Notes: a model not told the origin generated them from the sequence alone. DNA of 64,000 bases from Haladaptatus caseinilyticus (GCF_026248685.1 NZ_CP111040.1:124001-188000); one strand, 5' to 3'. Positions 1-64,000 are shown, numbered from the stretch's first letter. Numbers and translations: made by a program.

Positions 1-2
1 CG

Positions 3-401
3 TCGTTGCGTGGGTTCGACAACATCGTCTACAAGTCGAGCAACCTGGAGACAGCCTGCGGCGCGGTTCTCGAGGGAATGACATTCGAGTACGTGTTTAC
101 GCCCGAGGCCCTGGAGGGTACCTTCGCCTGGAACCCAGACCGGATTATGGAGGTTACTGCCTGCGAGAACGCGGCCATCTTCGTCCATGACAACCTTCCC
201 GACGGCGACCGCTGCGGCCTCGGCATCGTAGACGACCGGGCTGGCATCTGCTGCCACGACACCGAGACCGGGGCGCTCGTGGCTGTAATCGACACCGACG
301 CCCCGAAAGCCCGTGAGTGGGCCATCTCGGTCTTCGAGGAGGTTCGTGTGGAGGCGACTCCGTTAGACGCCGCCGCCTTCGATTCCACCGCGCCATCGTA
401 A
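3..401 (+). CDS. C-terminal part of a FilR1-type transcriptional regulator (5' end outside window)
   Basis: The frame is open to the left edge, so only about the last 132 residues are present and no start can be assigned. The segment fits the FilR1/DUF1724 sensor half of haloarchaeal winged-helix regulators: a beta-rich stretch, a VTACENAAIFVHDNLP segment, a short variable segment, then LVAVIDTDAPKAREWA and a final amphipathic helix. In this family the N-terminal winged helix, here missing, binds DNA and this half is thought to sense a ligand. It is GC-rich, like the next gene and unlike the rest of the window, so it probably marks the chromosome side of the accessory boundary. The domain call rests on pattern recall, not on a search. 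Confidence 0.7.
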   Translation, partial: SLRGFDNIVYKSSNLETACGAVLEGMTFEYVFTPEALEGTFAWNPDRIMEVTACENAAIFVHDNLPDGDRCGLGIVDDRAGICCHDTETGALVAVIDTDAPKAREWAISVFEEVRVEATPLDAAAFDSTAPS

Positions 402-561
402 CGCCACTGACGACGACCGCCGCTATCGAACTCGCAAACTAATCAGCTTGGATCCACTGACGTAGCGGGCCCTCGGCCTACCCGAGATTTCAAGGCGTGA
501 AATCCTGCATGCGGCATCATCACTTCCCTCGGGCGCGTACGTTTAGCCGAGGAACGAACAC

Positions 562-1701
562 ATGACCGAGCGATACGACACCATCGTCATCGGTGGCGGT
601 CAGGCTGGACTGGCGACCGGGTACTACCTGCAACAGTACGATCAGGACTTCGTCATCCTCGATGCGAGCGACCGCGTCGGCGACGCATGGCGAACCCGCT
701 GGGACTCCCTTCAAGTATTCACGCCAGCCCGCTACTCGACCCTGCCGGGGATGGACTATCCGGGCTCACCGTACGCCTTCCCCACAAAGGACGAGGTCGC
801 CGACTATCTAGAAACCTACGCCCTGCATTTCGACCTGCCCGTCGGACTCGGCGTCCGAGTGGACGGGCTGGAACGGAGCGGCGATGGTTTCCTTGTGAGC
901 GCCGGCAACCGGCGGTTCGAGGCGGACAACGTCATTGTGGCGATGGCGAGCTACCAGGTCCCAAAGATTCCTGAGTTCGCGTCGGAGCTCTCTGACGACA
1001 TCGTTCAGTTGCACACAAGTGACTACCGCAATCCCGATCAGCTCCAGGACGGGGACGTGCTCGTCGTTGGGGCGGGTAACTCCGGTTCCGAGATCGCCCT
1101 CGACGTCGCCGACGAACACGAGACGTGGTTGTCTGGCCGGGACGTTGGCCACGTGCCGTTCCATATCGACTCGTGGTTCGGCCGTCACTTGGGTGTCCCT
1201 TTCGTGATGCGCGTGCTCTTTCACAGAATCCTCACGACGGGGACGCCCATCGGGCGTCGGAAGCGCCCGCAGATACTGTCACAGGGCATCCAGATGGTTC
1301 GAGTCAAACCAAGTGACTTGGCCGCGGCTGGCATCGAGCGAGTGCCTCGCACGACCGGCGTCCGAAACGGTCGCCCAGTCGTTGGGGACGACGACGTCCT
1401 CGATGTCGAGAACGTCATCTGGTGCACTGGCTTCCAGCCTGACTTCTCGTGGATCGACCTCCCGATCTTCGACGGGAAAGAAGAGCCCAAGGAGCCCGTC
1501 CACCTGCGCGGCGTCGTCCCGGACGAACCTGGCCTGTATTTTGTCGGCCTGTTTTTCCTATACGCGATGACGTCGGGGCTGTTCACCGGCCTCGGAAGGG
1601 ATGCGGAGTACGTCGTCGACCACCTGACGTCAAGGACGCGACAGCAGCACCCCCATCCGAGTTACACCGGATCGGTGGACGAAGCCCCAGATCAGTCGTA
1701 A
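562..1701 (+). CDS. FAD-dependent flavin monooxygenase-like oxidoreductase (CzcO/FMO type)
   Basis: This is a 379-residue two-dinucleotide-binding flavoprotein. The N-terminus has the FAD Rossmann motif VIGGGQAGLATGYYL (residues about 9-23) followed by an acidic strand end (LDAS). A second Rossmann motif, VVGAGNSGSEIAL (about 169-181), fits NADPH binding, and WCTGFQPDFSW near residue 290 is the ATG-like flavoprotein motif. Length matches the CzcO/YUCCA-like branch of flavin monooxygenases, cytosolic enzymes that oxygenate small N- or S-containing substrates; the substrate cannot be read from sequence. A GAGGA purine stretch lies about 10 nt before the ATG and supports this start. It is the last GC-rich gene before composition falls. 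Confidence 0.85.
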   Translation: MTERYDTIVIGGGQAGLATGYYLQQYDQDFVILDASDRVGDAWRTRWDSLQVFTPARYSTLPGMDYPGSPYAFPTKDEVADYLETYALHFDLPVGLGVRVDGLERSGDGFLVSAGNRRFEADNVIVAMASYQVPKIPEFASELSDDIVQLHTSDYRNPDQLQDGDVLVVGAGNSGSEIALDVADEHETWLSGRDVGHVPFHIDSWFGRHLGVPFVMRVLFHRILTTGTPIGRRKRPQILSQGIQMVRVKPSDLAAAGIERVPRTTGVRNGRPVVGDDDVLDVENVIWCTGFQPDFSWIDLPIFDGKEEPKEPVHLRGVVPDEPGLYFVGLFFLYAMTSGLFTGLGRDAEYVVDHLTSRTRQQHPHPSYTGSVDEAPDQS

Positions 1702-2682
1702 TCGAGTTCGGCGTCGGCCCTATGTCTAAGAGAGGCCAGTCTCGAACACGTCGCCATCTCACACGGTCTTATTCATTCTACTTGGAGACAGATCACCCGT
1801 AGTGACCGATACGTTCTGTCTGCAGTACGTAGTTCCTATCAAGTACTGGGGGTCTCAAACAAAGCTACCATCCATCTCTGATGACAGTCTAACCAGGATA
1901 AGTGCTGTCACGTTTTGTTGGCCCAAAATAGACTTTCTCTGTATAATATGCATTTGACATATGATGATGAACGCCGGCGATTGTACTACTTACGATACTG
2001 GGGTTCCACTCGGCTCAATCCATGGTAATCCGTCCTCACTCGACCAACCGTGTATGCACGCACTCTGCTCAAAATATACTATTATTGAACTAATTGGATG
2101 GGAGAAACTGCGACCTCATTTACCCGTAGCTCATCCATTGGCTGACCACCCCTCTTTATTTCTATCTGTTAGGTTGCTGCCTCTCTTTGCACGGTCCCAA
2201 CTACTCGACTCTCTTTTTCATATTATTGATATCTCCGTGATCTCAGCGATTGTTGCCCTTCCTCGCAATTCAGCAATTACATACTCTCCACCTGTACCCC
2301 TGTACCCCCCTATTACTTTGGACGGTTTTGGAGATACAGGTGGCGAAATGGCGGCGTTAGATTTGCATATAATAACGTAGGGCTTCTCTCAGGCCGTTAT
2401 TTGTTATATGCAACTGGTTTTGGCTTCTCTGAGAGATATATGCACCGTGTTGAGACTTCTAACTCACGAATTTCGCATTTAACGTTAATCGGCCCATTCT
2501 TGTTACTCATACTATATGAAAAAGGTTGGATTTCCTATGTGAAAATAGAGACCAGAAAACGGCTCAGACGCCAGAATTCTTTGCACACAATAGCTTATTC
2601 GTATTTGCAAATCCGGTAGTACAAGCACTCCGAGATAGAAGTCAAACAGTAGGTACCCAATGTGATACAACAGCGGAAAGGA
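1702..2682. other. Gene-poor AT-rich stretch at the chromosome/mobile-module boundary
   Basis: About 1 kb holds no reading frame with convincing protein character. The longest frame (1961-2380, plus) is Pro/Leu/Ser-rich with no domain pattern and is judged random. The stretch contains two inverted repeats, described separately, and ends in a hairpin beyond the primase operon. No tRNA or other attachment site was recognised. It could hold a cis-acting site of the mobile module, but that is inference. Confidence 0.5.
2288..2413. repeat. Two adjacent inverted repeats downstream of the primase genes, possible cis-acting replication or transfer site
   Basis: A 9-bp perfect inverted repeat pairs CCACCTGTA (2288-2296) with TACAGGTGG (2335-2343). 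A second, imperfect one pairs TTGCATATAATAACG (2362-2376) with CGTTATTTGTTATATGCAA (2395-2413), which differs by a 4-nt insertion. A short direct repeat, GGCTTCTCT, at about 2381 and 2422 overlaps the second. The position next to PriS/PriL-like genes makes an origin-type role conceivable, but no known origin motif is present. Confidence 0.35.
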
Positions 2683-2698
2683 GCCTCCCACGGGAGGC
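2683..2698 (-). terminator. Hairpin beyond the stop of the primase operon
   Basis: GCCTCCC (2683-2689) and GGGAGGC (2692-2698) form a perfect palindrome, so a strong GC-rich stem with a short loop, 11 nt beyond the stop codon of the last minus-strand gene of the operon. On the minus strand the hairpin is followed by TCCTTTCC, a modest pyrimidine tract. Haloarchaeal termination often relies on T-tracts without hairpins, so this is a candidate only. Confidence 0.45.
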
Positions 2699-2709
2699 CG
2701 CATTGATGG

Positions 2710-4203
2710 CTACTCTGACTGCGTATCGAGCTGCTCGTACATATCGTTAGGGAACGGAAGACTGCCATAGATCGAGTATGGACACTGGTCGCGCCCGATA
2801 CAATAGCGCTGCATATCACCATTTGAACAGTTCATTGGGAGGGGGATCTCACCACCGATATCGTTCTCGAGTTCGTATCGAATCTGGTACTCCGTCGTCT
2901 CTTCATCATACCATGGCCACCGGGAGAACAACTTTTTCACATCACTGATGAATTCTGCTGTACTCGTGTCACGATACTGGGGCAACCACCATGCCATCCG
3001 CACAAGATTGAACAAGTCTTTGCGGACCGGTTTTTTCTCTTGGAGCCGCTCGTCCATCGCCGCCAGACAGGGAAGTTCAAAGAGATCCTCGAGATCGTCA
3101 ATATGAATCGGTTGTGCTCCATCGTTGTACTCGGTGAGCGTATAGAGGTTACGCCAGCCAGACTCGACAGTCACACTTGGATGATTTTGCATTGCGGTGA
3201 GGGCATTTCCGAGAGTTCGGGACGATGTAATCGCATCACAGGCGTGTTGTTCCCATCTTCGATCAGGCTCGTATGCATCAAGGGCATCGTACAGTTCTCG
3301 CGCAGTCTGCGATTCACCAAGCTGCACTGTGTCAGTATCTGCGGCTTTGACGGCGTTGATGATCGTCAATAGATCTCGTTTTTGCGTACTCCAATTTTCC
3401 CAGAGGCGATGAGTCTGTCCCGCCTCGAAAAACCGGTCGATCCGGTCTGTGATTGCTGACTCGTTTGCAGTTAGCCAGCTGCGTTGCTTTGGGGTAAGTG
3501 CTTCTTCCTGGGCAGTGAGTAGTCGTCCAAATGCATCCTCGGCATATGACCGATACTTCGTCATAAAATCCGAGACAGGGACATACAGATTGTTGTCCGC
3601 GATGTGTGCTTGGATCTCGCCCTGCTGGTTACCGTCACGATCCGCCCGCGCCAAGCACTTCCGCGAGGCAGCAACGAGTGGAATTTCGAGATAATATCCA
3701 TCACCGAATTCGGATCGTGTCGTGATTTCCGTACAGGCGCGACCCGAGTGCGGACCGTCTTCACCAGGCTCTTTCGCATAGAGAATTTCTGCGATCTCCT
3801 GGTGGAGCGACCAATCCTCGTATTCTCGTACGAGTGAGGCAATGTTGTTCACATAGAGTTCACGCAGATCACCGAGCAGAGCAAGGCGTCGAGGTGGCGT
3901 GTCTTCGAGTTTGGGATGATCCACAATACAGACCGCGCCAAGAGTCACGAGAACGGCGAGCATCCCTGGGTCGTCAACATACGGTCGCTCTGTGGCCTTC
4001 CGACGTGTGCTAGGCGTAAATGCATCGCACGTGAACCGCTCGATATCCGCGAGTAACTTCTCTGTTTCTTGTGTCTCGTCGACCATCCAGTGTTGATACC
4101 CACGCTCAAACAGCTGTGAAAGCTGGAACTCTCCTGCATCACGTGGCAGTGCCGCCACTCGATAGGCGGTATAGTCGTCATTTAGCGGTGTCTTTCGGGT
4201 CAT
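2710..4203 (-). CDS. PriL-like primase large subunit homologue with C-terminal Fe-S cysteines
   Basis: This is a 497-residue protein. Its last 120 residues follow the PriL C-terminal plan: Cys379 in an LPC motif, a helical stretch with YQIRYELE near 440, then Cys459, Cys468 and Cys474 (NCSNGDMQRYC and DQCPYS). In archaeal and eukaryotic PriL four such cysteines hold a 4Fe-4S cluster needed for primer initiation. The first 370 residues resemble nothing I can name. The start codon overlaps the stop of the PriS-like gene by 4 bp, so the two are translationally coupled and probably form one complex. The pair likely primes replication of the mobile element. The Fe-S role is inferred from spacing and family knowledge. 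Confidence 0.75.
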   Translation of the reverse strand: MTRKTPLNDDYTAYRVAALPRDAGEFQLSQLFERGYQHWMVDETQETEKLLADIERFTCDAFTPSTRRKATERPYVDDPGMLAVLVTLGAVCIVDHPKLEDTPPRRLALLGDLRELYVNNIASLVREYEDWSLHQEIAEILYAKEPGEDGPHSGRACTEITTRSEFGDGYYLEIPLVAASRKCLARADRDGNQQGEIQAHIADNNLYVPVSDFMTKYRSYAEDAFGRLLTAQEEALTPKQRSWLTANESAITDRIDRFFEAGQTHRLWENWSTQKRDLLTIINAVKAADTDTVQLGESQTARELYDALDAYEPDRRWEQHACDAITSSRTLGNALTAMQNHPSVTVESGWRNLYTLTEYNDGAQPIHIDDLEDLFELPCLAAMDERLQEKKPVRKDLFNLVRMAWWLPQYRDTSTAEFISDVKKLFSRWPWYDEETTEYQIRYELENDIGGEIPLPMNCSNGDMQRYCIGRDQCPYSIYGSLPFPNDMYEQLDTQSE

Positions 4204-5099
4204 GTTGTGAGAAAACTGGGGATGGCCTCGGTTCGAAAGTCGAAATCCGGACTCTGGATTGGTTGGACGACTCGCGAGACATCGGCGTGGAGTGAGTATG
4301 GGAGGCGCATCACGCGTCGTCGGTCGGCCGTAACGACAGGATCAATCGGGATCTCATACTCTTCAAGCAGGAGGTCGTTGATTACTTCGCGACTCTGCTC
4401 GTCGTAGCGGTGCTTGTGGTCGGTATCGAGCAGGTAGACGTGACATCCTTGTCCCGAGTACACAACCATTGTCTCCGTAGCCGCGAAGTCATCCTCGAAA
4501 ATCTCCTGGACAGCAAACCCATACTCAAGGGCTTGCTCGATGTCCGCGAACGCATAGGGATAGCCCTCCGGGGCACTGTCAACGATACGTGTCTCTCGAA
4601 GGTGTTCGGAATCGACTTGTTTCGTGGATTCGGTGGTCGGTTCTGCGCCGGATGCTGCTCGCCGTGCTGCGATGTCTTTGGCGTCGATATCGACGGCAAG
4701 CACCCACGGGCGTTCCCAATGATCGAGCGCATAATACACTGCGTCGGGTCGTGGCTCGGGTCGTTCGAGGAGATCCGGATCAGCAAGTGCGTAATTACTT
4801 CCTTGGAGCGGGTCGTGCCGAGCTGGATATTGAATGAACTCGATCAGCTCGTCTATTGAGTTGAACTGCTTTGTGAGTCGATCGCCAGACTTGTTGGTCT
4901 GCCACGTTTCCCGACGGATGAACGTTCGATCGGGTGCGCCCTGCTTCCGAACGGGGTACGCCTCACGGAACGCAAGAGCGTACTCCTTTGGCCCCACTGC
5001 GGTAATGAATGAGGGCAGCGTATCAATATGGGCTGGAAAACTCTCCGTATAGTACGTGTGGATTTCTTCACGGGTTGCTGCCCTCCGAGGTGTAGTCAT
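4200..5099 (-). CDS. PriS-like archaeo-eukaryotic primase catalytic subunit
   Basis: This 299-residue protein has the three catalytic motifs of archaeo-eukaryotic primases in order: AVDIDAKD with metal-binding Asp137 and Asp139, VYSGQGCHVYL with Ser215/His220 of the sGxGxH nucleotide-binding motif, and RRVMRLPYSLH with Arg265 and His271. It is shorter than chromosomal PriS and has an unfamiliar N-terminus of about 120 residues, as expected of a mobile-element primase. It would make primers for DNA synthesis together with the PriL-like product encoded just downstream. It overlaps the upstream VirD4-like gene by 4 bp (ATGA), placing DNA replication in the same transcript as DNA transfer. Confidence 0.85.
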   Translation of the reverse strand: MTTPRRAATREEIHTYYTESFPAHIDTLPSFITAVGPKEYALAFREAYPVRKQGAPDRTFIRRETWQTNKSGDRLTKQFNSIDELIEFIQYPARHDPLQGSNYALADPDLLERPEPRPDAVYYALDHWERPWVLAVDIDAKDIAARRAASGAEPTTESTKQVDSEHLRETRIVDSAPEGYPYAFADIEQALEYGFAVQEIFEDDFAATETMVVYSGQGCHVYLLDTDHKHRYDEQSREVINDLLLEEYEIPIDPVVTADRRRVMRLPYSLHADVSRVVQPIQSPDFDFRTEAIPSFLTT

Positions 5100-8000
5100 G
5101 GGTCTTCGGAGACCTCCACCTCAGCTTTCAGGCTTCGGAACGTGTGAAGCGCTGTCATTCCCGGATCGTCGTACCCGCCAATCGCTGCTCGTAGCGAGCT
5201 AATCGTCCGTTTTTGGGTTGCACTCAGCGAGATATCGAGTTTCTCAGCATCAGTGAGCGTCTCGATTGCCTCTAAGAGGAACTCTTTGTCTTCACATGCC
5301 CAGACGGCTGCTGCGTCGACGGTCGCGAGCTTCTCGTAATCAGCCAGCAATGCTTCGGGATTGTTGCTCGGAGTTTCGACCTCGCCAACCCAGATGAGTT
5401 CGTCCGCAGCAGTGAATCCAGCAACGTCAAACACGGTATTTTCTGCAGGCTGGTAATAGACCTCTGTTCGCGCAACATCTTCCTGTTGGGTGACCCACGC
5501 TTCAAGGAAGACAACCCCGGCCTTATGTGGCGTTTTCTCACCGAGATCGCCGACTCCAGGATTGACGTCCAGTGAGCGATCGAGGAACGTTCGACCGGCA
5601 GGGAGCACTGTATAGTATGTCTGCCAGAATGACCGATGTTCTTCGATAAAATCCTTCTCTTTGAGTGTCTCGATATCGAGAGCAGAAAACGGTTCTTCAA
5701 GTACACTCATGCTCTCTAAGAGTGAATACTCCTCGACCTGGTGGTTCATCGCGTCAAGCACGAGACCAAGGAACGCTGCCTCATCGCGGGTTACGCCTTC
5801 TGCCCGAAGCGTCTCGTCTGGAATATCGGTCGTTGCGTCGCTAAAACGGCCCGATACTCTCGGATCCAAAATGAGAGTGGGTTCGGATTCATGGGGTTGG
5901 CCCGATTCATCAGCAGTTGTCGTGGGGGATTCGGTAGCAGATGAATCAAGCGATGCAAACTCTTGGAAGGAGATTTCAATGCCGTAGTCTTCGGCATGAG
6001 CAGCGATTTTCCGGAATCGATCGAGAAGGTCACTGGTAGAATCAGTCGATTTGTGCGCTCGACGAGCGGCAACGAAAACCTCGTCTTTCGACGCAAACTG
6101 ACAGCAGACACTCGCTCGTCGCTTCTCAGCGTCTGTATACTCAGTGCCACAGAGATTACAGACGTAGCCGTCGGTCCCCGTATCGTAGTGGACGTGCTCG
6201 GAGAGTGCAGCATTATCGGGTCCGTCTCCCGTGTTATTCGCATCTGTCGTCTCTTCGCCTGCATCTGTGGTTCCCGCCTCTCCTTCACTAGATCCATTCT
6301 GGGTACCCGTTTCTGTCTGCTCAGACGATGTGGAGTTCGGTGGGTCTTCGGATGGTGACTGCTCCGTTGTCGGAGCGCCAAACATGGAAGCACCTCCGAA
6401 ATCCTGTTCCTCACTCGGTCGGTCGCGGGCTGGTGTGTCTCCCATACCCGTTGGGACCTTGTCGTCTGTAGCTGTGCCTGTGGCGTCACTCACATCGCTT
6501 CCACCGAAGAAGGGTGTCTCGGCTGGAGTGCCACCGTCGACAGCTTCAGCGGCGGCTGTGTGCTCTTGTGATCCGTCTGTGCCTGCAGTGTCCGCATCAC
6601 CCATCTTTGCAAGTGTCTCCCGTGCATCGTCGTGCCCGATTGTGCTCGGACGATCGGGGATACTGCATTCGCTCTGGGTTCGTCGTCTGACCTGTGGACG
6701 GGCCATCTCCTCAAAGAGGTGGTGTGCGTCACCGGCGAGTGGCTCATCACTTTCTGGGTGCCCTTCTGGAATTGGCAACGGAGCGAGCGAGAACGTCGTT
6801 GGATCGTTTTCACCAAACCCAGGACTTGGGAGTTGCACGACCCACTCGCCAGATGGTAATCGTTGTATCCGCTTGCTAAGGTCTTGTGTAGACAAATTCT
6901 CATGGCCCATCGATTTCGCGAGCTCATCGTCAACCTCGATGTTCCCGATGATTTTCGTCTTCACATTGTTCAAAATCTCTTTGTACGGTCGATTCGACCG
7001 ACTGTGATCATTCACTTGATCGGGGTACTGCATGATCAGGCCAAGGCTCACACCGAATCCTCGTCCTTGGGGCAAAAACTCCTCATAGACGAGTTCGGAA
7101 GTCGCAACCGCCGCTGCCTCTTCAATGATTACGTTCGCAATCTTCTCATCACTCGTCACTGGTTCTCCCTCGTCTGTCCTGCTCTCATCGGACCATCCCT
7201 GTGCGGCATCCCAAAGATTGCTTAGCAGAACCATCGTCAGCGCATTGCGCGAGTCGGCACGCAACTCACCGATATCGAACAAAATTACTGCATCGTCATC
7301 GAGAAAGTGACGAAAGTCAAAGACGTTCTCGGTATATTCGTTAGCTTCGTTGTCCCACTCTGGAACGTGATTGAAGATCTGATAGAGGTGTTCGAGTTCG
7401 ACCAGTTTGTTCAATCGATTCGCAGCCCCACCCATTGACTGCTGGAATTGCGTCTCATCTAGCTCACATTGCTGGAGTAACGCCCGCTCGATGTGCGCAT
7501 TCTCTGCACAAATTTCCGGGATAATGCGTTCATGGCGCATCTGATAGACAGCCTCAATGAGCGTATCCAGGCTAAACGCGTCTTGCCCGTACTCCTTATC
7601 AAACAATGCTTTGATCAAGAACGTCAAAATCTCGTTCGCGACAAATGCTCGATCGTGCGTTTCTTTCCCGAGAATCAGCCGCATGACCTCGTGAAAATGC
7701 TCGACGGTATCCTGGATTGCATCTTCACGGCGCCGGCCCATCGCAAGCTTGGGCTGGATATCAAAAAACGAGAAGGCTGGAAGCATCTCCGGCGCATCGA
7801 AGTGATAGACGTTGTCCAGTGTCCCGAATTTCGCGTAATGAGCTTTGAGGTAGTTGTCAACCATTGCATCGCCTTTCGACTCGAGCAACACTGTTGGACC
7901 GCCGACGTGCTCACTCAGTGTCAGCAGATCATTCTGGACGCTTTTGGATTTTCCAGAGCCAGTCGAGGCGGCGCGAATGTAATGTGTAACGAGTGTTGAT

Positions 8001-9313
8001 CGGTGGACGTAGATCGCGTCGTCAAGTGGTTGACTTCGATCTTTGAGCGGCAGGCCAATCGCCATCCCCGGTGCTGATAATCGGTCTAACATCTCCGGTG
8101 CTGGGAGAGACAACGGCTGACGGAGTTGTTCTTTACCGCGAGTACCACGGGCACCCTCAGTGGTCAAAGCATGGGCACTCGGTACGGCCACGAAATTAGC
8201 GAGTTCGTCCGCATTCAAAATGAGCTGCGAGCGTTTGCGCCCTTGGCGAGAGGTGTTGAGTGACCGATCGAGCAGCCGCTTGAGCTCCTTTCTGGCTGGA
8301 TCGCGGATATTGGTTAGTCCTTTCGTGAGACGGCTTCCGTCCAGCTCATAGTACGCCCCATCGAGATGATTGAACGCGTTCGCAAGCGCGTCGACGTCAC
8401 TTTCCACCGTTCCGATAGTCGAATCGTCTGCACCAGCAGGTGGCACCCCAGCTGCACGCAGGTTTACCAGATACGTCTGAGATGGGTTTTTCTGGTCGAT
8501 GAGTGCTTGCCGGGAGGCAGCTCCTCCACTTGTGGCGTTTGGTGCTTGGCCGATATTCTCTCCGATCTGCGGTGCGTCTCGGCCACGCCGTCGATCACGA
8601 ATCTCTTCTTCGTCATAGCCCCGAAGCATATCTCTGAGATTGGTCTTCGTGGTTTGGACGAACCCATCACGTTTCGTCTGAATATTCTCCTTGCGTGTAT
8701 TGGCCGCTTTCTCCCAGTCCGCATACCGTGTGAAGAGCACTTGCAAAACGGTGGGAGCACTCGCGTTCGCAAGCCGCTCGACGGCCGTTGCGAGCGGGGC
8801 TTTCGCCGATGTACTATCGCCATTCTGTGTCGTGTGGAGCTGTGAATACTGTGTGAGCGGCGTCATCCAATCATCAGTGCGCGTTGCCACGCCCTGCCAC
8901 CGTGCCGCGATTGGCGACCGGTTCACTAGTTCCGATCGCGCATCATCGATAGACTGGGACTCGACAGTATCTTTGTCCGTATCGGGATCCCTGGTGGATG
9001 GCCCAAGTAATTCCACTGGGAGTGTGAGCTCTTCCTCTGACAGGTCGTAACTCGCCGGGTATGCAGTGGTCAACTCCGAGCGGATAGTCGACAAAAGCGT
9101 CTCATCATCAACGCCGAGATAGAAACGGACAGGTGTTTGATTCCCCTGTGTAAGCGCGAGAAACTCGAAGATGGGTGCATTCTTCTGAGGGAGATATTTG
9201 ACTTTCCAGCCCGATTTGAGCTTGCGTAGGCCAGCGAGGCGAGAGATAATATCGGAGGGGATGACACGTTCGTGGGCAGGTTCGATTCGAATGTAGCGAC
9301 GAGTAACAGTCAT
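5096..9313 (-). CDS. Giant VirD4/TraD-like coupling ATPase with zinc-finger and nuclease-like tail
   Basis: The protein has 1405 residues, about twice a normal coupling protein. Walker A is AASTGSGKSKS (about 448-458), Walker B-like ANVIIEEAAAV (about 727-737), with GRGFGVSLGLIMQYPDQV after it, the arrangement of the VirD4/TraG/HerA family that pumps DNA through a conjugative channel. Residues about 850-1040 are low-complexity Asp/Glu/Ser/Thr linker. A C4-type motif follows (VCNLCG ... VCCQF), then a helical part and a C-terminal alpha/beta domain with FDVAGFTAADELIWVGEVE, which resembles a PD-(D/E)xK nuclease core. No transmembrane anchor is evident at the N-terminus. It lies between the VirB4-like and primase genes. 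ATPase identity is firm; the nuclease-like assignment is a hypothesis. Confidence 0.8.
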   Translation of the reverse strand: MTVTRRYIRIEPAHERVIPSDIISRLAGLRKLKSGWKVKYLPQKNAPIFEFLALTQGNQTPVRFYLGVDDETLLSTIRSELTTAYPASYDLSEEELTLPVELLGPSTRDPDTDKDTVESQSIDDARSELVNRSPIAARWQGVATRTDDWMTPLTQYSQLHTTQNGDSTSAKAPLATAVERLANASAPTVLQVLFTRYADWEKAANTRKENIQTKRDGFVQTTKTNLRDMLRGYDEEEIRDRRRGRDAPQIGENIGQAPNATSGGAASRQALIDQKNPSQTYLVNLRAAGVPPAGADDSTIGTVESDVDALANAFNHLDGAYYELDGSRLTKGLTNIRDPARKELKRLLDRSLNTSRQGRKRSQLILNADELANFVAVPSAHALTTEGARGTRGKEQLRQPLSLPAPEMLDRLSAPGMAIGLPLKDRSQPLDDAIYVHRSTLVTHYIRAASTGSGKSKSVQNDLLTLSEHVGGPTVLLESKGDAMVDNYLKAHYAKFGTLDNVYHFDAPEMLPAFSFFDIQPKLAMGRRREDAIQDTVEHFHEVMRLILGKETHDRAFVANEILTFLIKALFDKEYGQDAFSLDTLIEAVYQMRHERIIPEICAENAHIERALLQQCELDETQFQQSMGGAANRLNKLVELEHLYQIFNHVPEWDNEANEYTENVFDFRHFLDDDAVILFDIGELRADSRNALTMVLLSNLWDAAQGWSDESRTDEGEPVTSDEKIANVIIEEAAAVATSELVYEEFLPQGRGFGVSLGLIMQYPDQVNDHSRSNRPYKEILNNVKTKIIGNIEVDDELAKSMGHENLSTQDLSKRIQRLPSGEWVVQLPSPGFGENDPTTFSLAPLPIPEGHPESDEPLAGDAHHLFEEMARPQVRRRTQSECSIPDRPSTIGHDDARETLAKMGDADTAGTDGSQEHTAAAEAVDGGTPAETPFFGGSDVSDATGTATDDKVPTGMGDTPARDRPSEEQDFGGASMFGAPTTEQSPSEDPPNSTSSEQTETGTQNGSSEGEAGTTDAGEETTDANNTGDGPDNAALSEHVHYDTGTDGYVCNLCGTEYTDAEKRRASVCCQFASKDEVFVAARRAHKSTDSTSDLLDRFRKIAAHAEDYGIEISFQEFASLDSSATESPTTTADESGQPHESEPTLILDPRVSGRFSDATTDIPDETLRAEGVTRDEAAFLGLVLDAMNHQVEEYSLLESMSVLEEPFSALDIETLKEKDFIEEHRSFWQTYYTVLPAGRTFLDRSLDVNPGVGDLGEKTPHKAGVVFLEAWVTQQEDVARTEVYYQPAENTVFDVAGFTAADELIWVGEVETPSNNPEALLADYEKLATVDAAAVWACEDKEFLLEAIETLTDAEKLDISLSATQKRTISSLRAAIGGYDDPGMTALHTFRSLKAEVEVSEDP

Positions 9314-9345
9314 GGGTGGTGAATTGATTCCTGTAATTTTGTGCG

Positions 9346-11565
9346 TTAGCTGGTGGATGTAGTGGATTTGCGAGCCTGTTCGAGCAGTGACTGAGGTATG
9401 TTATACTCGTTGGCGCGTCTGTCCGCAAGCAGGTAGGAAACATCACCTGTGTCGAGCGCATTTTGCTCGATGAGATACTCCCACGGGTCGAGATCTTCGT
9501 CGAGCACGTGGACGGCAAACTCATCCACGTGTAACTGAATGCGCTTTTTCCAGTCGTTGACGAGCAGTAGGCTTTCCGAGTGAGTTCCGTCCTCACCGGT
9601 CTGTGCGGAGGCGATGAACCGCTGTTCGTTATGCGTGAGATCATGGGTCGCGATCATCTCCTCACTCACTGATTCGTGCCGGAAGATCTGCTTGATATTA
9701 CACAGATTGTAGATTTCGCGAGCTTTCTCCAGTGCATCTGCAGACTGCTCAGTTGACTCGACGAGGAATTCATCTACCGTTTGGGAGATCAACGTCAGTC
9801 CGGTGTTGAAGTGGCGACTATGTCGGATGAACAGGTCGATCAGATCCGTCGTGGCTGCTCGGCGCAAAAGGTAGTGTGCCTCATCGATTGTCACCTGCGT
9901 CCGGCGATCGCTGCTCTGTGCTCGCTGGTAGATCCAGTCGAACATCACGTGCATAAACAGCGGCGCTTGTCCCGTATCGGAGAACATCGACATATCGATG
10001 GTTACGAGACGGTTGTCGAGTTCGACATTCGTCCGCCCGTTCAGATTCGCGTTCTCGCCACCCTCTTGGAAGGCTTCAAGTCCGAGCAACAGCTGGTAGG
10101 CAAGCCGCTCATCCGTCTCTCGGAACCGATCAGCGATATCCTGAACCTTTGGGACAACTCGTCGCTCCTCGGCTCCCGCATGGTACTCAATGAACTCTGT
10201 TGGGTCGTCACCATCGGCAATGTGTTCGAGGATATCGATGATATCCCCGATAATCGGACTCGTGTTTTCGTGTGTGGCTGGATCCTCGGTGATGCCGTAC
10301 TGGTAATAGGAAAGCAAGACGGCACGCCGAAGAATGCCTTCCTGTTCATTTGAGAGGGCTTGGCCGTCTCCTGCAGCAAAATGGAGTCGGAATAACTCCA
10401 TGACCGACCGGTACTTCTTGAGGAACGGATCTTCGACGACGTCGTCGATACCTCGTCGAATTTCAAGTGGGTTGATCGTATTCTCGCCACCAAACCGAAT
10501 GACTTGCCCACCGAGATCCTCGGCAAAGTCGACGAAATCAGCCAGTGGATCCAGGACGAGGAGCTCGATTTCGGGATCCATCATCATCCGATGGAACATC
10601 TCGTACTTCTCGGCGAATGTCTTTCCCGATCCCATTTCACCAGCAATCACCTTCGAATACGAGGAGAATCGATAGCGATCAAGAAGAACGGGTGTATGTG
10701 TCCCGTCGAATCCGTAGTAGACGCCCTCGTCATCGGCCAATGCTGGCTCGATGAATGGGAACATCGTGCCGACAGCCGTCTCCTGCATGAGTTGGGTCGC
10801 TTTGATCGGGTCATTCCCGAGCGGCGCAAGCGCGTCCTGTGACTCGACTTGGCGCTTTTCGAGTGGGACGGCTTCTGTATTGGCCTTAGCAATAATCTCC
10901 AGGGCACGCTCAGTCGCCTCGTTCAATTCCTGCTTTGAATCGGCGATGATCTCGAAATAGATAGCGAAGGTGAATAGCTTCGTCTCGCCGCGAATAATAT
11001 CCCAAATGAGATCCGAGACTGCCTCGTGGTCGGATTCGAGTTCGTGAGTATCACTCTGATTCTTTTCGTCTTTCCGATAGAGGCGAGCACGGAGTTGTGT
11101 GAGGCGATTGCGGAGTTTCCGAAGAATTTCATGGGAATCCCGTGGCCGGATGTGCTGTGTAACTCGGATGTTGTCGTGGGTTGTATAGAGGTCGTCAAGC
11201 CAGCCGAGCGGAACACGCTCGGGATAGCCATGGATCGTCATCGTGCGCACGTACTGGCCACCACGAACCATGTATCCCGACTCTAAGAGCCCTGATTTCT
11301 CGGAAATCTCGTGTGGGGCGATGATATCCCGGTCGGCGAACGAGCGTTCTGTCTCGTCTTGAAGTACACCGAGACGAATCTCACCGTCCTCGGAATTTTC
11401 GAGTTCAAGGAGATATCTCGCTTGGGCCTGGATGTTTTCCTTCGAGAGTTCGTCGCCGTTTGCCTCGAGGATGGCAGTTGCCCGGTCGAAAACCTCATCA
11501 TCGATTTCATCTAGTCCAGGCTCACTCTCCAACCCTGGAATGAGTGATCGGAGGCGGGAACCCAT
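9346..11565 (-). CDS. VirB4/TraC-like conjugation ATPase
   Basis: This 739-residue ATPase is of the VirB4 type. Walker A is AGEMGSGKT (about 308-316), followed by LLVLDPLADF as in VirB4 strand 2; Walker B is VTIDEAHYLL (about 558-567), and FNTGLTLISQTVDEFL follows as the conserved sensor-like strand. VirB4 energises assembly of the type IV secretion channel at the inner face of the membrane. Length is normal for the family. The gene follows the VirB4-N-domain-like gene by only 2 nt, so the two are co-translated. The C-terminus is Ser/Thr-rich and of no known role. Confidence 0.85.
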   Translation of the reverse strand: MGSRLRSLIPGLESEPGLDEIDDEVFDRATAILEANGDELSKENIQAQARYLLELENSEDGEIRLGVLQDETERSFADRDIIAPHEISEKSGLLESGYMVRGGQYVRTMTIHGYPERVPLGWLDDLYTTHDNIRVTQHIRPRDSHEILRKLRNRLTQLRARLYRKDEKNQSDTHELESDHEAVSDLIWDIIRGETKLFTFAIYFEIIADSKQELNEATERALEIIAKANTEAVPLEKRQVESQDALAPLGNDPIKATQLMQETAVGTMFPFIEPALADDEGVYYGFDGTHTPVLLDRYRFSSYSKVIAGEMGSGKTFAEKYEMFHRMMMDPEIELLVLDPLADFVDFAEDLGGQVIRFGGENTINPLEIRRGIDDVVEDPFLKKYRSVMELFRLHFAAGDGQALSNEQEGILRRAVLLSYYQYGITEDPATHENTSPIIGDIIDILEHIADGDDPTEFIEYHAGAEERRVVPKVQDIADRFRETDERLAYQLLLGLEAFQEGGENANLNGRTNVELDNRLVTIDMSMFSDTGQAPLFMHVMFDWIYQRAQSSDRRTQVTIDEAHYLLRRAATTDLIDLFIRHSRHFNTGLTLISQTVDEFLVESTEQSADALEKAREIYNLCNIKQIFRHESVSEEMIATHDLTHNEQRFIASAQTGEDGTHSESLLLVNDWKKRIQLHVDEFAVHVLDEDLDPWEYLIEQNALDTGDVSYLLADRRANEYNIPQSLLEQARKSTTSTS

Positions 11566-11567
11566 CG

Positions 11568-12611
11568 TTAGACCTCCCCCTTTGAAAATGTCGTGTGATC
11601 AAATTTGTCGAACTCAGGTTTGACGTGATTGTAGTAGTGATACAGAACCTCCATCGTCTCCTGGCGAGTGTTGACGAGCTCGGTTGTGACGTCTGTCCGT
11701 CCAAGCTTGTCGATGACGCGGCGCTGGCGATTGTGTACTTCCCGGATGCACAGCTCGGTTTCTGCGTTCTCGTGCGTCTCCACCCACGGAAGCCGTTTGA
11801 GAATGTTTGCACCAGCAGAGCCGATAACCGGGAGCGTACTCAGTTGGTTGAGCACACTCCCAGTATCAAGATTGGTCGTGACCTGCGCAGCGTTGACGCG
11901 AATAACGATGTAGTAGTCGCGTGTTTTGATCCCCGAGCCGTCGATGTTGTCCTGTGCCCACTGGATGTAGTAGCGACGTCCGTACTGGAGGATCGGGGAT
12001 TGTCCTCGTGCAGCAACGCTTGTGCCACCCCGAATGAACTTGTTATAGTGCTCACCGAGATCAAACTCCCGCGGATAGCACGGGATAGCAATCGACCAGT
12101 CGAGCGCCATGAGGAAGGAGATATAGTCGCTCATGACCTGCCGACGTTGCTCATAATTGAGCGTCAGCCAGTTCCGGGGCTTGACTTTCACGAGTCCGAT
12201 ATAGTCGTCACCATCAACGGCAATCCCATCATCACGAACGTAATCAAAGCCAAGCTGGGCTTGCGTTGTTGTTTTCCTATTTAACTTGTCCTCGAGATGG
12301 AACTGGTCACGAGCACGCACTTCTTTGCGAGCAGTGGGGAGATCCGTGTCAATTTCTGCGAGAGCTGCATCCATTGCTCGGAGAACGTCCAAATCTGATT
12401 CAGGGCGTTCCTCATCGACCTCAATCGTCCGATCGTCTATTCCAAGCGCTGTTCGTATTGTAGGCCCGTTAGAAGGTGGCTGTGTAGTGGTTGATCCGTT
12501 GGTTGCAGTCGTGGAATCAGATTCGGTAGTTTCGGTTTCTGTTTCGGCTCGAGTGCCAGATTGTTCAGTAGTAGCTGTCGAGGTGTCGGTGGCAGGGGGT
12601 GGTGAATCCAT
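11568..12611 (-). CDS. VirB4 N-terminal-domain-like protein of the type IV secretion operon
   Basis: The product has 347 residues. Residues 1-55 are Thr/Ser/Glu-rich low complexity. From about residue 120 the text (VDGDDYIGLVKVKPRNWLTL, then YISFLMALDWSIAIPCYPRE) follows the non-ATPase N-domain that precedes the motor of TraC/VirB4 proteins in PrgI-type conjugative systems. No Walker motif is present. Since the next gene supplies the motor, the simplest reading is that VirB4 functions are split between two polypeptides. No signal peptide is seen; one short hydrophobic stretch near LNQLSTLPVIGSAGANIL could touch membrane. Confidence is moderate because the similarity is by pattern only. Confidence 0.55.
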   Translation of the reverse strand: MDSPPPATDTSTATTEQSGTRAETETETTESDSTTATNGSTTTQPPSNGPTIRTALGIDDRTIEVDEERPESDLDVLRAMDAALAEIDTDLPTARKEVRARDQFHLEDKLNRKTTTQAQLGFDYVRDDGIAVDGDDYIGLVKVKPRNWLTLNYEQRRQVMSDYISFLMALDWSIAIPCYPREFDLGEHYNKFIRGGTSVAARGQSPILQYGRRYYIQWAQDNIDGSGIKTRDYYIVIRVNAAQVTTNLDTGSVLNQLSTLPVIGSAGANILKRLPWVETHENAETELCIREVHNRQRRVIDKLGRTDVTTELVNTRQETMEVLYHYYNHVKPEFDKFDHTTFSKGEV

Positions 12612-12616
12612 GGTGG

Positions 12617-13006
12617 TTACTGGTGAGAGTCGTGGTCGTCTTCCGCTTCGATCGTCTCGATGTCGAGGTCAGCGTGGCGGACACCGACCACATCTTGGGT
12701 TTTCGTCGTTTCCGCGGCGGGGCGTACTCGCCGATTTTGGTAGGTGGTGGTGCCGAAGTAGTACTGAGCACAGGCTCGCGCGTAGCTCAGTGGCCGTTGT
12801 GCGGCAGGAGTGATGAGGAGAATCACCACACCGAGGACAAGTGCAATCCCGGTGGCAATAAGAAAGAGATCGCCCGAAGCCCCGAGACTCTGGGCAATGC
12901 CGAGACCGAGAAACGGAAGGACGAGTGCTTCGCCAACGTCACGGGCAGTCAGACCAAAGACGATCTTGGTGTTAATGACCTGGCCGGCGATTGGGAACGT
13001 TTCCAT
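12617..13006 (-). CDS. PrgI/VirB3-like small membrane protein, first gene of the T4SS-primase operon
   Basis: This 129-residue protein has two adjacent hydrophobic segments (about 26-42 and 46-68) after a short N-terminus reading VFGLTARDVGEALVLPFLGL, the layout of PrgI/VirB3-family proteins that sit beside VirB4 in conjugation operons. The C-terminal 50 residues are hydrophilic and end in an Asp/Glu/His-rich tail. The stop is 5 nt before the VirB4-N-like gene. In known systems this protein docks VirB4 to the membrane; that role is inferred here from size, topology and position. Confidence 0.65.
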   Translation of the reverse strand: METFPIAGQVINTKIVFGLTARDVGEALVLPFLGLGIAQSLGASGDLFLIATGIALVLGVVILLITPAAQRPLSYARACAQYYFGTTTYQNRRVRPAAETTKTQDVVGVRHADLDIETIEAEDDHDSHQ

Positions 13007-13319
13007 TTGATATTATCTCACGTCGTAACTAGTTAATAATTACTCCTCGTGTCGATTTTTGTTTTAGTTTTCACTAACACTAAGGTATTATTATGATCTG
13101 TATGGTATCTTCTCAAAAATATACTAGTGAGGCGGTGATAGCACGACGGGCGATTGAGCGCCATAATTCTTTCTCCGACGAATTATATCACTTAATGGGA
13201 CCCTGGCCCATCTGTCCCCCATTCGAGCAGTGGCCGGGTCAGACGGCTGCGACGGAGACCCGCTCACGAATGAGGACCGTGTTCATGTTTGGAAACTAGC
13301 GAAAATAAATCACAACCAG
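13007..13319. promoter_or_regulatory. Upstream region of the T4SS-primase operon with a candidate TATA element
   Basis: On the minus strand ATTATTAAC lies at 13040-13032, so its centre is about 30 nt before the ATG at 13006, the spacing expected for a leaderless haloarchaeal transcript. The rest of the stretch (about 280 bp) holds one short plus-strand frame at 13093-13299 that shows no domain character and is judged random. No operator palindrome was seen. Confidence 0.4.
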
Positions 13320-13445
13320 CTATCTCGGAATTTGCACCACACCGACATCTTCGTCTGTTTCACCGCCAAACAGAACCGCCAACAAGAGGAGTAATCCAAC
13401 AACTGCCAGCACCATTTTGATAGCCATCGCGACTGTTTTCACCAT
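13320..13445 (-). CDS. 41-residue single-pass membrane microprotein
   Basis: On the minus strand a canonical AGGAGG sequence lies about 2-3 nt before the ATG at 13445, one of the clearest ribosome-binding sites in the window. The product begins MVKTVAMAIK, has a hydrophobic helix from about residue 11 to 26 (MVLAVVGLLLLLAVLF) and ends in an acidic tail (GGETDEDVGVVQ). It is too short for a family assignment. Between the two T4SS blocks it could be a small accessory membrane subunit of the secretion channel, or an unrelated microprotein. Coding status rests on the SD sequence, the clean start and stop, and the amphiphilic layout. Confidence 0.6.
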   Translation of the reverse strand: MVKTVAMAIKMVLAVVGLLLLLAVLFGGETDEDVGVVQIPR

Positions 13446-13754
13446 ACCTCCTAACTTCTACACGTCTGGAATAAGTTTTGTGGAACTAGTCATGTGGAAG
13501 TGAGTCCGAAGCCTTAATTGAGGATACTGCACCACATAGAACTCGATACTGGTAGCTGGCTTATTACGATATTCCAGATATCATGGAAGCTACGATGAAT
13601 GCAGTTTGCTAATTGTTGTTCTCGCAATTTGTAGGCAGTCTGCAATTCAAAAGAGTACTACAGTGATTATTAAATTCCAATTTAAACCAATTATCAATAA
13701 TATATATTTCCATTTGAGAAAGTATTTACCGTTCTACGATAAGATCATTGATGT
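13446..13754. other. AT-rich intergenic stretch between divergent genes
   Basis: About 310 bp separates the minus-strand microprotein from the plus-strand Tat-exported protein gene. It must hold promoters for both. Several A/T runs are present (for example AATAATATATATTTCC near 13695), but no single TATA box stands out, and no gene or repeat was recognised. Confidence 0.4.
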
Positions 13755-14402
13755 ATGACATTTAGTAGACGGCGAGTGCTCAGCGGGCTTGGTGTCCTGG
13801 CAGTAGGTGGCGTTAGTGCGACAACCGTTCTCGGTAACAGGGAGTATAGTGATCAGCGTAAGAATATCCAGGTCAAAGAAGTAAACGCTGAGGACGAATA
13901 CGTTGTCTTCGCCAACACGGGGGACAGTGATCTCGACATCTCGAAATTCGTAGTTGAATTCGATTATTCAAACCCAGAATACAGCCAAGCGCGTTCGTTG
14001 CCCAACAACACGATCATTCGTGCGAACGGAACGCTGAAAGTGGCGACCGGCGCAAAAGAGGTAGACGATGCCGACGTGACGTTCGACTACACTGGCGAAG
14101 TGATAAACAACGACGAACAGGATACTGTCGCGCTCCTCACCACCGACCCTATTGAAGATGAAGCAATCGCTGTAGGCTCCGTTAACAATTCTACGACGAC
14201 TACTAGCGAAGAAACTACCACGACGACCGAAGATGAGACAGATTCGGGAGCAGGTTCCGACGATAAATCTGGCAAATCATCAGACAAAAAGACTGATGAC
14301 GGTGATTCGGATTCGTCGTCAGATTCAGGTGGCGATTCGGACTCTGGCTCTGAGGGTTCGAGTGACCAAGAATCAGGTACAGGCGACAAAGAAGACTGCT
14401 GA
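13755..14402 (+). CDS. Tat-exported lamin-tail-like surface protein with Ser/Asp-rich C-terminus
   Basis: This is a 215-residue secreted protein. A twin-arginine signal (FSRRRVLSGLGVLAVGGVSA) opens it. Residues about 35-135 read as a compact beta domain (EDEYVVFANTGDSDLDISKF, then TIIRANGTLKVATG) typical of the lamin-tail fold found in many haloarchaeal exported proteins. The last 70 residues are almost entirely Thr, Glu, Ser, Asp and Gly, probably an unstructured, heavily solvated stalk. The final residue is Cys (KEDC), unusual after such a tail. No lipobox Cys follows the signal. It stands alone on the plus strand between two minus-strand secretion blocks, so it may be a surface component of the same element. 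Confidence 0.7.
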   Translation: MTFSRRRVLSGLGVLAVGGVSATTVLGNREYSDQRKNIQVKEVNAEDEYVVFANTGDSDLDISKFVVEFDYSNPEYSQARSLPNNTIIRANGTLKVATGAKEVDDADVTFDYTGEVINNDEQDTVALLTTDPIEDEAIAVGSVNNSTTTTSEETTTTTEDETDSGAGSDDKSGKSSDKKTDDGDSDSSSDSGGDSDSGSEGSSDQESGTGDKEDC

Positions 14403-14464
14403 ACAGGTCGTGTTCTTTTTCGTCACATTTGGTGAATAGCGTTTGCGCAAGGATTGTTTTTCAA

Positions 14465-14570
14465 TCAACGACAATTGAGAAGATCGTCTTTTGTGATTGC
14501 CTCGGCATCACGTTCAGCCGCACGCATCGCTGCATCGTCGAGCATTCCAATGATGTCTACTGTACTACGA
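14465..14570 (-). pseudogene. Scar copy of the 3' end of the AAA+ ATPase gene
   Basis: The minus-strand translation reads STVDIIGMLDDAAMRAAERD and then AEAITKDDLL, closely matching the end of the intact AAA+ ATPase encoded at 17390-18802 (SADIVGIVDDAAMQAAERDA, then QAITYVDLTE). Nothing ATPase-like precedes it. It is a remnant of a second copy, or debris of a duplication about 2.9 kb away in the same orientation. The boundaries are approximate. Confidence 0.7.
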
Positions 14571-14935
14571 TTCCCTGTTCGCCCAGCGAAGGATTTTATA
14601 ATCATCCTTGAAAGGAGGGGATCTCCGAAATGAATGGATATCGACATTTTAATTGTTCTACACAGTTGCACATGAGCTCCCTCGAAACCATATTTTTGGT
14701 AGAAAAACAACAATACGATACAATGGTCTCTATCAAGACAATTTATCTCATCTCTCCTCTTCTATAATATCTGAGAGTGCCAAAAAATAACGGGCAGAGG
14801 TACATTATCGGCAGGTCAATCGCAGTTGGGAGAGCAGCAATGTCGAGACTGTGATCGCGTGCAAGGTCTTAGAGGCAAGGACGATTCAGGGGGTGACGAG
14901 TGCAAGTCCAAACCATTGGCGCTGGGTGAGTTATT
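14571..14935. other. Intergenic stretch without recognised genes
   Basis: The stretch lies between the AAA+ scar and the end of the O-antigen-ligase-like gene. The sequence is AT-rich to about 14800 and more balanced after. No protein-like frame, hairpin terminator or repeat of note was seen. Further, more decayed parts of the ATPase copy may lie here. Confidence 0.35.
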
Positions 14936-16447
14936 TCATTCGTGACTACCTACAAGGGCACCAGCGAGGAACCAGAACGGAATGGTGTTTGCATACCGAA
15001 GCGGTGTCACCCAGAAGCCAACAACGACATAGGCAACGACGGCACCAACAATCCCGGCACGAAATGCGGTTGGTCGAGCAATCCACGATGATAGTGCCGA
15101 GAGAAAGACTAGACCGAGCGCCAGAAGGAACAATAGGCCCCCAACAAATCCGATTTCGGCAAACATCCCGACAATCATCGAATGAATCGGGAATGCACTC
15201 CCACCGCCTAACTGGGATGGGAGGTTATACTGTGATGCCGTATAAGCGTAATTAGCACCACCGATTCCAAAGAGTGGATTATCAAGTGCCATTTGAATCC
15301 CGCCCGCGAGCTGTCGGAAGCGGATTGACGCGGAGTTAGAGTTCTCGAAGAGGCGTTGAAGGTACCATAGCGACCCAACGACACCGGCAACGATGACCGC
15401 AGAGCCTCCAGCAATGACACGCCGATCGACAAGCGACGAGAGCTCAATCCAGTCATTCCCAATTGCCCAGAGTAATGCACCAACTCCAAGCCCAGCGAAA
15501 AGACCCATGAATGCTGATTCTTTTGCCGTAAGAAACAGCGCGAAGGACAACAGGAGAGGAAGTGAAAGCACGGCATACGAGCCACGCCGTTCGATGGCAA
15601 ATCCGACAGACAGCGGTGTTACGAAGGCCAATAAAATCGACAGTGGTGCTGACCCACCCGTGAGACCGCTAATGTAGAGGCCATACATTAGTCCACCAAT
15701 AGGGAACACTGCACGCGACTTAGATACATCGCGAGCGACTTCGCCAAGGAACGAAAAGCCAAACGAACCCTGCGCGGCGAATTGTACCACTCCGAACACT
15801 GCATGTCCAGCAGCCACAACGAGTAATACGTAAACTACACCTCGTGGCGAGATATAGCCACGCTGTACGGCACGATACATCGCTCCGAAAGAGACTGCAA
15901 GCACGCCAACGTAAAGCGAAAAGAACACTGCTACCAATGGTCGTTCCGGAGACCCGAGTATTGCACCAAGAAGTGCCCAAACCGCCATTCCGATAATAAG
16001 CATCTCAACAGGAATGACTTCGAAAGTGGACTGTCGGAGAGCAAGCATCGCGACAAGAATCCCAAGCGGGATGAAAACCAACCAGAGATGAGGTCCAATG
16101 TTCGCAGGGTATTCAGTGGCACTGGATAGCAGTGGCACGTTTGAAGAGATTGTTGCGGTGATAATCGCGGCAACACACACTCCGACAGGGATTGCACCTA
16201 TTGAGATGACAAAGACGCTATAGGCACTTATGATAAGCGCGAGCGAAGCCAGGAGACCATAAATCATCGGAACTCCGACAATGTTCAAAAGGGTTGCGAT
16301 AGCTGGTGTAGCAAAAAGTAGTCCAACGGTGAGGAGAACCGAGAGAAAGACGGCGTCCCCGGTCGGTGAAAACGGTGTTTCTGCCCGCTGATATTTGTTG
16401 AGTTGGTGGGAGACTGTTGTGGTGATGGTCTCTGATGCAGTGCTCAT
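14936..16447 (-). CDS. O-antigen ligase/Wzy-like multi-pass membrane protein (element-borne)
   Basis: The product has about 503 residues with roughly eleven hydrophobic segments and a periplasm-side loop with the ligase/polymerase motif FGIGGANYAYTASQYNLPSQ, then FPIHSMIVGMFAEIGFVGGL. This layout matches Wzy_C/WaaL proteins, which transfer or polymerise lipid-linked glycans outside the membrane. It resembles the protein at 35187-36737 along its length (shared GP-x-LWL, SAxVPL and GIGGxNxAY blocks), so the two are paralogues. The start at 16447 is chosen over one 9 nt upstream because it gives an ATGA overlap with the small gene before it. Its place within a secretion-type element suggests a surface-glycan-altering cargo gene. 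Confidence 0.8.
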   Translation of the reverse strand: MSTASETITTTVSHQLNKYQRAETPFSPTGDAVFLSVLLTVGLLFATPAIATLLNIVGVPMIYGLLASLALIISAYSVFVISIGAIPVGVCVAAIITATISSNVPLLSSATEYPANIGPHLWLVFIPLGILVAMLALRQSTFEVIPVEMLIIGMAVWALLGAILGSPERPLVAVFFSLYVGVLAVSFGAMYRAVQRGYISPRGVVYVLLVVAAGHAVFGVVQFAAQGSFGFSFLGEVARDVSKSRAVFPIGGLMYGLYISGLTGGSAPLSILLAFVTPLSVGFAIERRGSYAVLSLPLLLSFALFLTAKESAFMGLFAGLGVGALLWAIGNDWIELSSLVDRRVIAGGSAVIVAGVVGSLWYLQRLFENSNSASIRFRQLAGGIQMALDNPLFGIGGANYAYTASQYNLPSQLGGGSAFPIHSMIVGMFAEIGFVGGLLFLLALGLVFLSALSSWIARPTAFRAGIVGAVVAYVVVGFWVTPLRYANTIPFWFLAGALVGSHE

Positions 16448-16590
16448 TTGTCGCACTCCTCGATGCGGTCTAAGAGGTCTGCGATTGCATCATTTGAGTT
16501 GGCAAGGCCGTGGCTGGCACGGTAAATGTCGAGTCGGCGAGTGACGTCAGGACCAAGCCGAGGGCGTGATGATTTCTGTTGTTCGCTCAT
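16444..16590 (-). CDS. 48-residue ribbon-helix-helix-like small protein
   Basis: The protein (MSEQQKSSRPRLGPDVTRRL, then DIYRASHGLANSNDAIADLL) has a short basic strand followed by two helices, the layout of compact RHH/CopG-like DNA-binding proteins. The start at 16590 is preferred over in-frame upstream ATGs because it sits directly after an interrupted palindrome and a TATA-like box at leaderless spacing. Its stop overlaps the ATG of the O-antigen-ligase-like gene (ATGA), so it should be the first gene of a two-gene operon and may repress it. The RHH call is by size and pattern only. Confidence 0.6.
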   Translation of the reverse strand: MSEQQKSSRPRLGPDVTRRLDIYRASHGLANSNDAIADLLDRIEECDK

Positions 16591-16595
16591 ATACT

Positions 16596-16620
16596 GGTAC
16601 CTTTGGTACCCCGTATATAT
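16596..16620 (-). promoter_or_regulatory. Promoter with embedded GGTACC-TTT-GGTACC operator
   Basis: GGTACC (16596-16601) and GGTACC (16605-16610) flank TTT, giving a 15-bp near-perfect inverted and direct repeat. On the minus strand a TATA-like ATATATAC stretch (about 16619-16612) precedes it, and the start codon follows 5 nt beyond. The palindrome therefore lies between the TATA box and the start of a leaderless gene, where a bound dimer pair would block transcription. The first gene encodes a possible RHH protein, so autorepression is the natural reading. Confidence 0.55.
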
Positions 16621-16680
16621 GTTTTCTGCTATTGCGATAAAATCAAGCAGACAGCGACTTATCAGAGTCCACGAGGGTGA

Positions 16681-17121
16681 GTGGCGAGTACCACAATCAG
16701 AAGTAAACTGGACCACACATATTATAAGATTCATCAAACTGATGCACTCGGTTCTGGGAGTTCGAAAAATCAGAAGCGATTGGAAATCAAGCGTATTAAA
16801 ATCACTAACGACAAGTGGAAAGATTGTACGACAATCAATATTGACCGCAAACCTGATGAAATCAGCGAAATATTGGGGACGGTACTGTCGAATGGTGGAC
16901 TTATCTCATGGATGTCAGCCAAGATACAGATGAAACCAGGTAATCCACAGATCGCATTCGAGACACCACCGAAGGGTAGAGGATTGCCCGGTACGAGAAA
17001 CACCGACGAGCATTTGATTATCATTGATGCGACCGACTCCAGCGCAGTCGAGTATGAGTTAGAGGTTTCTGTCATCACGGTTCTCGCGTTAAAATCACGT
17101 GTCTTATCGAAGCGAGTGTAG
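16681..17121 (+). CDS. Hypothetical beta-rich protein, probably with altered C-terminus
   Basis: The 146-residue frame has protein character in its middle: KRLEIKRIKITNDKWKDCTT, then WMSAKIQMKPGNPQIAFETP and DEHLIIIDATDSSAVEYELE, alternating hydrophobic strands typical of a small beta-sandwich. I do not recognise the family. From about position 17071 the text changes (ITVLALKSRVLSKRV) and overlaps, on the other strand, the end of a DUF433-like fragment, so the natural C-terminus may be lost by a deletion that joined two genes. The start is uncertain; it sits about 60-90 nt from the divergent small-protein promoter. It could be a pseudogene. Confidence 0.4.
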   Translation: MASTTIRSKLDHTYYKIHQTDALGSGSSKNQKRLEIKRIKITNDKWKDCTTINIDRKPDEISEILGTVLSNGGLISWMSAKIQMKPGNPQIAFETPPKGRGLPGTRNTDEHLIIIDATDSSAVEYELEVSVITVLALKSRVLSKRV

Positions 17122-17294
17122 TAGTATGACAATAATTTACATGGGTCCGTATGTGCGAGATTAAGCTGGTCAGCAACATATGCAGGCAACTGGCTATTGT
17201 CAATCATTTTCGCTCCGATGTAACGAACACCAATACGAGGCCTCTGAATCCGTGGTTCGGCATCGAGAACGTCGTCACTGCGAATTATCATCAT
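17075..17294 (-). pseudogene. DUF433 antitoxin-like fragment
   Basis: From 17294 leftward the minus strand reads IIRSDDVLDAEPRIQRPRIG, VRYIGAKM, and YVADQLNLAHTDPCKLLSYY, which follows the DUF433 pattern (DDVLGGxPRIxGTRIGV ... VADQLxL ... ALxYYY). DUF433 proteins act as antitoxins, usually followed by a DUF5615 PIN-like toxin; none is present. After about 17080 the frame continues without domain character into the opposite-strand gene. It is likely a leftover of a toxin-antitoxin pair cut by a deletion. The boundaries are approximate. Confidence 0.6.
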
Positions 17295-17389
17295 AGATTA
17301 AAACTTGCTGTAACATGAGTTATACCCTGTCTGCCTCTTTTCCTCCGTTCCAAAGGAAATCTCTATCTTCCGCCTTGATTGCTGGTTCA

Positions 17390-18802
17390 TCAGCCAGTAG
17401 TCGTCGATTCTGGGAACGACTCAGTGAGATCGACATACGTGATTGCTTGGGCATCTCGTTCAGCAGCCTGCATTGCAGCATCATCGACAATTCCAACAAT
17501 ATCTGCACTACTTAGATCAGTGGATTGCTCGGCTAACTTCTGGTACTCCTCTTGATCAAGATCAGTTGGGAGCGCTTGCAACCTAACTTTGAAGATTTTC
17601 TCGCGTGCTTCTTCGTTTGGCAGATCAACCTCATACTGCTGATCAAAGCGGCCACGACGAGTAGCGGCTTCATCAAGCAAGTCCGCACGATTCGTTGCTG
17701 CGATAAGCAGAAAACTCGGGTCTTCATCGTCTAAGTGCGCCAGAAACTCGTTGACGACTTGAGCATGCTCACGATGAAGATCGTTTCCGCGACCTGCGAG
17801 GAGTGCGTCAATCTCGTCGACGAAGATCACACACCGCTCGAATTGCTCGGCTTCCTTGAACAATTGGTTGACTTGCTCAGTGGACTCATTCACCCACCGG
17901 CTTTTGATATCGCCAGCACTCAACTCGAGGTATGGATGGCCGAGTTCACCAGCAATCGCCCGAGCGAAGTGTGTTTTCCCAGTACCAGGAGGGCCATGTA
18001 GGAGGATGCCGTTCGGTGGCGAGACGTTGAACCGTTCGTAGGCGGCATCAGTGTGCGAAAGCGGGCGAAGAACCGATCGCATAATATTGCGTTTGAGATC
18101 ATCCATGCCACCGACATCGTGAAACCTCGTGGTGGGTGCTGACTCCCAGCCAAATGTGAGATCTGACTGTATATCCGTCATCTCCTCTTTATTGCGATTC
18201 TGGTGCTGACCCTGTTCTTGTCGCTTGATAGGTTGGTTCTTCTCTTGACTACGATCTCGGGTCGATTGTGCTCGCTGTTTCTCTGTCTTCTTGGTGTGAT
18301 CCTCATTAGATCCCAGCACTACTGAAAAGCTCGTCAACTGTATCGGAATGCATGCTATCCAACTAAGTCCCATTAGCCATGGATCGTCGAGCATTGGCGC
18401 AGCTCGGAAGAGTTGCAAGACTCCTGCAAGCTGTGGAGAAAGATGGGCCCAGAGCGGAAGAAACCACACACCGGTCAATAAAATTAGTCCGGTAATCTCT
18501 CCAAGAATCCATCCGGTATCTATTTCTTGAACATCCAACTGAATTGCCTGCCATGTGAGATCATAAATTGTAGCGGCGATGTAGGTTGGAAGGGTCCAGA
18601 TAGCAAATATAGCGAGAGTCGCTGGAATTAGTATACCAGCGGTTGACGTCAGTTCGCCCGCGATTACTAATAATCCAATTGGGATAAGTAAATAGCACGC
18701 CAGGGCAACCAGTGTAGAGAACGCGATTCTGAGAAGTCTCTTTGGACCGTGTGAGGTGTTGTTCTGCGATGTGGTGGACGTTATCTTTTCTTGACCGTCC
18801 AT
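17390..18802 (-). CDS. Membrane-anchored AAA+ ATPase (CDC48/FtsH-type module)
   Basis: The product has 470 residues. Four hydrophobic segments occupy residues about 24-50, 55-80, 100-120 and 140-163, then a charged Lys/Gln/Arg/Glu linker (165-210) and one AAA+ module: Walker A GPPGTGKT (270-277), Walker B VIFVDEID (325-332), sensor 1 AATNRAD (368-374), arginine finger RRGR (382-385), and a C-terminal helical lid ending VGIVDDAAMQAAERD. There is no zinc-protease HExxH, so it is not FtsH itself. It would remodel or extract protein substrates at the membrane. Between TrbL-like and RHH genes of the secretion block it may serve channel assembly. A scar copy of its end lies at 14465-14570. Confidence 0.8.
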   Translation of the reverse strand: MDGQEKITSTTSQNNTSHGPKRLLRIAFSTLVALACYLLIPIGLLVIAGELTSTAGILIPATLAIFAIWTLPTYIAATIYDLTWQAIQLDVQEIDTGWILGEITGLILLTGVWFLPLWAHLSPQLAGVLQLFRAAPMLDDPWLMGLSWIACIPIQLTSFSVVLGSNEDHTKKTEKQRAQSTRDRSQEKNQPIKRQEQGQHQNRNKEEMTDIQSDLTFGWESAPTTRFHDVGGMDDLKRNIMRSVLRPLSHTDAAYERFNVSPPNGILLHGPPGTGKTHFARAIAGELGHPYLELSAGDIKSRWVNESTEQVNQLFKEAEQFERCVIFVDEIDALLAGRGNDLHREHAQVVNEFLAHLDDEDPSFLLIAATNRADLLDEAATRRGRFDQQYEVDLPNEEAREKIFKVRLQALPTDLDQEEYQKLAEQSTDLSSADIVGIVDDAAMQAAERDAQAITYVDLTESFPESTTTG

Positions 18803-18848
18803 GAGTAATGTTCTATTTCTCCCTGATAAATGCGTTCTGCCATCTAAG

Positions 18849-20324
18849 TTATTTTGAGCTCTGCCTCTCTCTGGAGGAGCCGGTCCATTCGTTCAGTGTG
18901 CTCTGGTCCGCTTTTGATCCATTCTTGGATGGATCTATCACTGGATTTTCGCGATAGTGTCCGAGACCAGCTTCTGCCCAATCGAGAGGGGAGCGGTCAA
19001 GATTTCGCAATGCGAAATTTGTGCCGACACGAGCATCGTTTGCAGCACGCTTTCCACCATTCTTTGCTCGCTTACCTTGTTTCTTCACGAACTCAGCCTT
19101 TTGTTCCATCTTAGGCCCTTCAATTTTGGATCCAGCACGACTTTTTACGCTTCCAACAGTTGAGCTGGCTTTATCGACACTTCCACTAACCGCTCCACCA
19201 GTGAGACTCTGGTCAAGAGAGCTCATTTTAGAACTTGCGTAGCTACCAGCTTGCTTCCCCCCAAAGCGCGCCTGGTTCATGATACTCGCACGACTTGACT
19301 GCGGCGACTTCCCACCCGATGCCGATGACCGACTTCGAGATGTCCGCTTTCGCCGACTGCGGATCCGACCAGGGACAAAGCCCGAGGACATGGCTGTTTT
19401 CAGCCCATAGATCGCGGGTGCCACCAAACCGATCAACCAGAAAAGGAATGACTCGAGAACTTCGTTGAAGGAGCCAGGATCTGATCCTGCGGTGGCCGCT
19501 GCCTGTGTGGCTGCGCCGGATCCAGTGATACCCATCGCAGTTGCTCCGACGTACATGAGCGCTGCCATGAAAATCCCTGCAAACAAGAGCGAGAGCGTCG
19601 CGTTGATGAACATTTTCGCAGCTTTCGCCGAATCCTCGAATGGCCCAAAGTCGAGATAGAGCATAACTGCCAGAATCGGCAGCGTCACAAACATCGCCAC
19701 GAAGAGGAACTCCCGAATCACCAGCATTGCAAACAACAGGAGAATTCCGGCAATCGAAGTTACACTCAAAATCACCATGCCGACCGCAACAACACCCGCA
19801 GAGGCAGCTGCACCCTCCATTCCGGTTTTAAGCATCTCGGTTCCGAATGCGCCGTAGCTCTCAGGGTAGATGTAGGCAATGACCGCATTCACGAGCAGCA
19901 GGCCAAAATGCATGAGCTGACGCCCCACAGCAACAAAGATAATCGCCTTGAGCGCCTTCCAAACCAGGATTACACTATCGACGTCGGCATTTTTCGAAAA
20001 TGGCTGTGAGGCAAAGCCAGCCATCACCACGACCACAAGTAATTGGGGGAAGATACCCAACAGGTGGTCAAATGATTGGAGGTACTGCGGATCGGTATAG
20101 GGGCTATCGAAGACCAAGAAGGTGTACACGCCACCCGACATCAACAGCCCGACAAAGCCCATGAGCTTCGTCATGAGCCAAGTGAACAGATCCGCGATCC
20201 ACCCGGTGAATCCAGCGGCAAGAACGAACGGCGTTATCTCTGTGGGGAGATGGCTGACGTTGCCTATGAGGTTGGGAACACTGTGAGCGATCGATGTGCC
20301 GTGTGTTTGGAGGGTGGGAGTCAT
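18849..20324 (-). CDS. TrbL/VirB6-like polytopic membrane protein
   Basis: The product has 491 residues. The first 310 hold six or seven hydrophobic helices, including WIADLFTWLMTKLMGFVGLL, a long extracellular stretch around Tyr/Asp-rich SPYTDPQYLQSF, and GGxxxxA-rich helices (AAASAGVVAVGMVILSVTSI). The last 170 are hydrophilic, rich in Arg, Lys, Ser and Gly (RIRSRRKRTSRSRSSASGGK). That split is typical of TrbL/VirB6 channel components of type IV secretion systems, which have a polytopic core and a variable cytosolic tail. It lies 46 bp before the AAA+ gene on the same strand. The family call rests on topology and context. Confidence 0.65.
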   Translation of the reverse strand: MTPTLQTHGTSIAHSVPNLIGNVSHLPTEITPFVLAAGFTGWIADLFTWLMTKLMGFVGLLMSGGVYTFLVFDSPYTDPQYLQSFDHLLGIFPQLLVVVVMAGFASQPFSKNADVDSVILVWKALKAIIFVAVGRQLMHFGLLLVNAVIAYIYPESYGAFGTEMLKTGMEGAAASAGVVAVGMVILSVTSIAGILLLFAMLVIREFLFVAMFVTLPILAVMLYLDFGPFEDSAKAAKMFINATLSLLFAGIFMAALMYVGATAMGITGSGAATQAAATAGSDPGSFNEVLESFLFWLIGLVAPAIYGLKTAMSSGFVPGRIRSRRKRTSRSRSSASGGKSPQSSRASIMNQARFGGKQAGSYASSKMSSLDQSLTGGAVSGSVDKASSTVGSVKSRAGSKIEGPKMEQKAEFVKKQGKRAKNGGKRAANDARVGTNFALRNLDRSPLDWAEAGLGHYRENPVIDPSKNGSKADQSTLNEWTGSSRERQSSK

Positions 20325-20400
20325 TGGGTGTCAAAAAGATGGTGTTTGCTAGTATATCAGTGCCATCTCGTAAAAATATTTTCTTAGATATTGTGAATTA

Positions 20401-22227
20401 TTATCGACGGAGATAGTGAAATGGAAGATAGAATAGCACGAATGCAATGACTGCCACGAATCCTTTACTCAGTGCCATCAGTGCACTATAGATATTGAAC
20501 GGTGTGGGCGCAAATCGAATCTGATTGTGCGATGGGGCATAGTAGAGTCCCTGTGAATCATTGGCGACACCGCGAAACGTCGCTTCGACGGCACTCTCAT
20601 CACGCGTGACGACAGCGATTCCGTCACTGTTGGTGGTGACACGACCCTGGGTGGCCCCGTGAAGATAGACCGATTGGTTAGCGATCGGGTTCCCGGTTTG
20701 GGCGTCGGTGAGTTCAATCTGGACGTGTCTCTTATCCTGCTTCGTCAGTGTGAGCGAAACTGGATGTTCGGAGGCAGTCCTCGTTGTCAGCGGGATCTCA
20801 TCACCATGGATGTCGTAGAGTGCAGTGAGTAGTTGATCGACGTTCCTGATAACTACACGAGTGGATGCCCGTGGTGGAACCGATGAGAGGTTGACGGTCG
20901 GCCTGAGCGAGGCAGCCTCAGTGGTGAGCGGAATAGATTGAACACGCCCGACAGTTGCCGTTGATGCTGTCTGTGAGTCAGTGTGAGCGATCACTGGCTT
21001 GCTTCGAACGGCGATCAGCTGTTTTTCGAGAACATCTGGTGGCGGAACTGTTCTCTGTGAGGTCATGCTATGTGGCCAGGAGTGATTGGCTGACCTGTTG
21101 AGCGGAGCTAGTGGCTGTGATGCATTGCGTGAGAGCGTCGTGTTGGGTCCCTGGATGCCGATCGTTGTATTCTGGTAGCGATGCTGGGAGTAGATTCCCC
21201 ATACATTTTGGAGGCGCATCTGTCCCGATTTGAATGTCGCGTAACTCCAGTGTCGACGATTGGTGACGCTCTTCGGCCCGTCTATGCGGAGAATAATCCG
21301 TTTGAGGTTGCCGTTATCAGTGACGAGTGTTTGCGTCGCGTTGAGCTGTTGGTTCGGTGTGATCACGACAGGTGCTGTATCGCGAACAGTATGCGAAAGA
21401 AGGGTCGTATTTGAGGTCACATTCGCTTGCTGCCATCCAGATTTCGTCCGGAGAGAGACGGTCTTGTGAATGGCCAGCTGCGTAGTGATCGTTCCTCGAA
21501 CAACCATTGTCGTTCGGCCAGGCGCCCCCGCGTTCGTGTATGTCAGCGGCCGCGATGCTCCAGCTTCCTGTGAGGGCTCTCCCGTAGCCCATGTTTGCGA
21601 GCCAATTCTGAGTGATCGATTGATGGATTGATTCGTGATAGAGTAGTTGAGACACGTTCTGGTGCCATTCGTGACCGTGCAGGTTTGATTTGGAAGCACC
21701 GTCGAGTAATCGAGCGAGGCGAGAATAGATCCGTTTCGAGGAAGCAGGATGAGCTTTTGTGACGATGTGTTTGTTCGTCCCAGACGGGTTTGGGTCCCGT
21801 TCTGTGTCCCGAGGATCGTCACATGAGCATTTTTGACGATAGTCCCGTTCGTACGATTCGAATTAGGAAACCACACGCTTGTCGACCGGTTGTGCGGCAG
21901 GTTCTGGAGGTTAGTGCGACGGTACTCTCCAAGCGTCTGATTGCGAGGCCCGACTGCGTGGGACGGTTGGGATGTCGAATACGTGAAATCACGAAACTGA
22001 CTGGCGTTTGCCGCTGAGATCTTCTGGGACTGGAGAATCGTCCGGAGGTCTGGCTGAATGAATGGTGGCAGTTCTCCAATATTGGGATCTGGGTCGTCAG
22101 AAACAAAGACGTCAGTAGCGTTGGCGAGTTTGGTGGTGCTGACACCTGTTGCGAACGAACTGAGTAAAAGTAGGACAACGAGTCCAAGAATGAGTGGCTG
22201 AAGACGTGTGTCCGAGAGTGGTGGCAT
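20401..22227 (-). CDS. Large Asn-glycosylated surface protein with C-terminal membrane anchor
   Basis: The 608-residue protein starts with a Sec-type signal (LILGLVVLLLLSSFATGV, residues 12-29) and ends with a hydrophobic helix and basic residues (KGFVAVIAFVLFYLPFHYLR), so nearly all of it is outside the cell. The ectodomain is Thr/Ser/Asn-rich with more than 20 N-x-S/T sequons (for example NRSANHS, NQSINRS). Residues about 500-560 (VQIELTDAQTGNPIANQSVY, DGIAVVT) follow the Ig-like/carboxypeptidase-regulatory repeat seen in extracellular proteins. The function is unknown. Lying between the pilin-like and TrbL-like genes, it may be an archaeal-specific adhesin or outer collar of the secretion channel. 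Confidence 0.65.
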   Translation of the reverse strand: MPPLSDTRLQPLILGLVVLLLLSSFATGVSTTKLANATDVFVSDDPDPNIGELPPFIQPDLRTILQSQKISAANASQFRDFTYSTSQPSHAVGPRNQTLGEYRRTNLQNLPHNRSTSVWFPNSNRTNGTIVKNAHVTILGTQNGTQTRLGRTNTSSQKLILLPRNGSILASLDYSTVLPNQTCTVTNGTRTCLNYSITNQSINRSLRIGSQTWATGEPSQEAGASRPLTYTNAGAPGRTTMVVRGTITTQLAIHKTVSLRTKSGWQQANVTSNTTLLSHTVRDTAPVVITPNQQLNATQTLVTDNGNLKRIILRIDGPKSVTNRRHWSYATFKSGQMRLQNVWGIYSQHRYQNTTIGIQGPNTTLSRNASQPLAPLNRSANHSWPHSMTSQRTVPPPDVLEKQLIAVRSKPVIAHTDSQTASTATVGRVQSIPLTTEAASLRPTVNLSSVPPRASTRVVIRNVDQLLTALYDIHGDEIPLTTRTASEHPVSLTLTKQDKRHVQIELTDAQTGNPIANQSVYLHGATQGRVTTNSDGIAVVTRDESAVEATFRGVANDSQGLYYAPSHNQIRFAPTPFNIYSALMALSKGFVAVIAFVLFYLPFHYLRR

Positions 22228-22297
22228 TCGTGGGGAAAGCGTGTATAGGGCGATGGTCGGCCGATGATATACAGGAGTCGAACCTGGCGTACCGTCG

Positions 22298-22639
22298 TTA
22301 GAAGACCGGTGGGACGATCATCCCCGGAGCAAGGTTTTCGAAGAGCGTGACGAACACATTATAGCTAACCGAGAGAACGATCATGCCAGCGCCGCCCCAG
22401 AGCGCACGCCAACCCCACTGTGTGCGACTTGCGTTGCGTCCGGAGACGAACCAGATCGCTGCCCCGACGAGGAAGACGATAACCCCAAGCTGGCCGAGTG
22501 TGGTGGCAACGAACTGTTCAATTTCGCTGAGCGAGTTATTGATCTCGCTTTGTTGAGCGGCGGCGATGCCAGTATTGACACTGAACGTGACCAGTACCGT
22601 AACCAAATACGTAACGTGATGTCGGAATGGGAGGCGCAT
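22298..22639 (-). CDS. VirB2/TrbC-like pilin candidate
   Basis: Starting at 22639 the product has 113 residues; an ATG 24 nt upstream is possible but adds a charged, signal-incompatible stretch. It has a signal peptide (YLVTVLVTFSVNTGIAAA, likely cut before QQSEI), a short helix, and two hydrophobic helices (LGQLGVIVFLVGAAIWFV and LWGGAGMIVLSVSYNVFV) joined by a short charged loop SGRNASRTQWG. This is the plan of VirB2/TrbC pilins, small two-helix proteins that polymerise into the conjugative pilus. It is the first minus-strand gene of the second secretion block, as virB2 often is. The family call is inferred from topology. Confidence 0.6.
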   Translation of the reverse strand: MRLPFRHHVTYLVTVLVTFSVNTGIAAAQQSEINNSLSEIEQFVATTLGQLGVIVFLVGAAIWFVSGRNASRTQWGWRALWGGAGMIVLSVSYNVFVTLFENLAPGMIVPPVF

Positions 22640-22831
22640 ACACGGTTTTATTCTTTTCCCCATAGTAAAAATCTTAGCCTTTATGAATAATATTCTGAAT
22701 TTTAGCAGGTATCCTGAAGCAATTTTGACTTATTTCAAAGTTAGGTACGGACGATCAAGACAGTTGATGCTCGTCTTCTTCTGGAAAGGATGGGTGTTAC
22801 CTCGTATTCTTCCATGCATTGGTGCTAATTT

Positions 22832-22847
22832 TTATTATATATAATAA
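22832..22847 (+). promoter_or_regulatory. 16-bp perfect AT palindrome upstream of the PadR-like gene
   Basis: TTATTATATATAATAA reads the same on both strands and lies 34 nt before the ATG at 22882. It includes the only TATA-like box at plausible spacing, so it is probably the promoter core. It could also act as a symmetrical operator for the PadR-like dimer or serve the divergent pilin gene. Being pure A/T, chance symmetry is not excluded. Confidence 0.4.
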
Positions 22848-22881
22848 TAGGATTTAAGTAGCGAAGATTAGTCACTCCGGT

Positions 22882-23250
22882 ATGACTAATTCAGAACCTA
22901 ACCAAGACACCTCTGCTGGCTCACACGAGAACGAATCCGCTCTTGATTTCGTGTCCTATAATCTCCCAACCGATCTCACCGCATTTCAGGCACACTTATT
23001 GTGTCTTATCTACCGGTTAGGACCTGCTGAAGGCGTCGATCTACAAGAAGCTCTAGAAGATCTCTATCCAGAACCGATCAATCACGGCCGATTATATCCC
23101 GGTCTCGATCGACTTGTCGAGAAAGGGTTGATCTCGAAGCAGACGAAAGCAAGCGATAAGCGACGGAATGTGTATGCGACCGTTGGACGGGGTGACTGGG
23201 CGGTTGAGGAATACTACCAATTCCTTCATGATATCGTCACGGCTGAGTAG
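22882..23250 (+). CDS. PadR-family winged-helix transcriptional regulator
   Basis: The protein has 122 residues. After an acidic, disordered N-terminus (to about residue 32), the winged helix reads DLTAFQAHLLCLIYRLGPAE, GRLYPGLDRLVEKGLISKQT and then KRRNVYATVGRGDWAVEEYY. The GRLYPxLxxLxxxGLI recognition block and the Tyr-rich dimer helix are typical of PadR-like regulators in haloarchaea. It probably controls nearby genes such as the divergent secretion operon (the pilin-like gene starts 243 bp away) or itself. No ligand can be assigned. Confidence 0.8.
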   Translation: MTNSEPNQDTSAGSHENESALDFVSYNLPTDLTAFQAHLLCLIYRLGPAEGVDLQEALEDLYPEPINHGRLYPGLDRLVEKGLISKQTKASDKRRNVYATVGRGDWAVEEYYQFLHDIVTAE

Positions 23251-23291
23251 TCATTGGTGATACATCGCGGCCGAACAGTCTAAGCTATATT

Positions 23292-23483
23292 TTAGCTATT
23301 GAGTTGATTAATACGATGCGATTGATATAGAATAGTCAGACCAAGGGTAACTGTCAGTAGTAATAGGAGAGGGATAGGTGATTCAAACCCTAAATTCCGG
23401 TAAATGTTGGATAATTTTGACGAAAACAAAAAGGATACTATTGTAGCTACTGCTAAGAATATAATCGGTAATTTGTTGTTCAT
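23292..23483 (-). CDS. 63-residue two-helix membrane protein
   Basis: The product has two hydrophobic stretches (PIIFLAVATIVSFLF and IPLLLLLTVTLGLTILY) joined by a short polar loop with Ser, Lys and Arg, and a polar C-terminus (QSHRINQLNS). No family was recognised. It is convergent with the PadR-like gene, their stops 41 bp apart, and lies near the halocin-like gene. Small two-helix proteins near bacteriocin genes are sometimes immunity proteins, but nothing here shows that. Confidence 0.5.
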   Translation of the reverse strand: MNNKLPIIFLAVATIVSFLFSSKLSNIYRNLGFESPIPLLLLLTVTLGLTILYQSHRINQLNS

Positions 23484-23659
23484 ATTTCCACTATGTACTT
23501 AACTGGGTATAAATATTTTGGCATCGTGTTTAAGCAAGTTCCACCAGACGGGGAAGGTCCGTCACCACGTTTTCGCACCTGTCGTCTCAATGCAACTAAA
23601 ATTATTGTTAAACAATAATGTCCGTCGTTTTATTTCTTAAATAAGTGTTCAACGGAATT

Positions 23660-23985
23660 TATATTTCTCTATCGAACGATCTGAAGTTGGATCCTCGTTC
23701 GCTAGAGTGCCGCCATAAGACGGTGTTCGTGATCCACGAGAAACACGGTGTCGGCGATATCATGTTTCTCACAAAGCCCACAGAAAAACTGTTGGGAGAG
23801 TGCTGTTGTCGACGTGGTAAACAGCCGCAAATGCGGGAATCTGTTCGTGGTTGAATCGACAGCGGCATATAACCAATACTACTGTCCGTTGTTACGGATC
23901 GCTGTCTCGTTGAACGTGGAGTGATTCAGGTTCGCGTTGCTGGTGGGCGCACATCGGTCTTCTGTACTTACTCGTGAGCGGCTTT
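23660..23985 (-). pseudogene. IS6-like transposase remnant with two in-frame stops
   Basis: The minus strand, read in one frame, gives NLNHSTFNETAIRNNGQ, a stop (TAG at 23881-23879), YWLYAAVDSTTNRFPHLRLF, LCEKHDIADTVFLVDHEHRL and a second stop (23704-23702). This tracks the central DDE domain of haloarchaeal IS6-type transposases (NPDHVAVDETVIQ ... YWLYAAVDP ... FLVD). The first catalytic Asp is replaced by Asn in STFNET. N- and C-terminal parts and terminal repeats are absent. It is dead DNA showing earlier transposition here. Confidence 0.75.
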
Positions 23986-24200
23986 CCGCGGACGTCCGAC
24001 GCCAAAATTATAAATTCCAGAGATAATATTTAAAAGTGACAACCTAGCCATAGAGCAGTTGAAATTCGATTCTCCTCATCTTTCAGCCTCAACTAAATAC
24101 AACCAACTTCAGGAATTAGATGTTCATGTAAATATAATTATATAACAATATAATATTAAAATAGATATTATTGTTAGATAAATATTATTAAAAAGACTTA

Positions 24201-24206
24201 TTATAT
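24201..24206 (+). promoter_or_regulatory. TATA-like promoter element of the halocin-like gene
   Basis: TTATAT lies with its centre about 27 nt before the ATG at 24230, the spacing of a leaderless haloarchaeal transcript. The preceding 110 bp (from about 24085) is nearly pure A/T, well below the gene in GC. No palindrome that might be an operator was seen. Confidence 0.45.
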
Positions 24207-24229
24207 TCCAATATATTCGAGCTAGTGTA

Positions 24230-25162
24230 ATGTCAAAGGAATCTGGTAATATTAATCGGCGATCAATCTTGAAGGGAATTGGTGCGACAGGAGTTGCAGC
24301 TATCGGTTCAGCCGGTCTTGGCGTAGCAAAGCGTCGTGTGAGGGGGACACCCGCTGTCCTGAAATCGGCATCAGTTCAGGCACTTCTTGATGAAATAGGC
24401 AACCCGTCAGTCGATACTGATAATGCTGAAAAGGTGGTTCCTAAGATAGAGGACGAAGAACGCCCGAATCTCATGACCACCACCGTGATTCCGACGGAGA
24501 TTGGTGATGTCCACCACGTGAGTACAGAAAATAATTCGTTCGCGTACCTTGTCTGCATGAACGAGTCGGGGAAATCAAAGGCAGATAGCAACAAGATTAG
24601 GAAGGCCGTCGGTGCGCCGGCCAACGTCCCGCTCATGGTCATGGCACAGAAACGAGACGTAACCGTCTCTCGAGGAGTAACTCCACGAGAAGAAGCACTA
24701 CTCGCCCGTGAAACGGATTTCGATATCCAGAGCGAAAGTACACACGCACTGAAAACGTCTGCAGTGGATGGCTTCCGTGTTGTTGAGGAAGAACCAAGCT
24801 CCGCCGAAGTTAATGCTGCCTCGAAAAATGAGGTGCCCAACTACTACAACGTCACTGTGAGTGAGAGCGGCGACTCATCGCTGACTGTCACGAATACGGA
24901 GAAGTTTGACTTAAGTAATGATGTAAGTCCTACAGCAGGTGATGTTTCTACTAGCGATTGTAACACCTGTAACTCCTGTACAGCTTGGTGTGTGGCGTGT
25001 ATCGGGTCAATCGGAACTGGTTGTGGTCCCTGCTCTTACGCATTGTATACTGTCGGTACTGGACCCGGCGCAGCAATCTATATCTCCTGTGCACTGATTG
25101 CCTGTGCAATCGTTGCCCCGATCACTTGTAATAACTGTATCCACTGCTCTCCATACGTCTGA
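24230..25162 (+). CDS. Halocin C8-like precursor (Tat-exported, 12-Cys C-terminal domain)
   Basis: The protein has 310 residues. A twin-arginine signal (INRRSILKGIGATGVAAIGS) is followed by an acidic N-terminal domain (about 40-235) and a hydrophobic C-terminal domain (about 240-310) with cysteines at 244, 247, 250, 254, 257, 265, 268, 287, 292, 300, 303 and 306. This is the architecture of the halocin C8 precursor, whose Tat-exported product is cut to release a Cys-rich microhalocin of about 76 residues while the N-terminal part gives immunity. Length is near the known 283-residue precursor, with 12 rather than 10 cysteines. The likely mature peptide starts near DVSTSDC, with the remainder acting as immunity protein; both are inferred. 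It stands alone in debris and has its own leaderless promoter. Confidence 0.8.
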   Translation: MSKESGNINRRSILKGIGATGVAAIGSAGLGVAKRRVRGTPAVLKSASVQALLDEIGNPSVDTDNAEKVVPKIEDEERPNLMTTTVIPTEIGDVHHVSTENNSFAYLVCMNESGKSKADSNKIRKAVGAPANVPLMVMAQKRDVTVSRGVTPREEALLARETDFDIQSESTHALKTSAVDGFRVVEEEPSSAEVNAASKNEVPNYYNVTVSESGDSSLTVTNTEKFDLSNDVSPTAGDVSTSDCNTCNSCTAWCVACIGSIGTGCGPCSYALYTVGTGPGAAIYISCALIACAIVAPITCNNCIHCSPYV

Positions 25163-25226
25163 TCTGACTCGCAAAGCAAGCGCTCGCTAATTCCTAAATT
25201 CTTCTGATCGTGGCTTTGGTAAATCG

Positions 25227-25465
25227 CTACAGAGAAGGGATCTGGCTGAGACCATTGACCTGACCCTCCGTGTTCGGAATCTCGTCGCGGTGGCTCAGGT
25301 GGTCTGCGTAAATTGTTGCGTCTTTTGGGGCGGCTTGTTCCAGCACGTCGCAGGTGTCTTCTACAACGTCGTGGTGGTCTTTGTCTGATTCTCCGAGTAA
25401 CTTTGCCGCGAGCAGGGTCCCACCTGCAACGGCAACGTATTTAGAGTAACGATCTATCCACCGAA
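25227..25465 (-). pseudogene. Coding-like remnant of unknown family
   Basis: The minus strand reads YVAVAGGTLLAAKLLGESDK, then VVEDTCDVLEQAAPKDATIY and DHLSHRDEIPNTEGQVNGLS, and ends at a stop at 25227. This composition is haloarchaeal-coding in style, but the frame has an in-frame stop just upstream (before 25465) and no start, so it is the 3' end of a decayed gene. I do not recognise the family. Confidence 0.45.
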
Positions 25466-25587
25466 AACAACCAACTTAGAATCAAGGTGCACGTAGCGAG
25501 TCGCCTTCCATTACCTGATTTCCTTTTAGCCAGACGAGAAGCCTCACCACAACAACGCTCCATTGCTGCCCCCCGTCACGACCGACA

Positions 25588-26214
25588 TTATCCATGTCCA
25601 CCCGTGGGGCTTGAGTCAGGACTAATTTTCTCACGGGAACGCTCCTGCGAACGGGGAGAGAGTGCGAAAATGACTGTTCCCATCGCGAGCACGCCAAGTG
25701 ACAAAAAGACAGTGTTTGCGAGTGTGCTCGCCACACGAAGGCGTGAAAGTGAGCTCCGCCGCCGAGAAAACGGAAGGAACGGGTGGATACCACCGACCGT
25801 AATAACGTCACCAGTGAGATGCACGCAGATCCCGAGAACACCGATGACAAACCCGAGCCCGGTGAGTGTCTCAGGAGTGCGGCAAGTAGCTCGGTGCGAT
25901 TACAACTACTGTTATAGTGGTCGCTGGAAGGACGGTCGTCTGCAGCCAGTGGGCAAGTGGGACAGTAAGATACCGTCCAAGAAGTCAACCATATCCGGCA
26001 CACACAAGTTCAATAACCCCAGCGGTCAGCAGTGAGTGACTCACACCACGGTGTGAGAGTCCGGGTACTCAATGGTTATATCGAGGAGTGGTTCGATGAT
26101 GAAGACGCCAAACACGAGCAACCCAGCAATTACGAACTGACCATTTTGGACAAGTGCATAGGAAATCGGCGCAAGAATGAGAAGTGTGATGCCGAGATGG
26201 CCGTGTCGGTACAT
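25588..26214 (-). pseudogene. Broken YdjM-like membrane-bound metal-dependent hydrolase
   Basis: The minus strand starts with an ATG at 26214 and reads MYRHGHLGITLLILAPISYA, then in a shifted frame HRGVSHSLLTAGVIELVCAG, then a stop, and finally in another frame GVLGICVHLTGDVITVGGIH and PFSRRRSSLSRLRVASTLAN. These are the N-terminus, the HRGxTHS metal motif and the HLxGDVxT metal motif of the DUF457/YdjM hydrolase family, in order and at the right distances. At least two frameshifts and one stop separate them, so no active enzyme is made. Confidence 0.75.
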
Positions 26215-26229
26215 GCAGGCTCATAGACC

Positions 26230-26389
26230 TCCCTTTTTGTTTACGTTTATCGATCTCTTGGTACGCTTTGATTTTCGCGTCTGTTATTTTCTGTAGTACC
26301 GTGTACTTCGTAGTTTGCACACTTGGCCTGCTTACTCCAAACGCTTTGGCGGCTTCAAACGAACCAAATAACCATATATCATCAGGATC
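26230..26389 (-). pseudogene. Fragment resembling a helix-turn-helix domain
   Basis: The minus strand reads DPDDIWLFGSFEAAKAFGVS, then RPSVQTTKYTVLQKITDAK and a Lys/Arg/Gln-rich helix. EAAKAFGVSRPSVQ has the spacing of a helix-turn-helix recognition unit. A TAG stop lies directly before it and no start codon is available, so it is a fragment. The family is unknown; a regulator or transposase are both possible. Confidence 0.4.
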
Positions 26390-26468
26390 CTAACACTCCA
26401 ATTCAACGTCCATATTCTACAAAACAATCACATTCAAAGGTGATGTGTCTGTTGTCTCTTCGCTCGGC

Positions 26469-26873
26469 TTACGATGGACTCGGTGTCTGGACGTGTGAAA
26501 TGTACGCGGCAAGATCTGTCGTTGATATCATCCCAATGACTCCCTCGGTTTCGTCCACGACGGGCATGTGATGGAACCCGTGTTTGAGCATCGTGTCCGC
26601 GACGTCACGGATGGATTCCTGTGCTGTCGCAGTAACCACATCAGTCGTCATGTAGGTCTTGACAGGTGTCTCGTCTTTCGGTTGTTTCTCGGCGACGACG
26701 TTGACAAAATCGGTAGTTGTCATTATACCAATAAGCTGGTTATCACTCCCAACGACGACAACCGAGCCAATTTCGTTTTTGAGCATTTTTTGTGCTGTCT
26801 CTTCTACGAGCGTTTCTGGCGAAACGGTATGCAGGTCGGTAGACATAATTCGTCCAACGAGGACATCTTCCAT
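26469..26873 (-). CDS. Two-CBS-domain protein
   Basis: The protein has 134 residues made of two CBS repeats and nothing else: VGRIMSTDLHTVSPETLVEE ... IGIMTTTDFVN, then TYMTTDVVTATAQESIRDVA ... HHMPVVDETEGVIGMISTTDL. CBS pairs bind adenosyl ligands such as AMP or ATP and switch partner proteins. Stand-alone pairs are common in haloarchaea and act as energy sensors or DNA/enzyme regulators; the partner here is unknown. It is monocistronic on the minus strand and lies just outside the scrap zone, so it probably marks the return of more stable genes. Confidence 0.85.
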   Translation of the reverse strand: MEDVLVGRIMSTDLHTVSPETLVEETAQKMLKNEIGSVVVVGSDNQLIGIMTTTDFVNVVAEKQPKDETPVKTYMTTDVVTATAQESIRDVADTMLKHGFHHMPVVDETEGVIGMISTTDLAAYISHVQTPSPS

Positions 26874-27045
26874 GGATAATGATATCTAGGAACAACCATA
26901 AGAGTTGTCTCCGTTCAGACCTGGTTCTTGACGCTACGTAAGCTCTTGATTGGAGGGTACTACGGGACTGTTCAGTGTCGAATGGTGAGATATAGAGCTG
27001 ATGTGAGACCGCGATTTGTGGACCGACGATTAAAACACAGCATCC

Positions 27046-27822
27046 TCAGTGATTTTTGGCGACCGGCCTCACGGGTTTGATACCGTACTCCGACAGTACG
27101 TTCTCGAGAACATCGACACGTGTGTTTACCTCATCTGGGCGGTGAGAATCAGTGCCAACAGTAAACGAAACATTGTGTTCTCGGAGTATCTCCAAAAATG
27201 AACTCTGTGGATGAACAATCTCATCAGTGAGTGCTCGCCCGACGTTAATCTCTGGAATCGTCCGCGAGTCGGTAAATGCCTCCGCCACCGAGTGATAATG
27301 AGCTTCGGTGGCTCGTCCGCGAAGGGGCAATGTTCGTTCCAATAAATCGATGTGGGCTGCGATGTCGAACAATTCTGAGTCGATGAGCGCGACAAGTTGG
27401 TCGAAGTACCGGTCGACGACTTTTGTACGCTCATCGGTGGATTTGTTCTCAAAGGCTGATGCGACCTGAACGTTCGTGCCCATCACATCGTGGACGCTCC
27501 CAATGGTGTAGTCGAAATCAGCGTCGGAGAGGAATGCTCGAATCTCGTCTTCGTCTCGGGGATCATAATCCATCTCGACCGCATCGTATATCGCTATTTC
27601 GGACTCCTCTTGGAGATGGTCGATAGCACGTCGCCGTCGCTCGTATGTTCGGTCGAGGTTGAACCCTCGTGCAGCGCGAGCATCTTTAGCCTGTGCCCGC
27701 GACGAAACGTTGCAGTGATCTGTGAAACCAATGCCGTCTAACCCGGCTTGCTCAGCTGCGCGAACCATTCGAAAAAGGAACTGTCCATCCGAGTAATTCG
27801 AGTGGGTATGAAAATCATACAT
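27046..27822 (-). CDS. PHP-domain metal-dependent phosphoesterase
   Basis: Starting at 27822 the protein has 258 residues; an in-frame ATG 171 nt upstream would add a basic stretch outside the domain and is not used. PHP motifs are clear: YDFHTHSNYSDGQ (motif I), IGFTDHCNVSS (motif II), YTIGSVHDVMG (motif III), PEINVGRALT and FTVGTDSHRPDEV near the end. PHP proteins of this HisK-like type bind three metal ions and remove phosphate, for instance from histidinol phosphate or nucleotides. The exact substrate cannot be told. It is monocistronic and divergent from the glmU-glmS pair. Confidence 0.85.
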   Translation of the reverse strand: MYDFHTHSNYSDGQFLFRMVRAAEQAGLDGIGFTDHCNVSSRAQAKDARAARGFNLDRTYERRRRAIDHLQEESEIAIYDAVEMDYDPRDEDEIRAFLSDADFDYTIGSVHDVMGTNVQVASAFENKSTDERTKVVDRYFDQLVALIDSELFDIAAHIDLLERTLPLRGRATEAHYHSVAEAFTDSRTIPEINVGRALTDEIVHPQSSFLEILREHNVSFTVGTDSHRPDEVNTRVDVLENVLSEYGIKPVRPVAKNH

Positions 27823-28111
27823 TGAGTATTTGGTCTCGTTTCGGGAACTTATCACTACCGCCCACCTAAAAGCGAAACACCTGAAACGGACCTTTAGAAT
27901 TCTTAGATTCTGTGATCTATTTAACTTAAGGCGAAAATTTTGATCAGACCATTCGATAATTGGATGACGAATCAGTGGATGCGGTGTATACAAAACCAGC
28001 CCACGATAAGCCTATGCCGCTAACAAATTACACTAATAAATGCTAGATTGGGTGCGAGATGAAACTAGCACAATCCTCAAAACGAATTGGATGGCTGATA
28101 TATGATAAGAA

Positions 28112-28117
28112 TTATAC
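28112..28117 (+). promoter_or_regulatory. TATA-like element of the glmU-glmS operon
   Basis: TTATAC lies with its centre about 28 nt before the ATG at 28142. Together with the absence of a Shine-Dalgarno sequence this suggests a leaderless transcript. Confidence 0.4.
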
Positions 28118-28141
28118 CCTGTCGAAAAAACGTGTTTTATA

Positions 28142-29317
28142 ATGAAAGCGGTTATTCTCGCTGCGGGTGAGGGATCAAGACTCAGACCCCTCACTAACCG
28201 TCGCCCAAAACCGATGCTCCCGATTGGGAACAAACCATTGCTCGAATCTGTCGTTGAGGCAGTTTCCGCAGCGGGTGTCAATGAAATCATCCTTGTCGTT
28301 GGATACCAACGTGAGCGAATTCAAAACCACTTTGGCGATGGTGACCGCTGGAATGTGGATATTACATATGCTGTTCAGGAGAAACAAATCGGCACCGGCC
28401 ACGCCCTCCTCCAAGCTGAACCTTTCATCGAATCTGATTTCATCACGTTGAATGGCGACCGCCATATCGAATCACGTGTTGTTGAAGACCTGATTGACGA
28501 ACGCAGAGAAACCGAGCAATCGTGTCTTGCCGTGACGCGCGTTGAAACCCCAAACAGATTCGGTGTAGTTGAGCTAGATGGTCAAATCGTTACTGACCTC
28601 ATTGAAAAGCCAAACCGAGGAGCGACCTCATCAAGACAGATTAATGCTGGTGTCTACGCATTTGGTCCAGAAATCTTCTCGGCAATTCGCGATACTGAGA
28701 GCTACGGCGAGCAAGAATTGACGACTACGCTTCAGACACAATCCGCAATTCGTCCACTTCGTGCTGTCCAATGTAGCGGCATTTGGGGAGATGTGTCCTA
28801 TCCATGGGACCTTCTCTGGCTCAACAACTATATTTTGGACCAACAACGATCCACTGATGGCTCTGAAATTCCGGAGTCTGTTTACATCGCATCGAACGCT
28901 GCTGTACACGATGATGTGGTGTTAGATGAGGACGTATCTATCCAGTCAGGTGCAGCTGTTTTTCGGGGTACGTCACTTGGCGAGAATGTCTCAGTCGGCG
29001 CGAATGCCGTTATCGAAGATGCTGTTGTTTTTCCTGATGCCACCATTCGCCCGGGTGCAGTCATCCGAAACTGTGTAATCGGAGCAAATGCTACCATCGG
29101 AGTAAATACCACCATCGAAGGAGGTAGTGTCGATGTCACACTTGATGGTCAAGTCCATCATGATGTGGTGTTCGGTGGGCTCATTGGTGACAACGCCCGT
29201 CTTGGAGGAAATGTTACAATAAATCCAGGAACCATTATCGGTGAGAGTGTGACTGCGGATAGCGGAACAGTAGTTAGTGGACAAATTGCAGACAACGCGT
29301 TTATACAACGAGGCTAA
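28142..29317 (+). CDS. glmU: GlmU-like bifunctional sugar-1-phosphate nucleotidylyltransferase/acetyltransferase
   Basis: The protein has 391 residues. The N-terminus (MKAVILAAGEGSRLRPLTNR, then PKPMLPIGNKPLL) is the nucleotidylyltransferase signature that binds UTP or dTTP and a sugar phosphate; EKQIGTGHALLQ and TLNGDRHIE follow in order. From about residue 240 on, hexapeptide repeats (IASNAAVHDDVVLDEDVSIQ, AVIRNCVIGANATIGVNTTI) build a left-handed beta-helix, the acyltransferase half. Length fits archaeal GlmU proteins, which make UDP-GlcNAc from glucosamine-1-phosphate. It precedes glmS by 3 nt, so the two are one operon and supply precursors for the polysaccharide genes to the right. The exact sugar specificity is not proven. 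Confidence 0.85.
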   Translation: MKAVILAAGEGSRLRPLTNRRPKPMLPIGNKPLLESVVEAVSAAGVNEIILVVGYQRERIQNHFGDGDRWNVDITYAVQEKQIGTGHALLQAEPFIESDFITLNGDRHIESRVVEDLIDERRETEQSCLAVTRVETPNRFGVVELDGQIVTDLIEKPNRGATSSRQINAGVYAFGPEIFSAIRDTESYGEQELTTTLQTQSAIRPLRAVQCSGIWGDVSYPWDLLWLNNYILDQQRSTDGSEIPESVYIASNAAVHDDVVLDEDVSIQSGAAVFRGTSLGENVSVGANAVIEDAVVFPDATIRPGAVIRNCVIGANATIGVNTTIEGGSVDVTLDGQVHHDVVFGGLIGDNARLGGNVTINPGTIIGESVTADSGTVVSGQIADNAFIQRG

Positions 29318-29320
29318 TTC

Positions 29321-31123
29321 ATGTGTGGAATAACAGGCTATGTCGGCGACGGTGATTGTTCAGCGATTGTTACAAAGAGCTTGAAGAATTTAGAGTATCG
29401 TGGGTATGACTCAGCAGGTATTGCCCTCCTTGATGACGTTCTTCACATCCATAAACAAAGCGGGCAAATAGACGATTTGACGGTTCCATCAATACCAAAT
29501 GCTTCCTGTGGAATTGGCCATACACGCTGGAGTACGCATGGGGCGCCCACGGACGCAAACGCTCACCCCCATTCAGATTGCACGGAACAAGTTGCAGTCG
29601 TCCATAACGGCATTATCGATAATTACGAGACCTTCAAACAGGAGCTTCGTGATTCTCACACGTTTACGAGTGAGACTGACACAGAAGTCATTGCACATCT
29701 TATTGAAGACGAACTCAAAAACGGGGTCCAACTTCGAGATGCTGTCGAAAATGTTGTTTCGATGCTCAGTGGAAGCTTCGCAATTGCAGTCACTGCTGTT
29801 GGCTTTGATGGGATCATTGCTGCCCGCCAAGATAGTCCGCTCGTCATCGGCCATGCTGCGGATGCAACCTTTCTTGGGAGTGACGTCACGGCGTTCATTG
29901 AACACACTCAGACGGTTACCTTCCTGGAAGATGGTGACATCGCGCACATCAAAGCAGACAGCGTGACAATCGCAAATGGTGATGAGCATGTTGAACGTGA
30001 GAAACAAACTGTGGAGTGGAACGCTGATGCCGCCGAAAAAGGTGGGTATGATCACTATATGCGCAAAGAAATCCATGAACAGCCACACGCAGTCCGTCAA
30101 GCTCTTTCTGGTCGTATTAATGAACTTTCTGGAACGGTTGATTTAGATCTAGATCTATCAGAAGAGTACTGCAAATCAATCGATGAGATCCAGATAATTG
30201 CCTGTGGAACGTCCTACTACGCTGGTCTCTACGCCGCCGAATTATTAGAGCAACATGCAGACATCCGTGTTTCGGTTCATATTGCGAGCGAATATGAGTT
30301 CCGTGCGAATCGTGATCCGTGGCGAACATTGGTGATTGCAGTTACTCAAAGTGGTGAAACTGCTGATACATTACGTGCACTCAGAAAGGCAGATGGCGCA
30401 GGTGCACGGACAATTGCGGTGACAAACACGGTCGGGTCGACGATGGCTCGTGAAGCCAACGATACGGTGTATATCCGATCTGGCCCTGAGATTGGAGTAG
30501 CAGCAACCAAAACATTTGCCTCACAGGTGATAACACTCACACTTCTAACTGTCTACCTCGGTCGACAACGCAATTCACTTGCATCAAGCCAGGCATCCAC
30601 CATACTAAAGGAGTTATCTGCTGTTCCAGGTGCGATCCAACAAGTGCTTGATGCGGAATCTACAGTACGTGAAACAGCAGAAGAGTTCGCGAACAGCGAT
30701 GCATTCTTTTTCATCGGTCGGCGATACGGTCATCCAGTTTCGTTAGAAGGGGCATTGAAACTCAAAGAGATTTCTTATGACCATGCAGAAGGGTTTGCTG
30801 GCGGAGAGCTCAAACATGGACCATTGGCACTTGTTACAGAGAATACTCCCGTTCTCGCCATTTTGACCGAAGGCACGAATGCTGAAGACACATTACATAA
30901 CGTCAAAGAAGTCGAATCGCGAGGTGCCCCCGTGATTGGTGTCACATCAGAGATAGATCCGAATCCAGTATTCGATATTACGTTCAGGGTTCCAGAAGTG
31001 GGTTTAATGGAACCCGTTGTCGCAAACGTATATCTGCAATTGTTTGCGTATCATGTTGCGGATCAAAAAGACCGATCCATCGATAAGCCCCGAAATCTCG
31101 CGAAAAGCGTTACTGTCGAGTAG
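29321..31123 (+). CDS. glmS: Glutamine-fructose-6-phosphate aminotransferase (isomerizing)
   Basis: The full-length 600-residue enzyme starts with MCGITGYVG, so Cys2 is the glutaminase nucleophile exposed after Met removal. The class II glutaminase motif GIGHTRWSTHG follows near residue 67. Two SIS domains cover residues about 280-590, with ACGTSYYAG and VTQSGETADT binding fructose-6-phosphate and GAxKLKEISYDHAEGFAGGE near residue 480. The C-terminus is RNLAKSVTVE, the usual motif. It makes glucosamine-6-phosphate, the entry to UDP-GlcNAc. It is co-transcribed with glmU. No GlmM phosphoglucosamine mutase gene lies in the window. Confidence 0.95.
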   Translation: MCGITGYVGDGDCSAIVTKSLKNLEYRGYDSAGIALLDDVLHIHKQSGQIDDLTVPSIPNASCGIGHTRWSTHGAPTDANAHPHSDCTEQVAVVHNGIIDNYETFKQELRDSHTFTSETDTEVIAHLIEDELKNGVQLRDAVENVVSMLSGSFAIAVTAVGFDGIIAARQDSPLVIGHAADATFLGSDVTAFIEHTQTVTFLEDGDIAHIKADSVTIANGDEHVEREKQTVEWNADAAEKGGYDHYMRKEIHEQPHAVRQALSGRINELSGTVDLDLDLSEEYCKSIDEIQIIACGTSYYAGLYAAELLEQHADIRVSVHIASEYEFRANRDPWRTLVIAVTQSGETADTLRALRKADGAGARTIAVTNTVGSTMAREANDTVYIRSGPEIGVAATKTFASQVITLTLLTVYLGRQRNSLASSQASTILKELSAVPGAIQQVLDAESTVRETAEEFANSDAFFFIGRRYGHPVSLEGALKLKEISYDHAEGFAGGELKHGPLALVTENTPVLAILTEGTNAEDTLHNVKEVESRGAPVIGVTSEIDPNPVFDITFRVPEVGLMEPVVANVYLQLFAYHVADQKDRSIDKPRNLAKSVTVE

Positions 31124-31555
31124 CTCGATTGCTTATTTAGTATAATTAACGCCAAATTAGCCGATTTTCAGCCGTCAATCATTGTTGTCCGATAATAGTG
31201 TTCAAGGGAAAATCCATTATTCACGTCGATGCAGTGGACACGGTCTGCCCGGAAATGGAACAACGCATTGGCACATTGAGCCAGACTCGGAGTCAGTTCG
31301 TCCACAGATAGGTTGTCCAAGCTCATTTGTGGGTGTGGTATTTCGAGCCATATTTTATTCGTACCAGGTGTGCTGATATATGTATTTTTGCATTATATTG
31401 GTATATGTCTGACATGCGTCTCACCATGGTATTATTATGGTCTATTTATAATGTTCTTTAATCAGACTTATTTCCTATAATGCATAACCTAATCCCATAT
31501 AGATGTAATTCATGCTACAAAAGATGATAGAATAAATAGCAACGTGTTTTATCGT
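31124..31555. other. Intergenic stretch between convergent genes
   Basis: About 430 bp separates the glmS stop from the stop of the epimerase gene. Short frames (for example 31182-31376, plus) show no domain. The second half is AT-rich. No terminator hairpin, RNA gene or mobile-element end was recognised. Confidence 0.4.
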
Positions 31556-32479
31556 CTATTTATACTGTTCGCAAACCGACTCCAATCCATCGCGAAGTGT
31601 TATTTTAGGCTCCCAACCAGTTGCTGCGTTGATTTCGGAATAGTCCGCCATTGTGTCATGGACATACACGGAATCGGGAATTGGGTTTTCGATGTACTCT
31701 GGTTCAATATCTGTATCAAGTTCCTCGTTGAGCAACTCGACAAGATCGTTGAACGAGATCTGTTCTCCCGTACCGAGGTTGTAAATACCGGTTAGTTGAT
31801 TCTCTGCTGCGAGGACAAGCCCTCGTACGATATCGTCGACGTGAGTAAAGTCACGCGTTTGTGTTCCGTCTCCAAATAGAACAGGTGCCTCACCTTTCGC
31901 CATGTCGTCAGCAAATTGGGCGATGACATTCGCATATTCTTTTTTGTGCTCTTCTGCACCACCGTAACCCTGATACACTGAGAAGAAACGCATCCCCGCG
32001 ATATTCATATCATAGTGGTTGGCGAAGTATTCTGCGTACTTTTCTCGCCCGAGTTTCGACGCTTCATATCCAGTATTGACTGTTACGTCCATTGTAACTG
32101 GTGAGGGTTCTGTCCGATTTCCATAAATAGAGGAGGTAGAGGCATACACAACGGTATCACAGCCGTCATCACGTGCTTGTTCAACCGTATTGACGAACCC
32201 TTCGATATTTACGCGAGCACCCTTTGTTGGGTTCTCTTCGTGCATCTTATAGGAGGAGAGCGCTGCCAGATGGAACACGACATCGACATCTGTTGGAAGG
32301 TCTTTGTCGAGCACACTCTGCTCGTGGAATTCGACAGCGTCGTCAAGATTTTCAGGTGTGCCGAGATATCCATCGTCGACGACAATGACGTCGTTTTCGC
32401 CAGCAAGATTATTTGCAACATTCGATCCGATGAAACCCGCACCGCCCGTAACGAGGATTCGCTTGTCTGTCAGTTGCAT
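31556..32479 (-). CDS. NAD-dependent sugar-nucleotide epimerase/dehydratase (GalE-like)
   Basis: Starting at 32479 (MQLTDKRILV) the protein has 307 residues; an upstream ATG would add 37 residues unlike the family. The Rossmann motif is VTGGAGFIGSNVA, with VVDDGYLG accepting NAD ribose; the active site has Ser in VVYASTSSIYGN and the YEASK catalytic pair, and HLAALSSYKMHEENP lies between. This is the extended SDR family that interconverts or dehydrates UDP- or dTDP-sugars. It starts the polysaccharide region and faces the neighbouring AP-superfamily gene divergently, with a 239-bp AT-rich promoter region between them. Specificity is not readable from sequence. Confidence 0.85.
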   Translation of the reverse strand: MQLTDKRILVTGGAGFIGSNVANNLAGENDVIVVDDGYLGTPENLDDAVEFHEQSVLDKDLPTDVDVVFHLAALSSYKMHEENPTKGARVNIEGFVNTVEQARDDGCDTVVYASTSSIYGNRTEPSPVTMDVTVNTGYEASKLGREKYAEYFANHYDMNIAGMRFFSVYQGYGGAEEHKKEYANVIAQFADDMAKGEAPVLFGDGTQTRDFTHVDDIVRGLVLAAENQLTGIYNLGTGEQISFNDLVELLNEELDTDIEPEYIENPIPDSVYVHDTMADYSEINAATGWEPKITLRDGLESVCEQYK

Positions 32480-32718
32480 TTGAACCACGCTATTTTTAGT
32501 CGACTCAGAGGTGGGACTTATATTGACCGGTCGAATTAATTGATATTTTTTAAATATATTGAAAACCGCTGTACTAATATCCACAATCACCCTCTCCCAT
32601 TATATAATTTTTAATGTGTTCCAAATCATCGAATTCTATCATAAAAAACCACATATTCCGCTTATTACACAGTGATTTTTAAAGTAGCCTTCGTAGAGGC
32701 TACTACCACCGAGAAATT

Positions 32719-33702
32719 ATGGATTCAGGAAATATCTCAAAATACGCTCAGTTAGCATCAAAAGCTGTAAAGAGTCCAGAAAAAGCGACGTACAAAATTA
32801 AGGAATTCATCGGATCAATCCCTGCGGGAATTCATTCGAACTGGAAAACTAAGGATTTAGCGGGACAAGGTGAGCGCGTTCGCTTGCTTCGGCAAGAAGA
32901 AGAATATCTCCTTATTGTTCTTGATGCGTGCCGATACGATTTCTTTAAAAATATTGCGCCAGAGTATCTAACGTTCGATTCAATTGAGCCCGTTCGCAGT
33001 GAGGGGAGGAATACATTCGAGTATGTATCACGCTGCTGGAGCGGTGAATATGAAGACGTCGAATATATTAGTGCAGCAACTCCTGTTAACAGTGATTCTA
33101 GATCAGAGTATGATCAGGATACCCTTTCTCAACTTTATGGAGGGTATGTTCCATCGGAGCATATTTCCAATATTCGGGACGTATGGCGCGAGTCGTGGGA
33201 TGAAAGTATTGGCATCACACCACCAAAGGCAGTTACTGATGCCGCTCTCGAAACAGACAAGAACAGATTGGTAGCTCATTACTTTCAACCACATGCGCCG
33301 TTTATTGGACGACAATCACTTCTCGGTCATACGAACGATGAATCCTCTCGACCATGGGAGGGCGAACCGGTTGACGTGCCTGTCTGGCAGCAGGTGAAAT
33401 TTGGCGATCTAACCCAGGAAGAGTTACGCGCAGTGTACGAAAGCAATCTACATCGAGCATTGCGCGAAGTGCGCCGATTGGTAATTGAGACAGAAATTGA
33501 AAACATTGTGATTATGGGTGATCACGGTGAGGCACTGGGTGAGTATTGGGCTTATGAACATCCACGCATTGAACATCCGTATATTAGAACTGTTCCATGG
33601 GCCGTAGTCAAAGGTGTATGTGACTATCCGGATTCATCAGATCAAGGAGAGTCAGATTCGAGTGTCACATCCCGGCTAGAAGACCTTGGATATCTCAGCT
33701 AA
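32719..33702 (+). CDS. Alkaline-phosphatase/sulfatase-superfamily enzyme, DACRYD subtype
   Basis: The protein has 327 residues. The first metal ligand is Asp69 in LLIVLDACRYDFF; the second site is VIMGDHGEALGEYW, then HPYIRTVPWAVV. At the place of the sulfatase Cys it has GRNTFEYV (Thr99), so it lacks C/S-x-P-x-R and cannot carry formylglycine there. Thr nucleophiles are usual in phosphatases and in phospho-group transferases of this superfamily. It closely resembles the protein at 50856-51743 and ends, like the four others in the cluster, with LGY (EDLGYLS). It probably acts on a phosphate-linked group of the surface glycan. The substrate is unknown. Confidence 0.75.
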   Translation: MDSGNISKYAQLASKAVKSPEKATYKIKEFIGSIPAGIHSNWKTKDLAGQGERVRLLRQEEEYLLIVLDACRYDFFKNIAPEYLTFDSIEPVRSEGRNTFEYVSRCWSGEYEDVEYISAATPVNSDSRSEYDQDTLSQLYGGYVPSEHISNIRDVWRESWDESIGITPPKAVTDAALETDKNRLVAHYFQPHAPFIGRQSLLGHTNDESSRPWEGEPVDVPVWQQVKFGDLTQEELRAVYESNLHRALREVRRLVIETEIENIVIMGDHGEALGEYWAYEHPRIEHPYIRTVPWAVVKGVCDYPDSSDQGESDSSVTSRLEDLGYLS

Positions 33703-33739
33703 ATATCAAAACAGCGTGTATCGGATTTTCTAACTCGAT

Positions 33740-34921
33740 TTATTCAATGTAGCCCAGGTTCCGGAGCGACTCTTTCGCGACATCCTCGGCTTGTCGTCTA
33801 TTTTGTGTTGCTCCTTTCTTTTTCACATTGTCGATGTTTTGTTTTGCCTCTTGTGGAGACATTTCTGGAGCCCAGTGAACACGTGAGTTTTGTAGATGGG
33901 ATTGGAGATATTGTCTAACATTTTGTTGAGCATGTTTTCGCCATGGGACTCTTGCTAATTGATATAGTGCTAACGGAACCCGATGTTTTCGACTTGATTT
34001 TGGAAAGACGTGTCCACCATTTGAAGACCATGATGATTCGTAAGAAACTTCGTACTCGCCCAAGGGTGTCGATTTTTTCATCGTATGGAACGATTCTCCA
34101 TGATCCGCTAAACTTTCTTTAGTGAGATCGCGTCCTATTGGCTTAATCGGTGACGTGAGCTCAATTTCAAGTAGAGACGCGATAGTCGGAGCAAGATCCA
34201 TATGCCTGAGTACTCGGTTGGTGATTGTTTTTTGTCCAATTTCTGGGTGCATGAATACTGTTGGAACATACACATGCCGTGGATGAATCGGGGGACTGTG
34301 TCCAAGCATCCCTGCTTCTCCAAGTAGTTCCCCGTGGTCACTTGTGTATATCACCAGTGTGTCGTCGAGTAATCCTCGCTCTTCGAGCGTTTCAACTCGC
34401 TTTTCAAACCATTGTTTATCCTTTTCAACTGCTCTTCTGTACTCCGAGGCAAATTGTTCGCGAGGTGATGCTCCACGTGCCTCGAAATATTCCCACCCAT
34501 CTCCGTTGAAATCGCCATACGGTGCATGGCCACCCGGTCCACGTTCTAAAATGAAAAACGACGGTTCGATTGATGAGAGAATATCCGGAGACTGGACGCT
34601 TGTATTCAGAGTGTTTGCAATAAGACTGTGTTCACTGGGCTCGAACCGAACATCATTAATTGAGTTGATGAAAGCCGTTGATAAGGAAGCATCAAGTAAG
34701 TTTGGCACATCGTTTGGAAGTGCATCAGTGAATTGTGCCACATTATGCTGCGGTAAGTATGTTCCCGAAGCGATACTCGCAATACTCGTCGGTGAATGAA
34801 TTCCGCCTGCGATCGTTTTTACACCAATGCCATTATTCATAATGCTATCAGGGACAAAATCCCACCGAACTGCATCTGCAATATAAATGAAGACATTATC
34901 GACATCTAGGTCTTGTAGCAT
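33740..34921 (-). CDS. Alkaline-phosphatase/sulfatase-superfamily enzyme (divergent active site)
   Basis: The protein has 393 residues. The N-terminal metal motif is VFIYIADAVRWDFVP (Asp16); the second is LVIYTSDHGELLGEAGMLGH, and HPRHVYVPTVFMHP supplies the last ligands. The nucleophile region reads AGGIHSPTSIASIASGTYLP, where a sulfatase would have C-x-P-x-R; here His and Ser flank the Pro and no Arg follows, so it is not a formylglycine sulfatase. The C-terminus ends LRNLGYIE. It is convergent with the 32719-33702 gene (stops 37 bp apart). Hydrolase or transferase activity on glycan substituents is inferred from context; no substrate is known. Confidence 0.75.
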   Translation of the reverse strand: MLQDLDVDNVFIYIADAVRWDFVPDSIMNNGIGVKTIAGGIHSPTSIASIASGTYLPQHNVAQFTDALPNDVPNLLDASLSTAFINSINDVRFEPSEHSLIANTLNTSVQSPDILSSIEPSFFILERGPGGHAPYGDFNGDGWEYFEARGASPREQFASEYRRAVEKDKQWFEKRVETLEERGLLDDTLVIYTSDHGELLGEAGMLGHSPPIHPRHVYVPTVFMHPEIGQKTITNRVLRHMDLAPTIASLLEIELTSPIKPIGRDLTKESLADHGESFHTMKKSTPLGEYEVSYESSWSSNGGHVFPKSSRKHRVPLALYQLARVPWRKHAQQNVRQYLQSHLQNSRVHWAPEMSPQEAKQNIDNVKKKGATQNRRQAEDVAKESLRNLGYIE

Positions 34922-35186
34922 TGGAATAGACGACTAACTACGAATATAAAAAAGTAGTGTGAGTTTAATAGAATTATTTTTCCATTATTTGTTAACAAGA
35001 TTGTCTATCGTTGCATAATTCCTACTATTTCCATCAAATGTCGAGGTGAGTTTGGATATTATCTTTTCCACACATCTTCGATATTGTTTTTCCTATGTCT
35101 TCTAAGAAGTCAACTATTGTTGCAATTTGGGCATACAATCGTATTTGATGCCATTTAAGGTCACTCGATGATGTGTACGATATACG

Positions 35187-36737
35187 TTGTTTGAAATTGC
35201 CAGAAACAAACAATCTTTAAACGAGTACGGACTTGCAGTGTTGCTCAACATCGGTGTCTTCGTTTTCACACCCATTCTTGGAATGGTTTTTGAGATATTA
35301 AGTGCCCCATTGCCCCTATTCATCGCGCTTGGTTTCGTCCTCGCTTTGTATGGATTGTATTGCATAGCCATAGAATCAATTTTACAAGGACTAGCAGTCT
35401 CACTTCTCGTCTTAATGACGACTGCTGCTAATGTTCCCCTCTCTACAGATATTGTTGGAGGAATTGGCCCTCAAATTTGGCTTTATCAGATTCCATTGGT
35501 TGGGATTTTCGCCATTTACGCTCTCCGAACATGGTCACGAAATCACGTTTTAGTAGCACATCTGCTCTTGGGAAGCTTTGCCGTTTGGACAGTTGTTTCA
35601 CTTCCTTTCATTGCAGGTCCTCGGGTCGATATGGCTGTTTGGTTCGCGGTATATGCTATTCAGTTCACTCTTATTTTCGTTCTTGTTTCGCGATTAATAT
35701 TGGATGGCATACTTTCGCGACGTTCCACAATTGGGGTTCTTGGAATCACTGTAGTCTGGCACGTACTTCTCGGCATGGCTCAGATCATCAATAAAGGTCC
35801 ATTTGGGATCTCGCATCTTGGAGAAAGTACCAGAGTAGTTGATTCAATTTCTTTTGGATTGCTTGGTGCCTATCAAACAGGTCCCTACGTGAGCGGGTTG
35901 GCTGGTGGTGCAGCATTCGCGAGTCTTTGTGTTATGATTTGTCCTATTTTGATAACGTATGCTTACCAATCTAATGGGCTCGAACGGAGCACTTCACTAC
36001 TGATGATATTGTTTTTGATTATCACGGTTCGATTTACGGCATGGGATGCAAGTCGTGGTGGCCTTATTGTCGGTATAGGAGTTCTTGGGTGTATATGGCT
36101 CGCAAATCAGGTAGGTTTCTTGGAAGGCAAAAACCCATCTAAACTTGCAGTTCGTCTGTTCGGTGTTCTTGGGAGTTTGTTAGCATTCACTTCCGTTTTA
36201 ATAGGAAAACTTCGTCGTTCTAGTCGAGGTAAACTCTGGTTTGAACCAATTCCTAAAAGAAGTGACCAATATGCACTCAGCTATCTCTCGCCTGGTGATG
36301 CCGTAGATTTCGTAAAAACCATTCACATACCGGGATTTGATGCGTCAAACCTAGCTATCAGAATTTGGATGTACGTTATTGGACTTGATTTGTTCTTACA
36401 ACATCCAATCTTTGGAATTGGTGGAGTAAATTTTGCTTATATTGCTGAAGGATATGGATTTAATGATCCACATGAAATGCATAACATCTTTGTTATGCTC
36501 CTTGCTGAAACCGGTTTTCCGGGATTTTTATTGTATTCAGCTGCTCTCTGTGGTGTCTTAGTGACTTCGTGGCGCCGATTCAATCAAACTGGTGATATTC
36601 TGATCATCGGGGCCGTTGCAGGGTTGATTGGTTATATTGCCACATTGAATCTTCGTTCTGGATTTGTCCGTACCCCAGCAATATTCACTTTTTGGGCACT
36701 GGCAGGTGCCCTCGTAGCTCCGAAATTAGATGAGTAA
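35187..36737 (+). CDS. O-antigen ligase/Wzy-like membrane protein
   Basis: The product has 516 residues with about eleven hydrophobic segments. The outside loop before the last helices has HPIFGIGGVNFAYIAEGYGF, then PHEMHNIFVMLLAETGFPGF, the Wzy_C/WaaL pattern with conserved His and Glu. It is paralogous to the element-borne protein at 14936-16447. The start is TTG at 35187: no in-frame ATG lies upstream before a stop, and the next Met would remove the first helix. Such proteins polymerise lipid-linked repeat units or move them to an acceptor on the outer membrane face. It lies between two AP-superfamily genes, with about 200 bp of AT-rich sequence before the next gene. Confidence 0.8.
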   Translation: MFEIARNKQSLNEYGLAVLLNIGVFVFTPILGMVFEILSAPLPLFIALGFVLALYGLYCIAIESILQGLAVSLLVLMTTAANVPLSTDIVGGIGPQIWLYQIPLVGIFAIYALRTWSRNHVLVAHLLLGSFAVWTVVSLPFIAGPRVDMAVWFAVYAIQFTLIFVLVSRLILDGILSRRSTIGVLGITVVWHVLLGMAQIINKGPFGISHLGESTRVVDSISFGLLGAYQTGPYVSGLAGGAAFASLCVMICPILITYAYQSNGLERSTSLLMILFLIITVRFTAWDASRGGLIVGIGVLGCIWLANQVGFLEGKNPSKLAVRLFGVLGSLLAFTSVLIGKLRRSSRGKLWFEPIPKRSDQYALSYLSPGDAVDFVKTIHIPGFDASNLAIRIWMYVIGLDLFLQHPIFGIGGVNFAYIAEGYGFNDPHEMHNIFVMLLAETGFPGFLLYSAALCGVLVTSWRRFNQTGDILIIGAVAGLIGYIATLNLRSGFVRTPAIFTFWALAGALVAPKLDE

Positions 36738-36943
36738 CTACCATCTATAGGAATAATAAGCTATCCAATCTAAACTCCCGCTCATCTAAATTAATCAAAT
36801 AAAATTAGAAAAGAAGAATTTTATGTTTTATCACTATAGGTATAAAGATATATTACTTTTTTGCAGAATCATAATTGTTGTTGGAGATGGTTGGTGAATA
36901 CCGATAGATTTTACCGCAATTCCTTCATCCGGTCATACAGTGT

Positions 36944-38374
36944 ATGAACGTCCTCCTTTATGTAATCGATTGCCTCCGTAGCGATCACGTTTCGAGCTAT
37001 GGATACTCGCGAGAAACGACACCAAATATTGATTCAGTTGCTGCTGATGGCATTCGGTATACGGAGTGTTCTACCCCTGCCACTTGGACGAGACCAGTCA
37101 GTGTCTCGCTTCTCACAGGGTCTTATCCATCGACACATGGAGTGCGACACCGAGATAATATCTTTCCGTCGAATCTTAAACGTCTTCCACAGTACCTCTC
37201 CGAATCAGGCTTCGAGACTGTTGGTGTATCAACTATGGGGAATGTCTCGAGCGCTCTTGGCTACAATATTGGATTTGACTCATACCATGACATATATAAA
37301 GATGAAGAAATCATCCAGAAGAGGCGACGCACGTCCACCGACCGAGAAAAACTTCTCCACGAAGAACAAGAAGAGATTGCGCTGCCACGTGCTGAAGATA
37401 TTACAGACCAACTTGTACCAATAATACAACAAGCCGATCATGATCTATTCTCTTTTGCTTGGAGTATTGACCCACATATGCCACTGGACCCACCGGAAAC
37501 TCACCGAGACTTTCTTGACGAAGAATACAGTGGACCAATCGATGGGAGTTTTGAATCACTACCAAACGAGTTTTCGAGTGCAGATATAAAACGACTACAG
37601 GACCTTTACGACTGCGAAATAAAATACACGGACGAGCAATTTGGTAATATTATTGACGAATTGAAAAGCAACGGAGAATACGAGGAAAGCTTAATCATTG
37701 TGCTCGGAGATCATGGTGAAGCATACTATGAGCATGATCACATCTTCCATGGGTCGTGTCCCCACGATGAGGTACTCAGTGTTCCGTTGATCATCAAACC
37801 GCCGAAAGAGTTCACACAGAGGGGGATGGAGGTGACTGAACCAGTTTCTCTTATAGACGTATGTCCCACAATCCTCGACATTGTTGGAATCGACCCTCAA
37901 GTGGATCATATGCAGGGTCAAAAAATTCCTCCGTTCGGGAATACTGAGACAGATCGATGTGTTTTCGCTGAAACACAGACATGGGATTTCTCACCATCGT
38001 ACCAAGCAGTCCGGGATAATCGTTGGAAATACATAGAAATAAATCGTCCACCTTTCTTCGATGTGCTGAGAAAAATGTATGCACACAGAAAAGAGCTATC
38101 TGGCAAAAAATACATACTGAAGGTACTTAAGGACAGTTTATTTGACGAAATTTATAGTGAACCAGATAAGCTCCTGTATGACCTTCAAAATGATCCTCAA
38201 GAACAGGAAAACTTAATCGAAGCTCGTCCTGAGATCGGTGAGAAATTTGAGTCCATACTTTCCGACTGGGTTGATGAATGTTATCGGTTAAACCAAAAAA
38301 TAGAAGATTCCACGGATGACGAAATTGACTCCGGAACGATGGAGCAATTAAAACAGCTCGGTTACGCCGACTAA
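36944..38374 (+). CDS. Alkaline-phosphatase/sulfatase-superfamily enzyme (Thr in the nucleophile position)
   Basis: The 476-residue protein begins MNVLLYVIDCLRSDHVSSYG (metal-binding Asp9) and carries STPATWTRPVSVSLLTGSYP. Sulfatases have C-x-P-x-R at this point; here it is T49-R-P-V-S, so Thr is the likely nucleophile. Other metal residues appear in SWSxDPHMPLDPP-like and VLGDHGEAYYEHDHIFHG. The C-terminus is LKQLGYAD. Of the five family members it is the longest and the most like classic sulfatases in length. It precedes a flippase gene, from which it is separated by 189 bp, and probably modifies the exported glycan. Confidence 0.8.
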   Translation: MNVLLYVIDCLRSDHVSSYGYSRETTPNIDSVAADGIRYTECSTPATWTRPVSVSLLTGSYPSTHGVRHRDNIFPSNLKRLPQYLSESGFETVGVSTMGNVSSALGYNIGFDSYHDIYKDEEIIQKRRRTSTDREKLLHEEQEEIALPRAEDITDQLVPIIQQADHDLFSFAWSIDPHMPLDPPETHRDFLDEEYSGPIDGSFESLPNEFSSADIKRLQDLYDCEIKYTDEQFGNIIDELKSNGEYEESLIIVLGDHGEAYYEHDHIFHGSCPHDEVLSVPLIIKPPKEFTQRGMEVTEPVSLIDVCPTILDIVGIDPQVDHMQGQKIPPFGNTETDRCVFAETQTWDFSPSYQAVRDNRWKYIEINRPPFFDVLRKMYAHRKELSGKKYILKVLKDSLFDEIYSEPDKLLYDLQNDPQEQENLIEARPEIGEKFESILSDWVDECYRLNQKIEDSTDDEIDSGTMEQLKQLGYAD

Positions 38375-38563
38375 AACCAATGGAACAGAAAGCTGTTCGG
38401 TCCTTTGGCTGTCAACTGTTGTCGAAGAGTTTGGCGGCATATCGCTGCTCGAGTAACTATACCAACTTTAGTAAAAATGGCAGGTTGTTAATGCCAATCA
38501 CTGAAAAACGTATAGAGTCTGCCGATAAAAATAATCCACTGCTAAAGGATCTGGGGTGGTATA

Positions 38564-40099
38564 ATGTCTGATAAGTCAGATGCACTCTTTAAGACGATTC
38601 TTACTTCGAGTGGTATCCTTATTATTGGATTAGCTTTCAGAATGGGACTGGGATTTCTTGGTCGAGTTGTAATCGCCCGGTTTCTCGGGAAAGTTAATTA
38701 TGGAAGTGTTTCACTGGGCCTGACACTAATGATGACTACATCAGTTCTCGTTGTCGTCGGAATCGACAATGGGATTGGCAGATATCTCCCCCGATACGAC
38801 GAACGGCATAGACGGCGCGGAATTCTCATGTCCGCATTTCAAATCGTCGTTCCAATTGCGTTCCTGGTGGGGCTTCTGATTGTAGTCTTTGCCGACGTTA
38901 TTGCATCTGATGTTTTTCATACTCCAGAACTCACGGAGGTGATCCGAATCTTTGGGATAACTATCCCATTTGCTGCCTTCGTCCGTCTTACTGTCGGAAG
39001 TATACGGGGAATGCAGGAGGCACTGCCGAGAGTATACATTGAAAACATCGCACTACCGATAAGCCGGTTTGCACTGATCGCAGCAGCTGTTATTTTGGGA
39101 TTCGAAAGTGTCGGCATTGCTTGGGCCTACGCAGGAGCATATGGATTAGCTGCCACCCTCTCTCTGTTTTACCTTTGGAAAAAGACCCCTCTCTTAGAAC
39201 GCACTGAGTTCGCGTCGATGCATCGGGAACTACTCCTTTTTTCAGCACCACTAATGGTTTCGGCAACTATGAACATTATTCTCTCTAACTTAGACACATT
39301 CATGCTTGGTGTCTTATCATCGCCGGGTGAGGTCGGCATATATAATGTCGCTTATCCGCTTGCGAATTTATTGACTATATTACTAACCGCGTTTAATTTT
39401 GTCTTTATGCCTACTATCTCTGAATTGCAATCAAATGGGGAATACCAACAACTGGGCAGGGTGTATCACGTCGTATCCAAGTGGGTGTTTGTTTTCACCC
39501 TCCCGATATTCATTGTTCTCGCATTCTATCCCCAGCCGATTATTCGGCTGACATTCGGACCAGAATACATCGACGGTGGATTTGCGCTTACTATCCTGGC
39601 AATTGGATTTTTTACTCACACGGTTGTCGGACCGACTGGAAACACGTTGATGGCGGTCGGCCGATCTCAGTTGATTATGTATGCTAATATTATTGTCGCA
39701 AGTGTGAATACTGTGCTCAATATTCTTCTCATTCCGGAGTTCTCCTTTGTCGGTGCGGCAATAGCGACGACGATTGGTTATATTACGATGAATTCCATTT
39801 ATATAATATATTTGAACAAAGAGCTTGGAATTCATCCATTCCGGGCAGAGGTATTCCGTCCAGGATTGATTGCAATAGCTCTTTGGATTGGGATTTATTT
39901 AACTAGTCAACAACTTCCATTGACGCCATTAGTATCAATGATTTCTAGTATAATCCTTTTTGGCCCTCTTTACGCGATAGTGATTCTCAGGTTTGGCGGA
40001 GTAGAGAGCGAAGAGTTGGCCCTTTTGCGATCGCTTGAGAGCAAAATAGGAGTTGATTTGAATCCTCTCAGAAAGTTCGCAAAGCGGTTCATGGGATAA
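38564..40099 (+). CDS. Wzx/RfbX-type lipid-linked oligosaccharide flippase
   Basis: The protein has 511 residues with 12-14 hydrophobic helices of the MATE/polysaccharide-transport fold. The N-terminal helix ends LGFLGRVVIARFLGKVNYGS, the usual RxLGxxxYG block, and SNLDTFMLGVLSSPGEVGIY marks the middle helix with the conserved Asp. It moves lipid-linked glycans from the cytosolic to the outer membrane face, as AglR does for N-glycans in Haloferax. A short frame (38380-38571) overlaps its start by an ATG...TGA arrangement but shows no domain character. A second flippase is encoded at 54771-56213, suggesting two glycan types. Confidence 0.85.
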   Translation: MSDKSDALFKTILTSSGILIIGLAFRMGLGFLGRVVIARFLGKVNYGSVSLGLTLMMTTSVLVVVGIDNGIGRYLPRYDERHRRRGILMSAFQIVVPIAFLVGLLIVVFADVIASDVFHTPELTEVIRIFGITIPFAAFVRLTVGSIRGMQEALPRVYIENIALPISRFALIAAAVILGFESVGIAWAYAGAYGLAATLSLFYLWKKTPLLERTEFASMHRELLLFSAPLMVSATMNIILSNLDTFMLGVLSSPGEVGIYNVAYPLANLLTILLTAFNFVFMPTISELQSNGEYQQLGRVYHVVSKWVFVFTLPIFIVLAFYPQPIIRLTFGPEYIDGGFALTILAIGFFTHTVVGPTGNTLMAVGRSQLIMYANIIVASVNTVLNILLIPEFSFVGAAIATTIGYITMNSIYIIYLNKELGIHPFRAEVFRPGLIAIALWIGIYLTSQQLPLTPLVSMISSIILFGPLYAIVILRFGGVESEELALLRSLESKIGVDLNPLRKFAKRFMG

Positions 40100-40155
40100 G
40101 CGCACCGAACGATCGTCAAATATTGAAAGTGAAAATTGACTGTTTGACAGTCCAC

Positions 40156-41472
40156 TCAGGCGTAGCCCAAATCCTTGAGTCGATCTTCTACTTCCTCTGG
40201 AACAGCATTATCCTGTTCAACGTGTTTTGTCTTTAAATCATCAATCAATGTATCTAGCCGTTCTTTCCCAGACTGTTGTTGATTACTTCCTGTCTCAACA
40301 AAGTCGCTTGTAGTTTCGAACCCGTAATAATCGACCGGTCCAGCAACTCCCCTAAGTGGTTCGTCATACTCTTTGATTTTGTCTCCCAGACCATTCTTTT
40401 CCAGCTTCCGTTCACTCCAAGATGTAAGGCCTATATATTCAGTTAGCCGGTCGCGTTCGGTCACGGGGCTTAATAGCGTCTGTCCTCGCTGACTTTCCGA
40501 AATTCCGGCAGCGTCGAGAACAGTTTTGTGGACATCAAGGATATTGACTGGCTTTTTAACATTTCCAGTTAATCCATCACCCGATAAACACAGGGGTACA
40601 TGCGTCAGCTGTGGATATACACCATGCTCATGACCCCACGCATCATACTCACCGAGCATTTCACCGTGATCTGAGAGAGTAATTATATAGTCAAATTCCT
40701 CTTGAAGTTCACCGAATATCTTTCGATAAATATCGGAAAGATATGCGGCACAATCATCATATGCTTGTTGTATTAGTTCTCGGTTGTTTTCGTTACCAAT
40801 GGATAGGTCACCGATGGCTTCGGTAAGGCCAGGATCCTCGGTGGACATGTACTCTTCTGGTGCCTGATACGGCTCATGAGCTTCCATCAAATTGAGAAAG
40901 AGAAATTCCTGCTCTCCAAAGTTAATGTCATTTATTTCACTTAACGCTTCGAGGGCTCCGCCATACTTAACCATCTCGTTGTCTCCAATTGCGTATTTTG
41001 CTCCGAGAAGGAGTGAAGGCAATATATCAGACTCACTTCTCACACATTCGAGAACTGCTTCTATGTATTTTCTAAATCCATGTTTATCTGTTTCTCGGCT
41101 GAATTTTGGGAAATTAAATATCCCCTCCTGATTGAATTTTTCGAATTTTTCTGGTGTCCGAAAATCCTTATAACCACGATCGAAATTAAAATGGCTGGTA
41201 ATATTCGTATTCGCACTAAACGCCCTAGTAGTATACCCTTCCGCCTCCAATTGTTCTGCGAGAGTCAATTCTTCACAGTTACAATAGATATTTTTTGCGT
41301 GAACCCCGACCTCACTAGGATACAGTCCAGTGAATAATGAGGCATGTGCGGGCACGGTCCAGTTCGCTGTGGTATACGCACGCTCAAACCGCCGACCTGG
41401 TAGCCAATTGAAATGCTTATCAAACGAATCCTTTCGTAACGTATCGAGAACCACGAGTGCAATGTTTGTCAT
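40156..41472 (-). CDS. Alkaline-phosphatase/sulfatase-superfamily enzyme (Thr in the nucleophile position)
   Basis: The protein has 438 residues. It starts with TNIALVVLDTLRKDSFDKHF (Asp10), then RAYTTANWTVPAHASLFTGL, where Thr39 takes the place of the sulfatase Cys and the C-x-P-x-R arginine is absent (T-V-P-A-H). Metal-site motifs IITLSDHGEMLGEYDAWGHE and YPQLTHVPLCLSG follow, and the C-terminus is LKDLGYA. It faces the flippase gene in convergent orientation, with stops 56 bp apart. Context suggests a role in adding or removing a phospho- or sulfo-group on the polysaccharide; the chemistry is unproven. Confidence 0.8.
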   Translation of the reverse strand: MTNIALVVLDTLRKDSFDKHFNWLPGRRFERAYTTANWTVPAHASLFTGLYPSEVGVHAKNIYCNCEELTLAEQLEAEGYTTRAFSANTNITSHFNFDRGYKDFRTPEKFEKFNQEGIFNFPKFSRETDKHGFRKYIEAVLECVRSESDILPSLLLGAKYAIGDNEMVKYGGALEALSEINDINFGEQEFLFLNLMEAHEPYQAPEEYMSTEDPGLTEAIGDLSIGNENNRELIQQAYDDCAAYLSDIYRKIFGELQEEFDYIITLSDHGEMLGEYDAWGHEHGVYPQLTHVPLCLSGDGLTGNVKKPVNILDVHKTVLDAAGISESQRGQTLLSPVTERDRLTEYIGLTSWSERKLEKNGLGDKIKEYDEPLRGVAGPVDYYGFETTSDFVETGSNQQQSGKERLDTLIDDLKTKHVEQDNAVPEEVEDRLKDLGYA

Positions 41473-41631
41473 ATAGTATTTTCCTTTTAGAAATCAATCA
41501 TTTGGACACTTCTTTAACTATTTTTCCGCCCAAAAGCCTTATTTTATGAGGCTTGATTTTCTCCATTGCAATATCCGTGCAGCTCAAAGGTAATAATACA
41601 TTTGGCATTCCGCTTGAAATAGGTTCATACT

Positions 41632-42765
41632 ATGAGTAGAATCGCTATCGTTCATCCAAATCTACAAATGAAAGGTGGAGCGGAAGACGTCTGCATGCAA
41701 GTAATCGAAGCTCTTCAAGATGAAAATGATGTTACCCTCCTAACTCTTATAAGCCCAAACATTACCGAGTTGAACCAGTATTTCGATACTAACGTTCGAG
41801 AGCTCTCTGTACGAGTGGTCCCTCAAGCAATAACTGAAATTTGTCAACGGGCGGGAAATCGGGCTGTTAAGCTTCAATCAGCGATACTCGCTCGATTCGC
41901 AAAACGAAACCTCGCCGATTTCGATCAAATGATCAGCACAAAAAACGAACTCGCACTCGACATCAACTCAGTCGAGTACATTCATCATCCCCAGTACTCC
42001 ATCGATGATCCTGGGCTTATTAATGAATCACTCCCAAGGCAAGCATACGACAGACTGTGTCGCGAACTCGCAGATGTCGACCGGTCGAAACTCGATTCGA
42101 TTTGCTTGCTTGCAAATTCGGATTGGACAGCAGAATCATTCCATGATGCGTACGGCATTCGCCCAAAAACAGTTTATCCACCTGTTCACACTGACCGATT
42201 TTCCCAATTAGATTGGGAGGACCGTGAAAACGGATTTTTGACGATTGGCCGAATCGGACCAAGTAAACGGATTCTCAATAACATTGAGATAGTTGCCCAG
42301 CTACGAGAGCGGGGGCACGATGTACATCTCCATATCGCTGGGCCAACAACGGACGGTGAGTATTGTGATCGCGTAAAACGTCGCGCCGCCGAACTTGAAT
42401 TCGTTCATTTCGAAGGATCTGTCGCATATGATTCCCTTACTGAATTGATAAATGAGCATCGATATGGTCTTCACGGTCGTCCATACGAGCATTTTGGAAT
42501 CGTCGTTGCTGAGATGGCTGCGGGAGGGATGGTTCCATTTGCCCCAAACAGTGGAGGCCAGCGAGAAATTCTGAATGAAGAAAGCACACTGCTATATGAC
42601 TCTCCCACCGACGCGATAGAAAAAATCGAAACGATACTCGAAGATGCGGAGCGACAGACCGCGGTTCGAGAGACCCTTTCATCAACTTCACAACGGTTCA
42701 GTCGAGATCGCTTCAAAAGAGAAATCCGCGAGATTGTAATGAAGGAGCCCGAATCAAATGAATAA
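41632..42765 (+). CDS. GT4-type glycosyltransferase
   Basis: The protein has 377 residues in two Rossmann halves. It starts IAIVHPNLQMKGGAEDVCMQ, the nucleotide-sugar-side GGAE loop; FLTIGRIGPSKRILNNIEIV begins the second half, and HGRPYEHFGIVVAEMAAGGM is the EX7E-type donor-binding motif. GT4 enzymes retain the anomeric configuration and use NDP-sugars, acting on the cytosolic face of the membrane. Its stop overlaps the next start by 8 bp (ATGAATAA), so three GT4 genes form one operon. Confidence 0.85.
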   Translation: MSRIAIVHPNLQMKGGAEDVCMQVIEALQDENDVTLLTLISPNITELNQYFDTNVRELSVRVVPQAITEICQRAGNRAVKLQSAILARFAKRNLADFDQMISTKNELALDINSVEYIHHPQYSIDDPGLINESLPRQAYDRLCRELADVDRSKLDSICLLANSDWTAESFHDAYGIRPKTVYPPVHTDRFSQLDWEDRENGFLTIGRIGPSKRILNNIEIVAQLRERGHDVHLHIAGPTTDGEYCDRVKRRAAELEFVHFEGSVAYDSLTELINEHRYGLHGRPYEHFGIVVAEMAAGGMVPFAPNSGGQREILNEESTLLYDSPTDAIEKIETILEDAERQTAVRETLSSTSQRFSRDRFKREIREIVMKEPESNE

Positions 42766-43855
42766 AATCGGAATTAATGCGCGAGTGTTAACGAAACCGA
42801 ATCCAACTGGCGTCAGCCGGTACACACATAAATTACTCGAAGCCCTCGTTCAGCAGGAGGATGATTTCGAATACGTTCTTTTCGGCGTCGAATCAATCCC
42901 AGAACCATTCACTGAGTTTCCTACAGTCACCAATGCAGGCGTTCCGACTCCTGCTCACAGTGGTCACCGTGCCCACATCTGGGAGCAAACAACTCTTCCG
43001 AAAGCAATCGACCGTCACGATCTTGATGTGTTTCACACGCCAGCTGGGCAGCCACCAGTAATAGCACGAACGCCGCTTGTAACGACGATTCATGACATCT
43101 CACCAATTAGCCACCCGGAGTGGTTTTCGCGAGCATATGCCACTGTCTATCGAATTCTCACACCACTTGCAGTCCGAACGTCGGATCGACTCCTTACAGT
43201 CTCCAAATTTGCTCAAGAAGAAATTACCAATTATTATCCTCGCTCTGCAGGCAAAACGCTTGTGACGTACAATGGTGTTACACCACCGAATGGATCTGGT
43301 AAGATAATCGACGACCTGTCAGAAGATAGATTTATACTCTCTGTTGGAGCGACAAACCCACGAAAGAACTTAAAGTCGTTAGTACGTTCGTATCGACATT
43401 ATCGAGAGAACGTGAGCAATCCGGTGGATCTTGTGCTTGCCGGACCGGATCGAGATGTGTTCGCTTCAAACGATCTTCCTGACGTTTCTGGCGTTCATGC
43501 ACTCGGGTTCGTTTCGGACCCGGAGCTAACTTGGCTATATCGGAACGCCGCAACACTAGCGTATCCATCACTCTACGAAGGATTTGGATTACCAATTGTT
43601 GAGGCTATGCACGTCGGAACACCAGTTATCACGTCGGATCGAGGTGCCATGGCAGAAATCGCTGGGGATGCCGCATTGTTGGCTGATCCAAATGATCCCG
43701 AGGAAATCGCGAAGTGCATTGAGCGGGTGGTTAATTCAGATACATTCTCCACGGAACTTGCGCGTCAGGGACGCTCTCGTGCCGCCGAATTCACCTGGGA
43801 GAGGACAGCACGTGATACAATTGCCGCATACCGAGAGGTGATCGAGAATGTCTAA
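42758..43855 (+). CDS. GT4-type glycosyltransferase
   Basis: The protein has 365 residues. It starts KIGINARVLTKPNPTGVSRY, typical of WbpY/mannosyltransferase-like GT4 proteins. FILSVGATNPRKNLKSLVRS begins the second Rossmann domain, and YPSLYEGFGLPIVEAMHVGT is the EX7E motif (ExFGLPIVE). It probably adds a mannose- or rhamnose-type sugar, but the donor cannot be read. It overlaps the previous and following genes by 8 bp each. Confidence 0.85.
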   Translation: MNKIGINARVLTKPNPTGVSRYTHKLLEALVQQEDDFEYVLFGVESIPEPFTEFPTVTNAGVPTPAHSGHRAHIWEQTTLPKAIDRHDLDVFHTPAGQPPVIARTPLVTTIHDISPISHPEWFSRAYATVYRILTPLAVRTSDRLLTVSKFAQEEITNYYPRSAGKTLVTYNGVTPPNGSGKIIDDLSEDRFILSVGATNPRKNLKSLVRSYRHYRENVSNPVDLVLAGPDRDVFASNDLPDVSGVHALGFVSDPELTWLYRNAATLAYPSLYEGFGLPIVEAMHVGTPVITSDRGAMAEIAGDAALLADPNDPEEIAKCIERVVNSDTFSTELARQGRSRAAEFTWERTARDTIAAYREVIENV

Positions 43856-44975
43856 TGACTCGCCTAACGTACTCCAAGTGAGTAAATTCTACTACCCGGA
43901 CGTTGGTGGTGTTGAACGGGTTGTCCAGCAGCTTGCGGAAGGGCTAAACTCTTCGTATAGAATGCGTGTTCTAGCATCGACAACAAAGGGAGCTGGAGAA
44001 ACAACGAAAGTCAACAGTGTACCAGTAAATCGCACCAGTAGCCTTGGAACAATATTATCTGTATCCGCATCCCCGACCTTCCCTGTCCAACTTGCACGAA
44101 TGCAAAGAGAGGCAGACATTATTCACTATCACCTACCGAATCCGCTCTGTGTCGCGTCACATTTCCTCACGCCAGCGGCAGACGCGAAAATAGTCGTAAC
44201 ATATCATAGCGATATCGTCCGACAACAGTCTGCATTGAAATTTTATCGGCCGTTCTTACGCCGGTTTCTCGATCAGGCAGATCGAATTATTGTGACCTCG
44301 CCGAACTTGCTTCAATCTTCTGAGCATCTCACACCATACGAAGAAAAATGTACAGTTATACCACTGTCAATCGATCTCGATGACTACTCTGTCCCAAGCA
44401 ATGATCCGCCCAATCTACCGATTGATTCGGATCGCCCCACATTGTTGTTCGTTGGACGGTTAATCTACTACAAGGGGGTTGAGTATCTTGTCGATGCTAT
44501 GGCTAACATTGACGCAACTCTACTGATCGCTGGAGACGGTGAATTGCGAGAATCACTACAAGAACGAGCTGTTGCACGTGGAGTTGACGATAAGGTTCAT
44601 TTCCTCGGATACGTTCCGGATGAGCATCTCCCTCATTGCTACGAAGCAGCCGATTTGTTCGTTCTTCCTTCTGTCGAACCGAGTGAAGCATTCGGTATTG
44701 TTCAGTTAGAGGCAATGGCATATAAGACGCCAATAGTGAATACAGATCTTAGAACGGGCGTTCCCTGGGTAAGTAAACACGGAGTCACTGGCCGGACAAC
44801 AGAACCCAGAAATCCAGACGGCCTTGCCAATGAAATCAATAGCGTGTTAGAAAACCAAGAATTGTTACGTGAATACGGTAACAATGCTTATCAGCGAGTT
44901 CAACAGCAGTTCAATGAACAGACAATGCTCCAAAAGGTAGATCAGGTCTATCGTGAGATCTTAGCAGAACAATAG
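43848..44975 (+). CDS. GT4-type glycosyltransferase
   Basis: The protein has 375 residues. VSKFYYPDVGGVERVVQQLA is the acceptor-side GGVE loop, TLLFVGRLIYYKGVEYLVDA starts the second half, and PSVEPSEAFGIVQLEAMAYK carries the EX7E motif. It is the third gene of a translationally coupled GT4 trio. The acceptor is probably the growing lipid-linked glycan. The stop is 43 bp before the stop of the convergent nucleotidylyltransferase gene. Confidence 0.85.
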   Translation: MSNDSPNVLQVSKFYYPDVGGVERVVQQLAEGLNSSYRMRVLASTTKGAGETTKVNSVPVNRTSSLGTILSVSASPTFPVQLARMQREADIIHYHLPNPLCVASHFLTPAADAKIVVTYHSDIVRQQSALKFYRPFLRRFLDQADRIIVTSPNLLQSSEHLTPYEEKCTVIPLSIDLDDYSVPSNDPPNLPIDSDRPTLLFVGRLIYYKGVEYLVDAMANIDATLLIAGDGELRESLQERAVARGVDDKVHFLGYVPDEHLPHCYEAADLFVLPSVEPSEAFGIVQLEAMAYKTPIVNTDLRTGVPWVSKHGVTGRTTEPRNPDGLANEINSVLENQELLREYGNNAYQRVQQQFNEQTMLQKVDQVYREILAEQ

Positions 44976-45018
44976 TGCCGATATTGAGACGGTGGCTATG
45001 AGTGAGGATTAGTCATCG

Positions 45019-45759
45019 TCATTGTGCCGTTGAATTGACTATTTTTGCCTCCTCGCCAAGTCTTTGTTCCGCCTCATCGCGGTCCTCGGGATATCCAACG
45101 TCGATTCGCCACCCGTCCATACGAATCGCGTCGATCGTCCTACCACTTTGAATTAGCAAGTCAATCGCCTCACTGATCTCGTATTCGCCGCGGTTTGACG
45201 GCTGGACAAGGTGACAGGCGTGGAAGATAGCAGGTGTGAACGTGTAAAAGCCAGTCATTACGAGATTCGATGGCGGATCTTCAGGTTTTTCGACCACGTC
45301 TGTGATCTCGCCATAACTATTCGTAGCACAGACGCCAAACCTACTAGCATCCTCATATGGCACTTCTTCGGTGAGGAAAGCTGCATCTGCGCGATCTTCC
45401 TGTTGACGACGGACAACATCTTCTAAGTTCGCCTGGAAAATATTATCACCTAACATTAACATGAAGTCGTCGTTGATGAGTTCTTCTACGGTCAATAGAG
45501 CATGAGCTAGTCCTTTCTGTTCACGCTGATGTGCGTAGGTAATGGGAATGCCTTCGAACTCGTCATCATAGTGACTGATGATGTCCTCCTTTCGATACCC
45601 AACAACCACGACGAATTCGTCGGCGCCCAACTCTGCGAGTTGCTCGAAGCAATGTGTAACAATGGGCTTGCCATTCACTTCGACCAGCCCTTTTGGCTTG
45701 TCATTCGTAAGTGGTCGAAGACGCGTGCCCTTACCTGCCGCCAGTACAACAGCTTTCAT
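45019..45759 (-). CDS. aglF: Sugar-1-phosphate nucleotidylyltransferase (AglF/RmlA-like)
   Basis: The protein has 246 residues: MKAVVLAAGKGTRLRPLTND at the N-terminus and PKGLVEVNGKP, the nucleotide-binding signature, then KGLAHALLTVEE, MLMLGDNIF and VTGFYTF-like (VMTGFYTFTPAI). There is no acetyltransferase extension, so it is a simple UTP- or dTTP-dependent enzyme. AglF in Haloferax makes UDP-glucose for the next gene's product. Divergence from the UDP-glucose dehydrogenase gene (86 bp apart) fits that. The symbol is given from context and similarity pattern. On the minus strand AGTATTTAG lies about 30 nt before the start and may be its TATA element. Confidence 0.75.
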   Translation of the reverse strand: MKAVVLAAGKGTRLRPLTNDKPKGLVEVNGKPIVTHCFEQLAELGADEFVVVVGYRKEDIISHYDDEFEGIPITYAHQREQKGLAHALLTVEELINDDFMLMLGDNIFQANLEDVVRRQQEDRADAAFLTEEVPYEDASRFGVCATNSYGEITDVVEKPEDPPSNLVMTGFYTFTPAIFHACHLVQPSNRGEYEISEAIDLLIQSGRTIDAIRMDGWRIDVGYPEDRDEAEQRLGEEAKIVNSTAQ

Positions 45760-45845
45760 AATTTTTCCCAGTGTGCCAGTACTAAATACTTTTAGACTCG
45801 GTTACATCCGAAGGCTCAAGGAAAGATGCGGAAACGTATTAGATA

Positions 45846-47138
45846 ATGGATCTTAGTATCGTCGGAAGCGGATACGTTGGGACGACCGCTGCTGCCTGCT
45901 TCGCCGAACTTGGTCACCGCGTCACCAATATTGACATTGATGAGGATATTGTGGAGCGAATCAATAATGGTGAGGCACCTATCCACGAACCAAAGTTGGA
46001 CGAACTCATTGCCAAGCACGGCGGTTCTCGTCTTCGAGGAACGACCAGTTACACTGCGGTGGAGAACACAGACGCGACATTTCTCGCTCTTCCAACACCG
46101 TCACAAGAAGATGGCAGTATTGACACATCCATTATTGAGGCCGGTGCGCGGTCACTCGGCGAAGCGTTGGAAACGAAATCAGGATATCATCTTATTGTAG
46201 TTAAGAGCACTGTGGTTCCCGGAACCACAGAGGATATTTTAACGCCAATTCTAGAGGAGACTTCGAACAAGACCGCAGGTGATGAATTTGACATAGCCAT
46301 GAACCCTGAATTCTTGCGTGAGGGGAGTGCGGTCGACGATTTCTTAGTTCCCGACAAACTGGTTTTCGGTGCTGAAAATACTCGGGCAACAAAATGCCTT
46401 TCTGAAATATTCGAGACACTCATCCAGACATCTGATCCAGTGGTCGTCGAAACCGGAATCCGAGAGGCAGAGATGATTAAGTACGCGAATAACGCTTTTC
46501 TCGCTACCAAGGTAAGCCTCGTCAACGAACTTGGAAATATTTGTAAGGAATACGGTGTGGATACGTATGAGGTCATGGATGCCATTGGCTTTGACGACCG
46601 TATTAGTGAGCGATTCCTTCAAAGCGGGGTTGGCTGGGGTGGTAGTTGTTTCCCAAAGGATACTGCCGCACTGGTCGCATTCGCGCGTGAAACGGGATAT
46701 GATCCCTCACTCATTGAGGCTGCCATTGAGGTGAACGAAAAACAACCAAAACGCCTCCTTGATCTACTTGAAGCACACCTTGCTCCACAAGACAAACGGA
46801 TTGCTGTGCTCGGTCTCTCCTTCAAACCTGGAACTGACGATATTCGAAATTCGCGAGCAATTCCGGTAATCGATGGACTCCGAGATCGCGGGGCAAACGT
46901 CGTTGCTTATGATCCAGTTGCGATGAAGAATATGCGAGAACGTTTTCCGGATGTTGAGTACGCGGAATCAGCGACGATGGCGCTCGATGGTGCGAACGCT
47001 GCACTCGTCGTCACTGATTGGGATGAATTTGCCGCACTGGACGATGAGTTTGAACGAATGATCGATCCCATTGTGGTAGATGGCCGGCATATTATAAATT
47101 GCAAAGAAGAATTAGTATATGAAGGTCTAACGTGGTAG
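45846..47138 (+). CDS. aglM: UDP-glucose 6-dehydrogenase (AglM-like)
   Basis: The protein has 430 residues. The N-terminal NAD domain begins [36 protein letters not shown] and the central [20 protein letters not shown] follow; the catalytic cysteine is in [29 protein letters not shown] begins the UDP-binding domain. It oxidises UDP-glucose to UDP-glucuronate with two NAD. Hexuronic acids are standard in haloarchaeal glycans. The gene faces the nucleotidylyltransferase gene, which would supply its substrate. Confidence 0.9.
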
Positions 47139-47332
47139 ATCCCGCCAAAGTATGATTGGCGACTGATTGAAGGCAACCTGATTCGGATTCCATTCTGTTG
47201 ATGAAAAACTGGTGTAGGACCTCATTTCCTAATCTTTGAATTTTGAACGGTCAGTACGGACACCCCCCGAAATAGAGCCAGATTGACCCGGTTTGGTCTT
47301 GATGTAGTCTACTGTTATAAGTCGACGCAAAG

Positions 47333-48190
47333 TTATCTAAACCATTCGTGTTTCCCTGCTAAGCCACGGATCTCCTTTAGTAAGTAGGCTACCTGTACGC
47401 GCGGTGTGATCTCAGACATGGAATAAAGAGTCCCCAATTGGTCTTCTGGAACCGACGTGGGATTAAACGATGGATCCTGAATGTTCCGTAATCCAGTCAC
47501 CAGAACCTCCGGTGAGGAACTAAACAGTCGTTGACGAGTCTCGGCCCATGTTTTTGCATCTTTGAGGTCAATCGACTCAAACTCTATGATGTAGCCGGCA
47601 TCTAGCTCTGGTGTTAGCCGCTGTAGCGTCACACCACCTCTTGGAGAGTCATGAAGGAACTCCCAAAACCCAGCAGGACTTCCACGATATTGACGGATAT
47701 CACCATGGTGGTAGCTCAATACACCATGTTTTGGCCGAGTGAGGATATCTCCCTGAAGGATTCCGACTTCAAAATGGACAACGACATCACATGTGTCCGC
47801 GATTGTTTCGATAACGTCGGAAGGAATGAGGACACCAAGATTCTCCGCCGGTTCCGGTTTGCATTGGATTTGATCTGCCGATGCCAACCACTCGATATCA
47901 GTCAGCGAGGTGTATGTCTGTGGATCCCGTTTTATTGCGTCTTTCACGTATTGCGTTCCCACACCCCAGTATTTTCCAACTTGACCACTAACATTGGAAT
48001 GATCACATTCGTCTATTGATCGAGATGTGGTATCCGAACGAACTGTACCTTCCTCTTCAGTTGCGTGGACAATAAGTGGTATTTCGACATTCGCTTTTAG
48101 CGCTGCTTGCCGTAGCGACTCGACCATCCAATCGGCAATCTGCGTAGTTCCCGTGAGAAAGCAAATTTGTAAGGGAGATTCAGAGGTCAT
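47333..48190 (-). CDS. Formyltransferase-family protein
   Basis: The protein has 285 residues. It has the formyl-transferase Rossmann layout (TSESPLQICFLTGTTQIADW) and the catalytic region GVLSYHHGDIRQYRGSPAGF, equal to the HxSLLPxYRG block of tRNA- and sugar-formyltransferases, followed by TLQRLTPELDAGYIIEFE. It lacks a tRNA-binding C-domain, so a sugar or amino-sugar N-formylation is more likely. Its start is 16 bp after the stop of the propeller gene, so the two are co-transcribed. An N-formylated amino sugar in the polysaccharide is inferred. Confidence 0.7.
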   Translation of the reverse strand: MTSESPLQICFLTGTTQIADWMVESLRQAALKANVEIPLIVHATEEEGTVRSDTTSRSIDECDHSNVSGQVGKYWGVGTQYVKDAIKRDPQTYTSLTDIEWLASADQIQCKPEPAENLGVLIPSDVIETIADTCDVVVHFEVGILQGDILTRPKHGVLSYHHGDIRQYRGSPAGFWEFLHDSPRGGVTLQRLTPELDAGYIIEFESIDLKDAKTWAETRQRLFSSSPEVLVTGLRNIQDPSFNPTSVPEDQLGTLYSMSEITPRVQVAYLLKEIRGLAGKHEWFR

Positions 48191-48206
48191 ATTTTTGCTT
48201 GGACTC

Positions 48207-49292
48207 TCATTGGGTAAAAACCCCTATTGACCAGTGTCGTGCTGTCAAAACGTTTCGACCTAATCCGATATTGCCGTCGACAGCACAGATCCACTTTCCG
48301 TTTACGAACCATGGATCAATGTGATGCATACAACCGCTGTTCCACCCAAATCGGCTATCGGAGGGAGTTAATATCGGAGATGATGGATGCTCCTCATCTT
48401 CGTACTCATTTGGAGTAAGGGTCGTGATCCTATACGCACGGAGCTGTTCTCCGTACCATTGCTCACAGTCCTGGAAAAAGAATAATATCTCTTCATCATC
48501 AATGATCGGCCGCCCGCCAGGCCGAAATGCACTTGTTCGACCGTCAACGACCGGATTCCGGCGATGGGGTGTCCAGTCAGCATTTTCGATATCTTCGCTC
48601 TCGGTGAAATATGCATATAGCCGATCCCCATCATGAGCATCTCCAATGAGCAACCACCAACGGTCGTTCCAGCGAAACACGACCGTATCGTCGGTCGCGT
48701 GTGAGGGCCGAATCAGATCCGATACTGGCGACCACTCTGTCGGGAACGGGTCAGCCTTGTATAGGATAACTCGCTGATCGTCCACATCACACTCCATTTC
48801 TGGAATCATGTAGTGTTCTCCATTCCAACTAAAAACGAAGGGAAACGAAAGGTGGTGGTCAGTTTTCAGCACTACTTGATCATACTCCCAGCTCCGTCCG
48901 GCGTCGGGGCTTGTCGCATGACCGATAACCGCGTCCGGGACTTTTGAATCATTGAAAATTTCGAAAAAGAGATGGTACTCACCGTCTTCGATGAACAGAA
49001 ATGGATCCGCGACGAAATCAGCGGAGCCATAATCGGTTACGGCCGTCCGAGTTAGGACAGGATTTGAAACGTCACATGGAGACGACGGGCGAAACGGGCT
49101 CCGAGCAACAGAGGTAGTATTTGAGGATAGACCAGGGAAACACTCGACAGCCGCGATTGGTCTCGCTTGTTGATTGATTTGGTGTCGTTCTCGAAAATAC
49201 TTAGGTAGGTCGTAGTGAAGGAACTCCCCTAGTCGCCACGCAGAATGATCTACGTACGGTAGTTTCTTGAGCTCAGACTTCAAGCGTCTCAT
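48207..49292 (-). CDS. GIPC-glucosaminyltransferase-like beta-propeller protein
   Basis: The protein has 361 residues. From about residue 90 it reads SADFVADPFLFIEDGEYHLF, FEIFNDSKVPDAVIGHATSP, and WEYDQVVLKTDHHLSFPFVF, then WNGEHYMIPEM: repeated five-bladed-propeller blades with DPF and W/Y motifs, as in the N-terminal domain of glucosamine inositolphosphorylceramide transferase-like proteins and GH43-type folds. There is no signal peptide. It is paired with the formyltransferase gene. A glycan-modifying role is inferred; no catalytic residues can be assigned with confidence. Confidence 0.6.
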   Translation of the reverse strand: MRRLKSELKKLPYVDHSAWRLGEFLHYDLPKYFRERHQINQQARPIAAVECFPGLSSNTTSVARSPFRPSSPCDVSNPVLTRTAVTDYGSADFVADPFLFIEDGEYHLFFEIFNDSKVPDAVIGHATSPDAGRSWEYDQVVLKTDHHLSFPFVFSWNGEHYMIPEMECDVDDQRVILYKADPFPTEWSPVSDLIRPSHATDDTVVFRWNDRWWLLIGDAHDGDRLYAYFTESEDIENADWTPHRRNPVVDGRTSAFRPGGRPIIDDEEILFFFQDCEQWYGEQLRAYRITTLTPNEYEDEEHPSSPILTPSDSRFGWNSGCMHHIDPWFVNGKWICAVDGNIGLGRNVLTARHWSIGVFTQ

Positions 49293-49624
49293 AATCTCAT
49301 TTCTTCCAATATAATCATATGTATAATTGACTCATTTGTATTAGTATAGTGAATTAAAGTGACTAGAAATGATAGTAGTTTCTATTTGATTCCAGACTTG
49401 CGTCCTGAAGACCAAACAGACGCAACAGTACTATGGATCCTAAACTCACGTTCGTCCTTATTTCTGTTCAATTACCGGAGCGTGAAGCCGTGATATTACT
49501 CTCAATCACCTTCGATCGCCCACTCCAATCGGAATTCATATTACATGCCTATATTGAATCGGCGTCGAGCTGTCGGAATTTGACTATCGGAGGCGAAGCT
49601 AATGATGGAAGCACCGTAATCAAT
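49293..49624. other. Intergenic stretch between two minus-strand genes
   Basis: This is the upstream region of the propeller-formyltransferase pair (332 bp), AT-rich near 49293-49380. No gene, repeat or terminator was recognised; a plus-strand frame (49433-49744) runs into the next gene antisense and is judged random. Confidence 0.4.
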
Positions 49625-50716
49625 TCATGTATTGGACTGCCCAATCGCACGAGAGACTGCATCGAGGAACCCGGCTTCAAGTGCTGTGGCCGAATAGTTA
49701 GAGGAGACTCGTTCTCGTCCTGCTTGCCCGAACTGACTCCGTAGATTTTCATTATCGGCGAGCATTCGTAGGTGCTGGCAATGTTTGTCTTTCGCATCCG
49801 CCGGTGCCAGAAGTCCGGTTCGGCCTTCTTCAACTGATTCAGAGATACCCCCGGCCGTGCTTCCCACTATCGGAAGGCCGCATGCCATCGCTTCGATAAC
49901 CGTGATGCAGAGTCCTTCTCGGCGAGACGGTTGAAAGTAAATGTCGAGTCCAGCAAGAAACGACGGGATTTCGTCCGGTGGGATTTCGCCATGAAAGGTA
50001 ACACGGCTAGGGACTTGCTCCAAAACACGTGTTTCTAGGTCCTCACGTTGTGGACCATCGCCGACAACATGAAATTCGATCCCATCATCTAACTCCATTG
50101 CACAATCTATTAGACAGTCGTAATTCTTAGCAGGGATGAGTTGTCCAATCGAACCCACGCGAATCACTCCATCATCGCGTGTTGGTTCAGTAACTGAGAT
50201 ATATGTCTCTAAATCGACGCCTGCGATCGGAACGACGGTGATATTCGAATTCGAGACACCCTCAGTCCGTACCATTGATGCAACTGCCTCGGAGTCGGCG
50301 AGGATTTGATCACACCCCTTAAAAGCATTTCTGGAGATCTTTTTCCTTAGCGTGCTCGTGTATCCCGCCGAATTTTGCCAGCCGAGGATGACTGGAACTC
50401 TCTGTAGGTTGCCGAGAACGGTGCCGATAACGAGAGAATGAAAGAGCGATGTGACCAAAATGTCGGTCTTACTGAGCAACTTCCATAGGGGAGTAAGACC
50501 ATCCAGTCGAAACTTCGGATCTATCTCCAGGTCGATGACTGTAACATGATCCGGAAGCAACGAGACAACTCCATTCCCTTTGCCCTCGAGGCCAACAACC
50601 GTAATATCGAATCGCTCGGGATCGAGTTGCTGTAATAGTCGGGCCATTCCGACCTGTGCGCCACCGACATTGAGGCCATCGATGAGATACGTCAACCGAT
50701 GCGTGGGTTTGGCCAT
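49625..50716 (-). CDS. GT4-type glycosyltransferase
   Basis: Starting at 50716 (MAKPTHRLTYLIDGLNVGGA) the protein has 363 residues; a more upstream start would overlap the divergent gene and lacks family character. VGGAQ is the acceptor loop; RVGSIGQLIPAKNYDCLIDC starts the second half; FQPSRREGLCITVIEAMACG is the EX7E motif. It is a cytosolic retaining glycosyltransferase of the polysaccharide cluster, donor unknown. Confidence 0.85.
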   Translation of the reverse strand: MAKPTHRLTYLIDGLNVGGAQVGMARLLQQLDPERFDITVVGLEGKGNGVVSLLPDHVTVIDLEIDPKFRLDGLTPLWKLLSKTDILVTSLFHSLVIGTVLGNLQRVPVILGWQNSAGYTSTLRKKISRNAFKGCDQILADSEAVASMVRTEGVSNSNITVVPIAGVDLETYISVTEPTRDDGVIRVGSIGQLIPAKNYDCLIDCAMELDDGIEFHVVGDGPQREDLETRVLEQVPSRVTFHGEIPPDEIPSFLAGLDIYFQPSRREGLCITVIEAMACGLPIVGSTAGGISESVEEGRTGLLAPADAKDKHCQHLRMLADNENLRSQFGQAGRERVSSNYSATALEAGFLDAVSRAIGQSNT

Positions 50717-50855
50717 CGGTTTATTGCAGTCATAGCCATAACGAAAAGGTTGCGTTTGTTCTGTATTACCGGTAGAGACAACTAATGACGGAATGAAGGC
50801 GATAGCCATCGACAACCGTTGGTCTTTTCGTTGTCTGAAATTAAATGTTCCTCTA

Positions 50856-51743
50856 ATGTATTCGATCTCACAAATAATCAATGCACTACGGAATCCGGGA
50901 CGTGCAGGTGTCGAAATAAATCGCCATTTTCACTCCCGTGTGTCTGGAAACGATCCTGCTGAAAGTATCTTCGATGAGGATTGGGACAACCTTATTATTT
51001 TAGATGCTTGCCGGTATGATGCGTTTGCCGCCCGGTCTTCACTCCCTGGATCGCTTGAAAGTCGTCGATCGCTCGGAGCCACAACCTCTGAATTCGTCCG
51101 CGAGAATTTTAAAGGCAGGACGCTTCATGATACGGTTTACGTGTCTGCAAATGTCTGGTATCTCAAACTACTTGATGAGCTTCACAGTGAACTCCACAAA
51201 TTCATCAACCTACAGGACCAACATCACGATGAAGAGCGTGGAACGGTCCTTCCTGAAGTAGTCACGAAAAAAGCACGGAGTGTGGCCGAAGAATATCCGA
51301 ATAAGCGACTCATCATCCATTATTTGCAGCCCCATCAGCCTTATATTGGGCCGACTGGACGCGAACGGTTTAAAGTATCCCCCGGACTTCGAGAGACACT
51401 CCAACAAAGCGATGTGAATGACGAATTGCTACGGACAGCGTATCAAGAAAACCTCGACCTCGTGCTCGATTCGGTTGCTGACCTTCTACCCTCCCTCGAA
51501 GGTCGGACGATTGTTACTGCAGACCACGGGGAAATGCTTGGTGAGCGGGGGCGGCCTGTGCCAGTTCGAACGTATGGTCACTTTAGCGGGCTTTATCACG
51601 ACGAACTGGTGACTGTACCATGGCTCGTTATTGATGAGGGACAGCGAAAGGAAATCATTTCGGAGTCACCTTCGGTCCAATTGGACGACCAGGACACAGA
51701 AGAGGTAGACGAGCGACTGCGGCAACTTGGATACAAGGTATAA
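50856..51743 (+). CDS. Alkaline-phosphatase/sulfatase-superfamily enzyme, DACRYD subtype
   Basis: Starting at the ATG at 50856 the product has 295 residues (MYSISQIINALRNPGRAGVE ...); an earlier in-frame ATG at 50793 is less likely as it would leave only 76 bp to the divergent gene. It has NLIILDACRYDAFAAR, then RSLGATTSEFVRENF (Thr at the nucleophile place, no C-x-P-x-R), HYLQPHQPYIG, TADHGEMLGERGRP, and ends LRQLGYKV. It is the closest relative in the window of the protein at 32719-33702, with the shared G-x-x-T-x-E-F/Y-V block. Glycan phosphate chemistry is inferred. Confidence 0.75.
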   Translation: MYSISQIINALRNPGRAGVEINRHFHSRVSGNDPAESIFDEDWDNLIILDACRYDAFAARSSLPGSLESRRSLGATTSEFVRENFKGRTLHDTVYVSANVWYLKLLDELHSELHKFINLQDQHHDEERGTVLPEVVTKKARSVAEEYPNKRLIIHYLQPHQPYIGPTGRERFKVSPGLRETLQQSDVNDELLRTAYQENLDLVLDSVADLLPSLEGRTIVTADHGEMLGERGRPVPVRTYGHFSGLYHDELVTVPWLVIDEGQRKEIISESPSVQLDDQDTEEVDERLRQLGYKV

Positions 51744-51999
51744 TATCTATATGACCAGAATGTGGATGAAGTAGTTCAATGCGGTTGCTTTACCACTAAT
51801 GCGAATAATGATTGAATATGTGTCATCTAAGAAACCCTCAACGCAGTTCGATTGTCTCTCATTTCCCGTTCGGTGGGTTGAAATATCTCGGCAGTACGTT
51901 TAGTGGACGAACATCATCCGATATGATTCCGCAAATTATGTGTCTTGATCCTCGACTTTTAATTGCCTGTATCCAACTAACAACACGGTTGTCCAAACA

Positions 52000-53226
52000 A
52001 TGAAAATTGCGTTCATTCACCCTAGTTGGCCAGGAAGTGAAGGGACTGGTGCGACCCACAGCGCTACACAGGTTGCGAAAGGACTTGCCGAACGGGGTAA
52101 TGAAGTGCATGTCTTCTGCACGGAGCCAATAGACAATGTATCGACAACAGAGGAAAATATGACACTTAAATATCTACCTGCTGAGGGTCGCCTCCACCAT
52201 TATCAATATAACTTAAAACTGAACCATACGCTAAAGGAGCGTGCTTCGGAATTCGACAAGTATGATATCGTCCACAGTTATCTCACAATTCTGATTCCCG
52301 GGCTTGAAGCTATTGGGAAGCGGACCTCTGCATCGACTGTTGCGACATTAAATGCATACGGTGGCGTTTGCCCAAAAAACGACCTATATTATTTGGATGA
52401 GCAACAGTGTAAGAGCGCCTCGTTCGCTAAATGCACATCTTGCATCGCGCAGACGAGTGATAACACGGATGAGAATCCCATCCGTCTTACTGCCAGCCGA
52501 TTAGCAAACCTCAAACTGGTAATGGAGGGTAAGCGTAACTTGGACCACCTCGATGCGTTTCGAGCGCCCTCCGGGCATGTTCGAGAAAACTACGTGCGTC
52601 ACGAGTTCCCCGAGGACAAAATTCAGGTGATTCCCCACCCGCTCAACTCAGATTTCCTTGTTGACCACCGAAGCGAGTTCACGGAACCCTATCGGCTCCT
52701 TTATGTTGGATTTTTGAAACAAAAGAAGGGGGTTGAAGAGCTAATTCCAATAGTCACACGGCTTCGAGAACTAACCGACGCACAGTTTACGCTTTCCATC
52801 GTTGGGAAAGGCCCAAGCGAAAAACGAATGCGCGAACAAACTCAGCAGCTGGGTGTCGAGGATATTGTTGAGTTCCGCGGGTTCATGTCAAACGAAGAAC
52901 TCCCCAATATATATGCGAATCACGATCTCTTTGTTTATCCGAGTCTCTGGGAGGAACCACTGGGTCGAGTATACATAGAATCCCTGGCTACTGGGACGCC
53001 GATCGTTTCGTCTGCATACGGGAGTATTGAGGAAATAATAGGTGATGGAGGTGTGGCTGTCCACGGGGGGCCCGATTCGTTCGCTCACGAGATATCATCA
53101 TTATTCAGTGGTAGGACACTGAAGGAGATGTCTGCTGCAGCTATTTGCGAAGCACAGAAATTTCGCCGGGAAGCCGTTGTCAACCGGATTGAAAAAATGT
53201 ACGAACAGATAGTGATCGATGAATAA
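52000..53226 (+). CDS. GT4-type glycosyltransferase with Cys-rich loop
   Basis: The protein has 408 residues. It starts MKIAFIHPSWPGSEGTGATH. Near residue 125 it has a loop with GVCPKNDLYYLDEQQCKSAS and FAKCTSCIAQ, four cysteines that could bind a metal; such loops are known in one GT4 branch. YVGFLKQKKGVEELIPIVTR starts the second half and YPSLWEEPLGRVYIESLATG is the EX7E region. It is monocistronic; the preceding 256 bp contain no clear gene. Confidence 0.85.
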   Translation: MKIAFIHPSWPGSEGTGATHSATQVAKGLAERGNEVHVFCTEPIDNVSTTEENMTLKYLPAEGRLHHYQYNLKLNHTLKERASEFDKYDIVHSYLTILIPGLEAIGKRTSASTVATLNAYGGVCPKNDLYYLDEQQCKSASFAKCTSCIAQTSDNTDENPIRLTASRLANLKLVMEGKRNLDHLDAFRAPSGHVRENYVRHEFPEDKIQVIPHPLNSDFLVDHRSEFTEPYRLLYVGFLKQKKGVEELIPIVTRLRELTDAQFTLSIVGKGPSEKRMREQTQQLGVEDIVEFRGFMSNEELPNIYANHDLFVYPSLWEEPLGRVYIESLATGTPIVSSAYGSIEEIIGDGGVAVHGGPDSFAHEISSLFSGRTLKEMSAAAICEAQKFRREAVVNRIEKMYEQIVIDE

Positions 53227-53465
53227 GCCGCAGAGACTTTGAAACCGCGTGAGAAAATTGACCCTACCTAAAAGGTGAATAATTTGTTTGCTTACGTTCA
53301 GTGGTGATCAGTTATAAGATCGCATTATCGAATTCCATCTACTATTCACTGTTCATATTAGTTTCTTTGTTGCAATTAAAATCCGTAGTTAGGATGATGA
53401 ACAATAGATTCAAAAACTTTAGGATATAAGCGAGTAATTGAATAGTTAATGAAAAAGGTGCTATT

Positions 53466-54710
53466 ATGACAAATTTGTCCGTGGGAGACGCTAAAAATTA
53501 CGGTTCGCTATTCAACTGTGCGTTTGTAGTTTCTCTACTGCTGCCATTTGCATTCATAGTTCGACAAGACATTGCAGTCTCTGGAATTGGAATCGAAAAA
53601 CTCGTTTTTGTAACCGTCATGGTGATCTGGATCGGGAGTATAGCCCAGCGAAGATCTATTCGTGTTCCAAATATGTATCATATGGCTGCTATTCTTCTCA
53701 TCTTTTGGAATCTAAGCAGCATTCTCTGGACAACGAGTACGAGTAAAACAGTAGCAATACTCCCAAATAGCTTCGTCATACTTGTTGTCGTATTAATGAT
53801 ATGGGACCTTTATCGTACCGCGACACAGATGAATATTGCTGCGTCGTCGTATTCGGCCACCTCGTTTATATTTTCAATACTTATATTCCGGAACTATGTG
53901 CTCGGCATCGCCTATGGACCCGGCAGATACACTGCACTTGGAGTAAATCCCAATGTTATCGCACTTCCTCTTCTCCTCAGTATCCCGATTTCGTGGCGGC
54001 TTATTCAACGCCGCTACTTCACCGGGTATTTCAGTATTTTTACGAAATTACAACTCCTCATTGTCCCAGCAGCGGTCATACTGACTGGCTCTCGGCAAGG
54101 TTTGATTGGGCTTATCCTTGTTTTCTCCTATCCAGTATGGTCACTCATATCTGAACGTACAACGTCTATTCCTAGTTGGAAAGTGCTCGTCCCAACAGTA
54201 ATCACTGGTATCGTTTTTCTCATGGAATCTCGAGATGTCCTTGATCGATTTCTAACCATTCCGACAGCTGTTTTGAGCGGGGACTTCGGAAGTCGTGGCG
54301 TTCAGTGGATCGCAGGATGGACTCTCTTTCAGGATTCGATGGTTGTCGGAATCGGAGCCAACACGTTCAACACCGCGATCGAACCCCTCATCGGCTATCA
54401 GGTCGCTCCCGACAATACGTATCTTCTTGTATTGTACGAATTAGGCATCATCGGAATAATATTTTTATTCTCACTATTAGCAATCCTGTTTTATATCGAC
54501 CAGAGAAACGGGAATTCGGTATATAATTCATGGACAGCGATTTTAGTCACGTGGTGCGTTATCGGGCTCGTTAATGATCTCATTTGGGTGCCACTTTATT
54601 GGTACCTCTTCACATGGTTGGTTGCGGATCGAAGTGGTAATCAGGGAGTTTCGACTTGGAATTTGAGTGTTTCTGAATGGCTACTTTCGCGGCAACATAT
54701 AACAGATTGA
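53466..54710 (+). CDS. O-antigen ligase/Wzy-like polymerase candidate
   Basis: The protein has 414 residues with about ten to eleven hydrophobic helices. Basic residues after the helix ILTGSRQGLIGLILVFSYPV and the motif VVGIGANTFNTAIEPLIGYQ, then PDNTYLLVLYELGIIGIIFL, match the Wzy_C pattern; the usual His before the second block is Asp-Asn here, so it is closer to polymerases than ligases. It likely polymerises repeat units after flipping by the next gene's product. It is convergent with the flippase gene, stops 60 bp apart. Confidence 0.75.
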   Translation: MTNLSVGDAKNYGSLFNCAFVVSLLLPFAFIVRQDIAVSGIGIEKLVFVTVMVIWIGSIAQRRSIRVPNMYHMAAILLIFWNLSSILWTTSTSKTVAILPNSFVILVVVLMIWDLYRTATQMNIAASSYSATSFIFSILIFRNYVLGIAYGPGRYTALGVNPNVIALPLLLSIPISWRLIQRRYFTGYFSIFTKLQLLIVPAAVILTGSRQGLIGLILVFSYPVWSLISERTTSIPSWKVLVPTVITGIVFLMESRDVLDRFLTIPTAVLSGDFGSRGVQWIAGWTLFQDSMVVGIGANTFNTAIEPLIGYQVAPDNTYLLVLYELGIIGIIFLFSLLAILFYIDQRNGNSVYNSWTAILVTWCVIGLVNDLIWVPLYWYLFTWLVADRSGNQGVSTWNLSVSEWLLSRQHITD

Positions 54711-54770
54711 GAGTTATCACGATACACCTGCCCAAATTGTAATCATATCTAAAATCAGCTTACAAAAAAT

Positions 54771-56213
54771 TCATTGAATTAAATGTCGTATACTTTCAAT
54801 ATCTCGATGACGAATGCCGCCAATAATTGTAAGTATGACTAAATATACGCTTGCTCCAAGACCGGCATGCACGATGAGGTGTGTGAGTGACGATAAGCCA
54901 GTAGTAGGTACAAGCGAGAGAACAGCTGCCATTATAGCAGTTGAGAAGGTTGCCCGACCAATATCGTGAATCGGTAGTGAAAGGGGAACAAATCGACGAG
55001 AGTAGTAGATTAGAAGAGCTGTCTTTATCACCTGTGCAGTGAGGGTTGCCGTTGCTGCTCCTTTGAGTCCAATAGATGGGATAAGAAGAATGTTCAAGAT
55101 TAGGTTTACAAGAACTGAAAGAAAAGTAAGTTTGGCAATTACTTCGGTCCGCTTTGCAGAAGTGAATATATAACTGACTGGATATTCTACCCCCTGGATC
55201 AATAATCCAACAACCAGAATTGGAATCAAGTCTTTGCCCTTTGCTGCAATCTCCGGCGTAGATAGGAATTGAAGTGCTGGCTCTGCAAGCAGACTTATCC
55301 CGACTGCCGCAGGGATCATCAAAATCGCATAACCCCGAAAGAAAATTGAATAAAAGTCCTGAATGGCATTGACTTTGTCATTTTCCCATGCAGCGGAGAT
55401 GTTCGGGTAAAGTGTAGAGTTGAATACTCCGCCCACTTGAGGAAAAAACCGAACAATATTGTATGCGACAGTATAGATTCCTGTAGCGGCGGGTGACAAC
55501 ATCCAGAGAATGATATATTTGTCAGCATGTGTCAACAACGTCCCCGAAATCTCACTGGGAGCCATCGGAACTCCGTAGCGGAGGTACTCACCAAACCGGG
55601 CTACCGACGGACGAGTTACGGCATGACGGCCAAATACTGGTATTAGTAGTAAACTGGCGAACCAGACCGAAGCAAGTGCGATTGCGGCAGCGAGAACGGT
55701 AGGTGTTACTAGGACCGCAATTACGATCGCTGCTATTTCGATCGTTGTGCGGCTGATATAGAGCAGTTCATACAGTTTCACCTGATTGTCTGCCCGAGGG
55801 TAATTGATAACAATATCCGAGAGAATTCGAGTTGCAATGAGTAATCCACCGACAGCAGCAATGTTTGCTGACTGAACCTCGCCGCCAAGTAGATTGCTAA
55901 GTGGCAGAGCCATTGCTATCATCCAGAAAAGGCTCCCGCTACCGATAGCGGCAATCGTTCCCAATGAGAGTATATCTGAGAATGTTTCCGAGAGACCGTT
56001 ATCGGGCGCGAAGCGAATGAGAGCTCCGTGAAGATGAAGGCCACCGGTAGAGGCAAACAGTTCAATGGTGACCATCAACGCTGCCCAAATACCATATCCA
56101 TCGGCACCCAGCACATTGGTAAAAATCGGTATGACGACAATAGCACGCAACAGTGCCGCCAAAATCCGTGAAGATGAGACGAGTGCATCCGAAAAAATCC
56201 GCCTGAGATTCAT
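54771..56213 (-). CDS. Wzx-type flippase
   Basis: The protein has 480 residues with about 12-14 helices. It starts MNLRRIFSDALVSSSRILAA and has the ADGYGIWAALM helix end and GVPMAPSEISGTLLTHADKY, the middle Asp-containing helix of polysaccharide flippases. It is only distantly similar to the flippase at 38564-40099. A second flippase in one cluster suggests that two different lipid-linked glycans are exported. Confidence 0.8.
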   Translation of the reverse strand: MNLRRIFSDALVSSSRILAALLRAIVVIPIFTNVLGADGYGIWAALMVTIELFASTGGLHLHGALIRFAPDNGLSETFSDILSLGTIAAIGSGSLFWMIAMALPLSNLLGGEVQSANIAAVGGLLIATRILSDIVINYPRADNQVKLYELLYISRTTIEIAAIVIAVLVTPTVLAAAIALASVWFASLLLIPVFGRHAVTRPSVARFGEYLRYGVPMAPSEISGTLLTHADKYIILWMLSPAATGIYTVAYNIVRFFPQVGGVFNSTLYPNISAAWENDKVNAIQDFYSIFFRGYAILMIPAAVGISLLAEPALQFLSTPEIAAKGKDLIPILVVGLLIQGVEYPVSYIFTSAKRTEVIAKLTFLSVLVNLILNILLIPSIGLKGAATATLTAQVIKTALLIYYSRRFVPLSLPIHDIGRATFSTAIMAAVLSLVPTTGLSSLTHLIVHAGLGASVYLVILTIIGGIRHRDIESIRHLIQ

Positions 56214-56448
56214 TCAACTCGAGCTAGTGCTGCTGGGTACATTATTGTACTGTTCTAACGAAAGGAAAGGGAATTCACTAACGCCTTGGTTGTCAAATTG
56301 GCTTTTCAAGGTGGTATACCTACAAACCTCTGGGTTAGAAATCAGAAACGTGGCCTATCCCCATTTTGATCTCAAATGAAGGTTGGCCTCAGCAAGTGAG
56401 ATTGAATAGAAAATATCTCTTTGATAAGAATACTCAAATATGTAGAAA

Positions 56449-57300
56449 TCATTCATCTGATCGCAGGAACTTAGAATATATCCATTCACGAATCTGATTT
56501 GGCATAAATCGAACAGCCGTTCGAGACGCAACGTTTGCAGCGAAGACTGGAATAGAGACGAATCCCCAATCAAGAAAATCACGTTGAAGTTGGTATTCAA
56601 TCTGTACGTATTCTAATCCACCCCTGCGACGGTACAGATCCTCACCTGCTCTCGCGTATACCAACACTTCTGGAATGTTACAAAGTACCTTCTCACAAAG
56701 GAGCATTCGCCCCCAGAGGTCATAATCCTGCATTGAACGTAATCCGCGGTAATTCCCTGAATCAAGCACCGCTTCCCGGCGATACATGACTGTCGGATGG
56801 TTCATCGGGCACCGAAACCGTGCCCACTTCGCAAGTTTGTGCGGATCTGATGGGACTGTCCGAACCCGTTTTACATTCGATACACTGCCTTCAAATTCTG
56901 CGACATATCCCCCTACGACATCAGCTTCCGGATTCGTCTTTAAAAAATCGAGTTGAGTTTTCAGTCGATCTGGGTGAGCGATATCGTCGGAGTCCATACG
57001 TGCAATGAGGTCATAAGAGCACTGTTGGATACCCTCTCGGAGTGCCACCCCCAGTCCTTGATTTTTTTCCAACTCAACGAATTTAAATAACGAAGGATGT
57101 TCCGAGCGCCATTCTAAGAGAATGCGGTCTAAATCGGCGGTCAGTGGACCATCCTTCACCACAACGATTTCATCTGGAGAAACAGATTGTTCAACAATAC
57201 TTTCGATAGCGGCATTGACGTGGTCGGCTTTCTCCCCCCGATATACAGACATGAGTACGGAAATGGATTCTTCGGTCACTATCCGTGGTCTGTAGGGCAT
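56449..57300 (-). CDS. GT2-type glycosyltransferase
   Basis: The protein has 283 residues. It reads ISVLMSVYRGEKADHVNAAI, the GT-A fold start, then DEIVVVKDG, a long LEKNQGLGVALREGIQQCSY and LIARMDSDDIAHPDRLKTQL, whose DSDD is the divalent-metal DxD motif. It lacks a membrane helix, so it works on a soluble or membrane-proximal acceptor in the cytosol. GT2 enzymes invert the anomeric centre. Its stop is near 235 bp of AT-rich sequence. Confidence 0.85.
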   Translation of the reverse strand: MPYRPRIVTEESISVLMSVYRGEKADHVNAAIESIVEQSVSPDEIVVVKDGPLTADLDRILLEWRSEHPSLFKFVELEKNQGLGVALREGIQQCSYDLIARMDSDDIAHPDRLKTQLDFLKTNPEADVVGGYVAEFEGSVSNVKRVRTVPSDPHKLAKWARFRCPMNHPTVMYRREAVLDSGNYRGLRSMQDYDLWGRMLLCEKVLCNIPEVLVYARAGEDLYRRRGGLEYVQIEYQLQRDFLDWGFVSIPVFAANVASRTAVRFMPNQIREWIYSKFLRSDE

Positions 57301-57340
57301 GTTAAAAGAATTACTGATATAATTTCAGACTGTGTTCTTT

Positions 57341-58327
57341 CTACGAATTTCGCGCGAGAGGGCCGTACCATTCGCGGTTGTCGCGATACCATGTGATGAA
57401 ATCAACGATGCCATCACGAATCGACGTTGTTGGCTCGTATCCAAGAAGATCCGATGCCTTTGAAATATCTGCATGAGTATGATCGGCATCGGCTTCGTGT
57501 CGATCGGCATATTCGAGATCAAGGTTAGGAGCTATTTCGTCTCGTATAACCGATGCTAATTCAAGAATTGATATATTATCGGTACTACCAATATTCAGTA
57601 TTTCACCGTCCGCTGCATCAGTTTGAAGAAGCGAGCGATTCGCTTCAACAATGTCGTCAATATATGTGAAATCGCGCGTCTGATCACCTTCACCGTAGAT
57701 AATCGGTGAATCACCATGCATACACCGTGAGACGAAATTGCTGATGGCCATATTCGGTCGCATTCGAGGCCCATACACTGTGAAATATCGAAGCGATACG
57801 GTTGAGAGGCCGTACACCTCATTATACACTCGTGCATATTGCTCTCCTGCCAGCTTTGAAACACCGTAAGGGCTCACTGGGGTTGTCGGATGGTTTTCGT
57901 CGTAGGGAAGGTACTGTGGCTTCCCATAAACCGATGATGAACTAGCAAGAATGACTCGGTCCGTTCTTGAATCACGCGCTGCATCGAGCACATTTAGTGT
58001 TCCGTCGACATTGATACTGTTGGGTTTTTGCGGATCATCAACGCTTGTTCGTACACCAGCTTGAGCTGCTTGATGAAAAACAAAGTCCGCATCCTTTACG
58101 AGCGAGTTAACAAGGGATTCATCTCTGACATCCCCCTTTACGAGTTTGTAATCACCGGTAGATTCGGCTGCTGCATCACGGGCAGACTCGACGTTATATT
58201 TTTTAATCCCGATATCATAATATTCATCAAAATTGTCGAGAGCAACGACATCGTGCCCATTTTTGACGAACTGTTCCGCTAAATGACCACCGATAAATCC
58301 TGCAGCACCAGTGACTACTATTTGCAT
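57341..58327 (-). CDS. NAD-dependent sugar-nucleotide epimerase (Gne/WbpP-like)
   Basis: The protein has 328 residues. MQIVVTGAAGFIGGHLAEQF is the NAD motif, VALDNFDEYYDIGIKKYN the ribose-binding segment, HQAAQAGVRTSVDDP the substrate loop, ASSSSVYGKPQYLPYDE and YGVSKLAGEQYARVY the active site Ser/Tyr/Lys. QAGVRxSVxxP is common to UDP-glucuronate and UDP-GlcNAc/GalNAc 4-epimerases. Together with UDP-glucose dehydrogenase it may make UDP-galacturonate, but the choice is inference. It is followed by the GT2 gene 40 bp on. Confidence 0.85.
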   Translation of the reverse strand: MQIVVTGAAGFIGGHLAEQFVKNGHDVVALDNFDEYYDIGIKKYNVESARDAAAESTGDYKLVKGDVRDESLVNSLVKDADFVFHQAAQAGVRTSVDDPQKPNSINVDGTLNVLDAARDSRTDRVILASSSSVYGKPQYLPYDENHPTTPVSPYGVSKLAGEQYARVYNEVYGLSTVSLRYFTVYGPRMRPNMAISNFVSRCMHGDSPIIYGEGDQTRDFTYIDDIVEANRSLLQTDAADGEILNIGSTDNISILELASVIRDEIAPNLDLEYADRHEADADHTHADISKASDLLGYEPTTSIRDGIVDFITWYRDNREWYGPLARNS

Positions 58328-58398
58328 TATGGAATCACTGTTGTTGACAGATTAAAAAGGGAAGGGTATTGGATATTCAACCGTCACACACATTAAGC

Positions 58399-59883
58399 TC
58401 AATTTTTATTTTCAATATTGAAAATCATGGAACATGTGTCAGTCACTACGTACCAAACTTGTCGAGCGACGATTTTTATATCAAACCAAAAAGATTGTCT
58501 TCTAATATATTCTAAATCATATCGGAGCTTTGTCTTTGGGTCTGTACTTTTAGCGCCATGAACTTGTGCTAGCCCTGTTAGACCAGGTTTCACAAACCAT
58601 CGCTTTCGCCACTTGTCGATTTTTGCTTCTAGCTGTTGTTCTTCCTCTGTCCAAATTGCACGTGGACCGACAACACTCATCCCACCAGTAAGAATCGTCC
58701 AGAGTTGTGGAATCTCATCTAAATGTGTTTTTCGAAGAACCCGCCCAACGCGAGTTATTCGGTCATTAGTCTCGTCTTCTTCTGGTTCTGCGGACTCGCT
58801 GTCCGGTAGCATTGTCCGGAACTTATATACCTGAAACGTCCCACCGAACTCTGCAGTCCTTGCCTGACTATAGAATACTGGGCCTGAACTGTCGAGCTTG
58901 ATTGCTAGCGCAATAATGCCAAGAAGTGGTGCGAGTATGATGAGACTAGTTGAAGCAAATAGAATATCGAATGTGCGCTTGAACAAATAATCCTGCCAAT
59001 CCCATGGCTCGAGAGCAATTTCGACAAGTTCGTCATCCTCAGTTGCCTTAGCCTTGGTGAGTACGCTATCAATCTGGCGGTTGGGTGCTTTCGCAGTTAC
59101 ACCATGTTTATAACACGTATCTAATGCACCGAAAAACTCAGCTCGATCTGTAGTTGAGAATGCTAAGATAACGACATCAATACTGTTTTCGATCAGAATA
59201 TTTTCCAATCGAGAGAGTCCTCCAAGCCGTTCGACACCTGCCAATGGTTGTTCGGTGCCACCGTCGGAGACGATTTGCTTTCGCTCCCAGTTTTTAATTT
59301 CATAGCCACTTGGTGGCGAGACGTACCCTAATACGGGTGTGTTAATTACTTCAAGTACGTCTTTTATATGTCGTATATCGTCTCCAATTACAATTGCTCG
59401 TTTGTTCTTTGTCCTTGGGCGTCTGCGGATAACAACGAACAGGAGAGGGAGACTAATCGCAAGTAATGACATTACAATAATTAATGTCGAACGTGGAAGA
59501 CGGTACGAATAATCAAAATAGCCAATTGTTGCAAGCCCAAGCATGGCGATTATAAGCTGCTTTTCTGTGATAAACATAGTATCCAGAATCCGACGGGGGC
59601 GTGGTTTGTACATAGGGAATAAACACCCTGTAATAAGGAAAATAGAAACAAGACCTGCCACTGCAACCTGGGTATCAGACATTACCGTCATAGGAAGCTG
59701 ATCGACCACCGGTATTGAGGTGGTGACGAATAGCTGAACAGGTGAGTAATTCGCAATCGCAACCGAAAGTACAACGAGTAATATCGTCCCAGAAATACTT
59801 GCAAAGCGATAACGGAATCCAGAGGGCATTATTTTATTTAGGTGCTGTGCGAGGGCATAAATCCTACGCTTGCTAAAATACAT
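58399..59883 (-). CDS. WbaP-type initiating polyprenyl-phosphate sugar-1-phosphate transferase
   Basis: The protein has 494 residues. Four or five N-terminal helices (to about residue 145), a central Rossmann-like CoA-binding domain (GYVSPPSGYEIKNWERK region), one helix at about 305, and the conserved C-terminal catalytic domain: FQVYKFRTMLPDSES, LRKTHLDEIPQLWTIL, MSVVGPRAI, FVKPGLTGLAQVHGAKSTDP. It moves a sugar-1-phosphate from a UDP-sugar to a polyprenyl phosphate, the first step of lipid-linked glycan assembly. In archaea the carrier is dolichol phosphate. It is the initiating enzyme expected for the two flippases and Wzy-type proteins. Confidence 0.9.
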   Translation of the reverse strand: MYFSKRRIYALAQHLNKIMPSGFRYRFASISGTILLVVLSVAIANYSPVQLFVTTSIPVVDQLPMTVMSDTQVAVAGLVSIFLITGCLFPMYKPRPRRILDTMFITEKQLIIAMLGLATIGYFDYSYRLPRSTLIIVMSLLAISLPLLFVVIRRRPRTKNKRAIVIGDDIRHIKDVLEVINTPVLGYVSPPSGYEIKNWERKQIVSDGGTEQPLAGVERLGGLSRLENILIENSIDVVILAFSTTDRAEFFGALDTCYKHGVTAKAPNRQIDSVLTKAKATEDDELVEIALEPWDWQDYLFKRTFDILFASTSLIILAPLLGIIALAIKLDSSGPVFYSQARTAEFGGTFQVYKFRTMLPDSESAEPEEDETNDRITRVGRVLRKTHLDEIPQLWTILTGGMSVVGPRAIWTEEEQQLEAKIDKWRKRWFVKPGLTGLAQVHGAKSTDPKTKLRYDLEYIRRQSFWFDIKIVARQVWYVVTDTCSMIFNIENKN

Positions 59884-60126
59884 AATGAATCTTTAGGTAG
59901 TAGTGACTGGCATCGATACGAAAATAATGAACTTCTCCAAAAGAGGATAGTTTTACAAGGTATGGTATGTATGCTCGTAATTATATGTGCACTAACCAAT
60001 CGTAACACTCAATTATGAATTAATAGGCACATCAATACAATAGTGATAGAATACAATTATTATTTTCGTATGATCGCGCTCGTTCGGCCATGTACAAATT
60101 CTAACTGTTGCCGGGGTCATGGATAG

Positions 60127-60255
60127 ATGAATACTAATTTCAGATCAAGCATAATGGATAAATTAAGCATCTTTTGGAAAGGGTATTTGATTGGTATTCT
60201 TGCTTCCGCTGCTCTCTGGTTCATTTTAATTTACTCCCTATACTTATCCATATAA
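60127..60255 (+). CDS. 42-residue single-pass membrane microprotein
   Basis: From ATG at 60127 the product is 42 residues (33 if the ATG at 60154 is used). It has an N-terminal polar stretch with Arg and a hydrophobic helix (GYLIGILASAALWFILIYSL). It lies in the AT-rich gap between the initiating transferase and UppP-like genes, on the opposite strand to both. No clear Shine-Dalgarno sequence precedes it. Coding potential is based on its clean frame and membrane-helix layout. Confidence 0.4.
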   Translation: MNTNFRSSIMDKLSIFWKGYLIGILASAALWFILIYSLYLSI

Positions 60256-60422
60256 ATAATGTAAGATCCATTTCTCTCATAGTTGTAAGATGATTTACTG
60301 AAAATTGGGTGGTGGCTATCAATATCTAAAATATGTCTCTTAACAGTATATATACTAATTAATTTACATACCATAAATATATAAGAAGTCGTCGTATAGA
60401 TAAATCACGAGGAATACTACCA

Positions 60423-60503
60423 ATGACCATAGATGAAATGATGATTGCTGCGGGTGTTCTCCTCGCAACCTTTGGAATCGGGTATACTTTTATTGGTTTT
60501 TAA
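60423..60503 (+). CDS. 26-residue membrane microprotein
   Basis: The frame reads MTIDEMMIAAGVLLATFGIG and ends GYTFIGF with a TAA at 60501. An acidic start precedes one hydrophobic helix. It is the second such frame in the 700-bp gap between the two lipid-carrier genes. Very short frames arise by chance in AT-rich DNA, so this is tentative. Confidence 0.35.
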   Translation: MTIDEMMIAAGVLLATFGIGYTFIGF

Positions 60504-60579
60504 ATCTTGTCAGGAGTAATGGCTTCATATTTATCTATTTATAATTTATTATTATATATTATGAATAGAGATTGGTAAG

Positions 60580-61404
60580 TTATATGAAGAGAATGAAGGC
60601 ACCACCAAGTAAAGCCATCGTTCCAATTCCGATACACACCGCCCAGAAGGAAACGCGTTCTACGATCCGCAGCAATATGTCAATTGTTAAATATCCTATA
60701 ACGGCACTTGTCGCAAGTGCGGCAACCGCTGCTTTAGGTGTGACGGAAGGCAGGCCACCCGTTTCAAGAACGACCAAAACCCCAGCACCCGCAGCCGCCG
60801 GTATACTAAGTAGAAATGAAAGACGAAACGCGTCAGAACCATTATACCCCCGAAACAGAAGAGTTCCTGCAGTTGTTCCAGATCGAGAAACCCCTGGGAG
60901 AATAGCTAGCCCTTGCATGCTACCGACTAAGAGCGCATCTATCAAGGTGGGTGACTCACGATTCCCTAATTGGAATTGATTTGCAGTGCGAAGGAGGATT
61001 CCCGTTCCAATCAATAAGAGACCAATAAGTGCTACAAATCCACCACCAGCTAATTCAGACACAACAGCATCAAGCGTTTTGTACGCAAGTAATCCGACGA
61101 CTCCAGACGCGACAGTGGCGACAGCAAGAAAAGAGAGCTCAGCTTGACGGTTTTGGAACGCCGAGTCAGGACGCCATTCCGGAATCGATTTGAAAACTCC
61201 TTCCAATTCCCCTCGATAATAGACCGCTGCAGCAATTGCAGTCCCAGCATGTAAGAAAAGTGAAAAACGTAGTGCGGCTTCCGGTTGGCTTCCCATCGCT
61301 CGGAGAAATAATGTAATATTCCCTTCACTAGATATCGGAAGCCATTCAAAGATTCCCTGCAAGACTCCAGCAATAATTGCGACGAGGAGGGAATTGTTGG
61401 ACAT
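60580..61404 (-). CDS. uppP: UppP/BacA-type polyprenyl-diphosphate phosphatase
   Basis: The protein has 274 residues with seven to eight hydrophobic helices. It has both family motifs: LQGIFEWLPISSEGNITLF (motif 1, with Glu and Ser-Ser) and LPGVSRSGTTAGTLLFRGY (motif 2, PGxSRSGTT). The family hydrolyses the pyrophosphate of the polyprenyl carrier released when the sugar is transferred, so the carrier can be reused. Here it would recycle dolichyl pyrophosphate formed by Wzy-type polymerisation. In this cluster it lies between the initiating transferase and a Wzy-like gene. Confidence 0.9.
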   Translation of the reverse strand: MSNNSLLVAIIAGVLQGIFEWLPISSEGNITLFLRAMGSQPEAALRFSLFLHAGTAIAAAVYYRGELEGVFKSIPEWRPDSAFQNRQAELSFLAVATVASGVVGLLAYKTLDAVVSELAGGGFVALIGLLLIGTGILLRTANQFQLGNRESPTLIDALLVGSMQGLAILPGVSRSGTTAGTLLFRGYNGSDAFRLSFLLSIPAAAGAGVLVVLETGGLPSVTPKAAVAALATSAVIGYLTIDILLRIVERVSFWAVCIGIGTMALLGGAFILFI

Positions 61405-61708
61405 GAAAGGTGCATTCTGCCCGAGAAAGAAAGCTAATTCGGTTTCGACATAGGTGTAAATATGAGATTTAGTCTTATTCTATTTGCTCGTTTTTCGTCA
61501 ACTGTTTTGTTCGATAGTCACCTTAAGAAATGGCACAATAAAAATTCTATTCATGGATTGTGTTTAGATAATGTATAAAACATACAAATGAACTTCATCT
61601 GCTTTGTAGTTATTCATTAGAGACCAACTTCATATTTTGTACAGTTACAGAAGTATCATAAATCCCAATGTGCCTGAGAGGCTAAATATAGCGCCCAATT
61701 GGCTGTGC
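61405..61708. other. AT-rich intergenic stretch
   Basis: About 300 bp separates the UppP-like start from the end of the next minus-strand gene. It must hold the uppP promoter; no clear TATA element, gene or hairpin was picked out. Confidence 0.35.
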
Positions 61709-63145
61709 TTACTTTTGATATCCGCAGATGAGGTACCCGACAACCAACGTGGCGAGTATTGCACTGACTGCGACGTTAAACATAGTATAGACCTCAAAGG
61801 CTTGGTGTACCGCAAACCCAAACGCAAATGCGAATATTGGGACATCGACGGTTTTTCTCCGAATAATTCCCTCAAGGATACTTCCTCCCATTAATATCAG
61901 GTAGGCCACTCCACCGACTATACCGGTGTTGAGGAATATCTCTACATATGAGTTGTGTGGAGAGTAACCACGATATGCTGGATCAGTCACGAATGGAGCA
62001 ATTAATTCATGGGTATTGACAACCCCATAACCGAACGAAGAGGGTGCGCGTAGTATTGCCCGGATACCACCTTTCCAGAGTTCGAAACGACCATTTGCAC
62101 TGATCGGAATCACTGAAAAGAGAATACCCCCGAGGAATAACACTGTTAATACTCCAACTGCGATAGCAGTATATGGGACACTTCGCCGACCAAGTATAAG
62201 ATATGCCAGATACAACGTTGAAGCAATACCAAAAGCGAGCCAGGAAGCTCGAGAGTAAGATAAGAACAAACCTAGCGTACTTACTATGAGCATTGCTCCT
62301 GCGATCGGGATTGAGGACAATCTCTTCCGCCGAATATTTTCACCAATTAGTGCGAGAGCGCCGAACGCACCTGCGAAGGTAAGTCCACCGACAGTATTTG
62401 GGTTTGTGAAAATTGATTGGAAGAAGTGAACCTCCGTTCCAAATATCGGCAAAGCGAATGTACCCTGATATAGCGAGATTTGGAGCCAAGATAGGTTGAA
62501 TTCACCTATTAGATAGGCCGGAAGTCCGAGCACAACGATAAATGAGGACAAAGAAGATATCCCCCAAAGGAAGACATCACGTGATACATATCGTGGAATA
62601 AAAAACAAGTTCAATCCAAAAATCAACCCCATATAGACGACGAAGGATGCTCTTGTTGACCCGGCGCTCATCTCATTGACGTGGTAGAAAAATACACCAA
62701 GGATGGTTACATATGATCCAATATATACTGCTCTACTTCGAAGAAATTGCATGAAGTTGTGACTGATGAGCGGATAGAGTACATATAACAGAAAGATAAG
62801 GGCAACGTGTACCGTTCGACCCTCTGCTGGAATATATTTGTTGCGCTGGCGTAGGAATATAAATGTAAGTAGTATTAACGCCGATATTTGTGCAACGTGC
62901 AACCATAAGTCCCGATTTTCACTGTAATAACTACGCATGAGCAGTAACAGTGGGACAAAGTAAAGGTAAAGCATGTTAAGATGAAACGACCCGTACTGTT
63001 CTGGAGAATTTGATGCGCGAAGGAGAATATCTACAAATAGAAGGGGAATTAAAAGAATCTGTAGAAGGGCAATCGGCCTGAATTCGCCGGTTAATGGATT
63101 CAGTGATAGTGAAGTAGAGGTTTTTTGTTGATCTTGTAAACTCAT
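61709..63145 (-). CDS. O-antigen ligase/Wzy-like membrane protein
   Basis: The protein has 478 residues with about twelve helices. The outside loop reads GYGVVNTHELIAPFVTDPAY, then YSPHNSYVEIFLNTGIVGGV, the Wzy_C/WaaL pattern with conserved His and Glu (HNxxxEIFLNTG). A signal-like N-terminus is absent, as usual. It is one of three such proteins in the polysaccharide region and four in the window; the individual tasks (polymerase or ligase) cannot be told apart. Confidence 0.8.
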   Translation of the reverse strand: MSLQDQQKTSTSLSLNPLTGEFRPIALLQILLIPLLFVDILLRASNSPEQYGSFHLNMLYLYFVPLLLLMRSYYSENRDLWLHVAQISALILLTFIFLRQRNKYIPAEGRTVHVALIFLLYVLYPLISHNFMQFLRSRAVYIGSYVTILGVFFYHVNEMSAGSTRASFVVYMGLIFGLNLFFIPRYVSRDVFLWGISSLSSFIVVLGLPAYLIGEFNLSWLQISLYQGTFALPIFGTEVHFFQSIFTNPNTVGGLTFAGAFGALALIGENIRRKRLSSIPIAGAMLIVSTLGLFLSYSRASWLAFGIASTLYLAYLILGRRSVPYTAIAVGVLTVLFLGGILFSVIPISANGRFELWKGGIRAILRAPSSFGYGVVNTHELIAPFVTDPAYRGYSPHNSYVEIFLNTGIVGGVAYLILMGGSILEGIIRRKTVDVPIFAFAFGFAVHQAFEVYTMFNVAVSAILATLVVGYLICGYQK

Positions 63146-63760
63146 TCTTTTTCCTCGGTAGTTAGAGTGGACATTGCACTAAGGGTTAAAAAGAGTAATT
63201 CATTCTATTCTTAACTTCACAAACAGTAAATAAATGGTCTAGTTGACAGAGAGGACTGCTACCGTCTATTCAAGACATAATACCTTGTTAACCGTTTCCA
63301 AATTTTTGGCGCGAAAAACTTGAAGTCGCTATCTGTGGCAGATTTATAGTATTTGACTAGTGCTAAGACGTTGCGCATGATTGGACTTGATGTCAATGTC
63401 ATACTTACTTCTCGATCAGCCCAACATTGAGAACAGGTAATCGAGACAGTCACTTAGTGCACGCACACACACACACTTCGACTCAGTATCGAAAAATCAT
63501 TCCGTGAATTTGAGGAGATGCCGCTAATCTTCTAATATAAGTCATACACAAGTAGAATCATTTTTAATAGTGTATATGGGTAATCTGCGATCGAGTTAAT
63601 ACACAATTGTGGTCGTGTATGTCAGTAAAAACAAATTTTTATTTCATTCTCACATTTTATTAACTTGTGGGAAAGTGCTCGGTGAATAGGCCCTCACCTA
63701 TGAGATGAATTTTTCCTGTCATGGTTTCGTAAAGGTATATAAACTAGATTAGATAACCAA
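63146..63760. other. AT-rich intergenic stretch with a short CA repeat
   Basis: The stretch (615 bp) carries a (CA)6 run at about 63464-63476. A minus-strand frame at 63259-63453 (ends FAPKIWKRLTRYYVLNRR) has some coding flavour but no family match and no good start signal; it may be the end of a decayed gene. No RNA gene or mobile-element end was recognised. Confidence 0.35.
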
Positions 63761-64000
63761 TTACTTGCTTTGAGACGCGATTATCCGTTCGCCATCAGGC
63801 AGTGAATTTGAGGCTTCTAAGACAAAGAAATTAGAGTACTGAATATAGTGATGATCAAGGATTGAGCCTGCAGGATAGGTTGTAGTAAATATTTTTCCAG
63901 CGCTAACAACAGGAGTTCCAGCACCAATCATTCCTTCAGGAGATGTGGTGAGGTTACTTGCATCTAATAGGTGAGACCATTCACGATTCCCGGTTTTCAA
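63761..64000 (-). CDS. C-terminal part of a PQQ-type beta-propeller protein (5' end outside window)
   Basis: The frame is open to the right edge; 79 residues and the stop are present. The text (TGNREWSHLLDASNLTTSPE, GAGTPVVSAGKIFTTTYPAG, then FFVLEASNS) has the repeated G-x-PVVSxGxIF pattern of PQQ/WD-like propellers common in haloarchaeal secreted proteins. Only about two blades are visible. Most such proteins have lost PQQ binding. The role in the polysaccharide context is unknown. Confidence 0.6.
   Translation of the reverse strand: MKTGNREWSHLLDASNLTTSPEGMIGAGTPVVSAGKIFTTTYPAGSILDHHYIQYSNFFVLEASNSLPDGERIIASQSK

Follow-up and report, generated by a model that had tools for sequence, protein, structure and literature searches.

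Organization of the operon and its replicon

The window, a 64,000-nucleotide stretch of Haladaptatus caseinilyticus DNA, carries on its minus strand a series of genes resembling those of conjugation-type secretion machines, ending in a two-gene primase. Operons of this kind take two forms, A (window-like) and B (in Halobacterium, Natrinema and Halorubrum plasmids). The most upstream gene (22298..22663) encodes a VirB2/TrbC-like pilin with two TM-like segments, for which the matches to PF04956 (E = 4.6e-4) and PF18895 (E = 3e-3) both score below the curated cut-offs. It is followed by genes for a secreted, C-terminally anchored surface protein with N- and C-terminal hydrophobic segments (20401..22227), homologs of which lie upstream of VirB4 in both forms, a TrbL/VirB6-like polytopic membrane protein in a conserved position with seven TM-like segments (18849..20324), and a membrane-anchored AAA+ ATPase with TM-like segments that is conserved in form A (17390..18802; PF00004, E = 9e-38). 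Divergent from these genes, on the plus strand, is a PadR-family gene (22882..23250; PF03551, E = 1.6e-11), whose DNA is conserved beside the block at loci L001 and L118 and in a second copy on contig C3 of the same genome, and whose product is a possible regulator of the operon.

The downstream part starts with a PrgI/VirB3-like small membrane protein (12617..13006, minus strand) with one strong TM segment in a conserved position. Neither this protein nor the TrbL-like protein matched any Pfam or NCBIfam HMM, and both were assigned solely from topology and position. An accessory protein resembling the VirB4 N-terminus (11568..12611) was assigned from a weak VirB4 N-domain match (E = 0.09) and from its position directly upstream of VirB4, which it occupies in every form A operon. 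The VirB4 ATPase itself (9346..11565) matches the NCBIfam CD1110 VirB4 family (E = 6.8e-65) and PDB 4ag5 (E = 1.3e-17), and is, by these matches, a conjugation VirB4 and not HerA. Next come a VirD4/TraD-like motor with a winged-helix and PD-(D/E)xK-like C-terminal tail (5096..9313), a PriS-like catalytic primase subunit of the AEP type (4200..5099) and a PriL-like primase subunit (2710..4203), all on the minus strand. Every gene named in the first-pass annotation was found where it had been placed, and its central observation, that one operon combines a motor of the conjugation type with PriS and PriL, was borne out. The 4-bp overlaps that it had described for the six-gene operon are present at the last two junctions, VirD4/PriS and PriS/PriL, and not at the others, where there are gaps of 5 bp (PrgI/VirB4-N), 2 bp (VirB4-N/VirB4) and 32 bp (VirB4/VirD4).

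The upstream genes had been described as a separate second block. DNA comparison identified two conserved stretches, one at 2724-13092 and the other at about 17419-23250. Between them lie 4.4 kb in the window, 18.5 kb of other DNA in the C3 copy and about 0.1 kb at locus L120. In five relatives (L101, L103, L105, L106 and L120) the AAA+ gene directly adjoins PrgI, so that the region corresponding to 17390-22663 runs straight into the downstream genes. The two blocks are therefore one operon with a cargo insertion point. The insert dividing the operon in the window (13007..17389), absent from these five relatives, encodes a lamin-tail-domain protein (13755-14402, plus strand; Pfam LTD) and an O-antigen-ligase-like protein (14936-16456, minus strand; Pfam Wzy_C), and also holds small ORFs.

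The module is carried by contig C5, 607 kb long, in a genome of 4.8 Mb whose closest relatives in the tree belong to Haladaptatus. Two further VirB4 genes occur in the same genome: contig C3 (142 kb) has one that is 97% identical to that of the window, and contig C4 a distant one. An active integrative conjugative element had been proposed, with a search of the flanks for an integrase as a check. No tyrosine recombinase was matched along the whole 607-kb contig, and there are no tRNA genes within the 64-kb window. The contig has its own Orc1/Cdc6 genes, the nearest relatives of the module are on annotated plasmids, and its relatives overall are mostly plasmids. Because the replicon has its own Orc1/Cdc6 and lacks a tyrosine recombinase, the integrative reading is unsupported. 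Orc1/Cdc6 genes were found on all 16 module contigs checked (15 genomes), and replication initiation is therefore separately provided on each. The earlier remark that no relaxase could be recognized still stands: the PF03432 and PF08751 relaxase models matched in none of 25 module-bearing genomes, and PF13814 gave nothing over its cut-off in module-bearing genomes. All 83 plasmids with the PriL-like gene were typed as non-mobilizable by MOB-suite.

The primase pair and the VirD4-like motor

The PriS-like protein matches TIGR00335 (E = 1.5e-9), and a profile of its family matches Pyrococcus PriS (PDB 1g71, E = 4.6e-9), with the DxD, SG.G.H and R..LP.(S)LH catalytic motifs aligned to those of 1g71. 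Residues D137, D139, H220, R265 and H271 are invariant in 13 sequences. At 299 aa the protein is shorter than cellular PriS.

The PriL-like protein belongs to a family that NCBIfam names "primase-associated protein" (NF038197, E = 2.7e-226) and has four invariant cysteines, C379, C459, C468 and C474. Comparison of its C-terminus with haloarchaeal PriL by hhalign gave a probability of 82% and E = 9.8e-6 with all four Fe-S cysteines aligned, against E = 0.28 for the reversed control. Independently, PF04104 (PriL) matches a divergent family member (G010:C2:1561-1860, E = 2.3e-4). Because of the profile-profile cysteine alignment and this independent match, "PriL-like" is, at the level of sequence, the better label. 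The N-terminal part has no sequence resemblance to cellular PriL, with no match to the helical PriS-binding domain; a PDB profile search with the family found nothing, and the AF2 model is poor (mean pLDDT 50). The host also carries a chromosomal PriL. The presence of a PriL gene on a plasmid is itself unusual, because PriL is almost confined to chromosomal primases (Kazlauskas et al., PMC5862659).

The VirD4-like protein has a Walker A motif at residues 449-456. Six of 13 members of its family match SXT TraD (best E = 6e-10), and some match CD1115 VirD4, HerA or T4SS-DNA_transf; the window copy alone gives a weak HerA match only (E = 2.9e-4). No TM segment, including an N-terminal membrane helix, was predicted in the window copy. 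In the VirD4 that accompanies PriS/PriL, AF2 predicted a winged helix followed by an alpha-beta3-alpha-beta core in the tail (about residues 1160-1355), with a core pLDDT of about 83-95. The core has a conserved D and ExE in positions that fit the PD-(D/E)xK topology. The best Foldseek matches were mostly PD-(D/E)xK nucleases, such as DrdV, NucS/EndoMS and HindIII, with a best E of 0.037 and nothing below 1e-3. We regard the modeled tail as no more than a candidate domain for nicking or recognizing DNA. Assignment of the tail as a Replic_Relax domain was rejected, with no support from Pfam, as was a shared origin for the tails of the two main VirD4 types, where a D...ExE resemblance was visible by eye and homology was not significant.

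Linkage and exchange of VirD4 and primase

Of the 242 halobacterial genomes, 67 contain NF038197 (63 of them above the cut-off), for the most part on contigs of plasmid size. Where the PriL-like gene is full length, VirB4, VirD4, PriS and PriL usually occur together; orphan or broken copies were found at five places (L100, L107, L110, L112 and L113). Conserved linkage had been put forward as a check on the module, and the operon gene order does recur across Halobacteria, with an almost constant spacing that is shared by dozens of species. This linkage is far above chance. Between forms A and B, identity is 26% for VirB4, 66% for PriS, 54% for PriL and 41% for VirD4.

We counted VirD4 loci in the 242 genomes using a search model built from both VirD4 types, so that the count was independent of neighboring genes. 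The threshold of at least 1089 bits was set at a break in the scores, of which the next one was 935. This gave 108 loci. Directly downstream on the same strand were PriS/PriL at 50 loci, a PrimPol with the PF22763 domain at 50 and a third primase at six, so that a primase immediately follows VirD4 at 106 of 108; the other two (G236 and G237) are both at contig ends. PriS/PriL and PrimPol lie at a nearly fixed distance from VirD4. Lower-scoring VirD4 relatives (595-935 bits) served as a contrast, and 29 of these 42 have no adjacent primase. In a separate scan with a VirB4 alignment, 49 of 124 VirB4 loci had PriS/PriL, 48 had PrimPol and none had both. The remaining 27 had no primase directly downstream, and most of the 20 of these that were inspected also had no VirD4 within about 17-19 kb, while three had a VirD4-PrimPol pair 8-13 kb away. 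We therefore rejected a general requirement of VirB4 systems for a primase.

The PrimPol that takes the place of PriS/PriL is a protein of about 418 aa, preceded by the same VirB4 but a different VirD4. It matches the Pfam NrS-1 polymerase domain at about 1e-30 and NrS-1 PrimPol structures at about 1e-52, and PrimPol types carry the NrS-1 helicase-binding domain PF22763. Haloferax volcanii gives scores for both primase families. A D5/P4-primase C-terminal domain (D5C) is present on VirD4 in 11 of 12 members of the PrimPol type. The third primase is found on Haloarcula marismortui pNG600 and others (six loci, including G049). Over 564 residues it shares 53% identity with the front of the 1285-aa primase-helicase encoded by the 15.8-kb plasmid pHTUR06; this replicase has D5_N, an SF3-helicase region and, at its C-terminus, a D5 domain. 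By this similarity the third primase corresponds to a P4-type plasmid primase-helicase without its rear half, and derives from a plasmid replicase. No Pfam or NCBIfam model covers the front half of the replicase, which we take to be the primase domain itself from its motifs and from its annotation as a "DNA primase family protein". The pNG600 VirD4 has a D5 domain at its own C-terminal end, and the arrangement looks as if VirD4 stood where the SF3 helicase had been.

Comparison of individual loci showed that the motor and the primase move together. In five pairs (L118/L119, L057/L167, L182/L190, L066/L175 and L093/L155) the VirB4 proteins are 91-96% identical, the VirD4 proteins only 24-57% identical, and the primases different. 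One of these pairs involves a close relative of the window, a Haladaptatus halobius plasmid (L119), which has a VirB4 91% identical to that of the window, another VirD4 and a PrimPol. The VirB4 tree, a quick tree with many starred branches, requires at least eight switches between the two main primase types. Form A splits in the trees of PriL and VirD4, where it is joined by L108, a locus with a very divergent VirB4. Because near-identical VirB4 proteins are found with different VirD4 and primase families, with at least eight switches and with D5C on the PrimPol-type VirD4, VirD4 and primase are, on these comparisons, an exchangeable cassette riding on the transfer machine. By the same comparisons, three primase families have repeatedly replaced one another behind VirD4.

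Proposed function and comparison with known systems

We consider it probable that the window module is a plasmid transfer operon encoding a relaxase-less VirB4/VirD4-type machine, whose motor is tied to a primase that primes the complementary strand. VirD4 would drive plasmid DNA as a single strand through a channel of VirB4, PrgI, TrbL and VirB2. The primase, made together with the motor and probably docked on VirD4, would prime the complementary strand, either in the recipient, should it travel with the DNA, or in the donor, on the strand left behind. Less firmly, VirD4 might use its PD-(D/E)xK-like tail to recognize or nick DNA and so substitute for a relaxase. The likeliest role for this primase would be to start the strand complementary to the transferred DNA, which would make it an archaeal analog of RP4 TraC and the R1162 MobA-primase. 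The proposed coupling of priming to transfer is backed by the replacement of the primase at one operon position and by the joint exchange of VirD4 and primase. Also counted in favor were the invariant PriS catalytic residues and the four invariant PriL Fe-S cysteines, the Orc1/Cdc6 genes on the module contigs, the contrast with lower-scoring VirD4 relatives, and the precedents of pT33-3 and R1162. Relaxase-free archaeal transfer could, however, move double strands, which would need no primer, and this counts against the explanation. Also counted against it were the window VirD4, with no TM anchor and a weak HerA match only, the non-mobilizable MOB-suite calls, the poor AF2 model of PriL and the VirB4 loci that have no primase directly downstream.

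Only tentatively do we go further and suggest that coupling protein and primase form the DNA-processing core of haloarchaeal conjugation, replacing the relaxosome. The tail would recognize or nick the plasmid, and the primase would be an exchangeable subunit, placed where an SF3 helicase would be, that leaves with each transferred strand and is swapped together with VirD4.

The primase might instead serve vegetative plasmid replication and merely be co-transcribed with the transfer genes. AEP primases are common among plasmid replication proteins (PMC5862659), and a plasmid replicase is the source of the third primase type. We nevertheless think this unlikely, because the primase follows the VirD4 type through repeated swaps while the Mpf genes remain, VirD4 has acquired the D5C domain, Orc1/Cdc6 genes are present on every module contig checked, and the host also has a chromosomal PriL. 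The absence of TM helices from the window VirD4, the NrS-1 helicase-binding domain PF22763 in the PrimPol types and the D5C domain on VirD4, as in primase-helicases, would fit a helicase-primase machine, in which the motor unwinds DNA for plasmid or conjugative rolling-circle replication in the donor and does not couple to export; the VirB4, TrbL-, PrgI- and VirB2-like genes of the same operon, and the matches of some family VirD4 proteins to TraD/T4SS-DNA_transf, make this improbable. Import or exchange of DNA, as by Ced/Ted in Crenarchaeota, or loading of vesicles, with the primase converting imported single strands, would agree with the failure to find a relaxase and with CedB/CedD matches to some VirD4/VirB4 members, but those matches are weak and the module is plasmid-borne and mobile, unlike a fixed chromosomal competence locus, making this very improbable.

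For the transfer operon, the association of VirD4 with a primase (106/108 loci, three families, cassette exchange) suggests that priming is probably a built-in, required part of archaeal transfer, and argues for a single-stranded transfer intermediate. It also gives functional context to the NCBI "primase-associated protein", as a plasmid PriL with an Fe-S domain, and provides an annotation rule for transfer operons on plasmids typed as non-mobilizable. We found no published description of VirD4-primase linkage in haloarchaea in the open-access literature searched.

VirB4/VirD4 genes have been reported in Halobacteria as a 53-kb "possible DNA secretion system" of Hfx. volcanii (PMC2841640) and in fusexin-bearing integrated elements (PMC9259645). 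In contrast to the present module, these are chromosomally integrated with XerC/D, and the passages describing them mention no link to a primase. The PriS catalytic motifs and four-cysteine Fe-S domain of PriL are shared with cellular PriS/PriL and with the PolpTN2 PriS-PriL fusion (PMC5862659), whereas here the subunits are two separate plasmid genes, with a shorter PriS and a dissimilar PriL N-terminal part. The sister-operon primase resembles the NrS-1 phage PrimPol (PDB 6k9a and 6a9w; E about 1e-52) and shares its PF22763 domain, but its gene stands behind VirD4 in a transfer operon.

RP4 TraC and ColIb Sog are conjugative primases of bacterial plasmids. The haloarchaeal primase resembles these, the R1162 MobA-primase and relaxase-RepB' fusions (PMC5862659) in having its place among genes for transfer and in its presumed role of priming the transferred strand; the MobA-linked primase is required for R1162 mobilization (cited in PMC12857230). 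The bacterial primases are free or fused to a relaxase, whereas here the coupling protein has as its partner a primase from one of three AEP or AEP-like families, in modules with no recognized relaxase. The module is also like the Thermococcus pT33-3 and Sulfolobus pNOB8 family in being plasmid-borne, with VirB4 and VirD4 ATPases and no recognizable relaxase (PMC12857230). VirB4/VirD4 are required for transfer of pT33-3, these archaeal plasmids have no known relaxase, and the way in which they conjugate without one is still to be explained (PMC12857230). That review describes no primase linked to VirD4 in such plasmids, whereas in the haloarchaeal operons a primase directly follows VirD4 at 106 of 108 loci.

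Exchange of the VirD4-primase cassette

The VirB4 encoded at L119:10001-21227, a related locus on a Haladaptatus halobius plasmid, is 91% identical to that of the window; its VirD4 differs, apparently carrying an N-terminal membrane segment, and its primase is a PrimPol. Judged from sequence, this locus represents a recent swap of the cassette comprising VirD4 and its primase. In Natrinema gelatinilyticum a PrimPol gene (L121:20637-21896) lies 3' of an intact PriS/PriL pair, an arrangement that may be an intermediate of primase replacement. VirD4 and PrimPol are still adjacent in three Haloferax-type loci (L227, L228 and L236), but are convergent there, with VirB4 8-13 kb distant. The 80-kb contig C4 of the source genome encodes a distant VirB4 system (G000:C4:45626-47347), and neither PriS/PriL nor PrimPol was detectable with it in the sequence stretches examined (L007 and L022).

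Cargo, surface protein and regulator

A cargo hotspot at 13007-17389 of the window is bounded by the AAA+ gene on one side and the PrgI gene on the other. The window carries 4.4 kb here, encoding O-antigen ligase-like and lamin-tail proteins, whereas the copy on contig C3 of the source genome holds 18.5 kb and the related locus L120 only ~0.1 kb. An anchored surface protein (20401-22227), a candidate adhesin, fusogen or channel cap, is present both in window-like modules (form A) and in those of Halobacterium, Natrinema and Halorubrum plasmids (form B), despite divergence to ~22% identity. Divergent to the operon is a PadR-family regulator gene (22882-23250), possibly a switch of the transfer genes, whose neighbouring position is kept in relatives.

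Genes flanking the module

Adjoining the transfer operon on the same large plasmid is a long cluster (28142-63145) that comprises nucleotide-sugar, glycosyltransferase, flippase and sulfatase-like genes. A conserved set lies 3' of the primase in plasmids of form B and of the pNG600 type (L001-L004 and L263): small paired ORFs, a TFB gene and a gene for a ~290-aa DNA-binding protein, a candidate relaxosome or partition factor.
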